This document shows positions 1-64,000 of a DNA stretch of 64,000 nucleotides, in pieces; the stretch's first letter is position 1; each line of letters opens with the position of its first letter. The translations under genes and the position numbers were made by a program. The notes under the pieces are model-generated. The model was given only the letters and a program-made list of their open reading frames with translations. It ran no database searches and was not told the origin of the DNA. Source of the stretch: an uncultured Bacteroidota bacterium (GTDB lineage Bacteria > Bacteroidota > Bacteroidia > Flavobacteriales > Flavobacteriaceae); assembly GCA_902526075.1 (NCBI GenBank), contig CABZJM010000006.1, forward strand, positions 1-64,000. The letters are read 5' to 3'.

Positions 1-1617
1 ATGCCTGTGAGATATGAGGATGAAAGGGTTGGATGGTTCACGTTAAATAAGATAAATTACAGTTCTGAAAAATTAAAATCTGACAGTTACAATATTGTCA
101 GAAAGTGGAGACTTGTACCATCTGACATAGATGCCTATAATCGTGGTGAATTGGTTGAACCCATAAAACCGATAATTTATTATTTAGACCCAGGCACGCC
201 GATGAAGTGGAGAAAATATTTTAAGATGGGAATTGAGGACTGGAATAGTGCTTTTGAAAAAGCAGGTTTTAAAAATGCCATAATAGCTAAAGACCCCCCT
301 AGCAAAGAAGAAGACCCAAATTTTAGCCCTGAAGATATTAGATACTCAACCGTTAGATATGTTGCATCAACTACCAGAAATGCTATGGGGCCAAGTGTTT
401 CCGATCCAAGAACAGGTGAGATAATTGAAAGTGATATTGTTTGGTACCACAACCATTTGAGATCTTACAGAAACCGATACCTTTTGGAAACAGGAGCAGC
501 AAATCCTAGTGCAAGAACACTATTTACCCCAGAAAAAGAAATTGGTGAAATGATGAGACAAGTCATTGCACATGAAATTGGACATGCTTTAGGATTGCCA
601 CACAATATGAAAGCAAGTAGTGCTTACCCAGTTGATTCATTAAGATCTGGGGATTTTACTCAAAAGTTTGGTATTGCAACTACTATAATGGATTATGCTA
701 GATATAATTATGTTGCTCAGCCTGGTGATGAAAACATCAGATTTATAAGACAGCTAGGGCCCTATGACGATTACTCGATAGAATGGGGTTATAGATATTT
801 TGGTAAGAGTCCAGAACAAGAAAAAGAAATTCTTAAAAACTTTGTTGATGAAAAATCATTAAATCCAATGTATATGTTTGGCGGATATGGAAACGATCCA
901 AATTCTCAAACAGAAAATATCGGTGATGACCCAGTTAAAGCTAGTGTGTATGGCATCAGTAATTTAAAAATAGTTACAAAAAACTTAAAAGAATGGACAA
1001 CAGAACCCAAAGAAAATTATAATGAACTTGACGAACTTTACGGAGAATTAATAGGAGTATATAGAAGGTATATTTATCATGTACTAAACCTAGTGGGTGG
1101 TATTTATGACACCCCTCACAATGAAAATCAAAAAGGTGTTGTAAGGTATGTAAATGTTGATGTTGATAAACAAATGGAAGCTCTAAATTTCATGGAAAAA
1201 AACCTTTGGAATACTCAAAGCTGGCTAATGGATAAAAGCTTGATTTCTCAAATAAAAGCTGAAGGGGTTTTGGGTTCACTTCAGGGCTTACAGCTCAGTG
1301 CATTTAATAGAATATTAAGTGTAAGTAAACTTAATAGAATGTTATCGGCAAGAGAATCTTTAGAAGGTGACCCCCTTTCAGTTCAAGGATTAATTGATAA
1401 TTTATTTGAAACAATTGTAAAAAAACCTGAAAATCCCGATCTGTCTGAGCAAACATTGCAAATACATTTTACACAAAGAATTGACGAACTAATGAGTGAA
1501 GAAAAATTAAATCCAAGTATTAAAAGTTTTTTATTAGACACCAAAAACAAGATTCATAAACTTGCTAAAAGAAAGGGCGGTTCTCATTACAAATATTTAA
1601 AATCTATAAGTGAATAA
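1..1617 (+). CDS. Zinc-dependent metalloprotease, 3' part (DUF5117/DUF5118-type)
   Basis: This is the C-terminal 538 residues of a large gluzincin-like metalloprotease of the family common in Bacteroidetes, probably exported and acting on extracellular protein or peptides. The metzincin-type zinc motif HExxHxxGxxH is visible as HEIGHALGLPH at residues 191-201, with H191, H195 and H201 as predicted zinc ligands and E192 as the catalytic base. It is followed by the conserved MDYARYNYVAQ segment. Family members are usually about 800 residues or more and begin with a signal peptide. The first codon here falls exactly on the window edge and the opening residues (PVRYEDERVGWF) are an internal family motif, so the gene is truncated by the window rather than broken. 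Confidence 0.88.
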   Translation: MPVRYEDERVGWFTLNKINYSSEKLKSDSYNIVRKWRLVPSDIDAYNRGELVEPIKPIIYYLDPGTPMKWRKYFKMGIEDWNSAFEKAGFKNAIIAKDPPSKEEDPNFSPEDIRYSTVRYVASTTRNAMGPSVSDPRTGEIIESDIVWYHNHLRSYRNRYLLETGAANPSARTLFTPEKEIGEMMRQVIAHEIGHALGLPHNMKASSAYPVDSLRSGDFTQKFGIATTIMDYARYNYVAQPGDENIRFIRQLGPYDDYSIEWGYRYFGKSPEQEKEILKNFVDEKSLNPMYMFGGYGNDPNSQTENIGDDPVKASVYGISNLKIVTKNLKEWTTEPKENYNELDELYGELIGVYRRYIYHVLNLVGGIYDTPHNENQKGVVRYVNVDVDKQMEALNFMEKNLWNTQSWLMDKSLISQIKAEGVLGSLQGLQLSAFNRILSVSKLNRMLSARESLEGDPLSVQGLIDNLFETIVKKPENPDLSEQTLQIHFTQRIDELMSEEKLNPSIKSFLLDTKNKIHKLAKRKGGSHYKYLKSISE

Positions 1618-1619
1618 AT

Positions 1620-1709
1620 ATGGAATGGTATAAAAAAAATAGAAAGTATTTTTACGCATTAGTGATCTGCTGGTTTCTTTACAGATTGATTACATCAATG
1701 ATGTACTAA
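1620..1709 (+). CDS. Possible 29-residue membrane peptide
   Basis: A short reading frame begins 2 bases after the metalloprotease stop and encodes one hydrophobic segment (YFYALVICWFLYRLITSMMY) after a basic start (MEWYKKNRK). The positive-inside charge pattern fits a small inner-membrane protein translated from the same message. No family is recognised, and a frame this short could be chance. Confidence 0.3.
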   Translation: MEWYKKNRKYFYALVICWFLYRLITSMMY

Positions 1710-1710
1710 T

Positions 1711-2028
1711 TTAATCCAACATATACCTGATTGCTAGTGAACTCTTAGAAAATGAAATCTTTAGTTCGTTTTGCCTTTCTCTGGAGCTCTTAATTTTGAG
1801 TGAAAGATAGTTAGTGTTCGCAAATTTATTTATCAAATCATTTAATGGCCCACTTGGCAATATATTTTTTTTCTCTTTTTTATAAAAAATATCATTTAAT
1901 CGAAATTGAAAATTATTTTGATTTTTAAATTCGTCAAATGATATATTTTTAAATTCATCAAATTGAAGATTGTTATTCGAAAATGAAGTTAAACTGAATA
2001 ATAATAAAAAGGCTACTGAACGATACAT
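1711..2028 (-). CDS. Small exported protein of unknown function
   Basis: A 105-residue protein with a signal-peptide-like start (MYRSVAFLLLFSLTSFSNNN), so probably exported to the periplasm. After it come two near-identical short units, FDEFKNISFDEFKNQ (about residues 24-38), and a lysine-rich C-terminal half. I do not recognise a family. It is convergent with the metalloprotease and lies just downstream of another minus-strand gene of unknown function, with which it may share a transcript. Composition is AT-rich like the neighbours. The signal peptide supports a real gene. Confidence 0.5.
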   Translation of the reverse strand: MYRSVAFLLLFSLTSFSNNNLQFDEFKNISFDEFKNQNNFQFRLNDIFYKKEKKNILPSGPLNDLINKFANTNYLSLKIKSSRERQNELKISFSKSSLAIRYMLD

Positions 2029-2048
2029 GTTGAAAGATAAAAAATAAT

Positions 2049-2570
2049 TTACAATTCAGGATTTTCTTTTTTTGAATAGTCTACTTTCCAAAGACCTATT
2101 CTATACATGTAAGGACTTCTGAAAACTAATTTATCTGGATACTCAACTTCTCTTTGTTTAATAATAGATATTATTTTTTTGATATTCTTTGAGCTAAGCA
2201 CATTATTTTTTTGAATCCTTAAGCATACTTTATCATTAAAATCAACAAACCAAATTGTTTCCTGTCTTTCCTCTTTTCCATATCTATCTTTAGTAACTTC
2301 AGTTACATTTATGAAATGTTTAATATCACTCCAGGATTTTACATTGTATTTGACATTTGGAAAGAATAAAGACTTTGAAATACCATTAGAATTTACTGTT
2401 ACCCTAAACAAACTTAGATTTATTAATATAAATAATATTGGCAATAAAAATTCAATATTATCTAATATTTGGATCTCTCCATCATATTGTAGTCTTATTA
2501 TAAAATAAATTATACCTATGGAAAACATTGTTCCAACAAAATTCAGCTTTAATGTTGATGTATCTCTCAT
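2049..2570 (-). CDS. Membrane protein with PH-like C-terminal domain, unknown function
   Basis: A 173-residue protein with two predicted membrane segments (about residues 8-25 and 40-56) and a soluble tail containing SNGISKSLFFPNVKYNVKSWSDIKHF. That layout, two helices then a beta-rich domain with a G-I-x-K strand, is typical of small bacterial PH-domain or YdbT-like membrane proteins. This is inferred from layout only. The start is the first ATG after a stop. It stands alone upstream of the exported 105-residue protein on the same strand. Confidence 0.55.
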   Translation of the reverse strand: MRDTSTLKLNFVGTMFSIGIIYFIIRLQYDGEIQILDNIEFLLPILFILINLSLFRVTVNSNGISKSLFFPNVKYNVKSWSDIKHFINVTEVTKDRYGKEERQETIWFVDFNDKVCLRIQKNNVLSSKNIKKIISIIKQREVEYPDKLVFRSPYMYRIGLWKVDYSKKENPEL

Positions 2571-2711
2571 TGTATAATAAAATTACAAATATCCCAGCAA
2601 TACTGTGAATATTAAAATAAGAAATAATCCCTACTGTCCTTTTTTCTAAAAAATTAATTATAATTTTTTTATTAAATTGTTATAACTAACTATTTAATAT
2701 CCAAAACGATA

Positions 2712-2807
2712 ATGGGCTATAAAAATGATGTTTTTTTATATCTATGGATTGTGCTTATTATATATGCGATTCTTTATTCATTTTATAAAAATTACATAAA
2801 AAAATAA
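2712..2807 (+). CDS. Possible 31-residue membrane peptide upstream of the PepSY gene
   Basis: The frame encodes MGYKND followed by one hydrophobic helix (VFLYLWIVLIIYAILYSFY) and a lysine-rich end. It sits 36 bases before the PepSY membrane protein on the same strand. One helix with flanking charges fits a membrane microprotein that could accompany the PepSY protein. The assignment rests on hydrophobicity and position only. Confidence 0.35.
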   Translation: MGYKNDVFLYLWIVLIIYAILYSFYKNYIKK

Positions 2808-2843
2808 TTTTGATTTTTTTTAGATGTTTTAATACCAAATAAT

Positions 2844-3539
2844 ATGAATAGAAAAATTTCGCATAAAATTAGAAGAGCTCATAGGTATTTAGGGCTTTTT
2901 TTAGGATTACAATTTTTAATGTGGACAATTAGTGGATTGTATTTTAGCTGGACTAATCTTGATGAAATCCATGGTGACCAATTTAAAAATCTTGATTATC
3001 AACCAATGGCTTTTGAGGATTTGATTAGTCCTTCTGAGATTAATCATTCTGATGCGATTAAAACTATTGATATCCGCGATATAAAAAAGAAGCCTTTTTA
3101 TTTAATAAATGGGTCTTATTTATATAATGCAAAAACCGGTGAACATAAAAAGACGATTTCAAAGGAAGATGCTATCTATATCGCAAATAATCACATGAAA
3201 GAGGGCTTAGAAATATCAAGTATTGAAAGAATATATGAAGTTGGAAAACACCACGAGTACAGAGAAAAACTTCTACCTGCTTATGTTATTAATTATATAT
3301 CAGATGTAAATTTAAAAGCATATATCTCCATAGAAAATGCCAAATTTCAAACAGTAAGACACAGAGATTGGAGGTGGTTTGATATCTTATGGATGACACA
3401 TACTATGGACTATGAAGGAAGAGATGACTTTAATAATACAGTGCTGAGAATATTTTCACTATTGGGCCTTATAACTGTATTTAGTGGATTTTCTTTATGG
3501 TTTGTATCTTCGCCAACTGTAAGAAAATTTTTAAAGTGA
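2844..3539 (+). CDS. PepSY-associated transmembrane protein
   Basis: A 231-residue protein of the PepSY-TM class, whose members are often linked to iron uptake or membrane redox reactions. The N-terminus shows the family pattern RRAHRYLGLFLGLQFLMWTI followed by SGLYFSW in the first membrane helix. A PepSY-like periplasmic region (about residues 95-150) follows, then HRDWRWFDILWMTHTMDYEGRDDF and a second helix near residues 205-222. The HRYLG and MTHT histidines are the conserved ones that could bind haem. The stop overlaps the GTG start of the monooxygenase by three bases (GTGA), so the two are translationally coupled and probably act together in a membrane-linked redox process. Confidence 0.8.
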   Translation: MNRKISHKIRRAHRYLGLFLGLQFLMWTISGLYFSWTNLDEIHGDQFKNLDYQPMAFEDLISPSEINHSDAIKTIDIRDIKKKPFYLINGSYLYNAKTGEHKKTISKEDAIYIANNHMKEGLEISSIERIYEVGKHHEYREKLLPAYVINYISDVNLKAYISIENAKFQTVRHRDWRWFDILWMTHTMDYEGRDDFNNTVLRIFSLLGLITVFSGFSLWFVSSPTVRKFLK

Positions 3540-4978
3540 AAAATTATACTGATATTATTATTGTTGGTGCAGGTCTATCGGGTGTAGGCGCGGCGTGTCA
3601 TTTGGAGAGAAAAAATCCTGAGAAATCATATGTGATTTTCGAAGCAAGAGAAGAATTAGGTGGTACTTGGAGTCTATTTAAATATCCTGGCATAAGATCA
3701 GACTCTGACATGTATACATTTGGTTTTTCATTTAAAACTTGGGACAACCCAAAGTCTTTTGCAGATGCTCCAAATATTTTAAAATATTTAAATGAGGCAG
3801 CAAATGAATATAGAATAAAAGATAAAATTAAATACCAAACTAAAGTAATAAAAGCAAACTTTGACACTCAAAATAAAATATGGTCAATAACCACAATTAA
3901 CAAAGTTGGAAGTGAGGAAATATACCATTCTCGATTTCTCTTTTCTTGTACAGGATATTATAATTATGATAAAGGTTATACCCCTGACTATAATGGGATT
4001 GAGAGCTATGAAGGAGAAATCATACATCCACAACATTGGCCTGAAAATTTGGATTACAAAAATAAGCGGGTTGTGGTAATCGGTAGTGGAGCTACAGCAG
4101 TAACAATTGTTCCTGAAATGGCTTATGAAACATCAGAAATTACAATGCTTCAAAGGTCTCCAACCTACGTAGGTGCTTTTCCTAACAAGGATAAATATGC
4201 TGAATTATTTAAAAAATATTTTGCAAAAAAAGTTGCCCATAAGCTCATAAGATTTAAAAATATATTTGTTCAAATTTTATTTTTTCAGGCATGCAAAATC
4301 TGGCCTAACTATGTGAAAAAATTATTGGTAAAAGCTGCTCAAAGAAAATTAGGTAATTTTCCAGCTAAGCCTCATTTTGAGCCAAATTATAACCCATGGG
4401 ATCAAAGATTTTGTGTGGCGCCTGATGGAAATTTATTTAGAGTCATTCGAGAAGGTAGAGCAAATGTTATTACTGATAAAATTGATTCATTTGATAAAAA
4501 GGGGATAAAACTAGTATCTGGTAAAATTTTAGAAGCCGATATAATTATTAGTGCAACAGGTTTGAAGCTTCTAGCTTTTGGAGGGTCAAAAATCAGCATT
4601 GATAACAGTCCTTATAATCCATCTGATGCAATAACTTATAAAGGGCTGATGCTTAGTGGATTACCAAATTGTATCTTTTTTGCCGGATATACCAATGCGT
4701 CCTGGACATTAAAAAGTGACTTAACAAGTGAATATGCAAGTAGGCTATTTAATTTAATGGACAAGAAAAATTATTCTTTCTTTATGCCTAAGATTGAAAA
4801 TCAAAACATGAATATTTCCCCCTTACTAAATCTTAATTCTGGATATATTCACAGGTCATCTCACCTATTTCCAAAACAAGGGTCTAAATTACCTTGGAAA
4901 TTATATCAAAATTATTTTTTTGATTATACAATGCTTAGAATTAATAAAATAAAAGACAAAAACTTAATACTTAACTGA
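3536..4978 (+). CDS. Flavin-containing monooxygenase, Baeyer-Villiger type
   Basis: An FAD- and NAD(P)H-dependent oxygenase of about 480 residues. The FAD Rossmann motif GAGLSG is at residues 11-16, followed by GGTWSLFKYPGIRSDSDMYT, a strong BVMO signature. A fingerprint close to FxGxxxHxxxWP is seen as YEGEIIHPQHWP, and a second dinucleotide motif GSGATA begins near residue 183. Substrates of relatives are ketones, sulfides or amines, and the substrate here cannot be read. I chose GTG at 3536 because it places the first Rossmann strand (TDIIIVGAG) directly at the N-terminus and overlaps the PepSY stop. An ATG at 3497 would add residues unlike the family. Confidence 0.82.
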   Translation: MKNYTDIIIVGAGLSGVGAACHLERKNPEKSYVIFEAREELGGTWSLFKYPGIRSDSDMYTFGFSFKTWDNPKSFADAPNILKYLNEAANEYRIKDKIKYQTKVIKANFDTQNKIWSITTINKVGSEEIYHSRFLFSCTGYYNYDKGYTPDYNGIESYEGEIIHPQHWPENLDYKNKRVVVIGSGATAVTIVPEMAYETSEITMLQRSPTYVGAFPNKDKYAELFKKYFAKKVAHKLIRFKNIFVQILFFQACKIWPNYVKKLLVKAAQRKLGNFPAKPHFEPNYNPWDQRFCVAPDGNLFRVIREGRANVITDKIDSFDKKGIKLVSGKILEADIIISATGLKLLAFGGSKISIDNSPYNPSDAITYKGLMLSGLPNCIFFAGYTNASWTLKSDLTSEYASRLFNLMDKKNYSFFMPKIENQNMNISPLLNLNSGYIHRSSHLFPKQGSKLPWKLYQNYFFDYTMLRINKIKDKNLILN

Positions 4979-5001
4979 TAAAAAATAAAATTGAAACAAC
5001 T

Positions 5002-6339
5002 ATGAAAAATTTATATAAACTTCTATTATGTGCATTCTTAATGGCATGTGGTTCAGATGAAGATTCTGGAAATGACAATGTAATTAATTTACCTGCTACT
5101 ATTTCAACCAATGTTAATTCCTTATCATTTGAGAATACAATGGTAACACAGGTTTCTGATTCTCAAGTTATAATCATAAGTGCTGAAAACACTACATCTG
5201 AATTGAATATCAGTTCGCCAACTGGTTATGAAATATCAACCGATAATAACTCGTTCTCCAATGATATTTCTTTTGTACCAGAGATTTCAAATGAAATATA
5301 TGTTCGTTTTAGACCATCTGACGCCACCAACTATTATTCAACACTTGTTATATCATCAAATGAGATTGACAATAATATAAATATTAATTTATTTGGTGTT
5401 GGTACTCCGATGATTTACAATTACCAAGCATTTCAAAATCAATCTTTGGGTTATGGAGGAGGATTTAATCAATCCGCTAGTCAAGTGTTTAATTTACATG
5501 ATGATTTATCGAATGTCCAAGAAATAAAAATGTATCTGCAAATTGATTGCCCATCAACTGGATGTGATGATTGGGATCGCTTTGCTAATGTAAAAGTTAA
5601 AGATCAAAGTACAGGTAACTGGTATGAAATAGCTAGGTATATTACTCCCTACTGGGTGGGAACCCAACAATTACAAAGAGGACTTGAATTTGACGTCACT
5701 GATTTTAAAATGCTTTTAAAAGATAGTGCTGAGCTGAGGATATATATAGAAAATTGGACAGCAAAAGCTGATATTGTTAGTATTGATTTTGATTATATCG
5801 TTGGTACCCCTGACTATGAAAATTATACTATTTCAGAAGTTCTAAATCTTCATTCAAACTCTATCAGTGGTGTTCCATATGGCGTTACTCACAACCTAGA
5901 TTTAGAAAAATCAATTCAAATTCCAAGTGATTCAGAAAGTATAGAATTTAGAACAATTATATCTGGATGGGGACATGCGACTCCTTATGATGATGACGGA
6001 AGACCTTGTGCTGAATGGTGTTATAGAACTCATGATATTAAAATTAACGGAGGAAATACATTTCAGCACAATCTAGGGCCAATAGGATGTGCAGCTAACC
6101 CTATTAGTAATCAAAGTCCAGGAAACTGGATGCCTGATCGTGCAGGCTGGTGCCCAGGAATGGCTGTTCCTGTTAGAATGAACAGTCTAGATTCAAGCTT
6201 TAGTGGTTCTACAATTTCATTTGAATATGATTTTGAAGATTGGACAAGTGATGGCGCTGGAGGAAATGCTTTCTATGCTATATCAACTTATATAGTTGTT
6301 AAAAGTAATTCAGAAATCACTTCTGCAATTGTTGATTAA
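5002..6339 (+). CDS. PNGase F-like peptide-N-glycosidase, lipoprotein form
   Basis: A predicted amidase that removes intact N-glycans from glycoprotein asparagine. The N-terminus is a lipobox (AFLMAC, Cys16), so it should be anchored at the cell surface or periplasm. Residues about 40-130 form an Ig-like beta domain. Residues about 135-440 match the two-domain PNGase F fold closely, including CDDWDRFANV, YITPYWVGT, ISGWGHATPYD, CAEWCYRTH, NQSPGNW and PDRAGWCPGMAVP. The catalytic or active-site acids of Elizabethkingia PNGase F (D60, E118, E206 in mature numbering) correspond to D192, E250 and E338, all present. The classic enzyme is secreted and lacks the extra Ig-like domain and lipid anchor. 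Confidence 0.9.
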   Translation: MKNLYKLLLCAFLMACGSDEDSGNDNVINLPATISTNVNSLSFENTMVTQVSDSQVIIISAENTTSELNISSPTGYEISTDNNSFSNDISFVPEISNEIYVRFRPSDATNYYSTLVISSNEIDNNININLFGVGTPMIYNYQAFQNQSLGYGGGFNQSASQVFNLHDDLSNVQEIKMYLQIDCPSTGCDDWDRFANVKVKDQSTGNWYEIARYITPYWVGTQQLQRGLEFDVTDFKMLLKDSAELRIYIENWTAKADIVSIDFDYIVGTPDYENYTISEVLNLHSNSISGVPYGVTHNLDLEKSIQIPSDSESIEFRTIISGWGHATPYDDDGRPCAEWCYRTHDIKINGGNTFQHNLGPIGCAANPISNQSPGNWMPDRAGWCPGMAVPVRMNSLDSSFSGSTISFEYDFEDWTSDGAGGNAFYAISTYIVVKSNSEITSAIVD

Positions 6340-6345
6340 AATGAT

Positions 6346-6501
6346 TTAGCTATCCCCAAAATAAAAAGAGGCTATAATCAAGGAAACAAGCATTATAAGG
6401 ATTAAAAAAATTATAATCCTTGTTTTGCGTTTTTCTTCTTTGCTTCCAGTATTTTTTAAGTCTATTTTTCCATTTGATGTGATACTCGAGTAATCTCTCA
6501 T
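6346..6501 (-). CDS. Small single-pass membrane protein (51 aa)
   Basis: A polar N-terminal half (MRDYSSITSNGKIDLKNTGS, then KEEKRKTR) is followed by one long hydrophobic helix (IIIFLILIMLVSLIIASFYF). The change from charged linker to helix is what a small tail-anchored or single-pass protein looks like. It ends 7 bases past the convergent PNGase F-like stop and lies 19 bases downstream of another small membrane protein on the same strand, so the pair may be co-transcribed. No family is recognised. Confidence 0.5.
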   Translation of the reverse strand: MRDYSSITSNGKIDLKNTGSKEEKRKTRIIIFLILIMLVSLIIASFYFGDS

Positions 6502-6520
6502 TCATTGAAATATTTTAAAA

Positions 6521-6703
6521 TTAAAAAGTATCCCATTTATTTTTTATCATTAGGCTAAGACTAGCATTAATTAAAATTAATGAAATTGTTCCGGTCAAAA
6601 CCCAGCTTGTATTTTCATATTTAGAAATCACTGCTTCTCCAAAAATACATAGTCCAGTAGAAAATAAAATCAGACCAATTAAGGCTAACGTGTATCGTTT
6701 CAT
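6521..6703 (-). CDS. Small two-helix membrane protein (60 aa)
   Basis: Two hydrophobic segments (LALIGLILFSTGLCIFG and WVLTGTISLILINASLSLMI) joined by a short polar loop, with a basic start MKRY. The layout resembles many two-helix hypothetical proteins of flavobacteria. It is the likely first gene of a two-gene minus-strand unit with the 51-residue protein. The 193 bases before the next gene show nothing I can name. Confidence 0.5.
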   Translation of the reverse strand: MKRYTLALIGLILFSTGLCIFGEAVISKYENTSWVLTGTISLILINASLSLMIKNKWDTF

Positions 6704-6896
6704 TATTCAGAATTTTTTTTTAATTCCCATATCACTAGAAGACTCCAAATCACTCCAAATGTGGGGTCTTTATATAGCATAAAACCACTGTCTAAACGAA
6801 TTAAAATCAGTAGTATTAATTTTCACCCAGGAAAACCCTTTTACTAAAAAACCTTTTTTTCATGATTACAATTTACAATAATTTAAAAAGACCTAA

Positions 6897-8015
6897 ATGT
6901 CTGCATTTGTTTTATTAAATTTGGGTAATTATTTATTCCTATTGGAACTTTTAATACTTTATATTTTTCTTACTATCAGCCTATCTTTTTTATGCTCCAT
7001 TCTGGAGGCTGTATTACTAAGTATAAATACTACATTTATAAAAATTGAGATAAAAGAAGGCAAAAAATATGCTAAAACTTTATCCAACCTAAAGAATTCA
7101 ATCGACGAACCTCTGATAATTATTTTAACCCTGAACACAATAGCCCACACAGTTGGAGCAATCTTAGTTGGGGTTCAGGCTAAAGTAGCTTATGCTGAGC
7201 TAAATTTAGAAAACACTTTTTTCTCAGGTGGAATTTCAGATGAAGTTTTAGTAGGGTTTGTTTCTACAGTAATGACTATTATGATTTTACTTTTTTCAGA
7301 AATTATTCCAAAAACTATTGGTGCTAAGTATTGGAATAGTTTAGCTAGATTCACAACTATTTTTCTTTCGTCCATAATTCCTATTTTCAAATACTCTGGA
7401 ATTTTATGGATTCTTCAAGCATTTACAAAATCTATTGGTGCATCAAAAAAAGAACTTTTTTTAAAGAGGGAGGATATTTCAACTATTGCAGAAATTGCAA
7501 AAGAGGAAGGCATAATTGGTAAAAAAGACTCAAACTTTATCAAGAATATTGTGAAGCTTAGAAATGTAAGTGTAAAAGAAATTATGACTCCTTCTTCGGT
7601 GATGGTTACAGCAGATCAGAATTCGACAATTAATGAATTTTATCAAAAAAACCCTGAGTTAGTGTTTTCAAGAATTCCAATTTTAAACAAAAATATGATT
7701 GAGGCTTATGTTCTAAAGGATACCATTTTGGAAAGCATAATAAATAACAAAGGAGATTTTAAATTAAAAGAAATTAAAAGGCCAATAATTATTTCTGCTG
7801 AAGGCACAAAAATTCCAAAACTTTTTGACAAACTATTAAAAAAACGTGAACATATTTCACTGGTAGTTGATGGTGAAAAAAATACTATTGGAATTGTCAC
7901 ACTGGAAGATATAATTGAGACTATTTTAGGTTATGAAATTGTTGATGAAACAGATATGGTTGATGACATGCAGTTACTAGCAAAAAAAATAAGTTCAAAT
8001 GGTGGTAAAGAGTAG
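6897..8015 (+). CDS. CNNM (DUF21) and CBS-domain membrane protein, CorC/TlyC family
   Basis: A 372-residue protein of the 'hemolysin'/CNNM family, associated with Mg2+ or Co2+ handling rather than lysis. Residues about 1-195 carry the DUF21 membrane region with several helices, including SFLCSILEAVLLSI and the family motif LLFSEIIPKTIGAKYWN. After it comes a short acidic helix region (KREDISTIAEIAKEEGIIG), then a CBS pair from about residue 218 (VKEIMTPSSVM) to 345 (IGIVTLEDIIETILG EIVDE). The CorC C-terminal domain seen in longer homologues is absent. It stands alone with no linked transporter genes. Confidence 0.85.
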   Translation: MSAFVLLNLGNYLFLLELLILYIFLTISLSFLCSILEAVLLSINTTFIKIEIKEGKKYAKTLSNLKNSIDEPLIIILTLNTIAHTVGAILVGVQAKVAYAELNLENTFFSGGISDEVLVGFVSTVMTIMILLFSEIIPKTIGAKYWNSLARFTTIFLSSIIPIFKYSGILWILQAFTKSIGASKKELFLKREDISTIAEIAKEEGIIGKKDSNFIKNIVKLRNVSVKEIMTPSSVMVTADQNSTINEFYQKNPELVFSRIPILNKNMIEAYVLKDTILESIINNKGDFKLKEIKRPIIISAEGTKIPKLFDKLLKKREHISLVVDGEKNTIGIVTLEDIIETILGYEIVDETDMVDDMQLLAKKISSNGGKE

Positions 8016-8056
8016 CAATTTTATCTATATTTAATTATTACCAAAAATTATTTACC

Positions 8057-8542
8057 ATGAAAAAAATAATCTATTCAATATTAATTAGTGCTTTTATTTT
8101 CTCATGTAATTTTGAGAGTGATTCTGCTGTAAATCAATCTTTTGAAGAAAATTCAAAAACAATGCAAGCACTTTTAACCAGCTATGCAAATGAGGATGTA
8201 GACTATTCTCGATTTTCCGAGGATGCGGTATTCAGAGGAACTCTACTAGGGGCTCCTGATACAATAAGACTAGATCAAATCAAAGCAATTCATAAAGACT
8301 TTTTTGCGAAGTATGATGTAAAACATATGGCCCCCTTTAATTTTCTACAGGGTGTAAATCCAGAAACTGGTGAGTCTGACGGATCTGTTAGATTTTACTA
8401 CGACATGCAAGTTACTAACTCATCAAACGGAAAATCTGTTGTTATTCCAATCTATGAATCATTTGACTTTGATAATGAAGGGAAAGCGATATATATTCAA
8501 TGGTATTGCGATTGGACAGCATCGATATCATCACTTGAATAA
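8057..8542 (+). CDS. NTF2/SnoaL-like lipoprotein
   Basis: A 161-residue protein with a lipobox ending at Cys17 (SAFIFSC), so a predicted lipoprotein. The rest has the length and pattern of an NTF2-like alpha/beta cone: an N-terminal helix (MQALLTSYANEDVDYSRFSED), then LLGAPDTIRLDQIKAIHKDFFAKYD and a beta-rich C-terminus ending in WYCDWTASI. Such proteins bind small molecules or act as unknown enzymes, and no catalytic site is evident. A strong terminator follows directly. A second NTF2-like lipoprotein lies at about 23 kb. Confidence 0.65.
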   Translation: MKKIIYSILISAFIFSCNFESDSAVNQSFEENSKTMQALLTSYANEDVDYSRFSEDAVFRGTLLGAPDTIRLDQIKAIHKDFFAKYDVKHMAPFNFLQGVNPETGESDGSVRFYYDMQVTNSSNGKSVVIPIYESFDFDNEGKAIYIQWYCDWTASISSLE

Positions 8543-8555
8543 AATTGTAAAAAGC

Positions 8556-8583
8556 GCCTCTTGAAATATAGAGGCCTTTTTTA
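8556..8583 (+). terminator. Rho-independent terminator
   Basis: A GCCTC/GAGGC stem with a 10-base loop is followed by a run of T, 13 bases after the NTF2-like gene. Confidence 0.75.
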
Positions 8584-8662
8584 TTGCATTCTAAAGTGAT
8601 TATATAAGCTTATTAAGTAAAGTAAAAATTATAAATCTGGTGGTATAGACCCCATAGAAAAA

Positions 8663-8866
8663 TTGATTTATTCAAATGAATATCTCCCTCCACTTTTATA
8701 TTTTGGTTCATTAGCTTGGTTAATTTATACATTTTATTACGAGGGTTATTTAGGTAAAGAAATTGAAATTTTTGCTTCTGCATATCTAAACTCTTTTTTA
8801 TCTGATGTATTTATTTTTTGGTTTATTTATATTACTTGGTTAGCTGTTAAAAATTTAAAAAAATAA
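8663..8866 (+). CDS. Small membrane protein (67 aa)
   Basis: Two hydrophobic segments (PPLLYFGSLAWLIYTFYY and FLSDVFIFWFIYITWLAVKN) separated by a polar loop. The layout recalls DUF2834-like proteins but is too short to assign. The start is a TTG because no in-frame ATG precedes the first helix, so the true start is uncertain. The stop is immediately followed by the ATG of a 42-residue membrane protein. Confidence 0.45.
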   Translation: MIYSNEYLPPLLYFGSLAWLIYTFYYEGYLGKEIEIFASAYLNSFLSDVFIFWFIYITWLAVKNLKK

Positions 8867-8995
8867 ATGAAAAAACTTAGTGCTTTCACAAAAATAGCTT
8901 TAGCCATTCTGATAGCAGGAATCATTTATGGAATTGTAAAACAATCTTGGGAAATGATAATTATGTTGGTTTATTTTTTATCCTTAGCATTTTAG
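8867..8995 (+). CDS. Small membrane protein (42 aa)
   Basis: The ATG directly follows the stop of the 67-residue membrane protein with no gap. The product has a basic N-terminus (MKKLSAFTK) and two hydrophobic stretches (IALAILIAGIIYGIV and MIIMLVYFLSLAF). The back-to-back start suggests coupled translation. The function is unknown. Confidence 0.45.
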   Translation: MKKLSAFTKIALAILIAGIIYGIVKQSWEMIIMLVYFLSLAF

Positions 8996-9037
8996 AATTA
9001 CAGGATAAAATCAAATAGATCCAACGTGCGACATTTC

Positions 9038-9085
9038 AATATCCTCGTTTCTTACTTGACAAACCCTTAACAACTCACTATCTTT
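9038..9085 (+). promoter_or_regulatory. 48-bp promoter cassette, copy A
   Basis: First of three ungapped 48-bp copies (the others are at 10914-10961 and 22843-22890). Each begins AATATCCTC, carries TTGAC in the middle (9056-9060) and ends with TATCTTT or a variant, which fits the Bacteroidetes -33 TTG / -7 TAnnTTTG promoter. The ATG of a DoxX-like gene follows 25 bases later. Confidence 0.7.
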
Positions 9086-9110
9086 ATTTTAATAATATAA
9101 TTATTTTACT

Positions 9111-9455
9111 ATGGAAAATATTTCAATAGCATTTCAACTAATCGTTGCTATTTCTGTTCTTATCGTTTGGATTTTTAGATATGATAACATTATAGTTGAA
9201 TTTAAGCATTATGGATATCCAGACTTATTAAGAAATTTTGTAGGGGTTGCCAAAACATCAACTTCAACATTATTAATACTTGGATTATGGTATAGTGAAA
9301 TTACAATTTATGCTTCCTTATCAATGGCCTTCTTTATGTTGGGTGCGCAACTTTCTCACATAAAGGTTAAAAATCCTTTTATTAAGTTTGTCCCATCACT
9401 AATATTTTTGATAATGTCTTTATTTATTGCTTTGTTTAATTGTGGCTTAATTTAA
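9111..9455 (+). CDS. DoxX-like membrane protein
   Basis: A 114-residue protein with four predicted helices in the DoxX-like layout: a first helix, a short polar segment with KHYGYPDLLRNFVGVAK, then three further helices (STLLILGLWY, ASLSMAFFMLGAQLSHI, FVPSLIFLIMSLFIALF). Family members are quinone- or stress-linked membrane proteins of unclear function. It opens a three-gene run: its stop overlaps the next ATG by one base (TAATG), and a copy of the 48-bp promoter cassette lies just upstream. Confidence 0.65.
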   Translation: MENISIAFQLIVAISVLIVWIFRYDNIIVEFKHYGYPDLLRNFVGVAKTSTSTLLILGLWYSEITIYASLSMAFFMLGAQLSHIKVKNPFIKFVPSLIFLIMSLFIALFNCGLI

Positions 9456-9790
9456 TGGACGTATTCAATATAATTACAGTTTTCACAGCCATATCCTTTA
9501 TTGCTTATGGTGTTAATTCTTTTATTTCAAATAAAATGATTATGGAATTTGAAAGATGGGGGTTGGGAAAAAGAAGAAAGCAGATTGGCAGTGTTCAACT
9601 AGCCTGTGGTATAGGTATACTAATTGGTTTAAAATTAAATTTAATACTGATTATTAGCTCAGTAATTTTAATAATTATGATGGTTGTAGCTGTTTGTGTT
9701 AGAATTAAAATAAAAGATAATATTTCTGAAATTCTACCTGCTCTGGCCTACCTTATTCTAGGAATAATAATTTTACAACAATCGATATGA
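9455..9790 (+). CDS. DoxX-like membrane protein, second paralogue
   Basis: A 111-residue four-helix membrane protein with the pattern FERWGLGKRRKQIGSVQLACGIGILIGL, close to the DoxX-like family and to the preceding gene in layout. The start at 9455 gives MDVFNIITVF and overlaps the upstream stop by one base. A frame opening at 9440 would add five residues inside the previous gene. Its stop overlaps the ATG of the following 70-residue gene (ATGA). The tandem pair may form a heteromeric membrane unit. Confidence 0.6.
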   Translation: MDVFNIITVFTAISFIAYGVNSFISNKMIMEFERWGLGKRRKQIGSVQLACGIGILIGLKLNLILIISSVILIIMMVVAVCVRIKIKDNISEILPALAYLILGIIILQQSI

Positions 9791-9999
9791 AAGAACCAAA
9801 ATCTCCAAACTTTAATACTTACATCATTTTTACTCTTGTTATCCTTGATGTGTTTTTCTTGTATAATTTAATTCAATACATCCGTTTTGGACTTGATACA
9901 CATTTATATGGGTTTCTTATTTCTTTGGGTGCTGGTATTATTATCCTTATATATCTTTGGAAAAACGGCTACTTTCCAAAACACGAAAAACCTGAATGA
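9787..9999 (+). CDS. Small two-helix membrane protein (70 aa)
   Basis: Translationally coupled to the DoxX-like pair by an ATGA overlap. It has two helices (IIFTLVILDVFFLYNLIQYI and YGFLISLGAGIIILIYLW) and a charged tail (KHEKPE). No family is recognised. The tight coupling suggests that it works with the two preceding membrane proteins. Confidence 0.55.
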   Translation: MKEPKSPNFNTYIIFTLVILDVFFLYNLIQYIRFGLDTHLYGFLISLGAGIIILIYLWKNGYFPKHEKPE

Positions 10000-10030
10000 A
10001 TCAGATTTAAAAAATAAACCCACAAACAAA

Positions 10031-10056
10031 ATGAAAAAAAGCTAATACTATATCCA
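10031..10056 (+). repeat. Decayed leader cassette
   Basis: A remnant of the leader repeat (ATGAAAAAAAGCTAATACTA) with one extra A that shifts the frame. No gene follows it, and it runs into the 3' end of the opposite-strand methyltransferase. Confidence 0.55.
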
Positions 10057-10491
10057 TCTTCTTGTTTTAGTCTTATATAATATATATTCCTTACCAAATT
10101 TATCTGTAAGAAAGATCTCTTCTCTTTTTATTTGAAATCTACTTATCCAACAAACAAAAAGGATAGGTGTTGTAATTGTGAAAATATTTAAATAGAATAT
10201 TGATGTTGACGTAACAATCATCAGCAAACCTAAATACATAGGGTTTCTTGAATACTTATAGATTCCAGAGGTAATGAGTTTATTAACTTTTTTAAACTTT
10301 ATTGGGTCAATTGTAGTTTTTGATTTTATAAACTTAAAAATTGGATAAATTAATATAACCACTCCGATTAAAAGTATAATAAATGAAATTAAGTTTTGAT
10401 TTGGCAAAAGAATTAAATCAATTTTTTTGGATGAATAATAATTGGAAATAATTAAAATAAAAACTAGTAGAGGAGGTGGTATTTTTAACAT
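10048..10491 (-). CDS. Isoprenylcysteine carboxyl methyltransferase-like protein
   Basis: A 147-residue integral membrane methyltransferase of the ICMT/PEMT-like family. Four hydrophobic segments are seen. The conserved C-terminal part has SGIYKYSRNPMYLGLLMI (SAM-site motif RNPMYLG) and REEIFLTDKFGKEYILY followed by KTKTRRWI, matching the family's E-E-x-x-x-x-x-F-G-x-x-Y-x-x-Y pattern. Bacterial members probably methylate lipids or small thiols or acids, and the substrate here is unknown. It is a single gene, between two decayed leader-repeat copies. Confidence 0.8.
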   Translation of the reverse strand: MLKIPPPLLVFILIISNYYSSKKIDLILLPNQNLISFIILLIGVVILIYPIFKFIKSKTTIDPIKFKKVNKLITSGIYKYSRNPMYLGLLMIVTSTSIFYLNIFTITTPILFVCWISRFQIKREEIFLTDKFGKEYILYKTKTRRWI

Positions 10492-10506
10492 TTTTAAACT
10501 ACAAAT

Positions 10507-10530
10507 CTAATACTATTACTATTTATTCCA
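10507..10530 (+). repeat. Leader-cassette fragment without start codon
   Basis: Twenty-four bases (CTAATACTATTACTATTTAT plus TCCA) are identical to the codon 4-11 region of the signal-peptide genes at 20918 and 25246, but there is no ATGAAAAAG before them and no reading frame after. It is a relic just upstream of the methyltransferase start. Confidence 0.6.
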
Positions 10531-10576
10531 ATAGTATTTAGCTAAGATTTTTTTGCAAATCAAAATGATATATAAG

Positions 10577-10762
10577 TTATTTATTTTCCTTGTAGTGCCT
10601 TATAAGTCTTCTTATACCTAAAACAAAATAAATTGAACTAAGTCCAAGAATCCATACTGCCATTGTGGACTGATTCATTTCATCTGGAATATTAAAATAA
10701 ACCAGAATGGAAATAAAACCCATAACTAAATATAATCTGCCAATATTTAATAAACTGTACAT
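10577..10762 (-). CDS. Small two-helix membrane protein (61 aa)
   Basis: Two hydrophobic segments (LYLVMGFISILVYFNI and AVWILGLSSIYFVLGI) and a basic C-terminus (RRLIRHYKENK). This is a common layout for small flavobacterial membrane proteins of unknown function. It may be co-transcribed with the ICMT-like gene 86 bases downstream, with a leader-repeat relic between them. Confidence 0.5.
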   Translation of the reverse strand: MYSLLNIGRLYLVMGFISILVYFNIPDEMNQSTMAVWILGLSSIYFVLGIRRLIRHYKENK

Positions 10763-10876
10763 TAATGATATTTTTGTAATAATTCAAACACAAATTATAT
10801 ACCAGAAATACAACGAGTCTAATCATGCTTTAAGCGACTTTAGGTGATTTTCCATATGGTCACCACTTTTATACGC

Positions 10877-10901
10877 ACTGCCATGTAAGCGCCAAAGTAA
10901 T
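10877..10901 (+). repeat. Partial copy of the 47-bp intergenic repeat
   Basis: Shares ACTGCCATnTAA and GCCAAA with full copies at 15054-15100 and 27570-27616. It sits 12 bases before promoter cassette copy B. Confidence 0.4.
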
Positions 10902-10913
10902 ATAGGGGATATT

Positions 10914-10961
10914 AATATCCTCATTTGTTTCTTGACAAACCCTAAACAACTTGCTATATTG
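10914..10961 (+). promoter_or_regulatory. 48-bp promoter cassette, copy B
   Basis: Aligns without gaps to copies A and C. It starts AATATCCTC, has TTGAC at 10932-10936 and ends CTATATTG. The ATG of the 88-residue gene follows after 24 bases. Confidence 0.7.
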
Positions 10962-10985
10962 CAGATAAATTAAAAATATAGTTAT

Positions 10986-11252
10986 ATGAACTTAATGCTG
11001 ACAGCAAGTTGTAATGATTCTGATGATTTTAAAATAAATGGCTACGATAAAATAAAATCTGAATTTACTGAGTGGTGTGATTCTTCAAAATGTGTTTTTT
11101 GTAAAATTGATGATAAAAATGTTTTAGAACTTTTTTTTGATGTAAACCCGCCAAAACTTAAAGAATGGTTGGCTAAACCCTCCACTCAACAAATTTTTAA
11201 GGAACATAATTTTGTTCCAACAAGATATACTTTTGAGCCATTATCGATGTAA
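10986..11252 (+). CDS. Hypothetical protein (88 aa), possibly a dimeric alpha/beta-barrel fold
   Basis: A soluble 88-residue protein. The C-terminal half (LELFFDVNPPKLKEWLAKPS, then IFKEHNFVPTRYTFEPL) recalls small ferredoxin-like or antibiotic-monooxygenase-like domains in which a strand, a helix and a final strand end in a Y-x-F-x-P-L motif, but this is only a resemblance. Three cysteines lie close together (EWCDSSKCVFCK). The first residues contain TASC, yet the hydrophobic stretch is too short for a lipobox. It is driven by promoter cassette copy B. Confidence 0.55.
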   Translation: MNLMLTASCNDSDDFKINGYDKIKSEFTEWCDSSKCVFCKIDDKNVLELFFDVNPPKLKEWLAKPSTQQIFKEHNFVPTRYTFEPLSM

Positions 11253-11278
11253 TTTTCATAAATAAACTAAGATTCGAT

Positions 11279-11445
11279 ATGAAAAAAAAAATTATAATTC
11301 ATCTTATTGGCATAGTGTTGGGTATTTGCATCTTTTTTATGCATAAGCATTTGGTTTTAACTTTGATGGAGTAACGGGAATAGGACTTCTATTATTAATG
11401 ATTTTATTTGTGTTTTTTTGTCTGTGGTCTATAAAAATCCAATGA
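11279..11445 (+). pseudogene. Broken paralogue of the 55-residue membrane protein at 25690
   Basis: The sequence aligns along its whole length with the intact gene at 25690-25857. Both begin ATG plus ten A, and both carry a segment encoding FGFNFDGVTGIG. Here one T is lost from a T run near 11336-11338, shifting the frame so that translation ends at 11372-11374. A CAA codon has also become TAA, so restoring the frame alone would not repair it. The preceding bases (ATTCGAT) match the leader spacer. Confidence 0.75.
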
Positions 11446-11456
11446 AAAAGGAATAA

Positions 11457-11495
11457 ATGAAAAAACTAATACTAATGCTCTTTAATATATATTAA
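11457..11495 (+). repeat. Leader cassette ending in a 12-residue frame
   Basis: Encodes MKKLILMLFNIY then stop. It has the signal-peptide leader but no mature protein. Similar cut-off copies are at 23463 and 25879, where the leader also runs into FN. Confidence 0.5.
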
Positions 11496-11507
11496 AAGAC
11501 TAAAACA

Positions 11508-11951
11508 ATGAAAAGAAAAGTAAATGCAATTTGGCAAGGAGGTGGAGCAGATGGACAGGGTATATTAACGGCTCAAAGCGGTGCTTTTAATGAAATGCCA
11601 TACAGTTTCAAAACGAGGTTTGAAAATGATAACGGTGTTCTTGGTACAAATCCTGAGGAATTGATCGCTGCAGCTCTTGCAGGTTGTTTTAATATGAAAT
11701 TAAGTTTTGTTTTAAATGAAAACAATTTCCATCCTATTGAATTGAATACAGATGCCATATTAATATTTGAGGATGGTAAAATAGTTGAAATATTGCTGAA
11801 ACTTATTGCAAAAGTACCTGAAATTAGTAAAATTTTATTTGATGAATTTGTGCTCGAAGCAAAAAATAATTGCCCTATCTCAGGAGCTTTAAATTGCAAT
11901 ATTTATGTAAATTCTACATTAGCATCAGAAACTAATAAATACACGATATGA
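11508..11951 (+). CDS. OsmC/Ohr family peroxiredoxin
   Basis: A 147-residue thiol peroxidase expected to reduce organic hydroperoxides in the cytoplasm. Both catalytic cysteines are present: C60 in the helix ELIAAALAGCFNM and C122 in NNCPISGAL. The N-terminal strand region contains the TRFENDNGVLGTNPEEL motif, the GTNPEEL part being typical of OsmC. The stop overlaps the ATG of a lipoprotein gene (ATGA). Confidence 0.88.
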   Translation: MKRKVNAIWQGGGADGQGILTAQSGAFNEMPYSFKTRFENDNGVLGTNPEELIAAALAGCFNMKLSFVLNENNFHPIELNTDAILIFEDGKIVEILLKLIAKVPEISKILFDEFVLEAKNNCPISGALNCNIYVNSTLASETNKYTI

Positions 11952-12970
11952 AAAAACTATTATTTCTTATTATAGCAATTTTTATTTCATTCTCTTGTTC
12001 TAATGAAGCACTGGATGAAAACCAAAATAATGTACAATCATTTGTATTTGTAGCTTGTGAAGGAAACTTTGGAGCAAGTAACGGATCAGTATACTATTTC
12101 AATCAATCTGGAGATATATTTTCAGTAGATAATATTGGAGATATTGTTCAATCCTTAGAGGTTTATAATGACAAACTTTTTGTTATTGTAAATAATAGTC
12201 ATAAAATCATCGCTTACGATATAACGGAAAATGGATTGAGTTTACCTGGGATTGAGGTTTCAACAAATGGATCAAGTCCAAGAGAAATGGTTATAGTTGA
12301 TGATTACTTGTACTTTACTAACTGGAATACAAATGATATTAAAAGATTGAATTTATTTAATTACATAATATCTGATTTTTCAACTCTTGATGGAAAACCT
12401 GAGTCTATTATCCACGATAATGGGAAGCTTTTTGTAGCAATGCAAATGAATAATGATTACTCTGATTCTAATAAAGTTTATCAAATTTCCATTGATACAG
12501 GAACAATAGAAGAAGAGTGGACAGTTGGATTTGGTCCAACCTCGATTATCAAGGACGATAATAATATTTATGTAGCGAATACATATTATGATGAAAATTT
12601 TAATGCATTTTATGGAACATCCAGACTTGATGTAATTAATGATGAAGTAATTATTAATAATTACAATGAGGGTGTAGTTTGTGGGGGCTCAATACATAAA
12701 TTTAGTTCAAGTATTTTTAGATCGTCAGATGGGGGAATAGTCTCATTAGATGAAGATTTAAATTTTATTTCAAATACTAAAATTGGAGACGAAATACCGT
12801 CCCAATTATATTCTACAGAGATAATAAATAATAAAATATATTTTGGTGTTACAAATTTCACAGATATTAACTTGGTAAAAATATATAATTCAAATAATGA
12901 GCTTGAATCTACCTATGAAGTTGGGTTATTCCCTGGTGATTTTGCATATTGGGGGTTTGAAGAAAATTAA
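11948..12970 (+). CDS. Beta-propeller lipoprotein (YncE/DUF5074-like)
   Basis: A 340-residue lipoprotein with its lipobox at IFISFSC (Cys17). Repeated units such as LFVIVNNSHKIIAYDI, LYFTNWNTNDIKRLNL, LFVAMQMNND and IYVANTYYDENFN show a propeller of WD/YncE type. Proteins of this family in Bacteroidetes are surface exposed, often of unknown function, sometimes linked to metal or vitamin uptake. The start overlaps the OsmC stop by four bases, so the two are co-translated. No enzymatic residues can be assigned. Confidence 0.75.
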   Translation: MKKLLFLIIAIFISFSCSNEALDENQNNVQSFVFVACEGNFGASNGSVYYFNQSGDIFSVDNIGDIVQSLEVYNDKLFVIVNNSHKIIAYDITENGLSLPGIEVSTNGSSPREMVIVDDYLYFTNWNTNDIKRLNLFNYIISDFSTLDGKPESIIHDNGKLFVAMQMNNDYSDSNKVYQISIDTGTIEEEWTVGFGPTSIIKDDNNIYVANTYYDENFNAFYGTSRLDVINDEVIINNYNEGVVCGGSIHKFSSSIFRSSDGGIVSLDEDLNFISNTKIGDEIPSQLYSTEIINNKIYFGVTNFTDINLVKIYNSNNELESTYEVGLFPGDFAYWGFEEN

Positions 12971-13084
12971 TTATAAAACACGTAGGAGAATTTATAGTTT
13001 AAATATTTTTTGAAAAATAATAGTTATTTTTTTAACCAAGAAGTTCAAAAGTTTGCTAAATTAATAGGGAGATATATCTATGTT

Positions 13085-14299
13085 TTAATTTTTTATAGAT
13101 GTTACATAAACGGTAAACCCTGATAGGAACGCTACAGCTCCAAAAATCATAAAACTCTGAGAAATCGATAGTCCAGCTCCAATTAGATATCCTCCGATTA
13201 ATGGACTTATTACTGCACCAAATCTGCCTAATCCAATTCCCCATCCAATTCCTGTTGTTCTAAATTCTACAGGGTATATTCTTGCAGCAAATGCATATAG
13301 ACCGACAAACCCACCTTGAATTGTGAAACCCAATACTCCAAAAATAAATAGCATTAAATCAGAATCAATAAAATATCGAATTAGAGTCATCAAGACACAG
13401 GTTAAAATCATAAAAGTTGATATGACTCTTTTGAGCCCAAATTTTGACGAGAAATAACCTTGTGTAATAATACCCAAAAATGCGCCAACATTAAATATTA
13501 TTCCTGAGTAAATACCCAGCTCCAAAGATAAACCCATATCTGTAACCAATTTAGGAATCCAACTAATTAAATAATACAAACAAACAAATGCAGAGAAAAA
13601 AGCAATCCAAAGCTTTAGTGTTTGATCAATATATTTTTTGTTTAATAATTCATTTATGGCAATTTGATCATTATTTTTTTTATATGCTGGTAGGGTCTTT
13701 ATATTTGCAATCTTGAGTTTATCAAAAATCCTATTTATGCGCGAAATTGCATTAATTGGTTGACTCTTAATTAAAAATCCTAAAGACTCAAACAAAAAAT
13801 AATAAACAATAGGTATGAGTAATACAGAGAGGCTGCCAAAAACTATGTAAACATATTGCCAAGAATATTTAAATAAAATGATATTTGATAAATAGCCTGC
13901 TAACATGGCACCGACAGGATATCCAGCTAAAACAAAACTAATCCAAAATTCCTTTGACCTGTCAGGTGTATATTCTGAAACAAGAGAAACAGTACTTGCT
14001 AGCATAGTACCAATTCCTATTCCACTTAAAAATCTTAAAAAAGTTAGTTGAATTATATTTTTAGAGAAAGCAGTGAAGAAAACTCCTAAAGAAATAATTA
14101 TAGTACTAATCAAAATAATTTTTTTCCTACCCAATTTATCAGCATAAGGAGCTAAAAAAAGCGCACCAATTGCCATTCCAAATAAACCAGAGCTAAATAC
14201 AATACCCAATGTCTCAGGGGAAATATCCCAAAAGGAAACGATAGATGGAGCTGTGTATGAAATAACAAGAACATCCATACCATCAATTACATTTAACAA
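13085..14299 (-). CDS. Major facilitator transporter, aromatic acid:H+ symporter-like
   Basis: An MFS transporter of twelve helices. The first segment has NVIDGMDVLVISYTAPSI, matching the D-G-x-D motif of the AAHS/PcaK branch that imports aromatic acids. The loop motif GALFLAPYADKLGRKK and the R-F-L-S-G-I-G-I-G motif are also typical. The coordinates use the TTG at 14299, which removes half of helix 1. Family-like sequence continues upstream in frame to an ATT at 14380 (giving KLKYIKYLIDKKPISSFQL), but no ATG, GTG or TTG is found there. The start may therefore be non-canonical or lost. Confidence 0.78.
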   Translation of the reverse strand: MLNVIDGMDVLVISYTAPSIVSFWDISPETLGIVFSSGLFGMAIGALFLAPYADKLGRKKIILISTIIISLGVFFTAFSKNIIQLTFLRFLSGIGIGTMLASTVSLVSEYTPDRSKEFWISFVLAGYPVGAMLAGYLSNIILFKYSWQYVYIVFGSLSVLLIPIVYYFLFESLGFLIKSQPINAISRINRIFDKLKIANIKTLPAYKKNNDQIAINELLNKKYIDQTLKLWIAFFSAFVCLYYLISWIPKLVTDMGLSLELGIYSGIIFNVGAFLGIITQGYFSSKFGLKRVISTFMILTCVLMTLIRYFIDSDLMLFIFGVLGFTIQGGFVGLYAFAARIYPVEFRTTGIGWGIGLGRFGAVISPLIGGYLIGAGLSISQSFMIFGAVAFLSGFTVYVTSIKN

Positions 14300-14407
14300 A
14301 AAACATATAAAAATAATGGATAATTGAAAAGAAGATATTGGCTTTTTGTCTATTAAATATTTGATATACTTAAGTTTAATTTTTAATCAATTAATTGTAG
14401 ATAAATA

Positions 14408-14437
14408 AAAACCCTCTGCAACTAGCAAGAGGGTTTT
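14408..14437. terminator. Bidirectional terminator
   Basis: A perfect 10-bp stem AAAACCCTCT/AGAGGGTTTT with a 10-base loop. The A and T tracts on either side allow it to act in both directions. It lies just after the fasciclin gene stop on the minus strand. Confidence 0.8.
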
Positions 14438-14458
14438 AATAAGCTTAATTAAATATAA

Positions 14459-14959
14459 TTATTCAGGCATTATCACAGAGTCAATAACATGAATTACTCC
14501 GTTTGTTCCGATCACATCAGTTGCAATCACCTCACTCATATTACCATCTTTATCTTTTAAAAATATTTTATCCCCCTTTGAACTAGCAACAAATTTTTGA
14601 CCATTTAGTGCAGTAAGGCTGGTTTTTCCATAACCATTTTTTAGAGCTTTTGTAATATCGCTGGCCATTAATTTTCCTGAAACAACGTGATACGTTAAAA
14701 TATTTGATAGAACTTTTACATTTTCTGGCTTGAGCAAGTCTGCTAAAGTATCAGAATCAATTTTAGCAAATGCATCATTGTTTGGTGCAAATACAGTAAA
14801 TGGACCCTCTCCACTTAGAGCGCCAACTAAGTCAGCAGCTTTTAATGCTGTTACAAGAGTTGAAAAGTCTTTGTTAGAAACTGCAGCATCAACAACTGTT
14901 TGAGCTGAAATTGTAATAGATATTAACAAAGTAGTGATCGTTAAAATTAGATTTTTCAT
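14459..14959 (-). CDS. Secreted fasciclin (FAS1) domain protein
   Basis: A 166-residue protein with a signal peptide (MKNLILTITTLLISITISAQ) and one full FAS1 domain. The H1 motif is FTVFAPNNDAF (about residues 53-63), the YHVV motif is in NILTYHVVSGKL, and H2 is NGVIHVIDSVIMP at the end. Such proteins mediate adhesion or act at the cell surface. I chose the ATG at 14959 because the signal peptide begins there. An upstream ATG would add 16 residues. It has its own strong terminator. Confidence 0.88.
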   Translation of the reverse strand: MKNLILTITTLLISITISAQTVVDAAVSNKDFSTLVTALKAADLVGALSGEGPFTVFAPNNDAFAKIDSDTLADLLKPENVKVLSNILTYHVVSGKLMASDITKALKNGYGKTSLTALNGQKFVASSKGDKIFLKDKDGNMSEVIATDVIGTNGVIHVIDSVIMPE

Positions 14960-15053
14960 TTTTATATATTTTAAATTGAATTGGTACATAAACAAACTTA
15001 ATGCCAATTTTTATCAAAGTTTTGAAGTGCCAGATGAACTACAACTTTTTTTT

Positions 15054-15100
15054 AGGACTGTCATATAACCGCCCAATAATTGAAACTTTAAGATGTAACT
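15054..15100 (+). repeat. 47-bp intergenic repeat, copy 1
   Basis: Aligns without gaps to 27570-27616 at 39 of 47 positions. Both begin AGGACTG, contain CATATAAC and end TGTAACT. It lies in the gap between two minus-strand genes. Confidence 0.6.
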
Positions 15101-15137
15101 TAAATAAAAAATTAAATCACAATTGTGTATTTTTATT

Positions 15138-15713
15138 TTATGGCACTATAAAAGAACCTTCCCAGTCATTATTAATTTTAACAAAATTAGCTCTTATATG
15201 ACCTTCCCTTCTTAATTGTAATATCTTCATATTAACAGGTCTTAATTCAATTATTGAAAAATGTTTATCATTCAGATCTTTGTCAGTTTTGTGTCCTTTA
15301 TCAATGCTATTAATTGGTGAACCGGGCGGATTTACAGTTGTATAATTTTCAGAACTTTTACCTACAATACCTTGCCAATACTTTTTTGTCAATTCATTTT
15401 TTTGATGAATAGTCGAAACAGTACTAAAGTAGATTTGTAATCCTTGTCTATTATTATAAAATAATAAACCGCAATTGGGGTTTTTTCTTAAATTTTTAAT
15501 TTTTTCACTTCTTACATCTGAGTATACAAGAAGGTTTTGTTCAATGGTTAGTTTTCTAAATACAACCCATCTGGAGAGTGGAGTTTGTTCCTTTACAGTT
15601 GTAAGTACCACGTTTTTAAAAGGGTGTTTTTTTCTAGACGCTACTTTTCTGAGTTCTGAGAAAATAATAAATGGAATTTCTCTAAGGTTGTTGTCAGGAA
15701 AAATAATTGGCAT
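15138..15713 (-). CDS. Pyridoxamine 5'-phosphate oxidase-like FMN protein (Alr4036 type)
   Basis: A 191-residue FMN-binding split-barrel protein. It shows the PNPOx pattern: LTTVKEQTPLSRWVVFRKLT (substrate-side strand), NLLVYSDVRSEKIKNLRKNP with the conserved R-S-x-K, and GLLFYNNRQGLQIYFSTV. The C-terminal LRPVNMKILQLRREGHIRA matches the Alr4036 subgroup, which differs from true PdxH. A role in flavin-linked redox chemistry is likely and the substrate is unknown. A small gene overlaps its 5' end by 20 bases on the same strand. Confidence 0.78.
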   Translation of the reverse strand: MPIIFPDNNLREIPFIIFSELRKVASRKKHPFKNVVLTTVKEQTPLSRWVVFRKLTIEQNLLVYSDVRSEKIKNLRKNPNCGLLFYNNRQGLQIYFSTVSTIHQKNELTKKYWQGIVGKSSENYTTVNPPGSPINSIDKGHKTDKDLNDKHFSIIELRPVNMKILQLRREGHIRANFVKINNDWEGSFIVP

Positions 15714-15897
15714 TTAAGTTAGTTATCTTAATTTGTTTTTTTGTAAGATGATACAAAAGATTGTTCTTGTATCTTCTATTTCTTCGTGTAGCTTTTTTCT
15801 TATTTGCCCTTTTTAAATATCTTTTATCAAAAACAACCCACTCAAGGTCTGTTGCTCTATCAATGTTAATATAATCATCAGTGTATGTTCTTTTCAT
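15694..15897 (-). CDS. Small basic protein (67 aa), unknown function
   Basis: A 67-residue frame, very basic in the middle (KRYLKRANKKKATRRNRRYK), starting MKRTYTDDYINIDRATDLEW. It overlaps the start of the PNPOx-like gene by 20 bases, which fits coupled translation. The charge suggests nucleic-acid binding, but no family is recognised, and low-complexity lysine/arginine frames can arise by chance in AT-rich DNA. Confidence 0.35.
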   Translation of the reverse strand: MKRTYTDDYINIDRATDLEWVVFDKRYLKRANKKKATRRNRRYKNNLLYHLTKKQIKITNLNANYFS

Positions 15898-16044
15898 ATT
15901 ATGTAAAACAATTATACTATAATCAACAAATGTTCCGAATTGTAATTTAATATTAATAATTTGCGAAACAAATACTTTAGTTAAAAACAGTATTTAGTTG
16001 ATTAATGGGCTTGGTTTATTTAATTATAACAAAGAAACAAAAAA

Positions 16045-16075
16045 ATGAAAAAAGCTAATACTATTAATATTTATC
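16045..16075 (+). repeat. Frameshifted leader cassette
   Basis: ATGAAAAAAGCTAATACTAT matches the leader repeat with one extra A, so the signal-peptide frame is lost. It precedes the methyltransferase ATG by 46 bases but does not encode part of it. Confidence 0.5.
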
Positions 16076-16093
16076 ACTCTTATTTATTGCTAA

Positions 16094-17023
16094 ATGATCA
16101 AAATTAATAATTGTCCTGTGTGTGGATCAACTTCTTTAAGATCCTATATTAAGACAACCTCTCAAATGCACCATGATGATAGTCTATTTAATTTTGATAA
16201 ATGCAATAAGTGTGATTTTGTTTTTCTAAATCCGAGATTAAAATTTGAAGATTTGAAAAACTACTATTCGTCTAATTACTTACCATATCGTGGCGCAAAG
16301 GCTTGGGGAAAATTTGAATGGTTTGTCTCACAAAGTCAAAAAAAACTAGATTTAAGGAGGGTAAAAGCAATAAAAGATATTCAAAGTCTTGGTAAAGAGT
16401 CGGTAATCTTAGATATTGGCTGTGGAAACCCTACTTTTCTAAAAGCTTGTCAACAAAAATTAAATTGTAAAACAATTGGAATTGACTTTAACGATGCAGG
16501 TTGGAGAAATCAATTAAATAGCTTTAAAAAAATTGATTTAAGAGTTGGTGAGGTCAAAGATTTACCAGCCGATCTTCATCCAGATGTAATTACAATGTGG
16601 CATTATCTTGAACACGATTATAATCCTATTAGAAGCTTAAAGTCATTAAAAAAAATCTCCAAACCATCCACTAAGCTAATAATAGAGGTTCCTAATTTTA
16701 ACTCTTCAAGTAGAAAAAAATATGCGAAAAACTGGGCTGGCTGGCACACACCTAGACACCTGTCGTTATTCTCACCCAAAAATATTCAACTGTTACTAAA
16801 AAAAAGTAGGTGGAACATTTCTAAAGTTTTTACATATGGAACTATGGATCCTTATTTACTATACTGGATGAGTGAAATGGAAAAAAAAGGGATAGACTGG
16901 GATAAGAATATGGAAGAAGAATTTATTGGTTTTGTATTCGGAATGATTAAATTTTTTCCTTTCAAATTTTACGAAAAAAAATCCTCACTAGGCATTATGA
17001 CGATTATTGCGAATTCAAAATAA
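16094..17023 (+). CDS. Class I SAM methyltransferase with N-terminal zinc ribbon
   Basis: A 309-residue cytoplasmic methyltransferase. Residues 7-40 form a zinc ribbon (CPVC ... CNKC). The SAM-binding motif VILDIGCGNPTFL follows near residues 112-124, then GIDFND for the acidic ribose contact and MWHYLEHDYNP in the UbiG-like motif. This combination is common among enzymes that methylate sugars or secondary metabolites. It is convergent with the carotenoid genes with only 3 bases between the stops. A link to carotenoid or glycolipid modification is possible but not shown. Confidence 0.78.
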   Translation: MIKINNCPVCGSTSLRSYIKTTSQMHHDDSLFNFDKCNKCDFVFLNPRLKFEDLKNYYSSNYLPYRGAKAWGKFEWFVSQSQKKLDLRRVKAIKDIQSLGKESVILDIGCGNPTFLKACQQKLNCKTIGIDFNDAGWRNQLNSFKKIDLRVGEVKDLPADLHPDVITMWHYLEHDYNPIRSLKSLKKISKPSTKLIIEVPNFNSSSRKKYAKNWAGWHTPRHLSLFSPKNIQLLLKKSRWNISKVFTYGTMDPYLLYWMSEMEKKGIDWDKNMEEEFIGFVFGMIKFFPFKFYEKKSSLGIMTIIANSK

Positions 17024-17026
17024 TTT

Positions 17027-17728
17027 TTAAAAAATCATTTGATTATTATAATCCCAAGTCCCAAGTGATTTATATGGGTGAAATCTTGAAAATAATTCTT
17101 CCTTATACCATTGATTTTTTCGAGTTTTTCTAATTGCTTCTTTATGTTGTTTACTTTTATATGCAAACTCTCTTACTGCGTTATAGTTTTTCCATAAACT
17201 AAATGTAGCCATTTGAACAACAGGAACTTCACCAATTCCTTTCGTATAAATTAAACCTTTATTTCCGTCTAGAGGTTCTTGAGAAGTGGGAACATATTTC
17301 CAGAATCGTAATAGCCAACTCAATTTAATAGTTGCTCTAGTTATAATAGCAATGGGTTGGTTAGGGTCTAAATCTGTCGCTTTCTCAAACGGGGTTTTAT
17401 CAATCCAGGTTCCTACAGAGGCAATATTTTTCATGTATAGTGTATACATCTCTTTTGTATGATTTTTGTATTTCTTAATTAATTTTGATCGATTAAAAAA
17501 TTCATTCGCGACTTCTTCAGATTCCCAAACTTGTATTAAGCTGTATACAGACCAATCCGGTAGTGGATTAAAACCTTTGTCCTTACCACTACCCATTAGT
17601 CGATAAAAAGAAAGCCCTTTTACATTATATAAGTCCATGTGAGCAATTAGCATCATTACAAAAGCCCAAATTTTATTTTGTAAAGATGAAAACTTAAAAA
17701 AAGAAATGGTTGTAATCTGTTTATTCAT
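17027..17728 (-). CDS. Spheroidene monooxygenase-like carotenoid oxygenase (CrtA family)
   Basis: A 233-residue protein of the CrtA family. The conserved core MGSGKDKGFNPLPDWSVYSL is at about residues 45-64, followed by W-E-S-E-E-V-A-N-E-F-F. Family members oxidise acyclic carotenoid ends at C-2, giving a keto or hydroxy group. In flavobacteria the gene accompanies CrtD and CruF in the myxol/saproxanthin-type pathway. It is the third gene of a minus-strand unit (CrtD, CruF, then this), 12 bases after CruF. The exact product (2-hydroxy or 2-keto) cannot be read from sequence. Confidence 0.75.
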   Translation of the reverse strand: MNKQITTISFFKFSSLQNKIWAFVMMLIAHMDLYNVKGLSFYRLMGSGKDKGFNPLPDWSVYSLIQVWESEEVANEFFNRSKLIKKYKNHTKEMYTLYMKNIASVGTWIDKTPFEKATDLDPNQPIAIITRATIKLSWLLRFWKYVPTSQEPLDGNKGLIYTKGIGEVPVVQMATFSLWKNYNAVREFAYKSKQHKEAIRKTRKNQWYKEELFSRFHPYKSLGTWDYNNQMIF

Positions 17729-17740
17729 ATTAGATTATAA

Positions 17741-18379
17741 TCATTGTAAAATTAAATTTAAAGAAACAAAAAATGTAAAAATTGCAGTATATAAATTAAA
17801 TGAAAGTTTAAACTCTTTTTCCTTAAATTGAATATTGTAAACAGTTTGTGTTAATATGCTAATAATTAGCCATCCTATATAATTTGACGTTGGTACCACT
17901 AAATTATTAAACCTCCATAAATCTAATTTAGGTGCAATAGGCTCCATAACAAAATCCATAACCAACATTAATGAAGTTCCCACAATAATTATCAGCAAAG
18001 TACTATTATTTTTTATCAGGATTGAGGCAATATTTGCGCAAATTACAGTCAATATTACCCAATTTAAGCCAATTAAGAATGGTACACCAAAAAGTTTAAA
18101 TCCTAAATTATTTCCATAAATATATTCTCCAAAAATTAATCCGTAATTAACCCCAATAAACTCAGAAAACATACCAGTTAAAAAAATTAATAAAAGAGAA
18201 AATATTTGATTCTTATTATTCAATTTAATATTTGCAAATAGAATTATTGACATCAGAAAAAGATTTATTGATGTATAACCTGCAAAGAAATCAAGATCGT
18301 AAAACACCATACCCAAAAGACCAGAAATATGTACTAGCCAAATTATAAATATTGATATGTTTTTTTTATTCGCTTTCAA
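17741..18379 (-). CDS. cruF: CruF-like carotenoid 1',2'-hydratase
   Basis: A 212-residue membrane protein with about seven helices, of the 'carotenoid biosynthesis protein' (DUF422) family that includes CruF. The family signature is seen in GLIFGEYIYGNNLGFKLFGV, then PFLIGLNWVILT, and VMDFVMEPIAPKLDLWRF. CruF hydrates the terminal double bond of a psi end group to a tertiary alcohol, the step before 3,4-desaturation by CrtD. Its start overlaps the crtD stop region by 14 bases, so the two are translationally coupled. Confidence 0.8.
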   Translation of the reverse strand: MKANKKNISIFIIWLVHISGLLGMVFYDLDFFAGYTSINLFLMSIILFANIKLNNKNQIFSLLLIFLTGMFSEFIGVNYGLIFGEYIYGNNLGFKLFGVPFLIGLNWVILTVICANIASILIKNNSTLLIIIVGTSLMLVMDFVMEPIAPKLDLWRFNNLVVPTSNYIGWLIISILTQTVYNIQFKEKEFKLSFNLYTAIFTFFVSLNLILQ

Positions 18380-19778
18380 TTAAATCAGAAACTATTTTTG
18401 ATGATAAAATTGCTAAAGGTATCCCACCACCTGGATGTACACTTCCTCCACAGAAGAAAAGATTTTTTATTTTTTTTGTGAAATTTGGGTGTCTCATAAA
18501 AGAGGACATAATATTATTACTTGAGCTCCCATATAATGAACCGTTAAATGAGTTTGTATTTGATTCTAAATCAATTGGGGTGTAAACTTTTTCTTTTACT
18601 ATGTTTTTCCCAATCTCTATGCCAAGTATTTTTTCAAGTTTGTTAATTATTTTTTTTCTACTTATTTGAATTTGTCTATCCCAGTTTTGATTAATATTGT
18701 ATGGTGAATTAATCATAACAAACCAATTCTCTGACCCTTTGGGGGCATCCGATGAAACGTCCTTGCACGAAATATTAACATAAACAGTGGGGTCGTCAAA
18801 AACTTGTTTTTTTTGAAAGATTGAATTAAACTCCTCCTTGTAATTTGAAGAAAAAAATATGTTGTGAAGGTCTAACTTATCACAAGTTCCTTTTATTCCC
18901 CAATAAAAAATTAAAGCAGAGCTAGAGCTTTCATTTTTCAAAGATCTATGATTAAATTTTTGTTTTATTAGTTTTTTATAGGTAAAATTTACTCTTATCT
19001 TTTTGGCAGCTTTTTTTTCTATAATAATCTCGTCAACATTACACCCAAAATAAAATTTTACTCCTATTTGCTTCGCTAATTTGAATAAGACATCTGTTAT
19101 TTCATACATCCCCCCTTCAGGCACAAATGTTCCGAAATGATTTTCTAAGTGTTGAATTAATGTCATCATACCGGGAGTTTTGTAAGGAGATGAACCATTG
19201 TATGTAGCATACCTGTCAAAAATTTGTATTAGGTATTTATTTTTTAATTCATCTGAATTTACTTCATTTAATGTTTTATTTATTTGAAAAATATTTAAGC
19301 TAAATAGAGCTTTGACTGTTTCAATATTTAAAAAACTAGAAAATTTATGTAGTGATTTTCTTAAAAAAATCTTCTCCGTTAAATCATATTTTATTTTTGC
19401 CTTTTTTAAATATTTATCTACCACAGACTCGTCTACCATGAATTTATTTTTAACCTCTTTTAAAAATTTTTTTCTATTTGAGTATGCAGTAAATTTTGTT
19501 TTATCATCCCAAAAATATTTACAATGTATTTTCTTTTTTTTATAATTAAAATAATCCCTAGGATTCAAATTATTGATTTCAAATAACTCGTCTACCAGCT
19601 GTGGCATAGTAAATAATGAAGGGCCAGCATCAAATCTAAATCTGTCCAATTTGAAAGTATTAAGTTTTCCACCAGGCAATTTGTTTTTTTCATAGACCTC
19701 CACATCGAACCCTTTAGACCTTAGTCGTATTGCAGCACTTATTCCACTTACTCCTGAACCTATTATTGAAATTTTCAT
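18366..19778 (-). CDS. crtD: CrtD-like carotenoid 3,4-desaturase
   Basis: A 470-residue FAD-dependent desaturase of the phytoene desaturase family. It has the N-terminal Rossmann motif GSGVSGISAAIRL, then LPGGKLNTF and RFDAGPSLFTMP. The middle has YNGSSPYKTPGMMTLIQHLE and FVPEGGMYEITD, and the C-terminus has FFCGGSVHPGGGIPLAILS. The CrtD role (desaturating 1-hydroxy acyclic ends) is inferred from coupling to cruF. Around residues 260-280, IRVN runs directly into FTYKKL, and the usual aDxVVsNaD segment is missing, an apparent in-frame deletion of about 20 residues. The rest is well conserved. Confidence 0.78.
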   Translation of the reverse strand: MKISIIGSGVSGISAAIRLRSKGFDVEVYEKNKLPGGKLNTFKLDRFRFDAGPSLFTMPQLVDELFEINNLNPRDYFNYKKKKIHCKYFWDDKTKFTAYSNRKKFLKEVKNKFMVDESVVDKYLKKAKIKYDLTEKIFLRKSLHKFSSFLNIETVKALFSLNIFQINKTLNEVNSDELKNKYLIQIFDRYATYNGSSPYKTPGMMTLIQHLENHFGTFVPEGGMYEITDVLFKLAKQIGVKFYFGCNVDEIIIEKKAAKKIRVNFTYKKLIKQKFNHRSLKNESSSSALIFYWGIKGTCDKLDLHNIFFSSNYKEEFNSIFQKKQVFDDPTVYVNISCKDVSSDAPKGSENWFVMINSPYNINQNWDRQIQISRKKIINKLEKILGIEIGKNIVKEKVYTPIDLESNTNSFNGSLYGSSSNNIMSSFMRHPNFTKKIKNLFFCGGSVHPGGGIPLAILSSKIVSDLIESE

Positions 19779-19954
19779 AGATAAAATACCATCTGTTAAT
19801 TTAAAATACTATTTAGAAAACTCAAAGAAAAAATAGTTATGAAATTCGTAATTCTTTAACCCATTTTTGAAAAATATTACAAAAAGCAAACCATATTTTT
19901 ATTATATTAAAAAAACTAAAGATTTTATGCTCATTTTTAATTCACACTAAAACA

Positions 19955-20845
19955 ATGGACCTTAGACTAGCTCTTGATTGGACACCCAATATCAATCATA
20001 TCGGATTCTATGTGGCAAAAGAAAAGGGTTTTTATGATAAACTTAATATTGATCTAGAAATAATTTCACCAGAGGCAGATAATTATAAGTATTCACCTGC
20101 CAAGAAAATAGAATTAAATCTTGCTGACTTTGCTCTGTGTCCAACAGAATCAATAATTAGTTTTCGAACAAAGAAAAAACCATTCAAACTTTACGCATTA
20201 GCAACAATTTTTCAAAATGATATAAGTGCAATTGCTGTTATGAAAGGTAATAGTATTAACCGCCCAAGGGATTTAGATAATAAGTCTTATGCCTCATATG
20301 GTGCCAGATATGAAGATTTAATTATTAAACAATTGATTAAAAATGATGGGGGCAAAGGAAATGTAAAAATATATTACCCCGAAAGATTAGGTGTTTGGAA
20401 TACTGTTGCAAATAACAAATATGATTCTACTTGGATTTTTTTAAACTGGGAGGGTATTGAAAAACCAGACCTAAAGTATTTTAAACTAAGTGATTTCAAT
20501 ATACCTTACTCTTATTCCCCTTTAATAACCACATCATCTAAACATATCAGAGAAAAAAAAAGTTCAATTAAGATGTTTTTAAAAGCAACAAAAAAAGGCT
20601 TTATATATAGTGTCAATAATGCTCAAGAATCATCAGAAATTTTATACAAATATTTAAGTGAAGATGATAAAAAAATAAACCTGAAAAATGCAATAAATTT
20701 CTCACGAAAGTATTTTGGAGAACAAGATAGTTTTGGGAAAATTAATGAAAATGTATTTTCTAAATTTTTTCAATGGTTGAATTTAAATAAAATTGAAAAA
20801 ATTGATTTTGATATAAAAGATATTTACATAAAATTAGATTTTTAG
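19955..20845 (+). CDS. ThiY/NMT1-like substrate-binding protein without signal peptide
   Basis: A 296-residue protein of the NMT1/Thi5-like fold, used by transporters of pyrimidine precursors of thiamine. The opening motif LALDWTPNINHIGFYVAKEK followed by GFYDKL is diagnostic, as is NLADFALCPTESIISF. There is no signal peptide or lipobox: the first strand begins at residue 3, and no in-frame upstream start was seen. No permease or ATPase gene is adjacent. The Lys-His pair and cysteine cluster of yeast Thi5 are not visible, so HMP-P synthase activity is not supported. Confidence 0.7.
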   Translation: MDLRLALDWTPNINHIGFYVAKEKGFYDKLNIDLEIISPEADNYKYSPAKKIELNLADFALCPTESIISFRTKKKPFKLYALATIFQNDISAIAVMKGNSINRPRDLDNKSYASYGARYEDLIIKQLIKNDGGKGNVKIYYPERLGVWNTVANNKYDSTWIFLNWEGIEKPDLKYFKLSDFNIPYSYSPLITTSSKHIREKKSSIKMFLKATKKGFIYSVNNAQESSEILYKYLSEDDKKINLKNAINFSRKYFGEQDSFGKINENVFSKFFQWLNLNKIEKIDFDIKDIYIKLDF

Positions 20846-20917
20846 TCAAAAAAATAAAAGTGATTAAATATTGTTGCGTATTTTGGACTAAATTGTTGTT
20901 ACAGAAAAAAGAAATAA

Positions 20918-21505
20918 ATGAAAAAGCTAATACTATTACTATTTATTCCATTTGTTTCCTTTGGTCAAATAAATGATCAGGACTTTAATCTAACCTTTAG
21001 TGATATTTCAGAATATCCAGCCGAATTTTCTCAAGCTACTATTGTTTCAAGAATGATTGAGGGTCTTGGTTATAGATATTATTGGGCTTCAAAATCGCTA
21101 AGTGAAACAGACTTGGAATACAAATCAAGTGAAGATGCAAGATCTACATTTGAAATAATCAAACATATATATAGCTTGACTAATATGATTTCTTCATCGT
21201 TTAAAAATCAACAATATGGATTTTCAGATGTAAATTATAGTTATAAAGAGTTAAGAGAAAAAACGTTATTAAATTTGAAATACATTCACGAACAATTAAA
21301 ATTAAATCCTGATTTCTCGAAGCTAATGATAAGGTTCGAAAGAGGTGGTAATTTGATGGAGTTTCCATTTTGGAATCAAATTAATGGGCCAATTTCTGAT
21401 GCTTTATGGCATTGTGGTCAAGTAGTTATGAATAGAAGAGCAAGTGGAAACCCGATACAATCAGGGGTAAATGTATTTATAGGAAAAACTTCAGGCTCAA
21501 ACTAA
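20918..21505 (+). CDS. Secreted DinB-like protein
   Basis: A 195-residue protein that starts with the repeated signal peptide MKKLILLLFIPFVSFGQ. The mature part looks like a DinB-type four-helix bundle: SRMIEGLGYRYYWASKSLSE, a histidine in EIIKHIYSLTNMI, and a C-terminal WHCGQVVMNRRASGNPI, where the H and the R-x-x-G-N-P pattern are typical. DinB folds usually bind a metal through three histidines, and a thiol transferase role is known for some. An exported member is unusual. It heads a run of short plus-strand genes. Confidence 0.65.
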   Translation: MKKLILLLFIPFVSFGQINDQDFNLTFSDISEYPAEFSQATIVSRMIEGLGYRYYWASKSLSETDLEYKSSEDARSTFEIIKHIYSLTNMISSSFKNQQYGFSDVNYSYKELREKTLLNLKYIHEQLKLNPDFSKLMIRFERGGNLMEFPFWNQINGPISDALWHCGQVVMNRRASGNPIQSGVNVFIGKTSGSN

Positions 21506-21518
21506 ACCAACATTCGAT

Positions 21519-22253
21519 ATGAAAAAGTTTATAAAAGACTACAGTATTTCACAAATACTAAATAAAATAGCAAATCCCTTAATCATAGTTCTTGGAATAC
21601 TACTCTCTTTTTATTTAGACAATATGGTTGAGAGAAATAATAAAATTGAATATAAAAATTTTGTTATAAAAAATCTTAAAATGATTTTAATTGAAGACTT
21701 GTCAAATATAGAGAAAATAAAGAGCTTACAGAATGATTGCTATATAGCCTGTGAAACTTTAATAAACGACATAAAAGATGGTAAAATTGATTTGAGTGAA
21801 AAAGAAATTGCTACAAATTATTTATTAATAAGTCAAAATGGTTGGACATCTTTTTTTCCTCAAAATTCAACTTATGATGAACTTATTTCAACGGGATCGA
21901 TGGAAATAATTTCATCTGTTAACTTTAGAAAATCTCTTACCAATACTTATACACATTTGTACGAAAGAAACCTCCAAATCTCAAGAACAATTGATGATTT
22001 TTTTCTAATGTCTAATAGTAAATTTGGTCCTCATTTTGTTATTGAATACGGAACAAAACAAGATGAAGGATATATATATGACGATTTGGTACCGATTTCA
22101 TATAAAATTAATAAAGACTTTTATTTATCAAACACTGCTATTTCAGATTTACTTCAAGCGAAGAAACTTATTGGAAACTATTTGAATTTATTAGAAGAGT
22201 ATGAAAACTCATATTTAAAACTTCAATTACACGCAGAGGAGGAAATAAACTAA
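21519..22253 (+). CDS. DUF6090-like membrane-anchored protein
   Basis: A 244-residue protein with a single N-terminal membrane helix (IANPLIIVLGILLSFYLDNM) and a long helical, charged remainder. Motifs such as GWTSFFPQNSTYDELISTGSMEII and a C-terminal coiled helix match the DUF6090 group of Bacteroidetes, whose function is unknown. It starts 13 bases after the DinB-like stop, preceded by the spacer motif CCAACATTCGAT directly before the ATG. Confidence 0.6.
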   Translation: MKKFIKDYSISQILNKIANPLIIVLGILLSFYLDNMVERNNKIEYKNFVIKNLKMILIEDLSNIEKIKSLQNDCYIACETLINDIKDGKIDLSEKEIATNYLLISQNGWTSFFPQNSTYDELISTGSMEIISSVNFRKSLTNTYTHLYERNLQISRTIDDFFLMSNSKFGPHFVIEYGTKQDEGYIYDDLVPISYKINKDFYLSNTAISDLLQAKKLIGNYLNLLEEYENSYLKLQLHAEEEIN

Positions 22254-22269
22254 TAAACCAACATTGGAT

Positions 22270-22824
22270 ATGAAAAAGCTTATACTATTACTATTTGTAT
22301 CTTTACTTTTTGAAATCCCTATGAGCTCCCAGGATCTTGACTTGATTAATCCGTCTAAAGATATCGGAACAAAAAACTGGACTATTGTCAACGATGATGT
22401 TATGGGGGGTATTTCCAAGTCTAAAGTTTTAATTAATGACAAAAAAAATTTAATTTTTGAAGGCTATCTATCTCTTGAAAATAACGGGGGATTTGCTTCG
22501 TCAAGGATAGATATCGGAAAAAAGAATCTTAATGGTATAAAGTTTTTTGAGCTTAAATTAAAGGGTGATGGGAATAATTATAAACTTAGGTTAAGGCAAA
22601 AAAATATGCGTGCTTATTATTCATGTGATTTTAAGTCTCAAAAAAATGAATGGATAATTGTAAAACTCTCGGTTGAAGATTTTAGACCAACTTGGAGGGG
22701 ATATACCTATTCAAATTATCCAGACTTAAATCTTGACAAAATAAATTCGTTAAGCCTTCATATCTCTGACAAACAGGAAGGTAGATTTAATTTAGAAGTA
22801 GAATATATTAAAGCAGTTAAATAA
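22270..22824 (+). CDS. Secreted CIA30-family protein
   Basis: A 184-residue protein of the CIA30/NADH:ubiquinone oxidoreductase intermediate-associated family, in bacteria a carbohydrate-binding-like beta-sandwich. The family opening NWTIVNDDVMGGISKSKV is clear, followed by FEGYLSLENNGGFASSRI and a C-terminal LSLHISDKQEGRFNLEVEYI. The start at 22270 gives the leader-type signal peptide MKKLILLLFVSLLFE. The spacer CCAACATTGGAT lies immediately upstream. Export makes a role in complex I assembly unlikely. Confidence 0.75.
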   Translation: MKKLILLLFVSLLFEIPMSSQDLDLINPSKDIGTKNWTIVNDDVMGGISKSKVLINDKKNLIFEGYLSLENNGGFASSRIDIGKKNLNGIKFFELKLKGDGNNYKLRLRQKNMRAYYSCDFKSQKNEWIIVKLSVEDFRPTWRGYTYSNYPDLNLDKINSLSLHISDKQEGRFNLEVEYIKAVK

Positions 22825-22842
22825 AGCAACTTACTACATATA

Positions 22843-22890
22843 AATATCCTCGTTTCTTGCTTGACAAAACTTAAACAACTTACTATCTTG
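22843..22890 (+). promoter_or_regulatory. 48-bp promoter cassette, copy C
   Basis: The best-preserved copy. It starts AATATCCTCG, has TTGAC at 22861-22865 and ends CTATCTTG. The ATG of the NTF2-like lipoprotein is 27 bases downstream. Confidence 0.72.
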
Positions 22891-22917
22891 TAGACACATT
22901 AAACAAAATACGATATT

Positions 22918-23442
22918 ATGAAAAACTATTTTAAATTTTACTCACTGTTAATAATTTCATTATTATTATTTGGGTGCAATAATACAGAGCAGCCAAATAT
23001 ATTTGGGTATGAGTCTGAGGATGGAAATAAAGTAAATATAACTACTGGAAATCAAGCATCACTTGACGTAATTGTAAACTATTTTGAAGGATATAACAAT
23101 AAAGATCTTGAAACTGTTGAAAGTTTAGAACATGAGGACTTTTTGGGCTTTGCACATACAGGTCAGGTTGTTGAAGGAAGTAAGCAACACATTGAAATGT
23201 CTAAGCAATTTTTAGATCAGTTTCCCAATGCAAAATGGGAAATATTATGGTCTATTTCTTCCGAAATAAATTTTAGAGATAAACCTTCCGAAAATTGGGT
23301 AACAACTTGCTTGAACACAAGTTATGGTGAGGGTGATACTGCAAATAATTTCCAAAGAATTTTTGATGCACAAATAATTGATGGGAAAATTAAAAAAGCT
23401 TACTTGTATCAAAGAGATATGTCGGATAGAGAAATAAAATAA
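22918..23442 (+). CDS. NTF2/SnoaL-like lipoprotein, second
   Basis: A 174-residue lipoprotein (lipobox LLLFGC, Cys20) with an NTF2-like domain: an N-terminal helix (SLDVIVNYFEGYNNKDLETV), EHEDFLGFAHTGQVVEGSKQ, and a beta-rich end with IDGKIKKAYLYQRD. It is distantly similar in layout to the gene at 8057 but not a close copy. The 48-bp promoter cassette C lies just before it. No active-site residues can be assigned. Confidence 0.65.
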   Translation: MKNYFKFYSLLIISLLLFGCNNTEQPNIFGYESEDGNKVNITTGNQASLDVIVNYFEGYNNKDLETVESLEHEDFLGFAHTGQVVEGSKQHIEMSKQFLDQFPNAKWEILWSISSEINFRDKPSENWVTTCLNTSYGEGDTANNFQRIFDAQIIDGKIKKAYLYQRDMSDREIK

Positions 23443-23462
23443 TTGACTAACCAATATAAGAA

Positions 23463-23492
23463 ATGAAAAAGGTAATACTTTTACTATTTAAT
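23463..23492 (+). repeat. Leader cassette without a mature gene
   Basis: ATGAAAAAGGTAATACTTTT encodes MKKVILLLFN and continues to a stop at residue 26. It aligns with 25879 beyond the leader (TTTAATT, ATCTA, TGAATTT), so the two relics share a common origin. Confidence 0.5.
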
Positions 23493-23526
23493 TTATCTAA
23501 TGAATTTATATTAATTTTATTTACAG

Positions 23527-23784
23527 ATGGAAATCATTGATTACATATTCATAATTTGCTGTGTAATAGGCATTTTTGCATTATTGGTATTAATAATACG
23601 TCCATTCATTCCAAAATATATGATGCTTGAAAGTAAAGAAATTAACGTTAAAAGAGGGGAAAGAATTGGCGCTTTAATGGGGATTATTATTGGAGTTTTT
23701 ATACTTTTTTATATTAACGTTAATGGTTATTATGATATGATTGTTGACTATTTAGAAAGTCTATTATATAAGAGTAACATATGA
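23527..23784 (+). CDS. Small membrane protein (85 aa)
   Basis: Two hydrophobic helices (YIFIICCVIGIFALLVLII and IGALMGIIIGVFILFYINV) separated by a charged loop (LESKEINVKRGER). The function is unknown. Its stop is separated by one base from the ATG of the T9SS-sorted propeller protein, so the two are probably translated together. Confidence 0.55.
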   Translation: MEIIDYIFIICCVIGIFALLVLIIRPFIPKYMMLESKEINVKRGERIGALMGIIIGVFILFYINVNGYYDMIVDYLESLLYKSNI

Positions 23785-23785
23785 A

Positions 23786-25237
23786 ATGAATAAGTTAATA
23801 GTATTACTATTTATTCCTATAATTAACATTGCTCAAATAATCCCCGATAATTCGGATTACAATCAAAATATAATTTGGGAAAGTGTTTTCACTGAGGGAA
23901 ACGCCGGGAAAGTAAACAAAGGTTTAGTAGATTCTGATGGAAATTTAGCTGTTGTATTTATGCCTGACAATCAATCAAGGATTCATAAAATTGATGGTCA
24001 AAACGGAGAACTAATATGGTCCATAACAATAAATAATACTGTAGGTTTTGGCATTACAGAAATTAATGATAATAACAGGGTTGATTATATAGTTAGTGGT
24101 GGATCAGGAAACACACAAGAAAGGTGGATGGCAAGACTGAATGGAGACAATGGGTCAATAATTTGGAATCAGGATTACAATTCAAGTGGAAGCTCATCAA
24201 TGTTTGATGGTATAAGGTCAACTATTGTAGGAAACGACGGATATATTTATGGCGCCGGATTCATCGGTGGAGACGAGTCTGATACAATTTTTATAGTCTA
24301 TGGGGGAAATTCGATGACGATAAAAGTGAACCCATCTAATGGACAAGAAATTTGGACAGCTATCAATAGTCAAACAGAATATGCGGTCTCAATTGTTGAA
24401 TCTTCTAATGGAGATCTATATTACGGCTCAACTAATTACGAAGGCGACCTGACTTTAACAAAGTTAAATAATAGTGGCAATGAATTATGGACACGTAATT
24501 TGTACGGTACAGAGGGAATAATTCCTGCCGATTTGGACATTCATAATGACATAATTTATTACGGTGGACATCGGGAAAGAGAGGGTAACGGAGAACCGTT
24601 TGACTATTCATCTATCAAAATTGACTTAGAGGCAAATATACTCTGGGCTAAACATTATGCAAACCCAAGGGGTTACGATTTAGAATATATAAGAAACGAA
24701 TTATACGGTATAAAAGTTTCTGATGATGGGGTATATTTATTTGGGGGAACTGGCGATGAAAATGAGTCGTATTCTGCTACTAACCCACCATTTGAATCAT
24801 CAGATATTTGGAATGGATGGGTTTTATTTACTGATTTTAACGGTAACATAATTAGAAGTGATGTTTTTTGCCACGAGGAAGTAAATACTGCAACTGAATA
24901 TGGTGACTTAACCGAAAATGGTTTTGTAATATTTAACGATACTGATGCTTTTGGAGATACTGAAGTTGGTGTTATGAAGATTATTAATCCAAGTTTAACA
25001 AATAACAATTATAATATTTCAAATCTAATTGACTTTTTTCCAAACCCATCATCTCAATATATTAATGTAAATATTGATTCAGAGTTGGAAGTAGTCGTTT
25101 TTGATCTGATTGGTAAAGAATTGTTTAGAAATAAGATTAATGGTAGGCTTGATATAAGCTCATTAGAAAAAGGCACTTATATAATTAATATTACAGATGG
25201 TAGTAATACCTCAACACATAAAATAATCAAAGAGTAA
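23786..25237 (+). CDS. Secreted beta-propeller protein with T9SS sorting domain
   Basis: A 483-residue protein with a leader-type signal peptide (MNKLIVLLFIPIINIAQ), PQQ/WD-like propeller repeats (IHKIDGQNGELIWSI, RLNGDNGSIIWNQDY, VNPSNGQEIWTA, KLNNSGNELWTRN, DLEANILWAKHYA) and a C-terminal type A sorting domain from about residue 415 (DFFPNPSSQYINV ... GTYIINITDG ... KIIKE). It should cross the outer membrane by the type IX system and end up on the surface or in the medium. No enzyme site is visible. Confidence 0.8.
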   Translation: MNKLIVLLFIPIINIAQIIPDNSDYNQNIIWESVFTEGNAGKVNKGLVDSDGNLAVVFMPDNQSRIHKIDGQNGELIWSITINNTVGFGITEINDNNRVDYIVSGGSGNTQERWMARLNGDNGSIIWNQDYNSSGSSSMFDGIRSTIVGNDGYIYGAGFIGGDESDTIFIVYGGNSMTIKVNPSNGQEIWTAINSQTEYAVSIVESSNGDLYYGSTNYEGDLTLTKLNNSGNELWTRNLYGTEGIIPADLDIHNDIIYYGGHREREGNGEPFDYSSIKIDLEANILWAKHYANPRGYDLEYIRNELYGIKVSDDGVYLFGGTGDENESYSATNPPFESSDIWNGWVLFTDFNGNIIRSDVFCHEEVNTATEYGDLTENGFVIFNDTDAFGDTEVGVMKIINPSLTNNNYNISNLIDFFPNPSSQYINVNIDSELEVVVFDLIGKELFRNKINGRLDISSLEKGTYIINITDGSNTSTHKIIKE

Positions 25238-25245
25238 GATACGAT

Positions 25246-25671
25246 ATGAAAAAGCTAATACTATTACTATTTATTCCATTAATGTCTTTTGGGCAATCCG
25301 AAACTGAAAATAATGCTAAACTGAACTATGAAATAATTGAAAGTGTGCCCATTTTTCCAGGGTGTGAGAGGGGAAATAATGAGAAAAAAAGAAAATGTAT
25401 GTCTGATAAGATTGCAAAATTTGTTGCAAAGGAGTTTGACGTAGGTTGTGCGGATGGGCTAGGGTTTTCTGGAAAACAAAGAATCGCTGTTATTTTTAAA
25501 TTTGACACCTTAGGAAGAGTTGTTGGAGTAAGAGCTCGAGCACGTCATCCTAAATTAGAAAGAGAAGCGGTAAGAGTGGTTAAAATGCTACCTATAGTGA
25601 AACCTGGGACTCAAGACGGAAAAAAAGTAATAGTCCCATACAGTTTGCCAATTTTTTTTATGGCTAATTAA
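25246..25671 (+). CDS. Secreted TonB C-terminal-like protein
   Basis: A 141-residue protein starting with MKKLILLLFIPLMSFGQ, followed by a TonB C-terminal-type domain. The flavobacterial pattern VPIFPGCERG ... KCMSDKIAKFVAKEF is clear, then IAVIFKFDTLGRVVGVRAR and LEREAVRVVKMLPIVKPG. Unlike a true TonB it has a cleavable signal instead of a membrane anchor and no proline-rich spacer, so it is probably a free periplasmic relative. It begins 8 bases after the propeller gene. Confidence 0.75.
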   Translation: MKKLILLLFIPLMSFGQSETENNAKLNYEIIESVPIFPGCERGNNEKKRKCMSDKIAKFVAKEFDVGCADGLGFSGKQRIAVIFKFDTLGRVVGVRARARHPKLEREAVRVVKMLPIVKPGTQDGKKVIVPYSLPIFFMAN

Positions 25672-25689
25672 CAACAACCAACATACGAT

Positions 25690-25857
25690 ATGAAAAAAAA
25701 AATTACTTTAAACCTAATTACAATAGTTATTGGTATAGTTATATTTTTTTATGCTCAAGAATTTGGTTTTAACTTTGATGGAGTTACGGGAATAGGACTG
25801 ATTTTGCTATTGTTTTTGTTTGCATTTTTTGGTATTTGGAGTAAAATAAATCAATAA
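25690..25857 (+). CDS. Small two-helix membrane protein (55 aa)
   Basis: MKKKITLNLI is followed by a helix (TIVIGIVIFFYA), a polar loop (QEFGFNFDGVTG) and a second helix (IGLILLLFLFAFFGIWS). The spacer CCAACATACGAT stands immediately before the ATG. A frameshifted paralogue at 11279-11445 shows that the gene has been duplicated in this genome. The function is unknown. Confidence 0.6.
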   Translation: MKKKITLNLITIVIGIVIFFYAQEFGFNFDGVTGIGLILLLFLFAFFGIWSKINQ

Positions 25858-25865
25858 AAAATTAA

Positions 25866-25908
25866 ACCAACATACGATATGAAAAAGCTAATACTTCTAC
25901 TATTTAAT
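25866..25908 (+). repeat. Spacer plus leader cassette without a gene
   Basis: The spacer CCAACATACGAT and ATGAAAAAGCTAATACTTCT are intact but the frame stops after MKKLILLLFN. It is the clearest example of the repeat standing without a downstream protein. Confidence 0.6.
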
Positions 25909-26074
25909 TAATCTATTGAATTTTTATATATATTCGCATCACACAAAAAGAATTGGTTTGATTGATTGCTATGGTTGGCTCTCTTTCAAACCTTTTCACT
26001 TTTATTAAGCAACATACGATAAACCACAAACAACTTTTTCACTAACTTGCAAGGGCTATCATTTTAATAACATT

Positions 26075-26428
26075 ATGAAAAACCTTTTTATTTTATTATC
26101 ATTTTTAATTTTATTTCAAAGTTGTTTCACTTATAAAACAGTGAATTATGATGAAATTTTAAATGATAAAAAACAAAAGCTTGAAGTTGAAATGCTTGAT
26201 AGAACAAAATTTAGTGGCCAATTGGTGTCTACAGACGAAATAACAATGACTTTAGAAAATAATGGGATCAAACAAACTATCTTTAAGAAAGATATTTACG
26301 AAGTCAAAATCAAAAAGTTTTCAATTCTTAAAACCCTAAAAAAAATTGCCAAAGGAGGTGCCTGGGTTGCAGCTTCGGCAGGTATACTTTTTATTATTAT
26401 TCTATCAAATTCTGACGGAATTCCATAA
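26075..26428 (+). CDS. Small lipoprotein (117 aa)
   Basis: A lipobox at FLILFQSC (Cys17), then a beta-rich region with KLEVEMLDRTKFSGQLVSTD followed by EITMTLENNGIKQTIFKKDI, resembling small SH3- or Sm-like folds, and a C-terminal hydrophobic helix (GGAWVAASAGILFIIIL). A lipoprotein with an extra C-terminal helix is unusual. The family is not recognised. The 217 bases upstream hold only a leader relic and a sequence (26026-26058) faintly like the 48-bp promoter cassette. Confidence 0.6.
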   Translation: MKNLFILLSFLILFQSCFTYKTVNYDEILNDKKQKLEVEMLDRTKFSGQLVSTDEITMTLENNGIKQTIFKKDIYEVKIKKFSILKTLKKIAKGGAWVAASAGILFIIILSNSDGIP

Positions 26429-26460
26429 TTAATTACTTAAAAATATGTAACCAGCAGTAA

Positions 26461-26496
26461 TTTAAGTTAAAAGAAGAAGATATACCTATAATTTAG
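26461..26496 (+). pseudogene. Integrase 3'-end relic (short)
   Basis: Encodes LKEEDIPII then stop, matching the last residues (LKEEDMPML) of the integrase at 27804-28865 with 26 of the final 30 bases the same. An upstream in-frame stop at 26458 shows decay. The relic ends one base before the stop of the opposite-strand lipoprotein gene. Confidence 0.5.
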
Positions 26497-26961
26497 TTAT
26501 CGCCTAACGTACCCACCAATAGATTTTCTGTATTCTATTTCAAACCCATTTTCTTTCGCAAACTTTTTGAATTCATCTGTTGCATTACCTATTGTCAAAA
26601 ATGATTCTATTTCAAAGATTTCAAAAAATCTATTGAAATTTGGGCCTTTGATGAAATCTATTCCGTGTTGGATACCATCATCACTATTATTATACCTTTC
26701 AATTAAAGTTACTTTTTTACCGTTTTCAGAGATGAAATAACCGTAAACAGTTGATGGCTCTCTTTCAACAATAAAATCAGAAAGTTCCTGAGTAAATGCC
26801 TCAACATCAACTCTTGAGTTGTTTTTAGTGTTCAATTCTAAAATAAAAGTAATTTCTGAAGATTTAGAGTTGTCTAAAACCTTAAGTTCTTTAGATTTTA
26901 CATTAGTATTACAAGCGGTAAAGCTCATTGTAAATAACAATATAAATAGTAATTTTTTCAT
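26497..26961 (-). CDS. Lipoprotein with monooxygenase-like (ABM) domain
   Basis: A 154-residue lipoprotein (lipobox SFTAC, Cys17). The body (ITFILELNTKNNSRVDVEAF, then REPSTVYGYFISENGKKVTL and IERYNNSDDGIQHGIDFIKG) has the strand-helix-strand pattern of the antibiotic biosynthesis monooxygenase fold, where E-R-Y is often E-x-W/Y. Such domains bind small aromatic molecules or haem. The fold is inferred and the function unknown. Its 3' end abuts an integrase relic. Confidence 0.6.
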   Translation of the reverse strand: MKKLLFILLFTMSFTACNTNVKSKELKVLDNSKSSEITFILELNTKNNSRVDVEAFTQELSDFIVEREPSTVYGYFISENGKKVTLIERYNNSDDGIQHGIDFIKGPNFNRFFEIFEIESFLTIGNATDEFKKFAKENGFEIEYRKSIGGYVRR

Positions 26962-26980
26962 ATTTAAATAAGTTTATAAT

Positions 26981-27064
26981 TCAAATATAAGAAACGTAAG
27001 TCTAACCTATTTACGTGGTTTTGAAATAGCTGATTTAAAAGAGGAAGATATGCCTATGATTTAG
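26981..27064 (+). pseudogene. Integrase 3'-end relic carrying the catalytic tyrosine
   Basis: Twenty-seven codons encode SNIRNVSLTYLRGFEIADLK then EEDMPMI and a stop. This matches the integrase C-terminus at 27804-28865 (HSSMRVSLTYLRSLEIAELK then EEDMPML), including the nucleophile tyrosine. The rest of that gene is missing. The relic's stop lies inside the end of an opposite-strand small gene. Confidence 0.75.
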
Positions 27065-27221
27065 GTTTTGAGGGATTTAGCCAAACAAGTATTGTTCCTG
27101 CTACAATACCTGCCCAAATAAACGGCTCAGCCAAACTAATATCATAAGCTCTCCAAATGATAAATGCAAGTATGCTTATTGACAATGATATGATACAAGC
27201 AATCTTATATGACTTTTTCAT
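27054..27221 (-). CDS. Small two-helix membrane protein (55 aa)
   Basis: MKKSYKIACIISLSISILAF is followed by a second helix around WAGIVAGTILVWL and ends NPSKPKS. The spacer CCAACACACGAT stands immediately before the ATG, as in the plus-strand leader genes. The last 11 bases overlap the integrase relic on the other strand. It probably forms a unit with the gene that ends 12 bases upstream of its start. Confidence 0.5.
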   Translation of the reverse strand: MKKSYKIACIISLSISILAFIIWRAYDISLAEPFIWAGIVAGTILVWLNPSKPKS

Positions 27222-27233
27222 ATCGTGTGTTGG

Positions 27234-27413
27234 TTAGTCTTTTTTGTTTTCTATTGAATCTTTTGCTTTTACCGCCTCTAATCTTGCCTCAATTTTTTCA
27301 TATTCAGATTGAATCTTCTCTGCTATAGTGTGATTAGAATACTCTAAACCTAAAATTATAATTAAGGCAACTATAAATATGATTCTAACTACTCTTTTTT
27401 CATCCTTTTTCAT
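27234..27413 (-). CDS. Small membrane protein with coiled tail (59 aa)
   Basis: A basic start (MKKDEKRVVR) precedes one membrane helix (IIFIVALIIILGLEY), then a charged helical tail (IAEKIQSEYEKIEARLEAVK) likely to form a coiled coil. A TTG two codons earlier is possible, but the ATG at 27413 is preferred. The function is unknown. Confidence 0.45.
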   Translation of the reverse strand: MKKDEKRVVRIIFIVALIIILGLEYSNHTIAEKIQSEYEKIEARLEAVKAKDSIENKKD

Positions 27414-27702
27414 ACACACAATTTACAATAATACTAAAATAAAAAGATTTACCTATGATGGGTTGTTAACAAACTGAATTGTTATGTTGAAATTTTTGTA
27501 GATATCTCAGTTTCGTAGGGGGTTGAAGTATTGAGCGAGAATCGTACCTTGTACTCTCTACGTATAGAAAGGACTGCCATATAACTGCCAAAAAATTGTA
27601 CCTTTAACTTGTAACTATTAAAAAAGAAACCTCCGATTTCTCGAAGGCTTTATTCTGTGTAGTGTAGCGGTTTCGCTTGCTCCCCCTCTTGGGCTCGAAC
27701 CA
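27414..27702. other. Intergenic stretch at the left border of the island
   Basis: No gene is seen between the small membrane protein and the integrase (27414-27803). It holds one 47-bp repeat copy (27570-27616), a weakened copy of the tRNA-Asn terminator (about 27625-27652) and the 3' half of a tRNA-Asn sequence (from 27680). A faint integrase-end-like string near 27445-27470 is too short to call. Confidence 0.5.
27570..27616 (+). repeat. 47-bp intergenic repeat, copy 2
   Basis: Ungapped match to 15054-15100 (39 of 47 bases). It lies just outside the left attachment site. Confidence 0.6.
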
Positions 27703-27728
27703 AGGACCCTCTGATTAACAGTCAGATG
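27632..27728. repeat. Left attachment site (duplicated tRNA-Asn 3' half)
   Basis: Matches the right end at 36412-36507 over about 96 bases with a few differences. The last 26 bases (27703-27728), from AGGACCCTCTG through CAGTCAGATG, are identical. This covers the anticodon region to the 3' end plus the downstream terminator. The 5' half of the tRNA is absent, and the T stem has compensating changes, so it is a former or foreign tRNA end. Confidence 0.85.
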
Positions 27729-27743
27729 GTAAAACTGTCTACG

Positions 27744-27763
27744 ACACTGATTTCCAGTGTTTT
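27744..27763. other. Small hairpin inside the left end
   Basis: ACACTG and CAGTGT form a perfect 6-bp stem with a 5-base loop, followed by TTT. It could be a terminator protecting the integrase from outside transcription or part of the recombination site. Confidence 0.4.
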
Positions 27764-27783
27764 GAATAAGTAATTAAATATTA

Positions 27784-27802
27784 ACTGTCAAAACACTGTC
27801 AA
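27784..27802 (+). promoter_or_regulatory. Paired ACTGTCAA sites, left arm
   Basis: Two ACTGTCAA copies at 27784-27791 and 27795-27802, separated by 3 bases. The second ends 1 base before the integrase ATG, so binding there could both load the recombinase and repress its own gene. The same pair with the same spacing and orientation occurs at 36319-36337. Confidence 0.65.
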
Positions 27803-27803
27803 T

Positions 27804-28865
27804 ATGCAACTGAGCTATCCCAAAATTAAAATCGATTCAAAAGGTAAATATTATGTATACTTCTATCAAAATAATAAACGATATAGACTGTATAATGGAA
27901 GCAGAATTGGATCATTAACAAACCCAAATATTCATGGTGAAAAAGTCAATAGAAAAATAGCAGAGCTATTGGCTTCAGAAATTTATAATTTCATTCTCAG
28001 TGGAAAATTAGTTGAGGGTTTTAGAGCACAAAAAAAAGTAAAAACCAAGCTATCAGATTATAAGTATTTGAAGATTGCATTGGAAGATAAACTAAACCAA
28101 AAATACTCAGCTAAATATAAAGCAATGTTAGTCTTTGTATTTAATAAACTGAGCAATCAAATGGTTAGTCAAAAATTAACATTAGAAGCCATAAAAAAAA
28201 CTCTTGCAAGCTACAGTAATGAAACCTCATTCAACACTGTTAAAAGACATCTTAATGCCCTTATAAACCATGCTGTAAGTATGGGTTTAAAACAAAACCC
28301 TGGGAGGACTATAAAACATAAGAAAACCAAAGCTAAATTGCACAAACCATTTGATGACTTATCTTCTATTTTAAGTGAAATCAAAAGCTTTAATTTTAAT
28401 CTTTATTTATGTTGTTTGTTGACCTATGGCTGCTTACTTAGGCCTCATCGTGAAATAAGACTTTTGACATGGGGAAATATTTCAAGAGACCTTAACTTTA
28501 TCAGTCTTTCAGGTTATCAAAATAAGTCTGGGAAAAATAGAATAGTTCCTATTCCGACTTACATAAAGCAATATCTAAGGCCAGGGGAAAAAGAAGAAAA
28601 CATATTCTCAAGAGTTCCAAAACCATTTAATGATGATTACTTTAAAACCAAATGGTCTAAGTTTAAACTGCAATCAAATTTAGTCAAGAAAAACCACACA
28701 CTTTATTCTTTCAGACATAGTGGGGCAATTAGACTTTTTGAAAAAACAGGATCTATAACTAAGCTTCAAAAAGCTATGGGGCATTCATCAATGAGGGTAA
28801 GCTTAACATACTTACGCAGTCTGGAGATTGCTGAATTAAAAGAGGAAGATATGCCTATGCTTTAG
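27804..28865 (+). CDS. Tyrosine recombinase / site-specific integrase
   Basis: A 353-residue integrase of the phage/ICE type. An N-terminal arm-binding-like region and a SAM-like core-binding domain (about residues 75-170) precede the catalytic domain. Catalytic residues are R213 in CLLRPHREIRLLTW, a lysine in NKSGKNR, R304 in TLYSFRHSGAIR, H327 in MGHSSMRVSLTYLR and the nucleophile Y336. The usual histidine three residues before R304 is a tyrosine, a common variant. It lies 75 bases inside the left attachment site and should excise and insert the island. Two relics of related genes lie outside. Confidence 0.9.
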   Translation: MQLSYPKIKIDSKGKYYVYFYQNNKRYRLYNGSRIGSLTNPNIHGEKVNRKIAELLASEIYNFILSGKLVEGFRAQKKVKTKLSDYKYLKIALEDKLNQKYSAKYKAMLVFVFNKLSNQMVSQKLTLEAIKKTLASYSNETSFNTVKRHLNALINHAVSMGLKQNPGRTIKHKKTKAKLHKPFDDLSSILSEIKSFNFNLYLCCLLTYGCLLRPHREIRLLTWGNISRDLNFISLSGYQNKSGKNRIVPIPTYIKQYLRPGEKEENIFSRVPKPFNDDYFKTKWSKFKLQSNLVKKNHTLYSFRHSGAIRLFEKTGSITKLQKAMGHSSMRVSLTYLRSLEIAELKEEDMPML

Positions 28866-28870
28866 CTTAT

Positions 28871-29057
28871 AAATGTTGATTATGTTGATTTTTCAAGCGG
28901 TATTTACTTACCACTAAAAGTTCATTATATATTTTTTTTAATTATATATAATTTACTTTAAAATTAACATTTTCAACATTTTAAATATAAAGTATTAATA
29001 ATCAATAAGTTAGAGTATGTTGATTTTATGTTGGTTATGTTGATTATATTGATTTAT
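28871..29057. repeat. Iteron-like GTTGAT repeats
   Basis: Repeats of a 10-11 base unit (TATGTTGATT and variants) occur twice at 28873-28891 and four times at 29015-29057. An inverted relative (TTAACATTTTCAACATTTT) lies between them near 28963. No protein-coding frame is evident in the 284 bases. It may bind an excision, replication or regulatory protein. Confidence 0.45.
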
Positions 29058-29149
29058 GCAATAATTAAACACAGATAAAGCATAACGATACTTCGGCTAA
29101 TACAAGCCGTAAACAAAATATCCCCCACAAATACAATTTAAAAGTTAAA

Positions 29150-29296
29150 CTAACTATTTTTTTTTCTTGATGATACTTTCATAATAAATGTCTGCCCAAC
29201 CTTTGAATTATTGTAAGGAATATTTTCAAAAAGTTTTAAAAACTTATTATTCTTTCTGATTTCTTCAATGCTGTTTTTTGATTTATTTTTTTTCAT
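29150..29296 (-). CDS. Small basic protein (48 aa), unknown function
   Basis: The frame begins MKKNKSKNSIEEIRKNNKFL and ends KVSSRKKNS. It is lysine and asparagine rich, without a membrane segment. It is the only frame between the repeats and the four-gene operon, on the operon's strand but 246 bases beyond its last gene. It could be an excisionase-like or regulatory protein of the island, but nothing proves it is expressed. The 245 bases between it and the operon's last gene show no clear feature. Confidence 0.35.
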   Translation of the reverse strand: MKKNKSKNSIEEIRKNNKFLKLFENIPYNNSKVGQTFIMKVSSRKKNS

Positions 29297-29542
29297 AACT
29301 ATATATTTAATATTAACAATATGCAGTTCAAGAAAGAAATTGAATACTCGGTTTTTTTGGTTGAGTAACCCACATTCTAAACCACCGTGCAACGAGTTTG
29401 TCGGTTGGTACGCTAATGCGTTCTTGATGCAACACAAATATAACAAATTTAAATTTTTGAGGTAGCCGATTAAAAAGAGAAGAAGTTTTTAGTTATGGAA
29501 AGACTCCAAACAACCACAACACTATATCATTTTTAATAAAAA

Positions 29543-29971
29543 TTATTTTTTTACATTAACAACGTTTGTAGCAACATATTTCGTTTTCAAAATATTTTTG
29601 TCAAAGAAATCTTTAACACATTTTTCTTCATCGTTATTTGGCCATATTAGGTTTTTACAGTCTTTTACTGCAGGGGCTGCATCAAACCAATCAAAAAACT
29701 CATTTGAAAACTCTTTTGTATTTGGCTTGGCATTTCCAAATTTATATTTTACAATTTCTCCTGTTTTTAATTCATACTTTGGATACCCAAAAGAATAATC
29801 AACAGATGTTACTTTTCCATTGGTGAGGTTTTCTACAAAATTTAAAGAAATTACTTCTCCACCATTGAGTTCATAAAAAGACCAAAAGAATCTATTGTCA
29901 TAAGGGTCTTGGTTTTCTTTAGACTTCATAATGCATCCATAGTTTTTGTATCTAATAACTTTAGGAAACAT
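29543..29971 (-). CDS. Small protein of the defence operon, unknown function
   Basis: A 142-residue soluble protein, fourth and last gene of the operon, 11 bases after the nuclease-helicase. It has many aromatic and acidic residues (FFWSFYELNGGEVISLNF, EFFDWFDAAPAVKDCKNL, WPNNDEEKCVKDFF) and alternating strand-like segments (GKVTSVDYSFGYPKYELKTG). I recognise no family. Its place in the operon suggests a regulator, an adaptor or an anti-phage effector. I chose the ATG at 29971, and a TTG two codons earlier is possible. Confidence 0.6.
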   Translation of the reverse strand: MFPKVIRYKNYGCIMKSKENQDPYDNRFFWSFYELNGGEVISLNFVENLTNGKVTSVDYSFGYPKYELKTGEIVKYKFGNAKPNTKEFSNEFFDWFDAAPAVKDCKNLIWPNNDEEKCVKDFFDKNILKTKYVATNVVNVKK

Positions 29972-29982
29972 ATCCAATTATT

Positions 29983-32856
29983 TTAAAGGTTAAATATTAT
30001 AAAATTAAGAAATGGTGAAATGTATTTCTTCAAAATTTCATCGTGATTTTTTTCATACTCAAGCCTATTATCAATTGCCATTAGCTGATGAAGTATATTT
30101 ACTTTTTTCGGAATTAAATAAATACTTTGATTTCTTATTTCTATAAAATCATTGAATAATGATAAATGATTACGAAAATACCCATATTGATTATACAATG
30201 TTGTTCTTTTTGTCCAAACATCAGTTAACGAATATTGAGAGCCAAATAAATAATTGAGCTCTTCCAGTATAACTTCACGATTTGCTTCATTTACCAATAA
30301 TAGGTTTGGATATTTTTCGCGTAATTCTAAAATAGAATCTATTGCATTTTGAATTGATCCACTCGAAGAGTCATAAAGCGTGTTTACACCAAAAGCAAAC
30401 TCAAAAAAATTTAAAGATTTTGTTTGTTCAATTATTTTCAGACAAGCTCTATATGGAAATAGTAGCCTCTTTTCATTTGAATCTTCTAAATAAGAAGAGT
30501 ATCGTAGCATTTGACGTTTAAATAGAGTTGTATTGTCTATTTCTTTATTTAAATATTTTTTTCCTAACGGAGTTATATCATAGTTTTTTTTATCCTTCGT
30601 GATTAAGCCTAAGCGTAATGTGTGAGAAACATTATTGTTATTAATTTTTGCCTCTACATTAGTAATAGTTGCTATACATGGCCTGTATTTCTCTATAGTT
30701 GGTTCAACCAAATTTCTGAAGTACGTATCAACTGAATAATCTCCAAGGGTTTTAAAAATTCTTTTATATCCACTTTTACGCTCTCTTTTTCCATATTTTT
30801 TTGTTTGAGCGAAATCAAGACTTGTGGGATTAGCATTAACTGTAGCAATTTTGAGGTAAAGTTTTTCGGTAAAATCTTTAATGTTTACACTTTTTGGCAG
30901 AGAAAATTTCAATGGGTTTTTATTCCCTCTTTTAAATTTTGGAAACTTCCCTTTAACAGCGCCTTGATTTATTTCGTTAATCCACTCATTTAATCTATCA
31001 TCTTGATCCCTTAAAGCTTGTAAAACAGAATATACCATTTCAAAAGACTCCATATCAACAATATCTGATGAACTTGAACCATCTGGTATTAAAATAGGAA
31101 TAATAAAAAAAGCTGTTTTATTAGGTGTGTGGATAGATTTTCTCAAAGCTCTTCCACAAGCTTGTACGATATCAATAATTGAATTTTTATTATCTACAAA
31201 GTAAATTGAATCAATTATTGGGACATCTACCCCTTCCGTTAAACATCTTGAATTAGAAATAAGTCCGTATTTTGCTTCTTTAAACTCATCTAATTTTTCT
31301 TGACGACTGCCAGCTGACATACTTCCATTAATATGATCAATGAATATATCATCCGACTTAATAGAGCTGTTTAGTTTAGTAATTAATTTTTTTATATCAT
31401 TTCCTTTACCTATTTCTCCTAAGAAAACTTTTGCATTATTAACAGAGTTATGAAATGAAATAACTTTGTTTATAGGGTATGACTCCAGAGCCTTTGATAA
31501 TATAATTTGAGAAAACAATATTTGTGCAGTAGTTAGTGTAATTTCTTTTACATCTAATACTTCTAATTCTTTATTATTTATAATCCATTCTTTTAATTCA
31601 TGCTCTTGAATACCAGCAACAATTATTTCATAATCTGAAATTATTTTATCATTTATAGCATTTCCAAAATTATAGGAATGAAACAGTTTACCATAAATAT
31701 TTTCATCATCCATCGAAAAAACTACCCTATCATTTTCTTCTGCAATTTTTTTGAATTTAGGTCTTAACATACGCTCAGTTGCAGTCATAAACAATCTTTT
31801 TTTACTTGGGATATTATTGTCGTCTAACGCCAATGAAAAAAGGGTTGAATATTTTGCGCCTGCTGTTCTATGAGCCTCGTCAAATATTGTTAAGTCAAAT
31901 GTTAAATCGTCAAAACCTAAAAAAGTTTCAGCTATAACAGGCAAAGATTGATATGTTGAAAAAACATATTTAGTTTGAATCTTTTTGGAATGTAAAAAAT
32001 CCGAGACCTCTTTAACATTAGTTGTAACAGGAATATTTAATTCAGAGATTGCTATATCGCCATTATCATCTTCATCCAAAGAAACTGATTTGTCGCTACA
32101 AACTGCCAAATATGAAAATAGTTTGTTACTCTGATTTGCCCAAGCTTCTAAAGTTTGTTTTATTAGAGCTAAACTTGGAGCTAAAAATAGTACGGTATTA
32201 GCATTTGTTTTTTCAGTTATCCACAAAGACGTTAAGGTTTTTCCAGTACCACAGGCAGCGATAACTTTACCTCTATTTGATGTTTTAAAGCCGTTTATGG
32301 CATCCTTTATTATTTCTTTTTGAAAATGATATGGTTTGTATTTTACTCTATCAACAACTTTTTGCTTGTTAGTCAAGGTATACAATGATTGGAAAAAATC
32401 GTCATCTAAAATATCAAGATCGTCAACTAATATTTGTAAATGTTTTTCTTGTTTTTTTGATAAATTAGTTAGAGAATAGCAATTTGCAATAGTGTAATTC
32501 AAATCTGTATGTTGGGCCTCAACCCAAAATTTAGCTAAGTCATCATAACTTGGTTTTTTTCGGTCGGTTCTAAACTTTACCTGATATGCTGCGGCTTTAC
32601 CATTGTTTAATATAATTAGACCATCAACACCACTATCTTTTTTTTCTAATTTGTATTTTTTTAGGTATTTATTTGGAATTTCAGATGAGCGGTATAATTC
32701 ATTAATTTGATATAATTGTTTATTTAGCAATAAATAGGCATAAATAAATTGTTCAAATACTTCTCCCTTGAGATAAGTGGTTGATAGTTTTTCTATTTCT
32801 TTTTCAATACTACTCCAATCTGAGTATCTACTTTTAAGTATCTGATTATATATCAT
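29983..32856 (-). CDS. Restriction nuclease fused to DEAD/DEAH helicase
   Basis: A 957-residue protein. Residues about 25-100 form a PD-(D/E)xK or Mrr-like nuclease, with E32/E35, D78 in SGVDGLI and Q92-x-K94 in AAYQVKF. An SF2 helicase follows: Walker A ACGTGKT (201-207), DEAH at 326-329 within FDEAHRTAG, TAT at 358-360, and motif VI QACGRALR (565-572). The remainder (about 600-957) is probably target recognition or a partner-binding domain. The DEAHRTAG form and fused nuclease recall Type I, III and ISP restriction motors. Its ATG overlaps the SPPY methylase stop by four bases. Confidence 0.85.
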   Translation of the reverse strand: MIYNQILKSRYSDWSSIEKEIEKLSTTYLKGEVFEQFIYAYLLLNKQLYQINELYRSSEIPNKYLKKYKLEKKDSGVDGLIILNNGKAAAYQVKFRTDRKKPSYDDLAKFWVEAQHTDLNYTIANCYSLTNLSKKQEKHLQILVDDLDILDDDFFQSLYTLTNKQKVVDRVKYKPYHFQKEIIKDAINGFKTSNRGKVIAACGTGKTLTSLWITEKTNANTVLFLAPSLALIKQTLEAWANQSNKLFSYLAVCSDKSVSLDEDDNGDIAISELNIPVTTNVKEVSDFLHSKKIQTKYVFSTYQSLPVIAETFLGFDDLTFDLTIFDEAHRTAGAKYSTLFSLALDDNNIPSKKRLFMTATERMLRPKFKKIAEENDRVVFSMDDENIYGKLFHSYNFGNAINDKIISDYEIIVAGIQEHELKEWIINNKELEVLDVKEITLTTAQILFSQIILSKALESYPINKVISFHNSVNNAKVFLGEIGKGNDIKKLITKLNSSIKSDDIFIDHINGSMSAGSRQEKLDEFKEAKYGLISNSRCLTEGVDVPIIDSIYFVDNKNSIIDIVQACGRALRKSIHTPNKTAFFIIPILIPDGSSSSDIVDMESFEMVYSVLQALRDQDDRLNEWINEINQGAVKGKFPKFKRGNKNPLKFSLPKSVNIKDFTEKLYLKIATVNANPTSLDFAQTKKYGKRERKSGYKRIFKTLGDYSVDTYFRNLVEPTIEKYRPCIATITNVEAKINNNNVSHTLRLGLITKDKKNYDITPLGKKYLNKEIDNTTLFKRQMLRYSSYLEDSNEKRLLFPYRACLKIIEQTKSLNFFEFAFGVNTLYDSSSGSIQNAIDSILELREKYPNLLLVNEANREVILEELNYLFGSQYSLTDVWTKRTTLYNQYGYFRNHLSLFNDFIEIRNQSIYLIPKKVNILHQLMAIDNRLEYEKNHDEILKKYISPFLNFIIFNL

Positions 32857-34184
32857 AGCAACTCTAATTCGATAATTGACTCCCTCATTAATCTATCATA
32901 ATTTGAATGTAGGTCAGAAGTCTGTTGACCAGATGATCTAATTTTACGAGCGTAATATACATTATTTACTTTATAGCCAATTTTTTCAGCTATATCACAA
33001 ATCAAAAGATCCGTTGGTACCATAATTCCTTTATAACCTGAATTTGCAACTACTATAAAGCACTTGCCACCTTTAACAAGAATAGTTGCTTGTCTTTTTA
33101 ATATTTCAAACATATCATCAAAATAACCTCTTAACATATCTGGTATATTTTTATTCCAAATATTATAAGTTGAAATAAGATTTGCTATTGTATCTACATC
33201 TGACAAATAATGTTGTATTTTATGATCAAACTTAGAGTTGACGTGAGACCTCATAGCGATTGACCTATATTTTGCAAAACCCTTGTAGCTATCTACAAAA
33301 CTGCCTAACCAAAATTCTAATTTATATACTTCACAATAATCAAAACAATTTGCATAAGGAGGAGAAAAAATTGATATACCTGCTTTTTTATCAGTTAATG
33401 AACGGTAGGTCTCGTCTACCAAAATCGAACTATTGAAAAAGAGATGTTTAGTTTTTTCTGAATATGAAGTTGCATTAATATCATCAAGCATTTTATGACA
33501 TTTTGATAAAAAGTACTCATAAACATTTTGAATTTGTTTTTTGTTTTTTTTCAATTTAAGGCCATTCCCGTCTTTTACTCTAAGAGAAGCATTTTCAATT
33601 ATTGACAAATAAGCAAGCATCAAAAAGTTTTTAGCCTTAACATTAGCTAATGAATCAATAAACCCTTTTATTCTTTGTAAACTTTCTAATTTTTCTTTGA
33701 TAAATGATGATTCAACTACTTTTGGTTTTTCATTAAACTCCCATTTTTTTGAATTATCAAAATTTTCTAATATTGATTTAATTGTATTCGTATCATTAAT
33801 CGTATAATTTTCCAATTTTACTTTTGAGGCAAAATATGCCATTGGATTAATGTCTATTCCTATAGAGTTGTAGCCCATTTCTTTAGCCACTAAGTTTGTA
33901 GTTCCCACGCCTGAAAAAGGATCTAAAACTAAAAGTTTTTTATCAGGGCTTACATCATTTAAAATTGATGCAACTAAGTCACGTGCATAACCTTGTTTAT
34001 AATCATACCAACTATGAATAGGTATTTCTTTGTTTGTACTAAAATTGACTAAATTTTTATAATTATCATTAGTAATAAAATCATATTTGTCAATTAAACG
34101 AGCTATGATTTTTTTATATCTTTTAATTAAATCAATATGATTATCGTTGTCTAATATTACCTTGTCTTTACTTAATCTGCTCAC
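32853..34184 (-). CDS. DNA methyltransferase with SPPY motif
   Basis: A 443-residue amino-methyltransferase. The SAM motif LDPFSGVGTTNLV is at residues 87-99, followed by GIDINPMAYFAS. The catalytic motif is SPPY (residues 274-277) in IFSPPYANCFDYCEVYKLEF. An SPPY motif is usual in N4-cytosine enzymes, against DPPY for N6-adenine, so the base modified may differ from that of the next methylase. The order is motif I before motif IV. It lies 2 bases after the DPPY methylase gene and overlaps the nuclease-helicase start. Confidence 0.85.
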   Translation of the reverse strand: MSRLSKDKVILDNDNHIDLIKRYKKIIARLIDKYDFITNDNYKNLVNFSTNKEIPIHSWYDYKQGYARDLVASILNDVSPDKKLLVLDPFSGVGTTNLVAKEMGYNSIGIDINPMAYFASKVKLENYTINDTNTIKSILENFDNSKKWEFNEKPKVVESSFIKEKLESLQRIKGFIDSLANVKAKNFLMLAYLSIIENASLRVKDGNGLKLKKNKKQIQNVYEYFLSKCHKMLDDINATSYSEKTKHLFFNSSILVDETYRSLTDKKAGISIFSPPYANCFDYCEVYKLEFWLGSFVDSYKGFAKYRSIAMRSHVNSKFDHKIQHYLSDVDTIANLISTYNIWNKNIPDMLRGYFDDMFEILKRQATILVKGGKCFIVVANSGYKGIMVPTDLLICDIAEKIGYKVNNVYYARKIRSSGQQTSDLHSNYDRLMRESIIELELL

Positions 34185-34186
34185 TT

Positions 34187-36001
34187 TTAGTACATTTTTT
34201 TTAAATATGTTTTGTTAAATTTTGAAAACAAATTATGCTTGTTGTTTTGTAAATAAGACTTAGAAAATCCCTCAATCAATGGTAAAGAACTGTTTAAAAA
34301 ACTCATTAACCAATCATATTTACTTACTTTATCAATATTCGAAAATTTGTTAAATAACAAGTCTAACTCAATAGAAAAAGATTGCTCATTATCATATGAC
34401 TTTAAATTTTTCTTATCGCTTTTTTTAAAAACATAAATAAAATCCCCGTAAGGTGAGCCTTCAAATCTTGTATGAGCAGTTTGCTTATAATTGTCTACTC
34501 CACTTTGAAAATAAATACCGTTTTCAACAAGTGTAAAGCCAGAGCGAAATATTGAAAAAAGAAGAGCTAACCATGCGCTTATGTCTTTATTATTAAACGT
34601 TAAAACCATGTGTTTTTCAGGTTTTAAAACTTGAAAACACTTACTAAATACACTAAAAAGATTATCCTCATAATTATACATTGATTTGGCTCCTTTAAAG
34701 CCCTTTTTTCTGTTAGAAACCGCTTCCAAAGAAAAATCAGGGTATTTTTTGTATAAATCTTTATTCCAAACATACCAGAAATGTGATAATTCTAAATATT
34801 GGACATTACTTCCGTAGGGAGGGTCAGTAATAATAGTGTCAATACTGTTTTTTGGCAGGTCAAATTCCGCTATTGTGGTGTTATTCAACAAAAAATTAGA
34901 TTTATTTCTTAAATCTTTAAACTTACTTGTTTTTAATAACTCATAATCAAACTTGCTATTATAAGATAATGAATCTTTAACCCTCTTAAAAGATTTCATA
35001 AAGGCAGACACAATATTTACTTCACAAAATTGAGAAGGAATCCAATAGGCGTGCCTACTCCAAGTGGTAGGTTTACCACCTTGCCATGCATCATTTGTAA
35101 AAGACATTATATTTGTTTCTTTGACAGTATTGCTAAAAGCAATTCTTAGCAATTCATAGTCATCATTTGAGAGAATATTTTTTTCTAAATTAATATAGTG
35201 AAGTAGGATATTATTTATCATTAGATTTCTTTCTGTAAACAAATCTTGAAAATTTTCTATTCCTTTTTCTAAAAGAGTATCCTCTTTTTGTCTATCCCAA
35301 TTTTTTGGAATTATATCTTTTGACAAATTAATTTTATATTCTTTAATTTTTCGTTTTAGGTAATTAACATGTTCTTGTAATCGATTTAAATCTTTTACTT
35401 GTGGTGCATATATTATTTTCTGTTTATTATGGTTAAAGCCAACCAGGTATAGGTAATTATGTCCAACTCTTTTCGAATTCCTTTGCGCATATCCCCTTGT
35501 ATCTATTTGGCTATTTTTACAAGAGTTATTTAAACATTTATAATAGCCTGGCTTATTTCTTAATTTATTTGATAATAATGTTTCGTTTTTGCAATCAGGA
35601 CATATCACTTTAAAAGTAGTTTCTATCCATTCAACATAAATTTTTTCTCCATTATAATCAAAATAATAATAGTCTTGGTATAGCTCATTTAACTTATCAA
35701 TAATTAATTTAAAAGTGTCAAATAATTGTTTAATATTATCTCCTTTACTTACCATATTATTTACTATTAATACCGATAAAGGATTTAAATCGAAACCAAT
35801 CACTTTTCTTTTAAGTTTTAAACCTTCATAAAGAGTGACACCGCCACCACAAAATGGGTCTAATATAATTTCATTTTCATCACTAAAGGATTTAATAATT
35901 TCAGAGAAAACATTCCAGGGTCTCCTTGCAAAATATTTATGTATTTTGTAAGGTGATGTATGTCCTAAAGCTTTTACTGGCTTAAAATTACTTTTGACCA
36001 T
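34187..36001 (-). CDS. Zinc-ribbon DNA methylase with DPPY motif (COG1743-like)
   Basis: A 604-residue protein, first gene of the operon. The N-terminus KALGHTSPYKIHKYFARRPW followed by DPFCGGGVTLYEG (residues 48-60) is typical of the Zn-ribbon adenine methylase group. The zinc ribbon is CPDC at 134-137 with C156 and C161. The catalytic motif DPPY is at residues 393-396, in TDPPYGSNVQYLELSHFWYVWN. It should methylate adenine in a specific DNA target to protect host DNA. The long spacer between motifs (about 60-390) may hold target recognition. Confidence 0.85.
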   Translation of the reverse strand: MVKSNFKPVKALGHTSPYKIHKYFARRPWNVFSEIIKSFSDENEIILDPFCGGGVTLYEGLKLKRKVIGFDLNPLSVLIVNNMVSKGDNIKQLFDTFKLIIDKLNELYQDYYYFDYNGEKIYVEWIETTFKVICPDCKNETLLSNKLRNKPGYYKCLNNSCKNSQIDTRGYAQRNSKRVGHNYLYLVGFNHNKQKIIYAPQVKDLNRLQEHVNYLKRKIKEYKINLSKDIIPKNWDRQKEDTLLEKGIENFQDLFTERNLMINNILLHYINLEKNILSNDDYELLRIAFSNTVKETNIMSFTNDAWQGGKPTTWSRHAYWIPSQFCEVNIVSAFMKSFKRVKDSLSYNSKFDYELLKTSKFKDLRNKSNFLLNNTTIAEFDLPKNSIDTIITDPPYGSNVQYLELSHFWYVWNKDLYKKYPDFSLEAVSNRKKGFKGAKSMYNYEDNLFSVFSKCFQVLKPEKHMVLTFNNKDISAWLALLFSIFRSGFTLVENGIYFQSGVDNYKQTAHTRFEGSPYGDFIYVFKKSDKKNLKSYDNEQSFSIELDLLFNKFSNIDKVSKYDWLMSFLNSSLPLIEGFSKSYLQNNKHNLFSKFNKTYLKKMY

Positions 36002-36398
36002 TCTGTTATTAATAATTTAAAATAGATAAATTTTGATCAACAAATTTAATAAATCATGGATAGTGTAGTATTCATCCACACACCACTTTTTAATCTTGTA
36101 ATCAATGTTTTTAAATAGCTGCTATAACTTATTTGCAAAGTAGTAAAAGCAATAATTCAAACAAAATATAAACCCCAAACAAATTTATCCCGGTTCAATA
36201 AATATGAACTTGGTATTACACTTCGATTTTTATCAGCGGGGTATTTAAAAAAATCGATTATTGTGATAGAGGCATTTAAATAATTAAGACAGCTTTCTAA
36301 AATTTTTAGAGTTTATTTACTGTCAATTTACTGTCAAAAAGAAACGGAATTTTGTTTCCCGATGTTTATTTGGTAATTTGTAATTTCAAAACATTGGG
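36002..36398. other. Noncoding right end of the island
   Basis: No gene is seen in the stretch 36002-36458. It should hold the promoter of the four-gene operon on the minus strand, although no clear TAnnTTTG is found there. The paired ACTGTCAA sites are at 36319-36337. Confidence 0.5.
36319..36337 (+). promoter_or_regulatory. Paired ACTGTCAA sites, right arm
   Basis: ACTGTCAA at 36319-36326 and 36330-36337, separated by 3 bases and in the same orientation as the left pair at 27784-27802. These are probable arm-type binding sites of the island integrase. Confidence 0.65.
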
Positions 36399-36430
36399 AA
36401 AAAAGAAGCCCCCGATTTCTCGAAGGCTTT
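36399..36430 (-). terminator. Terminator of tRNA-Asn
   Basis: On the minus strand AAGCC and GGCTT form the outer stem with a CGA/TCG inner part, followed by a T run (the A run at 36399-36404 on the plus strand). A decayed copy lies at the left end of the island. Confidence 0.65.
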
Positions 36431-36507
36431 TATCTGAGTAGTGTAGCGGTTAAGCTTGCTCCCCCTCTAAGACTCGAACTTAGGACCCTCTGATTAACAG
36501 TCAGATG
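36412..36507. repeat. Right attachment site, inside tRNA-Asn
   Basis: Counterpart of 27632-27728. The final 26 bases (36482-36507) are identical to 27703-27728 and cover the anticodon arm of the intact tRNA. Confidence 0.85.
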
Positions 36508-36532
36508 CTCTAACCAACTGAGCTAAGGAGGA
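36459..36532 (-). tRNA. tRNA-Asn (GTT)
   Basis: A full 74-nt cloverleaf on the minus strand. The acceptor stem is TCCTCCT/AGGGGGA with one G-T pair, the D arm is GCTC...GAGC, the anticodon stem is TCTGA/TCAGA around CTGTTAA, and the T stem is CTAAG/CTTAG with loop TTCGAGT. The CCA end is not encoded. The island is inserted into its 3' half, and the intact copy was rebuilt at this end. Confidence 0.95.
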
Positions 36533-36551
36533 ATTTACTTTTCAATGAGGT

Positions 36552-36559
36552 CAAATATA
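36552..36559 (-). promoter_or_regulatory. -7 element upstream of tRNA-Asn
   Basis: TATATTTG on the minus strand matches TAnnTTTG and lies 19 bases before the tRNA 5' end. Confidence 0.5.
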
Positions 36560-36613
36560 TGTAATATTTTTAAAATTCGATTTTTTTTTAATTAAATCTT
36601 AATATCTAAAAAT

Positions 36614-37354
36614 TTAAAAAATATAGGGTATTAGCGCTTTTCTTTTGTCAGGATATTCTTTAAAATAATTAATATACCAATTGTGATGATTTAGGGCTCT
36701 TGGAATTAAGTTAAAAGCAGTCCATAATGCAAAGCTTAAAGTTCCAAGATTCAAAACAATTATAGCAAAGCCGATCCACTCAACAATCTCACCAAAATAG
36801 TTTGGACAAGAGATAAAGTCAAACATGCCACCTTGAGGAATTTGATACTCTTTATTATCTTTACGTAATGATATTAATTTATTATCTGAGGATCTGTTAA
36901 TATACATGCCAGTAAAAAAAATTATTAGTCCAATTAATGTGTTAATTCCAAAATCAAGTTGTGACATGTTTCCTATTTCATAACCAACAAAAAAACCATT
37001 AAATAAATTAAAAATGAATGCACTAATTACAATTAAAAAGGGCATTTTTTTTCCATGAGTCTTTAGCTTAATTGGAAATAATATGGATCTATAGAAATAA
37101 TGTAAAATCCATAATGATAGTATTAGTATTATGATTTCATTTTTTTCAACAGGCAAAATTAAAACTGTTATTGGCATTACAACCAAAGCAGGCAATTCCA
37201 TCCAAAACCACCCCCACTTATTATCAATAGTAATTCCCCATTCTGAATTAGAATGTCTGCCGTAGGGAGCAATTGTTTTTGAAAATATGAGATATAAGAA
37301 AGTGCAAAATCCTAGAAAAATCCAAAGGAATAGAAATTTATAGAACCATCCCAT
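36614..37354 (-). CDS. Steroid 5-alpha-reductase-type membrane protein (DUF1295-like)
   Basis: A 246-residue protein with about six helices and the C-terminal domain of the 3-oxo-5-alpha-steroid 4-dehydrogenase family. The motif EYQIPQGGMFDFISCPNYFG then EIVEWIGFA is nearly identical to the NADPH-binding C-terminal region of eukaryotic SRD5A enzymes. In bacteria these enzymes act on unknown unsaturated lipids, and sterol synthesis is not implied. It starts one base after the rseP stop, so it is probably co-transcribed with rseP. Confidence 0.82.
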   Translation of the reverse strand: MGWFYKFLFLWIFLGFCTFLYLIFSKTIAPYGRHSNSEWGITIDNKWGWFWMELPALVVMPITVLILPVEKNEIIILILSLWILHYFYRSILFPIKLKTHGKKMPFLIVISAFIFNLFNGFFVGYEIGNMSQLDFGINTLIGLIIFFTGMYINRSSDNKLISLRKDNKEYQIPQGGMFDFISCPNYFGEIVEWIGFAIIVLNLGTLSFALWTAFNLIPRALNHHNWYINYFKEYPDKRKALIPYIF

Positions 37355-37355
37355 G

Positions 37356-38702
37356 TCAAACTATAAAATTAAATAATTTATATATGTCATTTCCATTAGC
37401 AAATATTACTAATGATAATAAAATAATAAAGCCAATTATTTGAACCGTCTCCATGAATTTATCTGATGGTTTTCTTCCTGAAACCATCTCATAAATTAAA
37501 AACATTGCATGTCCTCCATCTAAAGCTGGTATAGGAAGTAAATTTAGCACACCGAGCATAATCGAAAGAAATGCTGTGATACTCCAAAAAGATTGCCAGC
37601 TCCAAGCAGAAGGAAAAATATTACCAATTGCTAAGAAACCTCCCAAACCTTTGTATGCTCCAGTACTTGGATTAAAAATGGCTACAAACTGTTCAATATA
37701 TGACCCTAAAACAGAGCTAAATTTTTGTGAACCAAAAGAAATGCTTTCCATCAAAGTATAATTAGTCTCTTCAAAACTTAAAAGACCCAAATCTATTTTT
37801 TCTGAAACAGTGGAGCCAATATTAAAACCTAATTTACCATCTTCATTAACATTTAAGGTTTTTTTAATTCTAAAGGAATCTCTAAATAATTCAACCTCAA
37901 CTGTTTGGTTGCTATTTTGTTTTAATATAGGGGTTAATTGGTCCACGTACTTTACATCTTTAGCATTAACTGAAACTATCCTGTCCCCTTGTCTAATGTC
38001 ATAATCTTTATTTAAAGATTCTTCAGAAACTCCTTGAATTATAAATGGCTCCCTTAGTTCAAATAATGAATTATTTTTACTAGTTGATAATTTACCTAAA
38101 AAATCAATAGGAAGTTTTATTTCAAGGGTTTCTTCATTTCTTTGAATTTCATAACTAGAAGCTGTTATTATAGAGCGATTTAGATCAGAAAATGTGTCAA
38201 TTTTTTTGCCATCAGCACTTAAAATTTTATCCCCTGTCTGAAATCCAAGTTCTAACAAGATTGGATTATTAATTAAAAATCCATCCTTAATTGAATCAAG
38301 AGGTATTGATGAAGAACCATAACTGTATGCCATTCCAATATAAATAATTAGTGCCATAATGAAATTGACAGTTACACCACCTAACATAATAATGAGTCTC
38401 TGCCATGAAGGCTTTGATCTAAACTCCCAAGATTTTGGAGGTTTTGCCATTTGATCCTTGTCCATACTTTCATCAATCATTCCAGCTATCTTAACATATC
38501 CGCCAAGAGGTAGCCAACCTATACCCCACTCAGTTTCACCAATTTTTTTCTTAAATAGTGAAAAATTAACATCAAAGAATAGGTAAAACTTCTCAACTTT
38601 AATCTTAAAATACCTTGCTGGCCAATAGTGTCCAAACTCATGCAGAACAATAATTAAAGAAAGACTTAAAATAAATTGTAAAACTTTAATTAAGATTTCC
38701 AT
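37356..38702 (-). CDS. rseP: RseP site-2 metalloprotease
   Basis: A 448-residue inner-membrane zinc protease for regulated intramembrane proteolysis. The zinc motif HEFGH is at residues 21-25 in the first helix, followed by GWLPLGGYVKIAGM. Two PDZ domains occupy roughly residues 135-310 (GFQTGDKILSADGKKI and IRQGDRIVSVNAKDV), and the third zinc ligand region is NLLPIPALDGGH near the C-terminus. It probably controls an envelope-stress anti-sigma factor and clears signal peptides. Confidence 0.92.
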   Translation of the reverse strand: MEILIKVLQFILSLSLIIVLHEFGHYWPARYFKIKVEKFYLFFDVNFSLFKKKIGETEWGIGWLPLGGYVKIAGMIDESMDKDQMAKPPKSWEFRSKPSWQRLIIMLGGVTVNFIMALIIYIGMAYSYGSSSIPLDSIKDGFLINNPILLELGFQTGDKILSADGKKIDTFSDLNRSIITASSYEIQRNEETLEIKLPIDFLGKLSTSKNNSLFELREPFIIQGVSEESLNKDYDIRQGDRIVSVNAKDVKYVDQLTPILKQNSNQTVEVELFRDSFRIKKTLNVNEDGKLGFNIGSTVSEKIDLGLLSFEETNYTLMESISFGSQKFSSVLGSYIEQFVAIFNPSTGAYKGLGGFLAIGNIFPSAWSWQSFWSITAFLSIMLGVLNLLPIPALDGGHAMFLIYEMVSGRKPSDKFMETVQIIGFIILLSLVIFANGNDIYKLFNFIV

Positions 38703-38722
38703 AGACTTATTTAATTAGCTGA

Positions 38723-38730
38723 CAAAAGTA
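38723..38730 (-). promoter_or_regulatory. -7 element for rseP
   Basis: TACTTTTG on the minus strand, 20 bases before the rseP ATG, fits TAnnTTTG. Confidence 0.5.
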
Positions 38731-38759
38731 ATTGATTAATAGTAAATTAAAAATATCTA

Positions 38760-38794
38760 TTTTGATTATTTAATGTAAAACTGTTGTATTTTTG
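38760..38794 (+). promoter_or_regulatory. Promoter of the SCO-protein operon
   Basis: TTTTG at 38760-38764 and TATTTTTG at 38787-38794 are separated by 22 bases, near the Bacteroidetes TTG / TAnnTTTG consensus. The gene starts 17 bases downstream. Confidence 0.6.
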
Positions 38795-38811
38795 CATACC
38801 ACAAAATTTGA

Positions 38812-39486
38812 TTGAATTTGAAACTATTTAGAAAAAGAGATTTTATAACTGTTGGATTTATTTTAATTTTTTCTTCAGCAGCTGTTTACATGTTTTATAT
38901 AATTCTAAAACCTATTGAAGTTTTACCTATATACCAACCAGCTGAGGTAAATGAGAAGCTTGTTGACTCTTCAATAATTCATGTTGCTAAATACCATAAA
39001 ATATCTGATTTCAAATTGACAAATCAAAACGGTAAAGAAATTACACAAGCTAACTACAAAGACAAAATTTATGTTGCTGATTTCTTTTTTACTACATGTC
39101 AAGACATATGTCCAATAATGACAAAAAATATGTACAGATTACAAGAGGAGCTGAAAAATGATGATGATATTTTATTTTTATCTCATACTGTAATTCCCGA
39201 GATTGATACGGTTCAACAATTAAAAAAATATGCGATTGAAAATAATGTTGATGATTCTAAATGGAACCTTGTAACTGGAGAAAAAAAACAGATATATAAT
39301 TTGGCGAGAAAGTCATACCTTGCTGTCGAAGATACTGAATATGGGAAATTTGATATGATTCACACTGAGAATTTCATGTTAATTGATAAAGAAAAACAAA
39401 TCAGGGGATTCTATGATGGTACAGACGATAAAGAAATTGATAAACTATTATCTGATATTCAAATACTAAAAAAGCAAGACTTATGA
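38812..39486 (+). CDS. SCO family copper/thiol-redox protein
   Basis: A 224-residue thioredoxin-fold protein, anchored by one N-terminal helix (FITVGFILIFSSAAVYMFYI) and facing the periplasm. The Sco copper site is complete: C96 and C100 in FFFTTCQDICPIM and H184 in MIHTENFMLID. It should deliver copper to the CuA centre of cytochrome oxidase or act as a thiol reductase. The start is TTG (38812), since no ATG precedes the helix. Its stop overlaps the next ATG by four bases. Confidence 0.85.
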   Translation: MNLKLFRKRDFITVGFILIFSSAAVYMFYIILKPIEVLPIYQPAEVNEKLVDSSIIHVAKYHKISDFKLTNQNGKEITQANYKDKIYVADFFFTTCQDICPIMTKNMYRLQEELKNDDDILFLSHTVIPEIDTVQQLKKYAIENNVDDSKWNLVTGEKKQIYNLARKSYLAVEDTEYGKFDMIHTENFMLIDKEKQIRGFYDGTDDKEIDKLLSDIQILKKQDL

Positions 39487-41621
39487 TTAAAGACAGAATT
39501 ACTAATATTTATTTTAAATACCTAATTGCTTGTTTATTACTTGTTTTAATTTCATGTAAAAATGATAAAATAAATTATCATCAAACTAATAAAAAACCTG
39601 TGACTGATGTTTATTTTGGATATGAGGTTAAAGATGATTACAGGTGGCTTGAAGATGACCTATCATCAGAAACTGAAGAATGGGTGAAAAAACAAAATCA
39701 AACTACTTTCAAATACTTAAACCAAATTCCTTTCAGAGAAGATTTAAAAAACAGATTGTTAGAATTACTTGACTACGAAAAAATTTCTGCTCCTTTCAAG
39801 AAAGGAGAATATACATATTTCTACAAAAATAGCGGGCTGCAAAATCAAAGTATCTTATACAGGAATTTAGATAATCAAGAGCCAGAAATTTTTCTTGATC
39901 CAAATAAATTTTCAGATGATGGTACCACTTCCTTGTCAGGTATCAGCTTTTCAAATGATGCAAGTTTAGTTGCATACAGTATTTCTGAGGCTGGTGAAGA
40001 TTGGAGAAAAGTTGTTGTTATGAATACCAAAACAAAAGAAGTGGTTGGGGATACAATTAATAATGTTAAATTTTCCGCTATTAGTTGGAAATCAAATGAA
40101 GGATTTTACTACTCTTCATATGAAGCACCTGAGGGAAGTAAATTATCAAGCAAAACAGATCAACATATGCTTTATTATCATAAATTAGGAACTAAGCAAA
40201 AGCTTGATAAAGTAATATATGGGGCTATACCTGCTGAAAAAAACCGATACGTTAGAGGTTATGTAACTGATGATAGTAGATTTCTTGTAATTGATGCAGC
40301 TATAAAAACTACAGGTAATAAGTTGTTTATTAAAGATCTAAAAAATAATTCCACTTTAAAGACAATTGTTGATAATTATGATTCAAACACTTACTTATTA
40401 GATAATAGTGGCTCAGATTTAATTTTAGTAACCGACCATTTTGCACCCAATAAAAGAATTGTAAAAACCAACTTTAGCAATCCTGGACAAGAGAATTGGA
40501 CAAATTTAATTCCTGAAAAAGAATTTGTGTTATCCCCATCCACCTGTGGCGGATTTATTTTCACTGAGTATATGGTTGATGCAATTTCTAAAGTGTATCA
40601 ATACAACTACAATGGTAAATTAGTAAGAGAAATTAATTTACCTGGAATAGGAAGTGCAAGCGGATTTAGCGGTGAACAGGACCAGATGGACTTATATTTT
40701 AGTTTTTCAAACTATTACACTCCAATGAGTAGATTTAAACTTAATGTAAAATCTGGAAAATATTCTGAATTTTGGAGTCCAGAGATTGATTTTAACTCTT
40801 CAAATTACGAGTCAAAACAAGTTTTTTATGAGTCTAAAGATGGAACTAAAGTACCAATGATTATAACATACAAAAAGGGAACCAAATTAGACGGAAAAAA
40901 CCCAACAATTCTTTACGGATATGGTGGCTTTAACATAAGCCAAACGCCTGGATTCAGAGTTACTAATGCCGTTTGGTTAGAACAGGGTGGAGTTTATGCT
41001 GTTCCAAATATTAGAGGTGGTGGAGAATATGGTAGAGAATGGCATAATGCGGGAACCCAGACTAAAAAACAAAATGTATTTGATGATTTCATTGCCGCCG
41101 CTGAATTTCTTATTGCCAAAAATTATACTTCAACTGAGTTTTTAGCGCTTAGGGGCGGATCTAATGGGGGTCTTTTGGTTGGGGCAGTAATGACCCAGCG
41201 TCCTGATTTAATGAAAGTTGCACTTCCTGCTGTAGGTGTTTTGGATATGCTAAGGTATCATAAATTTACTTCTGGTGCTGGATGGGCATATGACTACGGG
41301 ACATCTGATCAATCTGTTGAAATGTTTCAGTATTTAAAATCTTACTCCCCGGTACATAATGTCAAGAAAAATACTGTATATCCTGCAACTCTTGTAACAA
41401 CTGGGGATCATGACGACAGAGTTGTACCTGCTCATTCATTTAAATTTGCAGCTGAACTTCAGGATAAAGGAATCAAAGAGAATCCACTTTTAATAAGAAT
41501 TGAAACTAATGCAGGTCATGGAGCAGGAACTCCAGTGTCAAAAACTATTGAACAATATGCTGATATTTTTGGATTTACTTTATTCAATATGGGTTTTGAT
41601 AGACTACCTTTAAAATATTAA
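39483..41621 (+). CDS. Prolyl oligopeptidase (S9A), lipoprotein
   Basis: A 712-residue S9A serine peptidase cleaving after proline in short peptides. The N-terminus is a lipobox (LLLVLISC, Cys25), so it is probably membrane anchored outside the cytoplasm. The propeller domain covers about residues 90-450. The catalytic part has S560 in LRGGSNGGLL, the acid region in TTGDHDDRVVP and the histidine in NAGHGAGTPVS. The opening HQTNKKPVTDVYFGYEVKDD, then YRWLED, is also diagnostic. It is coupled to the SCO gene upstream and the metal-binding protein downstream. Confidence 0.9.
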   Translation: MIKDRITNIYFKYLIACLLLVLISCKNDKINYHQTNKKPVTDVYFGYEVKDDYRWLEDDLSSETEEWVKKQNQTTFKYLNQIPFREDLKNRLLELLDYEKISAPFKKGEYTYFYKNSGLQNQSILYRNLDNQEPEIFLDPNKFSDDGTTSLSGISFSNDASLVAYSISEAGEDWRKVVVMNTKTKEVVGDTINNVKFSAISWKSNEGFYYSSYEAPEGSKLSSKTDQHMLYYHKLGTKQKLDKVIYGAIPAEKNRYVRGYVTDDSRFLVIDAAIKTTGNKLFIKDLKNNSTLKTIVDNYDSNTYLLDNSGSDLILVTDHFAPNKRIVKTNFSNPGQENWTNLIPEKEFVLSPSTCGGFIFTEYMVDAISKVYQYNYNGKLVREINLPGIGSASGFSGEQDQMDLYFSFSNYYTPMSRFKLNVKSGKYSEFWSPEIDFNSSNYESKQVFYESKDGTKVPMIITYKKGTKLDGKNPTILYGYGGFNISQTPGFRVTNAVWLEQGGVYAVPNIRGGGEYGREWHNAGTQTKKQNVFDDFIAAAEFLIAKNYTSTEFLALRGGSNGGLLVGAVMTQRPDLMKVALPAVGVLDMLRYHKFTSGAGWAYDYGTSDQSVEMFQYLKSYSPVHNVKKNTVYPATLVTTGDHDDRVVPAHSFKFAAELQDKGIKENPLLIRIETNAGHGAGTPVSKTIEQYADIFGFTLFNMGFDRLPLKY

Positions 41622-41624
41622 AAA

Positions 41625-42164
41625 ATGAAGAAACTTATATACTTAATATTGATCTTGAATCTAAACCTTTCAATTTCACAGGAATTAATAATCGGTGAGG
41701 AAAGAGTTGACCCTGGAATCGTGTTTATTTTTGAAGGAGCCGTTAAAGATCATGTTATGCCTCAGGCTATGCATCTTAAAGAAAATGAAACAAATATTCA
41801 TATTGAGGCTCGCGTGAATTGGGACATTAAAAATACCCCTGACGGTTCACCTGGGGGTGGTTTCGTTGCATATTTACATATAAACTCAAAAGTTACAAGC
41901 CAAAAAACTGGGTTAAGTACATTTATCGATTTGGTCCCACATATAAACCTAATAGATAACTATCATTATGCAAGAAACATCTCTTTACCAGGGAAAAAAG
42001 ATGAGTTATACACAGTAGAATTTAACATAATTCCTCCAACAAATATTGAGCTTTCGCTCCACAAAGACTGGCTAGATAAATATGGTAGTCAACTTATGAC
42101 TGGACAATATTTTTTATATAAAAATGTGAATTTTGAGGAAATAGTAAATTCTACTAGAAGGTAG
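41625..42164 (+). CDS. Periplasmic metal-binding protein, Tp34/P19 family
   Basis: A 179-residue exported protein (signal peptide MKKLIYLILILNLNLSISQ) of the family that includes P19 and Tp34, which bind Fe2+ or Cu2+ in the periplasm. The family core is clear: MPQAMHL, NIHIEARVNWDI, GGGFVAYLHI, LVPHINLIDNYHYARNISL and VEFNIIPP. Probable ligands are M45, H59, E61, H106 and H114. It follows the SCO and prolyl peptidase genes and converges with a ZIP metal transporter, with one base between the stops. A role in copper or iron supply fits. Confidence 0.75.
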   Translation: MKKLIYLILILNLNLSISQELIIGEERVDPGIVFIFEGAVKDHVMPQAMHLKENETNIHIEARVNWDIKNTPDGSPGGGFVAYLHINSKVTSQKTGLSTFIDLVPHINLIDNYHYARNISLPGKKDELYTVEFNIIPPTNIELSLHKDWLDKYGSQLMTGQYFLYKNVNFEEIVNSTRR

Positions 42165-42165
42165 T

Positions 42166-43023
42166 CTAGCCAAGAGCTACATCTAATCCCATCATAACAA
42201 CAAAACCCAAAATTAGTCCCATTGTTGCAATGTCGGTGTTTCCACCACTTTGGCTTTCGGGAATCACCTCTTCAACTGTAATAAATATCATAGCTCCAGC
42301 AGCAAATGCTAGTGCATAAGGAAGTATTGGGTATATTGTAATTACGATAGCAGCACCAATAACAGCAAATATTGGTTCAACAATTGCAGAGAGTTGCCCC
42401 CATTGCCATGACTTAGTTCTACTAAATCCAGCTCGTCTCATTGGCATAGAAACCGCAAATCCCTCAGGTGCATTTTGTAAACCCATTCCTATTGCTAACG
42501 CTATAGCTCCACCTAATGTCAAGCCTATATCCATACCCGATGCTATTGCGCCAAAAGCGACTCCAACAGCTAGCCCTTCAGGAATATTGTGTATAGCTAT
42601 TGCAAGAACTAATAATTCGGTTTTCTTTAAGTCTGTTTTTGGGCCCTCTGCTTCTTCAATTTTTTTAAATAAATGTAAATGAGGAATTTTTTTGTCTAAA
42701 AAATAAATGAAGAAAGCACCAAAGAAAAACCCAATCGCAGGCGGAATAAATGATGGTAGAGCTGTAAGACCTAATTCATTTTGCTTTTCAACAGCATCAA
42801 TTGCCGGAGATAAAAGAGACCAAAAACTTGCAGCTATCATGACACCTCCTGTAAAGCCAAGAGAGGCGTCAAGCAATTTTCGATTTGCTGACTTAAAGAA
42901 AAAAACTAATCCAGCACCAACCGCAGTAAGAATCCAGGTGAATAACCCGGCACAAAAAGCTTGTAATATCGGATCACTTAAGCCGATAAAAAAATTTTCT
43001 AGTGTAGTTGAAATACTTTCCAT
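42166..43023 (-). CDS. ZIP family metal transporter
   Basis: A 285-residue transporter of the ZIP family that imports Zn2+ or Fe2+. Eight helices are predicted. The metal-site motifs are HNIPEGLAVGVAFGA in helix 4 and QNAPEGFAVSMPMRRAG in helix 5, with VEEVIPES near the end. A histidine-bearing loop (KKIPHLHLF) lies before helix 4. I took the start at 43023 because MESISTTLENF precedes the first helix naturally. An upstream ATG would add 38 residues across the promoter region. Confidence 0.88.
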   Translation of the reverse strand: MESISTTLENFFIGLSDPILQAFCAGLFTWILTAVGAGLVFFFKSANRKLLDASLGFTGGVMIAASFWSLLSPAIDAVEKQNELGLTALPSFIPPAIGFFFGAFFIYFLDKKIPHLHLFKKIEEAEGPKTDLKKTELLVLAIAIHNIPEGLAVGVAFGAIASGMDIGLTLGGAIALAIGMGLQNAPEGFAVSMPMRRAGFSRTKSWQWGQLSAIVEPIFAVIGAAIVITIYPILPYALAFAAGAMIFITVEEVIPESQSGGNTDIATMGLILGFVVMMGLDVALG

Positions 43024-43076
43024 AATTGTGTTTGGTGAAAATAATAAAACAAATGATATATTTAGAGAAAACGTTT

Positions 43077-43084
43077 TATATTTG
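43077..43084 (+). promoter_or_regulatory. -7 element for the bacilliredoxin gene
   Basis: TATATTTG fits TAnnTTTG and lies 24 bases before the ATG. Confidence 0.5.
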
Positions 43085-43108
43085 CAGTAATTTATAATTA
43101 TTCTAGAT

Positions 43109-43519
43109 ATGTACCCAGAAAAATTAGTTTTACCCATGAGAAAACAACTTACCGATCAAGGGTTTAGTGAGTTAAAGTCAGTTCATGATGTTGATGAAAT
43201 GATCTCTAATGAAGGCACAACTTTGGTAGTTGTAAATTCAGTTTGTGGATGTGCAGCAGCTAATGCAAGACCTGGCGCAATTACAAGTTTAATTAATGAT
43301 AAAAAGCCCGATCATCTAACAACCGCTTTTGCAGGGGTGGATCGAGATGCGGTTGAAAAAGTCAGGTATTATCTAGCGCCATTTCCTCCTAGCTCACCTG
43401 CAATTGCATTATTTAAAAATGGTGAATTAGTACATATGCTTGAAAGACATCATATTGAAGGTAGATCTGCTGAAATGATTTCTCAAAATTTAAAAGGTGC
43501 TTATAACGAGCACTGCTAG
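43109..43519 (+). CDS. Bacilliredoxin (BrxA/BrxB, YphP family)
   Basis: A 136-residue thioredoxin-like protein with the CGC redox motif at residues 46-48 (SVCGCAAANARPGA). In Firmicutes these enzymes remove bacillithiol from proteins under oxidative stress, and Bacteroidetes also carry the family. Further matches are DRDAVEKVRYYLAPFPPSSP and the end ERHHIEGRSAEMI. The stop overlaps the convergent TonB-plug gene by four bases. Confidence 0.88.
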   Translation: MYPEKLVLPMRKQLTDQGFSELKSVHDVDEMISNEGTTLVVVNSVCGCAAANARPGAITSLINDKKPDHLTTAFAGVDRDAVEKVRYYLAPFPPSSPAIALFKNGELVHMLERHHIEGRSAEMISQNLKGAYNEHC

Positions 43520-45537
43520 TTGTAATATCTAAGAATATCAAGGTTAACCTTTTGTTTTAGTTTATTAAGGTTAATTACTTCCATCTTTTTTATCTCGTTA
43601 GGTCTTCCGTAATTTTTAAAAACTGTATATTTTATATAGGTTGGATTGGATTCGTCTTGAATTGAATAATTTTCAATATTAATTATCCATTTTCCTCTAT
43701 CTGATTTCTCGATTATGAATTCCTCAGTATTATATCCATAATTAAGTTCATCTTCCAATAGTTCTTTATCATCTAAAACTGTGTGTGACCAGCTATAGTA
43801 TTTATTTTTTGGATCAACAAATTGAACATTAAACTCAACTGCTGGATCATTCCAATCAAAAATAATTCTGTAATCAAACCCAAAGTTTCTCCAATCATTT
43901 TTTGGAACATATGTCTTTAATGTCTTTAAGGGAAAGGAAGTCTGACTTAATTTATCAAACTTAGTCCAATACAGGTGGGCAGCCTCGTTAACAACAGTTT
44001 CTTGAAGACCAAGCATATTTACATTCTTTAGCTTATTATTTAACATTAAATCGTATAGGCTAGCCGCTAATTCATAATCATGATTTTCTTTATATATCAA
44101 TACCAAATCCCTGTATGATTGTTCGTCAAGTGGTCGTATTGAAAGTAATCTCTGATATATAATTTTTGCTGTTTGAAAATCTCCAATTTTTTCAAGATGA
44201 TAAGCAATTGTTTTTAGAGCCTTAGGGTTGTCCTTTGCTTTTTTTGCAATTGATTTTAGTATACTAACTGCGAATTCTTGATCGATTTTTTTAAAATAAT
44301 TAAACGACTCAATGTGGAATAAAACAGATAATTCATAAACTCCAGTACTTAAACTTGAAAATTGGTTTTTTGCCTCGTCAAAAGATTCTGCTGCATTATA
44401 GTCTTTAATATAATAAGGTACTATAGAATCAAATGCTATTCTAGGTGTTTGCTCATTGTAATCATTTCCTTTAACTTTTAAGTTGTTTAACAATCTTTGA
44501 ACCTTTCTTGATAAGGATTTCATTTTTATTAAAAAAACCCCTCCTCTACCTTGACTTCCATAACGATTTGTTGCTGCTAATGATCTCAGTAGAGTTATAC
44601 TTTCTATCTGTTGAGGATCTATAAAATCCGGAACTTCATTATAAATTAAACCCTCAATATCAAAAATTGCAGCTGCAGAATTATTGATGGAAAGTGACCC
44701 ACCTCTTACATAAATTTGAGCCTGATTACCCGTTGCTGCACCATTTTGATTATATGCAATTTGTACATTTGTAAACTTACCACGAATTGCATCTACAATT
44801 GAAACAGCCCCAGGCGAAATATCTTCTGATGTAATCATAGAGGTTGAGAAACCAACAGATTTTTTTTTCTTTTTTCCATAACCTGTATCTACTTCGTCCC
44901 TTAACTCAGTGGTTCCAGTTATAGTTACTTGATCTAGAATTTGGGTATCTGTCTTTAGCAAAATATACTTGTCATCGAGGCTCTCAATGAGTAATTGCTT
45001 TTCAATCATTCCTAAATAATTAACAACAATAACATCATTAAGGTTTGCTTTAATTCTAAAAAAACCTTCAAAATCTGATTTAGCTTCAATTAAAGAATTC
45101 TCGATTTTTATTGATGCTCCCTGTATTGGGCCCTTTACACTAAAAACCTTTCCAAAAATATAATTGTCTTTAGTATCTTCTTCATTAAACCATAAACTTG
45201 AATTATTAGCTTTCTTTAGAAAAACTTTATTTGTGTTTTTTAGAAATTTATAAAGATTTTCAGCGGTGGTTTTTATTGTATCATATCCTTGGGCTGAAAC
45301 CATAAAAATATCATTTTTTTCAACACTCCTCTGTAAATAATTTAAAGAGAAATTACCTTTATCATCAGCTAATGCACCAATATTTTTATTTAAGAATTTG
45401 ACTTCAGAGAACTGAATTCCAGTTTGAGTTTCATAGTCTAGTACCTGAGCATTTATATTAATCTCTACAAAGTCATCTTGTTGAGAATATAAAAATTGAA
45501 CTGTAGAAAATATAAGTATTACAAATACCTTTTTCAA
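43516..45537 (-). CDS. TonB-plug domain protein with TPR repeats, no barrel
   Basis: A 673-residue exported protein (signal peptide MKKVFVILIFSTVQFLYSQ). It has two carboxypeptidase regulatory-like segments (about residues 25-105 and 125-195), then a TonB-receptor plug (about 200-345: SMITSEDISPGAVSIVDAIR, IYVRGGSLSINNSAAAIFDI, IESITLLRSLAATNRYGSQG). Instead of a beta-barrel it continues with TPR-like helices (about 380-520: DFQTAKIIYQRLLSIRPLDE). The end is a beta domain. The plug without a barrel suggests a periplasmic partner or scaffold of SusCD-like systems rather than a transporter. Confidence 0.72.
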   Translation of the reverse strand: MKKVFVILIFSTVQFLYSQQDDFVEININAQVLDYETQTGIQFSEVKFLNKNIGALADDKGNFSLNYLQRSVEKNDIFMVSAQGYDTIKTTAENLYKFLKNTNKVFLKKANNSSLWFNEEDTKDNYIFGKVFSVKGPIQGASIKIENSLIEAKSDFEGFFRIKANLNDVIVVNYLGMIEKQLLIESLDDKYILLKTDTQILDQVTITGTTELRDEVDTGYGKKKKKSVGFSTSMITSEDISPGAVSIVDAIRGKFTNVQIAYNQNGAATGNQAQIYVRGGSLSINNSAAAIFDIEGLIYNEVPDFIDPQQIESITLLRSLAATNRYGSQGRGGVFLIKMKSLSRKVQRLLNNLKVKGNDYNEQTPRIAFDSIVPYYIKDYNAAESFDEAKNQFSSLSTGVYELSVLFHIESFNYFKKIDQEFAVSILKSIAKKAKDNPKALKTIAYHLEKIGDFQTAKIIYQRLLSIRPLDEQSYRDLVLIYKENHDYELAASLYDLMLNNKLKNVNMLGLQETVVNEAAHLYWTKFDKLSQTSFPLKTLKTYVPKNDWRNFGFDYRIIFDWNDPAVEFNVQFVDPKNKYYSWSHTVLDDKELLEDELNYGYNTEEFIIEKSDRGKWIINIENYSIQDESNPTYIKYTVFKNYGRPNEIKKMEVINLNKLKQKVNLDILRYYN

Positions 45538-45602
45538 GAATCTAAGTTTGATACTAATATCTTATTTTTTTAGAATAGTAGGTGTTAAAAAACACATAAT
45601 AT

Positions 45603-46379
45603 TTAGTTAAAGTCCGGCTTTTTCTTGTTTAAAAAAGCTGATGTTCCCTTAATGAATTCTTTTGTTTCAAAACACTTGCTGAATTCGTTTATTTCAAATT
45701 CATAACCATTAACATCTTGATCAAAATTAGCATTTACGCTTTTAATTGCATTTTTTATAGCATTTGACGAATTTGACAATATTTTTTGGGCTAGTTCTTT
45801 AGCAAAAACCATTAATTGATCTTGAGGGGTTTTATAATTTATCAAGCCAAATGCTAAAGCATCATCAGCATCTATCATTTTTGCAGTTAAAATCATGTCT
45901 AGAGCCCTTCCTTTTCCGATTAGCTGGGGCAATCTTTGAGTCCCACCATAGCCAGGAATAACACCTAACGAAACTTCAGGCAAACCCATTTTAGAATTTT
46001 CTGAGGCTATCCTAATATGACATGCCAATGCTATCTCCAATCCTCCACCGAGTGCATACCCATTTATTGCGGCGATTATTGGCTTTGGACAACTTTCTAT
46101 GGTTTCGGACAATATTTTATGACCTGATTCTGAAAGCTCATATGCTTCTTCCATAGAAAAATTTACAAACTCTTTAATATCTGCTCCTGCAACAAATGCT
46201 TTATCACCAGCTCCTGTAATAATTATTAGCCTCACATCAGGATTTATAACTGATGATTTAACCGCGTGATCTAGTTCTGAAAAAGTTTCAATATTTAAAG
46301 CATTTAGGTTTTTTGGTCGATTTATAGAAATTATATTAATTCTGTTATCAATTTCATATGTAAGATTATTATAAGACAT
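45603..46379 (-). CDS. Enoyl-CoA hydratase/isomerase (crotonase family)
   Basis: A 258-residue cytoplasmic enzyme adding water to 2-enoyl-CoA in fatty-acid or amino-acid breakdown. The oxyanion-hole segments are AFVAGADIKEF (about 61-71) and NGYALGGGLEIALAC (107-120). The two catalytic glutamates of true hydratases are present at E115 and E135 (GLPEVSLGVIPGYGGTQRL). It lies 5 bases after the sensor kinase gene on the same strand, so the two may be co-transcribed. Confidence 0.88.
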   Translation of the reverse strand: MSYNNLTYEIDNRINIISINRPKNLNALNIETFSELDHAVKSSVINPDVRLIIITGAGDKAFVAGADIKEFVNFSMEEAYELSESGHKILSETIESCPKPIIAAINGYALGGGLEIALACHIRIASENSKMGLPEVSLGVIPGYGGTQRLPQLIGKGRALDMILTAKMIDADDALAFGLINYKTPQDQLMVFAKELAQKILSNSSNAIKNAIKSVNANFDQDVNGYEFEINEFSKCFETKEFIKGTSAFLNKKKPDFN

Positions 46380-46384
46380 ATAAA

Positions 46385-47818
46385 TTATTTTTTTGGAAAG
46401 GTAATATTAAATGTTGTTCCTACATTACTTTTCGAGGTAAATGTAATACTACCGTTATATGCAGTGATTATGTTTTTTATCATCGATAATCCTAACCCCA
46501 TACCACTTGATTTTGTCGTAAAACTTGGTTCAAATATTTTTTCTGTATCTGTTTTAGAAATTCCATAACCATTGTCCGAAATTGAAATATTTATATTATC
46601 ATTTTTTTCAGAAATATTTACTGATATTTCAGGTTTTCTATCCTCTGGAATTGCTTGGAATGCATTTTTTAGTAAGTTAGTTATAACCCTAATGAGTTGC
46701 GTTCTGTCAAAATTAGCTTGTATTTTGCCAGATGAAGAGTTAAAGCTTATCTGGTCTCTGTTAAAAATATCAATTGCAAGTTCAACCACTTCAACTACAT
46801 TTAATTCTTCTTTTTTGGGTTCAGGCATCTCTGCAAAATCTGAAAAAGCGGTAGCAATTGAACTCATAGTGTCTATCTGCTGAATCAAAGAATAACTAAA
46901 TTCTTTGATTCTTTGCTTACTGAATTCTTGTCCTTTACTAAAGCCACGTTCAAAAGTTTGAATACTTAATCTCATCGGAGTTAACGGATTTTTAATTTCG
47001 TGTGCTACTTGTTTTGCCATTTCTCTCCATGCTGTTTCTCTTTCACTCTTTGCAAGCTTGACAGCACTGCTTTTAAGTTTGTCTATCATTGTATTGTAAG
47101 AATCAATGAGTGCAACTACCTCTTTGGGTGTATTTTTGACATTAATTTTAAAATTTTGATTTTGAAGGTTAGTTCTTTTTATAGTTTCACCAATAGAATC
47201 CAATGATTTTGTAACAAAATTTGAGATAAAATATGCAATAATAAACGCTATCAAGATCATATTACCGTGTACAAAGCCTAAGCTGATTAAAAATCCGCTA
47301 AGCTCTTCCTTACTACTTGAGTCATCAGCAAAATACGGAATATATATTATACCCAAAGGTTGGTTATTAAAGTTTGAGACTAAATTATAAGATGATTTAA
47401 AGTAACTTGAGTTTTTATCATCTATAACATACCTCGGAGAATTATCATTTTGAAAGTATTCTAAAATTTCATCATCCAAAATTGTGGTGCCCCTGACTCC
47501 GGTCAGAGCAGTTGAACTTTTTAGTAATACACCATCCAAGTTATATAATTCAAATTCCAAATTATGTACATCAGCCATTTCCAATATCATACTATTATTT
47601 AATGAATTAATTGAGTTTATTTCGTTTTTTTGCAACTCGTACTTAATATCAACTAATAGATTATTTTCTTTTCTTTCTAATCTTCCTTCATGATATTCAG
47701 AGTTTTTTTTATTGAATTGAAATAAAGTTACCCCTGCAATCATTATAGATTCAACAACAATAAAGACCATCATGTAGTAGAAAATTCTTGAACTTAATGA
47801 AATATTATTGTCTGGCAT
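46385..47818 (-). CDS. Membrane sensor histidine kinase (NtrY-like)
   Basis: A 477-residue kinase with two helices (about residues 12-33 and 178-200) flanking a periplasmic sensor region, then a HAMP-like linker (TKSLDSIGETIKRTNLQNQN). The phosphoacceptor is H273 in MAKQVAHEIKNPLTPMRLSI, and the LTP after HEIKNP is typical of NtrY-type kinases. The ATPase part shows N (LLKNAFQAI), G1 (DNGYGI) and G2 (GMGLGLSM) boxes. No response regulator is adjacent, so its partner is elsewhere. Confidence 0.88.
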   Translation of the reverse strand: MPDNNISLSSRIFYYMMVFIVVESIMIAGVTLFQFNKKNSEYHEGRLERKENNLLVDIKYELQKNEINSINSLNNSMILEMADVHNLEFELYNLDGVLLKSSTALTGVRGTTILDDEILEYFQNDNSPRYVIDDKNSSYFKSSYNLVSNFNNQPLGIIYIPYFADDSSSKEELSGFLISLGFVHGNMILIAFIIAYFISNFVTKSLDSIGETIKRTNLQNQNFKINVKNTPKEVVALIDSYNTMIDKLKSSAVKLAKSERETAWREMAKQVAHEIKNPLTPMRLSIQTFERGFSKGQEFSKQRIKEFSYSLIQQIDTMSSIATAFSDFAEMPEPKKEELNVVEVVELAIDIFNRDQISFNSSSGKIQANFDRTQLIRVITNLLKNAFQAIPEDRKPEISVNISEKNDNINISISDNGYGISKTDTEKIFEPSFTTKSSGMGLGLSMIKNIITAYNGSITFTSKSNVGTTFNITFPKK

Positions 47819-47928
47819 TTGTATAATTTGAATGGGTTAGCCGTAAGTTTAAATTAAATTTAGTAATAATTTAAAAATCTCGAAATTTTCACAACATCTA
47901 AATAAAAATATTTAGAAGATTAAATTCA

Positions 47929-47936
47929 TATCTTTG
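47929..47936 (+). promoter_or_regulatory. -7 element for the serine hydrolase operon
   Basis: TATCTTTG matches TAnnTTTG and lies 16 bases before the ATG. No clear -33 TTG is found. Confidence 0.45.
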
Positions 47937-47952
47937 GCAAAAATTACAGATA

Positions 47953-49092
47953 ATGAAAAATATTTTAAAATGGACACTTATTGTTTTGGGAGTTCTTATT
48001 TTATTGATTTATATTTTTAATATTGATTATGTTTTTAAGGGTGTACGAACAATTTATTTTACCGGAAATAATACTGCTTTTATTTTCGATTACGAATTTT
48101 TTGATAATAGGGAAATAAAAAGTACTAACCCTCAACCTTGGGCTCTACACAAACTATATAATACTGTCAATGAATCTGATAAACTCAAAGGGTTGAATAA
48201 TGATAGAAAAACAAAATCTTTCTTAGTAATTAAAAACGATAGCATACTGTTCGAAAAGTATAGTGATGGCCACAAACAAACCGATATATCAAATACCTTT
48301 TCGGTTTCAAAAAGTATTGTAGTTAGTATGATGGGTAAGGCTATTATGGATGGTAAAATAAAAAGTCTGGAACAGCCAGTTAGTGATTTCTTTGAGGAGT
48401 ATAAAGATGGAATGGCAGGTGAATTAACTGTCGGTGACTTGGCCTCAATGTCATCTGGAATGGAATGGAGTGAAAAATATTATAATCCAATTAATATAAC
48501 CTCTGAAAGTTATTTTACTGATGATTTAAGATCAGTTATTTTAAGACAAAAGATTGTAAAAAAACCTGGCCAAGGATTTAGGTACTCTAGTGGAGATACT
48601 CAGCTGTTAGGGATGGTGATTGAAAAAGCTACGGGAACTATACTTAGCGATTATTTAACCCAAAACTTCTGGATTCCAATGGGGGCAGAAACCACTGCAT
48701 TATGGCAGATTGACAGTGAAGAATCTGGAATGGAAAAAACATACTGTTGTATCTCGGCAACTGCAAGGGATCTTGCAAGATTTGGTAAACTATATATTAA
48801 CAAGGGAAAATGGGGTGATGCTGAAATTCTTGACTCAACTTTTGTTGAACTTTTTTTAAATCCTGTCTTTGATGAAACTCCTTCCTATGGTTATGGCTGG
48901 TGGTTATACAAATATAAAGGAAAAAAAGTTTTTACAATGAATGGTCACAGGGGACAATTTGTCATCTCCTTTCCCGATGAGAATATAATTATTGTTAGAC
49001 AAGGCGAGGATAATGAAAAGGGGGGCGATGGTACAGGTGATTTATTTCAGTATATTTCTGAAGGATATAAATTAGCAACAGCAATTGAATAA
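47953..49092 (+). CDS. Serine hydrolase, beta-lactamase class C fold
   Basis: A 379-residue protein with an N-terminal membrane helix (WTLIVLGVLILLIYIF) and a periplasmic class C beta-lactamase/DD-peptidase-like domain. The nucleophile is S117 in SVSK (117-120). The Y-x-S/N motif is in FRYSSGDTQLLG, and the third motif is HRG in MNGHRGQFVISFP. Such hydrolases act on peptides, esters or cell-wall pieces. With the double ABC ATPase next door, a peptide-handling role is plausible. Confidence 0.82.
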   Translation: MKNILKWTLIVLGVLILLIYIFNIDYVFKGVRTIYFTGNNTAFIFDYEFFDNREIKSTNPQPWALHKLYNTVNESDKLKGLNNDRKTKSFLVIKNDSILFEKYSDGHKQTDISNTFSVSKSIVVSMMGKAIMDGKIKSLEQPVSDFFEEYKDGMAGELTVGDLASMSSGMEWSEKYYNPINITSESYFTDDLRSVILRQKIVKKPGQGFRYSSGDTQLLGMVIEKATGTILSDYLTQNFWIPMGAETTALWQIDSEESGMEKTYCCISATARDLARFGKLYINKGKWGDAEILDSTFVELFLNPVFDETPSYGYGWWLYKYKGKKVFTMNGHRGQFVISFPDENIIIVRQGEDNEKGGDGTGDLFQYISEGYKLATAIE

Positions 49093-49095
49093 TAT

Positions 49096-50775
49096 TTGAA
49101 ATTAAATAAGGAAATAATACTTAATGTGAATAATCTCTGTGTTAAAACTACAGAGAACTCACAGCATCAAAATTTAATAGACGGGGTTTCATTAGACATA
49201 AAAAAAAATGAAATTGTTGGGCTTATTGGAGAATCTGGAAGTGGTAAATCCCTAACCTCATTGAGTATTCTTGGGCTTCTAGAAAAAAATAAGTTTGATA
49301 TCTCTGGTGAAATTATCTTTAACGGAAACAACCTTTTAGATTTAGACAATAATGCAATGATGGAAATCAGGGGGTCTGAAATTTCAATGATTTTTCAAGA
49401 ACCAATGAGTGCTCTAAATCCAACAATGAAAATCGGCGAACAAATTTTTGAGGTTTTTAAAGCTCACAAAAACTTATCCTTTGAGCACACAACAAAAAGA
49501 ATAAAAAAACTAATCAAAAAAGTAAAACTAGATAATGTAGAAAATTTACTAGACAAGTACCCACATCAAATTTCAGGAGGCCAAAAACAAAGAGTGATGA
49601 TTGTCATGGCGTTGTCATGTAATCCACAACTACTCATCGCAGATGAACCAACCACTGCCTTAGATGTTACAATTCAAAAAGAGATAATTGAAATTTTAAA
49701 AAATCTGCAAAAAAGTGAAAAATTGTCAATATTATTTATCTCTCACGATTTGAGACTTGTGTCGAATATTTCAGATAAGATTTTAATTATGAAAAATGGA
49801 AAAATAATTGAGGGAGGTTCAAATAAAAATATCATAAATTATCCTAAAGAAAACTACACTAAAGCTCTTTTATCTTTGATAATTAATGATAAAAAAAGAT
49901 TAAAAAAATTGCCAACTGTAGAAAGTTTTAATAAAAATTTTAAAGAAGAAGCTGAAACAGAAAAGGAAAGAAATAAAAGAATAAAAAGCATCTATTCTGG
50001 TAAACCAATCTTGGAAATTAAAAACGTTTCAAAGTTCTATAATACATCAAAAAATTTGTTTAGAAACAATAAAAGCTTTAAAGCTCTTTCACAAATAAGT
50101 TTAAAATTATTTAAAGGCGAAACTTTAGGCTTAATCGGTGAGTCTGGGTCAGGAAAAACAACGTTATCAAACGCTATTCTTAAAATTCATGAATTTGAAA
50201 AAGGTGAAATTCTATTTAAGGGAAAAGATATTTCAAAAATTAAAGAAAGAGAATTACTTGAGTTTAGAAAAAATGTTCAAATAATTTTTCAAGATCCTTA
50301 CGCCTCTCTTAACCCACTTCAAAATATATTTCAAATAATTTCAGAACCTATAAAGTTTCATAGAATCTGTTTAAAGAATGAAGTTTTTGAAAAATGTAAA
50401 GAGTTGATAAGCGATGTTGGGCTTAATGAAAATTTTTTGAGTCGGTACCCTCACGAACTTTCAGGTGGGCAGAGACAAAGAGTTTGTATAGCCAGAGCTA
50501 TAAGTGTTAATCCAGAAGTACTTATTTGTGATGAGTCTGTTTCTGCTCTTGATGTTTCAATCCAGGCAAAAGTGTTAAACTTATTAAATTTACTCAAGAA
50601 AAAATATAACTTTACATATATATTTATTTCTCACGATCTTTCAGTTGTTAAGTATATGTCTGATAAAATAATAGTGCTTTACAATGGTAAAATAGTTGAT
50701 TATCAAGATGCTGATATACTTTTTGAGAAGCCAAAAGATAATTATACCAAAAAACTAATTAAGGCATCATACTAG
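49096..50775 (+). CDS. Fused double ABC ATPase (dipeptide/oligopeptide type)
   Basis: A 559-residue protein made of two DppD/DppF-like ATPases. The first has Walker A GESGSGKS (about 43-50), signature ISGGQKQRV and Walker B LLIADEPT. The second has GESGSGKT (about 350), LSGGQRQRV and VLICDES. The second Walker B ends in DES rather than DEP, which is common in this group. Partner permeases are not in the window. The start is TTG, three bases after the hydrolase stop. The acetoacetyl-CoA synthetase follows after two bases. Confidence 0.88.
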   Translation: MKLNKEIILNVNNLCVKTTENSQHQNLIDGVSLDIKKNEIVGLIGESGSGKSLTSLSILGLLEKNKFDISGEIIFNGNNLLDLDNNAMMEIRGSEISMIFQEPMSALNPTMKIGEQIFEVFKAHKNLSFEHTTKRIKKLIKKVKLDNVENLLDKYPHQISGGQKQRVMIVMALSCNPQLLIADEPTTALDVTIQKEIIEILKNLQKSEKLSILFISHDLRLVSNISDKILIMKNGKIIEGGSNKNIINYPKENYTKALLSLIINDKKRLKKLPTVESFNKNFKEEAETEKERNKRIKSIYSGKPILEIKNVSKFYNTSKNLFRNNKSFKALSQISLKLFKGETLGLIGESGSGKTTLSNAILKIHEFEKGEILFKGKDISKIKERELLEFRKNVQIIFQDPYASLNPLQNIFQIISEPIKFHRICLKNEVFEKCKELISDVGLNENFLSRYPHELSGGQRQRVCIARAISVNPEVLICDESVSALDVSIQAKVLNLLNLLKKKYNFTYIFISHDLSVVKYMSDKIIVLYNGKIVDYQDADILFEKPKDNYTKKLIKASY

Positions 50776-50777
50776 CT

Positions 50778-52700
50778 GTGGAAAAAATCTGGATTCCAAA
50801 TAATTATGAGTCTTCAAATTTATTTCAGTATGAAAAGTTTCTTGAAAAAAAGTATCGTCTGTCTTTTTCAAATTACAATGAACTACACGAGTGGTCAATA
50901 AAAAACCTAGAAATTTTTTGGGAATCAATAAGTGAATTTTATAAAATCCTATTTGATAAGCCCTATGAATTTACATTAAACCGACAAATCCCTTTTTATA
51001 GATCGAAATGGTTTGAAGGAGCAAAATTAAGCTATGTAGGTCATATTTTACGACATGCAAAAAAAAATCATACTGCAATTATATATAAAAATGAATTAAA
51101 TAATATAGTTGAAATTTCGTGGAACAGCTTATTAGAAAAGGTAAAAGAAGTAAGGAGCTGGCTAATAGAAAACAATGTAAAAAAGGGTGATGTTGTTGTG
51201 GGGTATTTATTGAATCATCCTGATACAATAGCTTCTTTTATGGCTGTAAATTCTCTAGGTGCTATATGGTCGTGCTGTTCACCAGATTTTGGAATAGAAA
51301 GTATAGCAAACAGATTTGAACAATTAAAGCCTGATATTCTTTTAGCACATAACAAATATTCTTATAACGGAAAAGATTACATACAAGAAAAGAAAATCAA
51401 GGAGCTTCAAATTAACCTTCCTTCAATAAAAAAAACAATTGTATTTGACTCAACATTTGATTCATGGAATCTTAACTCAAATTACTGGATTGACTTTGAG
51501 TTTGAGTCTGTTAAATTTGATCATCCAATATGGGTTCTTTTTTCATCTGGAACAACCGGAAAACCCAAAGCAATTACTCATGGTACAGGCGGTATATTGC
51601 TAGAGCAATATAAATCTCATTCTTTACACCAAAATATAATGAATGGGGATAGGTTTTTTTGGAATACTACAACAGGGTGGATGATGTGGAATTATGCTAT
51701 TGGTTCATTTCTGTGTGGTGCAACTCTTTGTCTTTATGATGGTTCAGCTAATTTTCCTGACATTGGAGTTCAATGGAGGTTTGCAAAGGAGGCTAAAATT
51801 AATCATTTTGGAAACGGCTCACCACTGTTTATAGCAAGTATGAAGCAAAACTGTAAAGATGTATGTAATGAGAATTTAAAATTTATCAAAACCATAGGAG
51901 CAACAGGGTCACCATTGTCGATTGAGGCATTTAAGTGGTTACAAAAAAAACTCCCAAGCACTCAAATAATTTCATTAAGTGGTGGAACTGATGTCTGTTC
52001 TGCATTTATTGGCGGATGTCCTAAATTGCCTGTGTATGCTGGGTTTTTACAATGTATTATGCTAGGTGCATCAATAAAAGCTTGGGATGAAAGTGGAAAG
52101 AGCATTAAAGGTAAAACTGGTGAATTGGTAATTACCGAACCATTACCTTCGATGCCCATATTTTTTTGGGGAGATGAAAATTTTAAGAAATATAAAGATT
52201 CTTATTTTCGTGAAAATCATGAAGTTTGGACTCATGGAGATTGGATATTTATAGATGAATTAAGAGGGGTTTTGATGCAAGGTAGGTCGGATGCGACTCT
52301 AAACAGAAACGGGATTAGAATTGGTTCTTCTGAGATTTACTCAGTTTTAGACGGCATAAATGAAATTAAAGATTCCTTAATAATAGATTTAAACATTGGT
52401 GGTTCTAGCAAACTGATATTATTTGTGGAAACAGAATACGAGTTAAATAAAGATTTTAAAAGTAATATTATTAAAGCAATAAAAACTAAGTGTTCTCCTA
52501 GACATACTCCAAACTTAATTTTTTCAATTTCCCATGTACCCTATACTATTAGTGGTAAAAAAATGGAAATTCCTATAAAAAAGATCTTGTCAGGTGATAA
52601 AATCGAAAATGTAGTCTCCAAAGGTGCTATGAAAAATCCTGAGTGTATTGAAGATTTTTTAGTTATTAAAAATCAATATCTAAAATCTCTTGGTCAGTAG
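50778..52700 (+). CDS. Acetoacetyl-CoA synthetase
   Basis: A 640-residue adenylate-forming enzyme activating acetoacetate with ATP and CoA. The AMP-binding motif SSGTTGKPKAITHG starts near residue 255. The family-specific segments NRFFWNTTTGWMMWN-like (FFWNTTTGWMMWNYAIGS), SGGTDVCSAFIGGCPKLPVY and the C-terminal RSDATLNRNGIRIGSSEIYS are all clear. The start is GTG. It ends overlapping the convergent PBP1A gene by 35 bases. It probably recycles acetoacetate in ketone-body, leucine or polyhydroxybutyrate metabolism. Confidence 0.9.
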   Translation: MEKIWIPNNYESSNLFQYEKFLEKKYRLSFSNYNELHEWSIKNLEIFWESISEFYKILFDKPYEFTLNRQIPFYRSKWFEGAKLSYVGHILRHAKKNHTAIIYKNELNNIVEISWNSLLEKVKEVRSWLIENNVKKGDVVVGYLLNHPDTIASFMAVNSLGAIWSCCSPDFGIESIANRFEQLKPDILLAHNKYSYNGKDYIQEKKIKELQINLPSIKKTIVFDSTFDSWNLNSNYWIDFEFESVKFDHPIWVLFSSGTTGKPKAITHGTGGILLEQYKSHSLHQNIMNGDRFFWNTTTGWMMWNYAIGSFLCGATLCLYDGSANFPDIGVQWRFAKEAKINHFGNGSPLFIASMKQNCKDVCNENLKFIKTIGATGSPLSIEAFKWLQKKLPSTQIISLSGGTDVCSAFIGGCPKLPVYAGFLQCIMLGASIKAWDESGKSIKGKTGELVITEPLPSMPIFFWGDENFKKYKDSYFRENHEVWTHGDWIFIDELRGVLMQGRSDATLNRNGIRIGSSEIYSVLDGINEIKDSLIIDLNIGGSSKLILFVETEYELNKDFKSNIIKAIKTKCSPRHTPNLIFSISHVPYTISGKKMEIPIKKILSGDKIENVVSKGAMKNPECIEDFLVIKNQYLKSLGQ

Positions 52701-54981
52701 TCTTGCCTGAGCTGGTGCTGTCAATTACAAACTTATTACAATCTAATTCTACTGATAATCGTTTTGGTCGATCAAAGGATTCCTTTGAAATTAGTAGCGT
52801 TGAGTCTTGGTATACACTTTTCATATAACCCCCCCAAATTGGTAATGCCATTGATGCACCCTGACCATATGCTATATCATCAAAATGAATTGCTCTATCT
52901 TCAGCTCCTACCCAAACACCTGTAACTAAATTTGGAACCATTCCAATAAACCAACCATCACTTTGATTTTGTGTTGTTCCAGTCTTTCCGGCAATAGGAT
53001 TGGTAAACTCGTATGGATAGCCTGTGACTACATTTTGATAGGCTCTATTAAATTCATCTGCACCAGTTGTTCTCAACCGTGTTCCAGAGCCTGCCCTGGT
53101 AACACCCTCTAATAAATTAACAGTAACATAAGCGGCTTCTTCACTTAAAACATCTCTGGTCACGGGTTGATTCTTATACAAGATCGTACCATTTTTATCC
53201 TCAATCCTTTCTATAAAAACTGGCTGCGTATATACACCTTTATTTGCGAAAGTGGAGTAAGCTGCGACCATTTCATAAACACTTAGATCAGGGGTTCCAA
53301 GTGCTATTGACGGAACTGGCAGAATTCTTTGTTCTATTCCTAAATCTTTAGCTAATTTAACAACAGTACGTGGTCCAATTCTGTCCATCAATCTGGCAGT
53401 AACAGTATTTACCGAGTTTGCTAAGGCATTTTTTAAAGTTCTTGTTCTTCCATATTTATCACCAGAATTTTTTGGACACCATTGCTCAACATTTCCAAAT
53501 TTATTTTTTTCTATACAAAATTGGCTGTCAGGAAATGTGTCACAAGGAGATAGTTTTAATTGATCTATAGCTGCTGCATAAACAAAAGGTTTAAAAGTTG
53601 ATCCAATTTGACGTTTACCTTTTTTAACCATGTCGTACTGAAAATGTCTGTAATTCATCCCTCCAACCCATGCCTTTATATAACCGTTAGTTGGATCCAT
53701 AGACATCATTCCCGGTCTAAAAAAAGACTTATAATATTTCATTGAATCTAGGGGAGTCATAGTTGTATCTATTTCTCCCGCCCATGAAAAAACAGTCATT
53801 TCTTTAGGGATATAAAATGACTCCTCAATTTCCTCATCGTTTTTTTTCAAGTCATATTTCATTTTTCTCCATCTCTCCGATCTTCTCATAGAAATTCTTA
53901 ATAAAGTATCGACAGCACCACTGGTTAACTCACGAAATGGAGCGATAGAATCATCTAATGTTTCATTTTGTTCAAAAAATTCTTTCTGAAGCCTTGGCAT
54001 GTGAGATGTAACAGCATTTTCTGCCATTTCCTGCATTGAGTAATTTATAGTTGTATAAATCCTTAGGCCATCTGTATTTAGGTTATACTTTGATCCATCT
54101 GGTTTTCTGTTATTATCATCGTTAATCCATGTTTTCATATGAGCTCTCAAAAACTCTCTAAAATAGGTTGCTAGACCTTCTCTATGTGATTCAGGTGTAT
54201 AATTTAAATTAAGTGGTTGCATTTTTAACGAATCAATCAAAACTTCATCTAAATAATTATATTTTTTCATTTGACCCAAAACGACATTTCTCCTATTTTT
54301 AACCCCTACCGGGTTTCTATGGGGTCTAGGATTATACAAAGAAGAGTTTTTTAACATCCCAACTAAAATTGCTGATTCGTTTATATCCAAATCAATGGGC
54401 TCCTTACCAAAATAAATTCTTGCAGCACTTCTTATGCCATCACCATTATTACCAAAATCATATAAATTTAAATATTGAGTAATAATTTCATTTTTGGTAT
54501 AGTGTCTTTCTAATCTTACAGCAATTATGTATTCTTTAAACTTCTGAGTTAGCCTTTCAATGATATCTCTAGAGCCCTCCCCTGTAAATAGTAGCTTTGC
54601 TAATTGTTGGGTGATAGTACTTCCACCACCGTCTTTGCCCAACTTTATTGCAGCTCCGACGGTTCTCTTAAAATCTATGCCTGAGTGAGAGTAAAACCTA
54701 ATATCCTCAGTAGCTATAAGAGCATCTACAAGATGGCTTGGAAGTTCCTCAAAAGTTACTGGTGTTCTGTTATCATTAAAATAATATTTCCCAAGGGTTT
54801 TACCATCCGAACTTATGACTTCACTAGCTAAATTAGTTTTTGGGTTTTCCAAAACTTCAAGGTCTGGCATGTCTCCAAATCCCCCTATTGAAGCATAATA
54901 AAAAATGAAGGTAATAAGAATGATTGGGGTTAAAAAAAACAACCACATCAAAAGTGAATACCATTTATACTTTTTCTCCAA
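52666..54981 (-). CDS. Class A penicillin-binding protein (PBP1A-like)
   Basis: A 771-residue bifunctional peptidoglycan synthase with an N-terminal membrane anchor (residues 9-30). The glycosyltransferase-51 domain has E92 in ATEDIRFYSHSGID, then GGGSTITQQLAKLLF. The transpeptidase has S461 in QIGSTFKPF, then the SVN motif in NALANSVNTVTARL and KTG in IAGKTGTTQNQSDGWF. It forms an operon with trhO and gldH, with gldH ending two bases before it. Confidence 0.92.
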   Translation of the reverse strand: MEKKYKWYSLLMWLFFLTPIILITFIFYYASIGGFGDMPDLEVLENPKTNLASEVISSDGKTLGKYYFNDNRTPVTFEELPSHLVDALIATEDIRFYSHSGIDFKRTVGAAIKLGKDGGGSTITQQLAKLLFTGEGSRDIIERLTQKFKEYIIAVRLERHYTKNEIITQYLNLYDFGNNGDGIRSAARIYFGKEPIDLDINESAILVGMLKNSSLYNPRPHRNPVGVKNRRNVVLGQMKKYNYLDEVLIDSLKMQPLNLNYTPESHREGLATYFREFLRAHMKTWINDDNNRKPDGSKYNLNTDGLRIYTTINYSMQEMAENAVTSHMPRLQKEFFEQNETLDDSIAPFRELTSGAVDTLLRISMRRSERWRKMKYDLKKNDEEIEESFYIPKEMTVFSWAGEIDTTMTPLDSMKYYKSFFRPGMMSMDPTNGYIKAWVGGMNYRHFQYDMVKKGKRQIGSTFKPFVYAAAIDQLKLSPCDTFPDSQFCIEKNKFGNVEQWCPKNSGDKYGRTRTLKNALANSVNTVTARLMDRIGPRTVVKLAKDLGIEQRILPVPSIALGTPDLSVYEMVAAYSTFANKGVYTQPVFIERIEDKNGTILYKNQPVTRDVLSEEAAYVTVNLLEGVTRAGSGTRLRTTGADEFNRAYQNVVTGYPYEFTNPIAGKTGTTQNQSDGWFIGMVPNLVTGVWVGAEDRAIHFDDIAYGQGASMALPIWGGYMKSVYQDSTLLISKESFDRPKRLSVELDCNKFVIDSTSSGKTTDQEILDIDF

Positions 54982-54983
54982 AG

Positions 54984-55463
54984 CTATTTTATTTTTTCCA
55001 CCTTGTAACCAACATCAACAATTCCGCTTAAATTTTCGATTCCTCCAACCTTGTTAATAATTCTCATAGCATGTTGAATTGAAACAAAATACTTTTTGTT
55101 GTTGACTAAGCTAATATTTTCTTTGTGTAATAAGGAATTCTCAACAATATTAATTTGCTTATTTCCAGTAAAATTTCCGTATTTATCTGCCAATTTATAT
55201 TCTAATGTATCAATTGATAAAATATCTGATGAGTCCTGTAATGAAACAATTAAAAATATATTATCAAATGGATATTTTTCGTCAATTCTTAAATTAATAA
55301 ACGATTTATATGAAAGATTTTCTCTAGTATCAAGTTCGAAATTAAAATGCTGAATTGAATCCTTGTGCCAAATTCCATCAACAGAATTATATTCAATGAA
55401 ATCAATGTTAGTATTACACGAAAACAATAAAAATAAAAGTCCTAAAGTTATTTTATATTGCAT
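54984..55463 (-). CDS. gldH: Gliding motility lipoprotein GldH
   Basis: A 159-residue lipoprotein (lipobox LLFLLFSC, Cys16) needed for gliding in flavobacteria. The family pattern is visible in EYNSVDGIWHKDSIQHFNFE, YKSFINLRIDEKYPFDNIFL and the end FVSIQHAMRIINKVGGIENL then SGIVDVGYKVEK. It overlaps the end of trhO by 11 bases and runs into PBP1A, an order seen in several Flavobacteriaceae. This is strong support for the taxonomic call. Confidence 0.85.
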   Translation of the reverse strand: MQYKITLGLLFLLFSCNTNIDFIEYNSVDGIWHKDSIQHFNFELDTRENLSYKSFINLRIDEKYPFDNIFLIVSLQDSSDILSIDTLEYKLADKYGNFTGNKQINIVENSLLHKENISLVNNKKYFVSIQHAMRIINKVGGIENLSGIVDVGYKVEKIK

Positions 55464-56511
55464 TTTTTTTCATTTTTTTTCTGTCAAATCTAGTTATTTT
55501 ATCAGTTCTACCTTTTTTAAAGATATCATCAATATTTTTCTTAACCTTCCTCAATTTTTTTTGGACTTTATGTGGCATTTGGGTAATTTCAAAACAATCA
55601 TAAGAACAACAATTTTTCATTTTTATTTTACAATCATTACATTGAATAAATAATAAGTGACATGCGTCATTAGCACAATTTGTGTGAATATCAAATGGCT
55701 CTCCACATTGATGACACTTTGCAATAATTTCGTCACTGACTTTTTCAGCACGTCTATTATCAAACACAAAATTCTTACCAATAAAATTATTTTCTAATTG
55801 TTTGTTTTTTACTTGACGAACATACTCAATTATACCACCCTCTAACTGAAAGACTTTCTTAAATCCCTTGTGTTTAAAGTAAGCACTAGCTTTTTCACAT
55901 CGAATTCCTCCAGTGCAATACATAAGTAAATTTTTATCTTCCTTGTGATCCTTTAGCATCTGTTCTATTACTTCCAATGAGTCTCTAAAAGTATCAACAT
56001 CAGGGCAAATTGCATTTTTAAAATGTCCAATCTCACTTTCATAATGATTTCTCATATCCAGTACAATTGTATTTTCCTCTTTCATCAAGTTGTTAAATTT
56101 TTCGGCATTTAAATGAATTCCTTTTTTGGTAACATCAAATGAATCATCATTTAATCCATCAGATACAATTTTATCTCTTACTTTAATTTTTAATTTCAGG
56201 AATGACTTTGTCTCATGTTTTAAAGCAATATTGATCTTAACATTCTTTAAAAATGACATTGAGTTAATATGCTCAATGAATATTTTTAAGTTAACTTTAG
56301 GAAGTGATAGTTGAGCATTGATTCCCTCCTTTGCAATATAAATCCGCCCTAAGGCATCCACTGAGTCCCAAAAAATAAATAACTCATCCCTAAATCTTTT
56401 TGGGTCATTAATCTTAGCATATTTATAAAATGAAAGGGTAATGCGTTTTTGATTTGATGAATCTAGAATACTGGATCTTTCATTCGAGCTTAATTTATTG
56501 TACAGTTGCAT
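55453..56511 (-). CDS. trhO: Rhodanese-like tRNA uridine hydroxylase TrhO
   Basis: A 352-residue enzyme that hydroxylates U34 of certain tRNAs. The N-terminal acylphosphatase-like domain contains GRIYIAKEGINAQLSLP, and the rhodanese loop is C199 in MYCTGGIRCEKASAYFKHKG. The C-terminal cysteine-rich part (CHQCGEPFDIHTNCANDACH and CNDCKIKMKNCCSYDC) probably binds zinc. The tail is lysine rich (KKLRKVKKNIDDIFKKGRTD). It heads the operon with gldH and PBP1A. Confidence 0.9.
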   Translation of the reverse strand: MQLYNKLSSNERSSILDSSNQKRITLSFYKYAKINDPKRFRDELFIFWDSVDALGRIYIAKEGINAQLSLPKVNLKIFIEHINSMSFLKNVKINIALKHETKSFLKLKIKVRDKIVSDGLNDDSFDVTKKGIHLNAEKFNNLMKEENTIVLDMRNHYESEIGHFKNAICPDVDTFRDSLEVIEQMLKDHKEDKNLLMYCTGGIRCEKASAYFKHKGFKKVFQLEGGIIEYVRQVKNKQLENNFIGKNFVFDNRRAEKVSDEIIAKCHQCGEPFDIHTNCANDACHLLFIQCNDCKIKMKNCCSYDCFEITQMPHKVQKKLRKVKKNIDDIFKKGRTDKITRFDRKKMKKNAI

Positions 56512-56534
56512 ACTACACTTTTTTTAATTACTAA

Positions 56535-56542
56535 CAAAAGTA
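56535..56542 (-). promoter_or_regulatory. -7 element for trhO
   Basis: TACTTTTG on the minus strand fits TAnnTTTG and lies 23 bases before the trhO ATG. Confidence 0.5.
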
Positions 56543-56623
56543 GAAAAAAAGATAAAAATCATCTACCAGTATATTGTATTGTGTAAAAAGATATCCTAAA
56601 TTAGTAATGATAAAAACTTAATT

Positions 56624-57616
56624 ATGGCCAACAATAAATCAGACAAATTAAAAGCACTGAAATTAACCCTAGATAAACTGGATAAAACATACGGAAAAGG
56701 TACAGTTATGAAAATGGGAGACTCGCCTAATGAAAATGTAGAGGCTATATCCTCTGGATCCATAGGGCTAGATATTGCTTTAGGTGTTGGCGGATATCCA
56801 AAAGGAAGAGTTGTAGAAATATATGGTCCAGAGTCATCTGGAAAAACTACATTGACTTTACATGCTATTGCAGAATGTCAAAAAAAGGGTGGAATAGCAG
56901 CGTTTATTGATGCTGAACATGCATTTGATAGATTTTATGCTGAGAATTTAGGTATCGACATTGAAAATCTGATAATATCTCAACCGGATCATGGGGAACA
57001 GGCATTAGAAATTGCTGATAATCTGATTAGATCTGGAGCAATAGATATGGTAATAATTGATTCTGTTGCAGCACTTACCCCCAAAAGTGAAATTGAAGGT
57101 GAAATGGGAGATTCAAAAATGGGTCTTCATGCAAGACTTATGTCACAAGCTTTAAGAAAACTTACCAGCTCAATTAGCAAAACTAATTGTACAGTAATTT
57201 TTATTAATCAATTGAGAGAAAAAATAGGTATAATGTTTGGAAACCCAGAGACAACAACTGGTGGTAATGCATTAAAATTTTATGCTTCTATCAGGTTAGA
57301 TATTAGAAGATCAACTCAAATTAAGAATAGTGACGGAGTAGTTATGGGTAATAAAACCAGAGTTAAAATAGTAAAAAATAAAGTTGCACCACCTTTTAAA
57401 TTAGCCGAATTTGATATAATGTATGGCGAGGGAATTTCAAAAGTTGGTGAAATTATTGATTTAGCAGTCGAATCGGAAATAATAAATAAAAGCGGTTCGT
57501 GGTTTAGCTATGAAGGAACTAAGCTTGGTCAAGGTAGAGATGCTGTAAAAACTCTGTTAAAGGATAATCCCGATTTGATGGAAACACTTGAATCAAAACT
57601 TAAAGAAATTATTTAG
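56624..57616 (+). CDS. recA: Recombinase RecA
   Basis: A 330-residue DNA strand-exchange ATPase for repair and the SOS response. Walker A is GPESSGKT (68-75). MAW motif [20 protein letters not shown], Walker [11 protein letters not shown] and loop L2 [20 protein letters not shown] are all typical. It is divergent from trhO. The end overlaps the convergent acyltransferase by four bases. No LexA-type box was identified in the short upstream gap. Confidence 0.97.
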
Positions 57617-58377
57617 GAGTTTCTTAGATCATCAAGCATTAATTTTCTTACATCATCGCTTAGTTTGACGCTGTCCTCCTTTACCATACCACTAGTCTCA
57701 ATTGGGTCGTGAATCTTGACCCTCAATATTCCTGGTGTACCCTTCGAAGCTCCAATCAACCCTCCAAAACTCCATGGAAAGCGTCTTTTATTATCTAAAA
57801 AAGTCATAGGAACAATTGGAACTTGATGTTCAATTGCCATCGTGAAGGCACCATGTTTGAAAGGAGCTAGTTCAACATCTAAATCTGGCACTGTTCCTTC
57901 TGGAAAAATACCCAAACTTATTCCGCCATTTAATTTTTTTTTGGTTTGTTCAAAGACCTGCTTTTTACTGTCTTTGCTTGATCTATCAACCAAAATCATT
58001 GTTCTTCTATAAATAGTTCCAAAAATTGGAATCTTATCCAGTTCTTTTTTACCAACAAAAACCAATGGGTTTTTTCTTACCGTAGAAACCAATAGCATGA
58101 CATCTATCATAGAAACGTGATTTGCTACAAATATATACGGACTGTTTTTTTTTGTTTTTATTTTTCCTTTCCGAGACGGGAACATACCCATGCCCAATAA
58201 AATAAGATCGGACCACAATACACCCATTAAATAAAACTTTTTATACCAATTTCTGTTTAACAGAATTATAATAAAGGAGGGTAAAATAATTATGATGGTA
58301 AATACAAATACTAGTAAGTAAAACCATATATTGTAAAATGTCCAGAAAATGTATTTTGCTACTTTCACAAGTCTCAA
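57613..58377 (-). CDS. plsC: 1-acyl-sn-glycerol-3-phosphate acyltransferase
   Basis: A 254-residue membrane acyltransferase making phosphatidic acid. A long N-terminal hydrophobic region (about 8-45) precedes the catalytic H-x4-D motif in [14 protein letters not shown]. Substrate motifs follow: [15 protein letters not shown], and FPEGTVPD in the third block, then [11 protein letters not shown]. These fit PlsC, with the gene symbol given at moderate certainty because related acyltransferases share the motifs. Confidence 0.85.
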
Positions 58378-58406
58378 AACTAATTAATTTATTTTAATAA
58401 AAAATT

Positions 58407-58414
58407 TAACTTTG
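58407..58414 (+). promoter_or_regulatory. -7 element for trpS, possibly leaderless
   Basis: TAACTTTG lies only 5 bases before the trpS ATG. If it is the -7 element, transcription would begin at or near the start codon. Confidence 0.45.
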
Positions 58415-58419
58415 TTATT

Positions 58420-59400
58420 ATGAGTGAAAAACCAAAAAGAATACTTACAGGAATTCAAAGCACAGGAATACCTCACTTGGGAAATATTCTTGGAGCTATT
58501 ATTCCTGCTATAAATTTTTCGAAAAAAGATAATGTAGAAACATATTTGTTTATTGCAGATTTTCACTCCCTAACTCAGATTAAAGACTCCAAAGTATTAA
58601 AACAAAACACCCTATTTACTGCTTCAGCATGGCTGGCATGTGGACTTAATCCATCTCACACAATTTTTTACAGGCAAAGCGATGTACCACAGGTAACCGA
58701 ACTTGCCTGGTATCTAAGTTGCTTTTTTCCATTCAACAGACTAACGCTAGCGCATAGCTTTAAGGATAAAAAAGATAGATTAAAAGATGTGAATTCGGGT
58801 TTATTTAATTATCCCATGCTAATGGCTGCAGATATTTTACTGTACGATGCTGAAATTGTTCCCGTTGGAAAAGATCAACTTCAACATTTAGAAATAACAA
58901 GAAATGTTGCCAATAGATTTCACAATATTTTTGGAGAAACATTTATCTTACCAAATGAATATTTACAAGAAGAATCTAAGCTGATCACAGGTACTGACGG
59001 TGAGAAAATGAGTAAAAGTAAAAATAATATTATCAATATTTTTGCTTCTGAAAATGATTTAAAAAAACAGATTAAATCTATAGAGACCGACTCCAAAGAA
59101 CTTGAAAGCCCTAAGGAATGGAGAACGTGTAATCTGTTTAATATCTATAAGCTGATTGCTGATAAAAATCAAATTGATACAATGAAGAGTAAATATGAAG
59201 CGGGGGGCTATGGGTATGGACATGCAAAAAATGATCTATTTCAACTAATTGTTGAAAAGTATTCAAAGGAAAGAAAAAAGTTTAATCACTATATTTCAAA
59301 TCCCAATGAAGTGGAAGAAATCCTAGTAAAGGGAGCTGAAAAAGCAAGTATTACAGCCGATAAAGTTTTAAGCAGAGTGCGCAAAAAATTAGGATATTGA
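58420..59400 (+). CDS. trpS: Tryptophanyl-tRNA synthetase
   Basis: A 326-residue class I aminoacyl-tRNA synthetase. The HIGH-type motif is GIPHLGN (H19 to N22), and the KMSKS loop is DGEKMSKSKNNIIN. The tryptophan pocket region VPVGKDQLQHLEITRNVANR is present. Length and order match bacterial TrpRS. The start is the ATG at 58420, 5 bases after a TAACTTTG promoter element. Confidence 0.95.
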   Translation: MSEKPKRILTGIQSTGIPHLGNILGAIIPAINFSKKDNVETYLFIADFHSLTQIKDSKVLKQNTLFTASAWLACGLNPSHTIFYRQSDVPQVTELAWYLSCFFPFNRLTLAHSFKDKKDRLKDVNSGLFNYPMLMAADILLYDAEIVPVGKDQLQHLEITRNVANRFHNIFGETFILPNEYLQEESKLITGTDGEKMSKSKNNIINIFASENDLKKQIKSIETDSKELESPKEWRTCNLFNIYKLIADKNQIDTMKSKYEAGGYGYGHAKNDLFQLIVEKYSKERKKFNHYISNPNEVEEILVKGAEKASITADKVLSRVRKKLGY

Positions 59401-59449
59401 AATAAAAATTTCATATAATTTTATATCTTAGATTTCAATAGGCCATTAC

Positions 59450-60322
59450 ATGAAAATTAGTAGTTATATTTTTGAATTATTACAAAGTCACGATTGCGTC
59501 ATTGTACCAAATTTTGGCGCTTTAGTTGCAAGAAATATTTCAGCAAAAATCAGCTCTGATGGGTCCAAAATTTTTCCTCCTAATAAAGAACTTTCTTTCA
59601 ATAAGAATTTAGTTAAAAATGATGGATTATTGATTAATGCAATTTCATCAAATGAAAATATTAGTTATGAGGAAGCAGAACAAAAGATTACAAACTGGGT
59701 CAGAAGAACAAATAAGAAGCTTGAAAAACAAAGGTATTTTGAAATAAAAAATATTGGTTCAATTTCTTTAGAAAATACTAAATATGTTTTTGTGCCTAAT
59801 CAAAACTCAATTTTTCTTAAGAGCTCTTATGGGTTTAATTCAATTGACTCATCAGAAATAACAAAACGCCAAAAAAATATTAATAACACCTATTTGAAAT
59901 ATGCTGCAATACTTATAGTCTTTTTGTCTTTGACTGGAGTATTGACAAAAAGCTACTTTGACAGTATAAATGAATTCAACAAAGCTTCGTACGCTGAAGC
60001 AAACTGGGAGATTGAAAAAAAAATACAAAAAGCAACATTTAATATCAATACATCACTGCCTGTGGTGAAATTACCTATTAGAAAACAATATGGAAGTTTT
60101 CATATAATTGCAGGCTCGTTTAGGCTTGAGGAAAATTCATTAAGAATGATATCTCAACTTAAGCAAAAAGGATTTATTGAGGCTAGAAAAGTGGGAGTAA
60201 ATAAATTTGGCCTACTGCAAGTTGCTTACAACAGCTATGATACTGTTGAAGAAGCAAGATTGGCTCTCTCAGAAATCCGTACCAAGGAAGATTTGAATGC
60301 ATGGCTTTTGATAAAAAACTAA
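59450..60322 (+). CDS. HU-CCDC81 and SPOR domain membrane protein
   Basis: A 290-residue protein linking chromosome and envelope. Residues 1-120 form the HU-CCDC81 bacterial domain (LLQSHDCVIVPNFGALVARN, GSISLENTKYVFVPNQNS). One membrane helix is at about 147-165 (LKYAAILIVFLSLTGVLTK). The C-terminal SPOR domain (GSFHIIAGSFRLEENSLRMI ... GLLQVAYNSYDTVEEARLAL) binds denuded peptidoglycan. The stop region overlaps the thioesterase start by 22 bases. Confidence 0.87.
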   Translation: MKISSYIFELLQSHDCVIVPNFGALVARNISAKISSDGSKIFPPNKELSFNKNLVKNDGLLINAISSNENISYEEAEQKITNWVRRTNKKLEKQRYFEIKNIGSISLENTKYVFVPNQNSIFLKSSYGFNSIDSSEITKRQKNINNTYLKYAAILIVFLSLTGVLTKSYFDSINEFNKASYAEANWEIEKKIQKATFNINTSLPVVKLPIRKQYGSFHIIAGSFRLEENSLRMISQLKQKGFIEARKVGVNKFGLLQVAYNSYDTVEEARLALSEIRTKEDLNAWLLIKN

Positions 60323-60834
60323 AACTCTCAGACATCAAAACGCCTAAAGATTCTCTTACAATACTTACTGATTCTGTTTTGCCTGGTGAAACAAATGCAT
60401 TAAATAATCTATTTGGTGGTGAATTATTAGCTAGGATGGATAGAGCGGCAAGTATCTCTGCAAGACGACATGCCGAAGAGATTGTTGTAACATCTTCTGT
60501 AAATAATGTCTCTTTTGGTAAATCAATTCCTATCGGGACCACAGTTACAATCGAAGCAAAAGTTTCAAGAGCTTTTACTACGTCAATGGAAGTTTTTATT
60601 GATGTTTGGATTGACGATGATAGTGGTAAAAAAATAAAAGCTAATGAGGCAATATATACTTTTGTTGCCGTTGACAGTTCTGGAAAACCAACAAAAATTG
60701 ACAAGATCAAGCCTGAAACAGACGAAGAAAAAATGAGATATGATGCTGCCTTGAGAAGAAGACAACTAAGTCTTGTGTTAGCTGGTAAAATGAAAGCAGA
60801 TGATGCAACAGAATTAAAGGCTCTATTTTCTTAG
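60301..60834 (+). CDS. Acyl-CoA thioesterase, hotdog fold
   Basis: A 177-residue hotdog thioesterase of the YciA/BACH type. The motif GETNALNNLFGGELLARMDR is the N-terminal family signature, followed by ITAEEIVVTSSVNNVSFGKS-like (RHAEEIVVTSSVNNVSFGKS), IPIGTTVTIEAKVSRAFTTS and NEAIYTFVAVDSSGKP. The product releases free fatty acid from acyl-CoA. It overlaps the upstream HU-CCDC81 gene by 22 bases, so the two are co-expressed. Confidence 0.88.
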   Translation: MAFDKKLKLSDIKTPKDSLTILTDSVLPGETNALNNLFGGELLARMDRAASISARRHAEEIVVTSSVNNVSFGKSIPIGTTVTIEAKVSRAFTTSMEVFIDVWIDDDSGKKIKANEAIYTFVAVDSSGKPTKIDKIKPETDEEKMRYDAALRRRQLSLVLAGKMKADDATELKALFS

Positions 60835-60835
60835 A

Positions 60836-62026
60836 TTATAATTTATAAATCCAAGTCCTCGGGTTTTGTGGAACTCCATTATAAAAAATACTAAAACTTA
60901 AAATCGTCTGCCCGTTTAGCGGGTCTGTTGCAATTTTACCAATTACTTCCTTTGTCTTTAACTTATCTCCTTTTGACACATAACTCTGAGAAAGATTTTT
61001 ATATACAGTAAAGAAATTCCCATGCTGAATAAGAACAATACGACTATTATTTTTAGAAACAATGATCGAATAGACCTCGCCATCAAAAATTGTTCTAGCC
61101 TCGACATCACTGGATGTTCGAATTCTAACTCCATTGCTTTGGATAGTAGCTGTTTTTACAATTGGATGGGGTTGCTTTCCAAAGCCCAAAACTACATTAC
61201 CTCTTATAACAGGCGAGGGTAATCTACCTTTATTTGCATTAAAGTTTTTTGATATTAATTGAGCCTCTTCGCTTAATTTAAAACCGCCCTCGTTTCTTTT
61301 TGAATTGGCTAAAGCTTCCCTTATGAGTTTCTCAATTTTTTTATCAATTTCCATAGAAAGCTTTTGTTTCTGTTTGATCTCGTTTTTATATTTCTTTTGA
61401 TCTTTGTTAACCTCGGCAATTAACTCATTAAAATCACTATATTGAATACTTAATTCTTTTTTAATATTTTCATTTTCGTTGATTAATAACTGTTTATTTG
61501 TCTTTTGTGAGTCAAGAGCGATAATAACATTTTCTATTTCTGAGCTGGTGATTTTAATTTTTAACAATGTTTTACTTTGAAAGTTTGCATATTGTTTAAA
61601 ATATTGAATCCTTTTATATGCTTGCTGGAATGATGATGAGGAAAATATAAACATCAACTTATTTAACTTGGATTTTTTTTTGTAACCTATTAAAAGCATC
61701 TTAGCAAACTCTTCTTTTAAGGACAGCTCTTTATTTTTTAAATTGGAAAGCTGAATCTCATTATCATCAATTTCGTTTAAGATTAGATTTAATTGATTAT
61801 TAATATTGCTAATTAAATTTTGTTGTAGTCTGATTTTATAATTTAAGTCCTCTGCATTTGAGATTATCACACCTTTTTTCTTAGAGGAATTAGACAGTTT
61901 TTGCTCAATTACTTTTATCTCATTTTGAATTTCTATTTTTTGTTTTTCTAATAATTTTTTTGATTGTGATCTTAAATCAGTGACTATTAATAAGAAAAAA
62001 AATAAAAGTAGCCTAAAGGTCTTCAT
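60836..62026 (-). CDS. EnvC-like murein hydrolase activator (degenerate LytM)
   Basis: A 396-residue exported protein (signal MKTFRLLLFFFLLIVTDLRS) with long coiled-coil regions (about 20-250) and a C-terminal LytM/M23 domain from about residue 280 (VVLGFGKQPHPIVKTATIQS). The zinc-binding motifs are lost: the usual H-x-H becomes SFSIFYNG, and HGNFFTVYKNL lacks the second histidine. This is the pattern of EnvC, which activates amidases instead of cutting. The start overlaps the DUF4292 lipoprotein by one base. Confidence 0.85.
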   Translation of the reverse strand: MKTFRLLLFFFLLIVTDLRSQSKKLLEKQKIEIQNEIKVIEQKLSNSSKKKGVIISNAEDLNYKIRLQQNLISNINNQLNLILNEIDDNEIQLSNLKNKELSLKEEFAKMLLIGYKKKSKLNKLMFIFSSSSFQQAYKRIQYFKQYANFQSKTLLKIKITSSEIENVIIALDSQKTNKQLLINENENIKKELSIQYSDFNELIAEVNKDQKKYKNEIKQKQKLSMEIDKKIEKLIREALANSKRNEGGFKLSEEAQLISKNFNANKGRLPSPVIRGNVVLGFGKQPHPIVKTATIQSNGVRIRTSSDVEARTIFDGEVYSIIVSKNNSRIVLIQHGNFFTVYKNLSQSYVSKGDKLKTKEVIGKIATDPLNGQTILSFSIFYNGVPQNPRTWIYKL

Positions 62027-62787
62027 TATAATTTGATGCGCTTATAATTTTTAGGGATTCTAAAAGGGATGTTAATTTTTTCTAGTGAAGAGATAGACTT
62101 AATCTCAATATAAAGGTTTTCTAGTCCGTTATTAGAAAAACGTATTCTTGTAGGTAAAATTTGTTTATCAACAATTGTAAAATCATCGTATGAAACTTCA
62201 AAAAAATTATTTTGGTCTTTAAATGAGTGTTTTAGAACTCTAAAATTATAGGGACTAATCGAGACAGTTGATTGAACTACTTTTGAATTTATAAAAAAAT
62301 TATCATCTCTGTATATATAGCTGTTTTCAGTTTTTTTATATAAAGAAGAAGGATCAAATTCATGTATTAAAATACCTAATATGAGATTTTGAAGTATTTG
62401 AAAATTTAGATCGAAACCAATTTTATCGTTTATATAATTAATATCTGATTTAAAGTAATTTTTTTCAATTTTATTATAATATTTTACCGAATCACTATCG
62501 ATTAATATCCTAGCAGCACCTAGTGAAGCATTAATCCATATTTTTTGATCTGCCGAAATCCGCATGGTTATAGTGTTAGATTTTATTTTATTATTGTCTC
62601 TAAATGAGACTTTGGCTTTTGCTTGTATATATTCTATACTATTAAAACTATTGTTAGCAATACGGATAGATTTTTTTGGTGTAAACTTTCTGTTGCTATT
62701 ATTATTTTCTTTCGATGCATTGTAAAGTAAAGAGCATGAGCTAAAAATGAAAAAGGAAAGTATAAGAATTGTTTTTTTCATCATCAT
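62026..62787 (-). CDS. DUF4292 lipoprotein
   Basis: A 253-residue lipoprotein (lipobox FFIFSSC, Cys18) of the DUF4292 family, distantly like LolB/LolA. The conserved regions are FNSIEYIQAKAKVSFRDNNK, KSNTITMRISADQKIWINAS then LGAARILIDSDSVKYYNKIE, and the end ITRIRFSNNG-like LPTRIRFSNNGLENLYIEIK. It is upstream of the EnvC-like gene and downstream of dut in a tight minus-strand unit. It may move hydrophobic molecules through the periplasm. Confidence 0.82.
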   Translation of the reverse strand: MMMKKTILILSFFIFSSCSLLYNASKENNNSNRKFTPKKSIRIANNSFNSIEYIQAKAKVSFRDNNKIKSNTITMRISADQKIWINASLGAARILIDSDSVKYYNKIEKNYFKSDINYINDKIGFDLNFQILQNLILGILIHEFDPSSLYKKTENSYIYRDDNFFINSKVVQSTVSISPYNFRVLKHSFKDQNNFFEVSYDDFTIVDKQILPTRIRFSNNGLENLYIEIKSISSLEKINIPFRIPKNYKRIKL

Positions 62788-62790
62788 ATA

Positions 62791-63222
62791 TTATGTGCCA
62801 GTACTTCCAAAACCTTTATCTCCCCTTAATGAATCATCTAATTTATCTACGGATTTCCAAGAAACAGTTTCATGTTTTACTATAACCATCTGAGCTATTC
62901 TATCTCCAGAATCAATTTTGAAATCTGAATCAGATAAGTTTACTAATATCACACCAATTTCACCACGATAATCTGCATCAATTGTTCCAGGTGAATTTAA
63001 AACAGAAATTCCCTTATTTAGAGCTAATCCGCTCCTAGGTCTTACCTGTGCTTCATAACCTTGTTTTAAAGAAATAAATAGTCCTGTTTTAACCAATGTT
63101 CTTTGTAGGGGCTTAAGAACTATTGGATTTTCTAAATATGCTCTTAAATCCATACCAGCAGAAAGAAGAGTTTCATATTTTGGAAGCTTATTATTCGAGA
63201 TATTTACTATATCTATAATCAT
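62791..63222 (-). CDS. dut: dUTP diphosphatase
   Basis: A 143-residue trimeric dUTPase hydrolysing dUTP to dUMP. Motifs 1-5 are visible: [46 protein letters not shown] and the C-terminal [10 protein letters not shown]. Its start overlaps the flippase stop by four bases (ATGA). Confidence 0.95.
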
Positions 63223-64000
63223 CTTATCAAATTAAATAACGTAATTATTTGTCTTTTTTCTCTGATCAAAATTACGATATTCATAACCATTACACATACA
63301 ATTCCAACTAATATATTATCTCTAAATCCGTAAAAATAAATAGATGACAGGGAAATAGATAATACTATATAAAATAAAATCTTTGATACATTATAAGGAA
63401 TAGGATAATATTTTTTTCCAATCATAAAGGACAATAAGGCCATAGTGAAATATGCTATTAGTGTAGCAACTGCCGAACCCAAGAAACTATAATTTGGTAT
63501 TAAGATTATATTTAATGATAAAGTTATTAAAGCTCCTGCTCCCGAAATATATGCGGCAAATCTAGTCATGTCAGTAACTTTATACCAAACGGATAAATTT
63601 TGATATATGCCAAGACAGAAATTAGCAAGCAAAATAATAGGTACAATATACATGGCCTGCCAATACTCGGGATCACCAATAAAAATTACTTTTAAAACAT
63701 CAAGGGCGACAATGACTAAAACCAGTATCGAAGATCCTATTATGACAAACGTTTCAAGAACTAAAGCATAACTCTTTTTTGAGCTTTTCTTGTCAGCTTC
63801 ACTAAAGAAAAAAGGCTCTATGGCTAGTTTATATGCTGTAGAGAATAATGTCATGAAAATTGCTAATTTATAACAAGCTGCATACATTCCAATTTCAGTT
63901 TTTGCTATTGAGCTTGGTAATAGAAAATCTAATAAAATTTTATCAAAGGTTTCATTAATAGTAAATGCTAGGCCTGAAATTAAAATTGGAAATGCATAAG
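63219..64000 (-). CDS. Polysaccharide flippase (MOP superfamily), 3' part
   Basis: The frame stays open from the stop at 63219 to the window edge, so at least 260 residues of a multi-helix flippase are present and the 5' end is cut off. Residues near the edge ([20 protein letters not shown]) match helix 7-8 of Wzx/MurJ-like transporters. Further helices follow ([40 protein letters not shown]). It translocates lipid-linked sugars or oligosaccharides. It is coupled to dut downstream. Confidence 0.82.

What the first reader, a model, noticed from the sequence alone, without database searches (positions are those of the whole stretch)
10031..25908. Leader cassette copied as DNA: spacer plus signal-peptide start, with and without genes
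A unit of CCAACATACGAT followed by ATGAAAAAGCTAATACTATT and ACTATTTATTCC recurs. It supplies the signal peptide MKKLILLLFIP of genes at 20918, 22270, 23786 (variant) and 25246, and stands as relics at 10031, 10507, 11457, 16045, 23463 and 25879. Synonymous positions are conserved, so this is recent copying of DNA and not selection on protein alone. It could be a way to convert captured genes into secreted ones.
Basis: partly seen in the sequence, partly recalled or inferred. Interest (0 to 1): 0.75.

Follow-up and report, generated by a model that had tools for sequence, protein, structure and literature searches.

The report
Signal-peptide DNA as gene-exchange anchor
In one genus of small ocean bacteria the same short stretch of DNA, coding the start of secreted proteins, has been copied in front of dozens of unrelated genes and often marks the places where genes are swapped in islands beside tRNA genes.

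Summary
In detail: all ten leader sites named exist, and the leader is far beyond chance (8 matches against 0.09 expected). The 12-base spacer is a separable piece. The pattern is genus-wide: the 32-base leader occurs 108 times in 20 of 21 genus genomes, 59 times exactly, and in 2 of 247 other family genomes. It heads 47 unrelated gene bodies; its third codon positions are 82% identical between unrelated genes, against 54% for an orthologous housekeeping gene. The window lies in a hypervariable island ending at tRNA-Asn. 235 of 952 homologous-block ends fall on the repeats in both genomes, against 4 expected, or 198 of 807 against 30 at gene edges. At tRNA-Thr, two genomes share one left arm before different genes, and two share an almost identical gene behind different arms; identity jumps from about 65% to 100% at the leader. 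Best reading: the leader is an exchange anchor; relics are scars or block edges. 'Making captured genes secreted' is not supported: the seven comparable homologue families have their own signal peptides. The recombinase is unidentified.

The parts
20918..21505 (+). leader gene, 195 aa, MKKLILLLFIPFVSFGQ..., exact 32-base leader, no spacer upstream
21507..21518 (+). spacer/core CCAACATTCGAT before a DUF6090 gene (21519-22253) that lacks the leader
22258..22269 (+). spacer/core CCAACATTGGAT
22270..22824 (+). leader gene, CIA30 family (PF08547)
22823..22903 (+). promoter-like repeat P1 (third copy in the window; others at 9018 and 10894) before a SnoaL-like gene 22918-23442 (below Pfam cut-off)
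23463..23518 (+). leader relic that recurs at the left edge of the 85-aa gene (23527-23784) in four other genomes
23786..25237 (+). variant-leader gene, PQQ-like protein with secretion-system C-terminal sorting domain (PF18962)
25234..25245 (+). core variant overlapping the stop codon of the previous gene (GTAAGATACGAT)
25246..25671 (+). leader gene, 141 aa, weak TonB_C match (below Pfam cut-off)
25678..25689 (+). exact spacer/core before the 55-aa gene 25690-25857
25867..25908 (+). exact spacer/core plus leader relic; the tail after it recurs to the left of the P2-c8 block in G011 and G013
26009..26060 (+). promoter-like repeat P2 starting with GCAACATACGA, before the c8 lipoprotein-like gene 26075-26428
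10031..10051 (+). leader relic, frame-shifted, abutting the 3' end of antisense gene c3 (10048-10491, PEMT)
10507..10531 (+). leader relic without ATG
11457..11484 (+). leader relic behind a broken second copy of the 55-aa gene
16045..16075 (+). leader relic, frame-shifted, before methyltransferase gene 16094-17023
27054..27233 (-). inverted cassette: core CCAACACACGAT and a 55-aa gene; the only minus-strand core that is followed by ATGAAAAAG
26996..27067 (+). relic of an integrase 3' end, 82% identical to 28797-28868
26467..26500 (+). second relic of an integrase 3' end
27571..27592 (.). ACTGCCA-N4-ACTGCCA, read as an old integrase arm site; related stretch at 15054
   Evidence: reading by eye
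27679..27735 (+). 57-bp duplication of the tRNA-Asn 3' part (86%), far end of the restriction-modification island
27804..28865 (+). tyrosine integrase (PF00589) of that island
36458..36532 (-). tRNA-Asn (gtt), right anchor of the hypervariable region
6897..8015 (+). left flank gene c21, shared by several regions (recalled as CorC/DUF21-like, not tested)

Best explanation
The region is a tRNA-Asn accretion island in which small genes are exchanged as blocks between cells of the genus. The composite repeat (spacer CAACATACGA, then ATGAAAAAG, then CTAATACTATTACTATTTATTCC), together with promoter-like repeats, stands at many block edges and gives the short homology where crossovers happen. A crossover in the leader swaps what lies downstream and keeps the signal peptide in frame. 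A crossover that leaves the homology early leaves a cut leader in front of another gene, which is the relic. Blocks also sit on tiny tRNA-integrated inserts (tRNA-Thr, tRNA-Arg) in which no integrase was listed, so DNA probably arrives on such elements. Shown: leader copies before unrelated genes, reordered blocks, enrichment of block ends at the repeats, and at tRNA-Thr one arm with two different genes and one gene with two different arms, the change lying at the leader. Inferred: that crossing-over in the repeats is the usual cause; that it is RecA recombination where 30 or more bases match and short-homology recombination where only about 10 do; that helper integrases move the inserts.
For: Genus specificity and copy number. 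DNA-level identity over 47 unrelated bodies, dropping at the signal-peptide end. Gene-order maps differ between shared flanks. Block ends on repeats: 235 of 952 against 4.0 expected, 198 of 807 against 29.6 in the gene-edge control. Close pair G003/G020 (RseP 93%): two small blocks in swapped order with joints at ATGAAAAAG. tRNA-Thr inserts: G018 and G004 have the same left arm (91 of 98) before unrelated genes; G018 and G011 have the same gene (281 of 281 aa behind the leader) behind different arms (71 of 99); identity rises from 0.63-0.67 to 1.00 at the leader and stays there to the tRNA copy, one mismatch in about 1 kb; each insert ends in a 48-bp copy of the tRNA 3' end. tRNA-Arg insert in G018 with a 42-bp duplication. 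Same left gene with several right modules. Block ends spread over the repeat (-24 to +1 and +6 to +52). Leader identity does not follow body identity.
Against: No crossover has been caught in the act. Of 45 relic joints compared, only 12 show an overlap between the two parents, so short homology is not demonstrated joint by joint. 717 of 952 block ends are not on a repeat in both genomes. Block ends are not independent, since one old joint is seen in many pairs. ComEC was not detected in any of 21 incomplete genomes, so the usual DNA-uptake route is unlikely. The spacer core is almost all on one strand and very short, which a site-specific enzyme would also explain. Three of the off-array leader loci scanned for tRNA genes (L105, L108, L110) show none.
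Confidence: 0.66

Rival explanations
1. A dedicated site-specific recombinase, integron-like or Xer-like, cuts at AACATACGA and moves cassettes as units; the leader is only hitch-hiking behind the site.
For: AACATACGA with up to 1 mismatch: 138 sites on the plus strand against 18 on the minus, 81 of 156 exact; it is followed by leader, P1, P2 or other starts and preceded by ends of different genes. Mycoplasma vpma genes shuffle by a Xer enzyme at sites in the 5' untranslated region before conserved signal peptides (PMC2268961, passages).
Against: 83 of 161 leader copies have no core. Joints also lie in ATGAAAAAG or in the leader; the tRNA-Thr swaps change at the leader with no core before it. 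Besides one or two Xer-like genes per genome, an integrase lies by the array only in G000 and G020, with weak relics in G011. No attC-like fold at six boundaries. Y1 transposase above cut-off in 0 of 21.
Confidence: 0.2
2. Constraint on the start of secreted genes (peptide, mRNA start region or codon bias) keeps the leader the same without copying.
For: The copies that head genes do encode signal-peptide-like starts: 35 of 97 lipobox-like, 35 of 97 with a Gln-type end, by pattern.
Against: Spelling probability 4e-5 but 50 of 63 exact; other genera spell the peptide differently; relics without reading frame keep the sequence.
Confidence: 0.04
3. The leader genes are one old family made by duplication, with bodies diverged beyond recognition.
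For: All share one start and, mostly, one neighbourhood.
Against: Bodies include CIA30 and sorting-domain proteins and Kazal-like ones (by eye). Leader identity stays at 0.91-0.97 whatever the body identity, and homologous bodies exist with other signal peptides. Gene swap behind one arm at tRNA-Thr.
Confidence: 0.04
4. The relics are real short leader-peptide genes that regulate the gene behind.
For: The relics before c30 and c8 recur in several genomes.
Against: Relic frames run from 0 to 46 codons; some lack ATG or are frame-shifted.
Confidence: 0.04
5. The joints are artefacts of single-cell amplification or assembly.
For: The records are bins or, by their AG- names (recalled), single cells.
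Against: The repeats also appear in records titled MAG from other projects (MED-G13, MED-G59, isolate 5_5); the same joints recur in different genomes; joints cluster at tRNA islands.
Confidence: 0.02

Closest known systems
Mycoplasma agalactiae vpma / M. bovis vsp loci (Xer1)
   Same: genes with conserved 5' untranslated region and signal-peptide DNA and different bodies; exchange point just before or in that region (PMC2268961, passages)
   Different: there a gene family reshuffled by a dedicated Xer1 within 72 bases before the start codon, giving phase variation; here unrelated genes, exchange between genomes, no dedicated enzyme found, leader often without the spacer
Tycheposons and tRNA-anchored flexible islands of streamlined aquatic bacteria
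   Same: tRNA-anchored, repeated tRNA ends, variable cargo; the additive islands with tRNA-Lys repeats in Methylophilaceae start at 330 bp and one gene, so tiny inserts are not new (PMC10872708, passages)
   Different: tycheposons are given there as 4-200 kb with a tyrosine recombinase; here 0.7-1.1 kb inserts list none, and the cargo genes share an exchangeable signal-peptide leader
Vibrio cholerae vgrG-3 effector modules, homology-facilitated illegitimate recombination
   Same: conserved 5' part proposed as anchor, different 3' part joined at variable length, old genes left downstream (PMC5361080, passages)
   Different: there a long conserved gene part; here a leader of about 30-50 bases before many unrelated families, plus promoter-like repeats as further anchors
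Integron cassette arrays
   Same: small genes, one main orientation of the boundary site, common short site at many boundaries
   Different: no attC-like fold at the six boundaries tested, antisense genes inside blocks, joints not confined to one site

Membership tests
Tycheposon / tRNA-integrating element | integration at a tRNA gene with duplicated tRNA end | tested here: met
   tRNA-Asn 57 bp, tRNA-Thr 48 bp, tRNA-Arg 42 bp; no duplication found within the fetched stretches at the tRNA-Ala and tRNA-His loci
Tycheposon / tRNA-integrating element | tyrosine recombinase inside the element | tested here: not met
   met for the restriction-modification island (27804-28865); not met for the tRNA-Thr inserts, whose single gene fills them, and seen by the array in only 2 of 21 incomplete genomes
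Integron cassette array | attC sites folding as single-strand hairpins | tested here: not met
   six window boundaries fold no better than shuffles, z -1.3 to +1.7
Integron cassette array | integron integrase IntI next to attI | tested here: inconclusive
   PF00589: array-side integrase in 2 of 21, weak relics in 1; IntI-specific features not tested
Mycoplasma vpma-type locus | conserved 5' region and signal peptide before different bodies | tested here: met
Mycoplasma vpma-type locus | dedicated Xer-type recombinase encoded in the locus | tested here: not met
   (G000 and G020 have a phage-type integrase nearby, the others none found)
Mycoplasma vpma-type locus | switching within a clonal population | not testable with these tools
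   needs clones or long reads
Homology-facilitated illegitimate recombination | homologous anchor on one side, non-homologous joint on the other | tested here: inconclusive
   leader match lengths at relics vary from 17 to 50, but only 12 of 45 joints show an overlap with the other parent
IS200/IS605 or REP-type cassettes | Y1 transposase in the genome | tested here: not met
   0 of 21 above cut-off, one weak broken match in G014

The most novel reading that the evidence does not exclude
A genus-wide cassette exchange system in which signal-peptide DNA and its 10-base upstream core are themselves the recombination site, worked by a recombinase not yet recognised (perhaps the housekeeping Xer pair) and fed by integrase-free mini-elements at several tRNA genes, so that any secreted protein of one cell can be dropped behind the leader of another.
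Probability: 0.2. Interest if true: 0.88.

Novelty: new variant of a known kind. Interest (0 to 1): 0.7.

Why it matters
It shows how a streamlined, uncultured ocean bacterium could trade surface and secreted proteins gene by gene: the shared signal-peptide DNA makes a swap in-frame and export-ready. It links two things usually treated apart, tRNA islands and shuffling of surface genes, and gives a test case for whether short repeated gene starts can stand in for a cassette integrase.

Tried and rejected
Integron attC idea: no hairpins at six boundaries. Y1-transposase cassettes: none above cut-off. ComEC uptake: none detected (control in 10 of 14 known genomes). Viral carriers: 0 exact matches of the 21-mer in viral contigs. 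Xer/dif likeness of the core was looked at by eye only and not tested. Short-homology test at each relic joint: 12 of 45 with an overlap, most copies too diverged. Generality: 24 small genomes of other genera, chosen by me, were searched for tRNA-Asn; 14 of their 3' flanks were fetched. The six stretches above 7 kb were scanned for 14-mers with at least 3 copies: none in five, other repeats in G214; genus arrays in the same scan gave 8 to 43. One 2.2-kb stretch was not scanned and seven are under 1.3 kb because the contig ends there.

It is not: it lacks the leader gene but holds another insert (a 290-aa gene) that ends in the same kind of arm and tRNA copy. Searches, made for that check, gave the arm and gene combinations at tRNA-Thr; for them I raised the confidence of the main reading from 0.62 to 0.66 and lowered three small rivals by 0.01 each.

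Rows set aside: the non-leader partners G003C8:6818, G009C5:1765 and G002C13r:3513 lack the N-terminus, G015C29r:492 holds the leader inside, and G020C8:8573 shares only a C-terminal part; these say nothing on the signal-peptide question. In one search block ends within 60 bases of a region end were dropped, and only plus-strand matches were used. Copies were chosen on their first 20 bases, so only positions from 20 on count as evidence. Of the leader copies outside the first 20 regions, those in G002:C11, G015:C13 and G015:C14 were not fetched.
Full report
What is there. The window is AT-rich (30% GC). Relatives of the same genus include, by matching contig lengths, uncultured marine records such as AG-390-J14, AG-894-C03 and Bacteroidetes bacterium MED-G13. 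The leader ATGAAAAAGCTAATACTATT is present 8 times against 0.09 expected, and the two weaker relics are visible. The spacer CCAACATACGAT is real but separable: exact at 25678 and 25867, variant at 21507, 22258, 25234 and on the other strand at 27222-27233. In this genome 10 of 11 matches to spacer end plus start fall in this one island.

Spread. With up to 2 mismatches the 20-mer CCAACATACGATATGAAAAA is in 19 of 21 genus genomes, mostly in one or two clusters. It is in 8 of 128 other genomes, 9 hits in all; the reversed control gives 11 hits in those genomes. With one mismatch it is in 18 of 21. The 32-base leader with up to 3 mismatches occurs 108 times in 20 of 21 genus genomes, 59 times exactly, control 0. 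Of 249 family genomes two are of the genus; of the other 247, two have one copy each. An exact 21-mer scan of genome contigs gave 21 stretches, 18 of them on contigs with the length of a genus contig fetched here; viral contigs gave none. Outside the genus, G063 (the record JAQWSC, isolate cluster2_bin.5) has one spacer-like hit before another start and a differently spelled leader. G214 carries the leader with one mismatch behind a TTATTGTAAATTGT stretch that also recurs in the arrays; I read it as a transfer.

Copying, not only selection. Among 161 leader copies in the loci examined, 97 head a frame of 50 codons or more, with bodies in 47 unrelated families, and 64 are relics with frames of 0 to 46 codons. 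Positions 20-35, not used to pick the copies, are 68-98% conserved over the 47 families, third codon positions 72-96%; conservation reaches background near base 48. Third positions of codons 7-10 are 0.82 identical between unrelated genes (4504 pairs), against 0.32 in their bodies and 0.535 for the orthologous RseP gene over 12 genomes. 50 of 63 genes with MKKLILLLFI have the same 30 bases, a spelling with probability 4e-5 under local codon usage. In the 247 outside genomes a degenerate pattern for the peptide (Leu or Phe allowed) hits 6 genes: five other spellings and G214. Leader identity does not fall with body identity: 0.97, 0.91, 0.95 and 0.94 for body identities 0-40, 40-60, 60-80 and 80-100% (6, 31, 62 and 44 pairs; copies were pre-selected for the leader, which raises all four).

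The island. I mapped 21 regions from 18 genomes, window included. Between shared flanks the same gene families stand in different order and strand. The left flank is c21 (6897-8015) where the contig reaches it; the right flank in many is tRNA-Asn with c7 and RseP. The tRNA-Asn terminator motif is in 13 of the 21 regions. Second arrays in G008 and G010 end at tRNA-Ala. In the window an integrase-bearing restriction-modification island (27736-36457) has entered at tRNA-Asn, with a 57-bp duplication. Its ends carry paired ACTGTCA motifs 11 bases apart, and similar pairs (ACTGCCA and relatives) recur at tRNA-facing ends of arrays, in the window at 27571 and, degenerate, at 15054. I read them, by eye, as arm sites of old elements. 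Relics of integrase 3' ends lie at 26467 and 26996.

Block edges. AACATACGA with up to one mismatch occurs 156 times in the 21 regions: 138 on the plus strand, 18 on the minus. By the script's rules, on the plus strand it is followed by the leader (44), by other ATGAAAAA-like starts (28), by a cut leader (8), by promoter-like P1 (14) or P2 (18), or by something else (26, by eye mostly chance with a few P1 and P2 forms); before it stand the ends of many different genes. The 85-aa gene c30 has five different right neighbours in five genomes. Of 952 ends of 516 homologous blocks, 235 lie within 15 bases of a repeat in both genomes, against 4.0 expected (maximum 10 of 300). Among gene-edge positions it is 198 of 807 against 29.6 (maximum 50). 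Ends are not independent, since one joint is seen in several pairs. In the close pair G003/G020 two small blocks stand in swapped order, with joints at ATGAAAAAG. On the composite repeat, block starts spread from -24 to +1 and block ends from +6 to +52, with peaks near the ATG and at +7/+8. That argues against one fixed cut site, with the limit that BLAST ends are fuzzy.

The same leader on other tRNA islands. Beyond the first arrays the leader sits near tRNA-Thr in G018, G011, G004 and G019, tRNA-Arg in G018, tRNA-His in G002 and tRNA-Ala in G013 and G004. At L102 (G001) it is at tRNA-Asn; in L105, L108 and L110 no tRNA lies in the 4 kb fetched, and L103 was not scanned. Of 11 xer/tRNA-Thr loci fetched, 4 have such a leader gene. 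Three of these tell most. G018 and G004 have the same left arm between tRNA-Thr and leader (91 of 98) but unrelated genes of 301 and 188 aa counted from the leader. G018 and G011 have the same gene (281 of 281 aa behind the leader) but different left arms (71 of 99); G011's arm is like that of G010 (94 of 106), where a 290-aa gene without the leader stands. Between G018 and G011 the xerD side is 71% identical, the arm 63-67%, and from the leader to the copy of the tRNA end there is one mismatch after leader base 5. All these inserts end in a 48-bp copy of the tRNA end. The leader inserts are about 1.07 and 0.72 kb and list one gene. One arm with two genes and one gene with two arms, changing at the leader, is the clearest case of a leader-anchored and recent swap.

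Does it make genes secreted? Leader genes were compared with homologues that lack the leader. Where the partner is intact and homologous over the body (c8, Kazal-like c2, CIA30 and four more families), it has its own hydrophobic start or lipobox, and similarity resumes near the cleavage site or cysteine. No case of a cytosolic homologue turned secreted was seen. Signal peptides were judged by eye.

Mechanism and limits. An enzyme was looked for. PF00589 gives two genes read as XerC/XerD by size in 17 of 21 genomes and one in 4; an array-side integrase in G000 and G020; weak relics in G011. No Y1 transposase above cut-off and no ComEC in 21 genomes, all incomplete. Six boundaries do not fold like attC. 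I therefore favour homology-driven exchange between repeats, fed by tRNA-integrating elements, over a dedicated site-specific system, but the core's strand bias and shortness keep the rival alive. My library searches found no description of this arrangement (open-licence papers only, listings). Nearest prior ideas are Mycoplasma vpma (PMC2268961), homology-facilitated recombination at vgrG-3 (PMC5361080), tycheposons and tRNA-repeat islands (PMC10872708) and short variable segments flanked by repeats (PMC2884548); I read passages of these, and passages of PMC12416821, which did not mention cassettes.

Noticed in passing
window 27736-36457: Restriction-modification island (ResIII helicase-type enzyme, two DNA methyltransferases, tyrosine integrase) integrated at tRNA-Asn.
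   Followed up: partly
window 29343-29435 (-): SAM-I/IV riboswitch (Rfam RF01725, 54.6 bits) inside that island.
   Followed up: no
window 26467-26500 and 26996-27067; 12 copies in 6 array regions: The 3' end of the integrase gene recurs as a relic, in some places read outward into a TTATTGTAAATTGT promoter-like stretch; the same pair occurs at tRNA-Asn of another genus, G214 (L111).
   Followed up: partly
other genera, e.g. L112, L114, L116, L118, L119, L121, L123: Of 19 genomes of other genera with a full-length tRNA-Asn hit, the contig ends within 1.3 kb of the tRNA 3' end in 10 (7 of 14 fetched, plus G083, G170 and G077 by coordinates), as if this spot breaks assemblies family-wide.
   Followed up: no
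window 17741-19778 (-): Carotenoid biosynthesis protein (PF04240) and an amine-oxidase-type gene lie inside the exchanged region; homologous gene pairs occur in several genus regions.
   Followed up: no
window 11285-11449: A broken second copy of the 55-aa gene 25690-25857 (five stops in frame), also followed by a leader relic.
   Followed up: no
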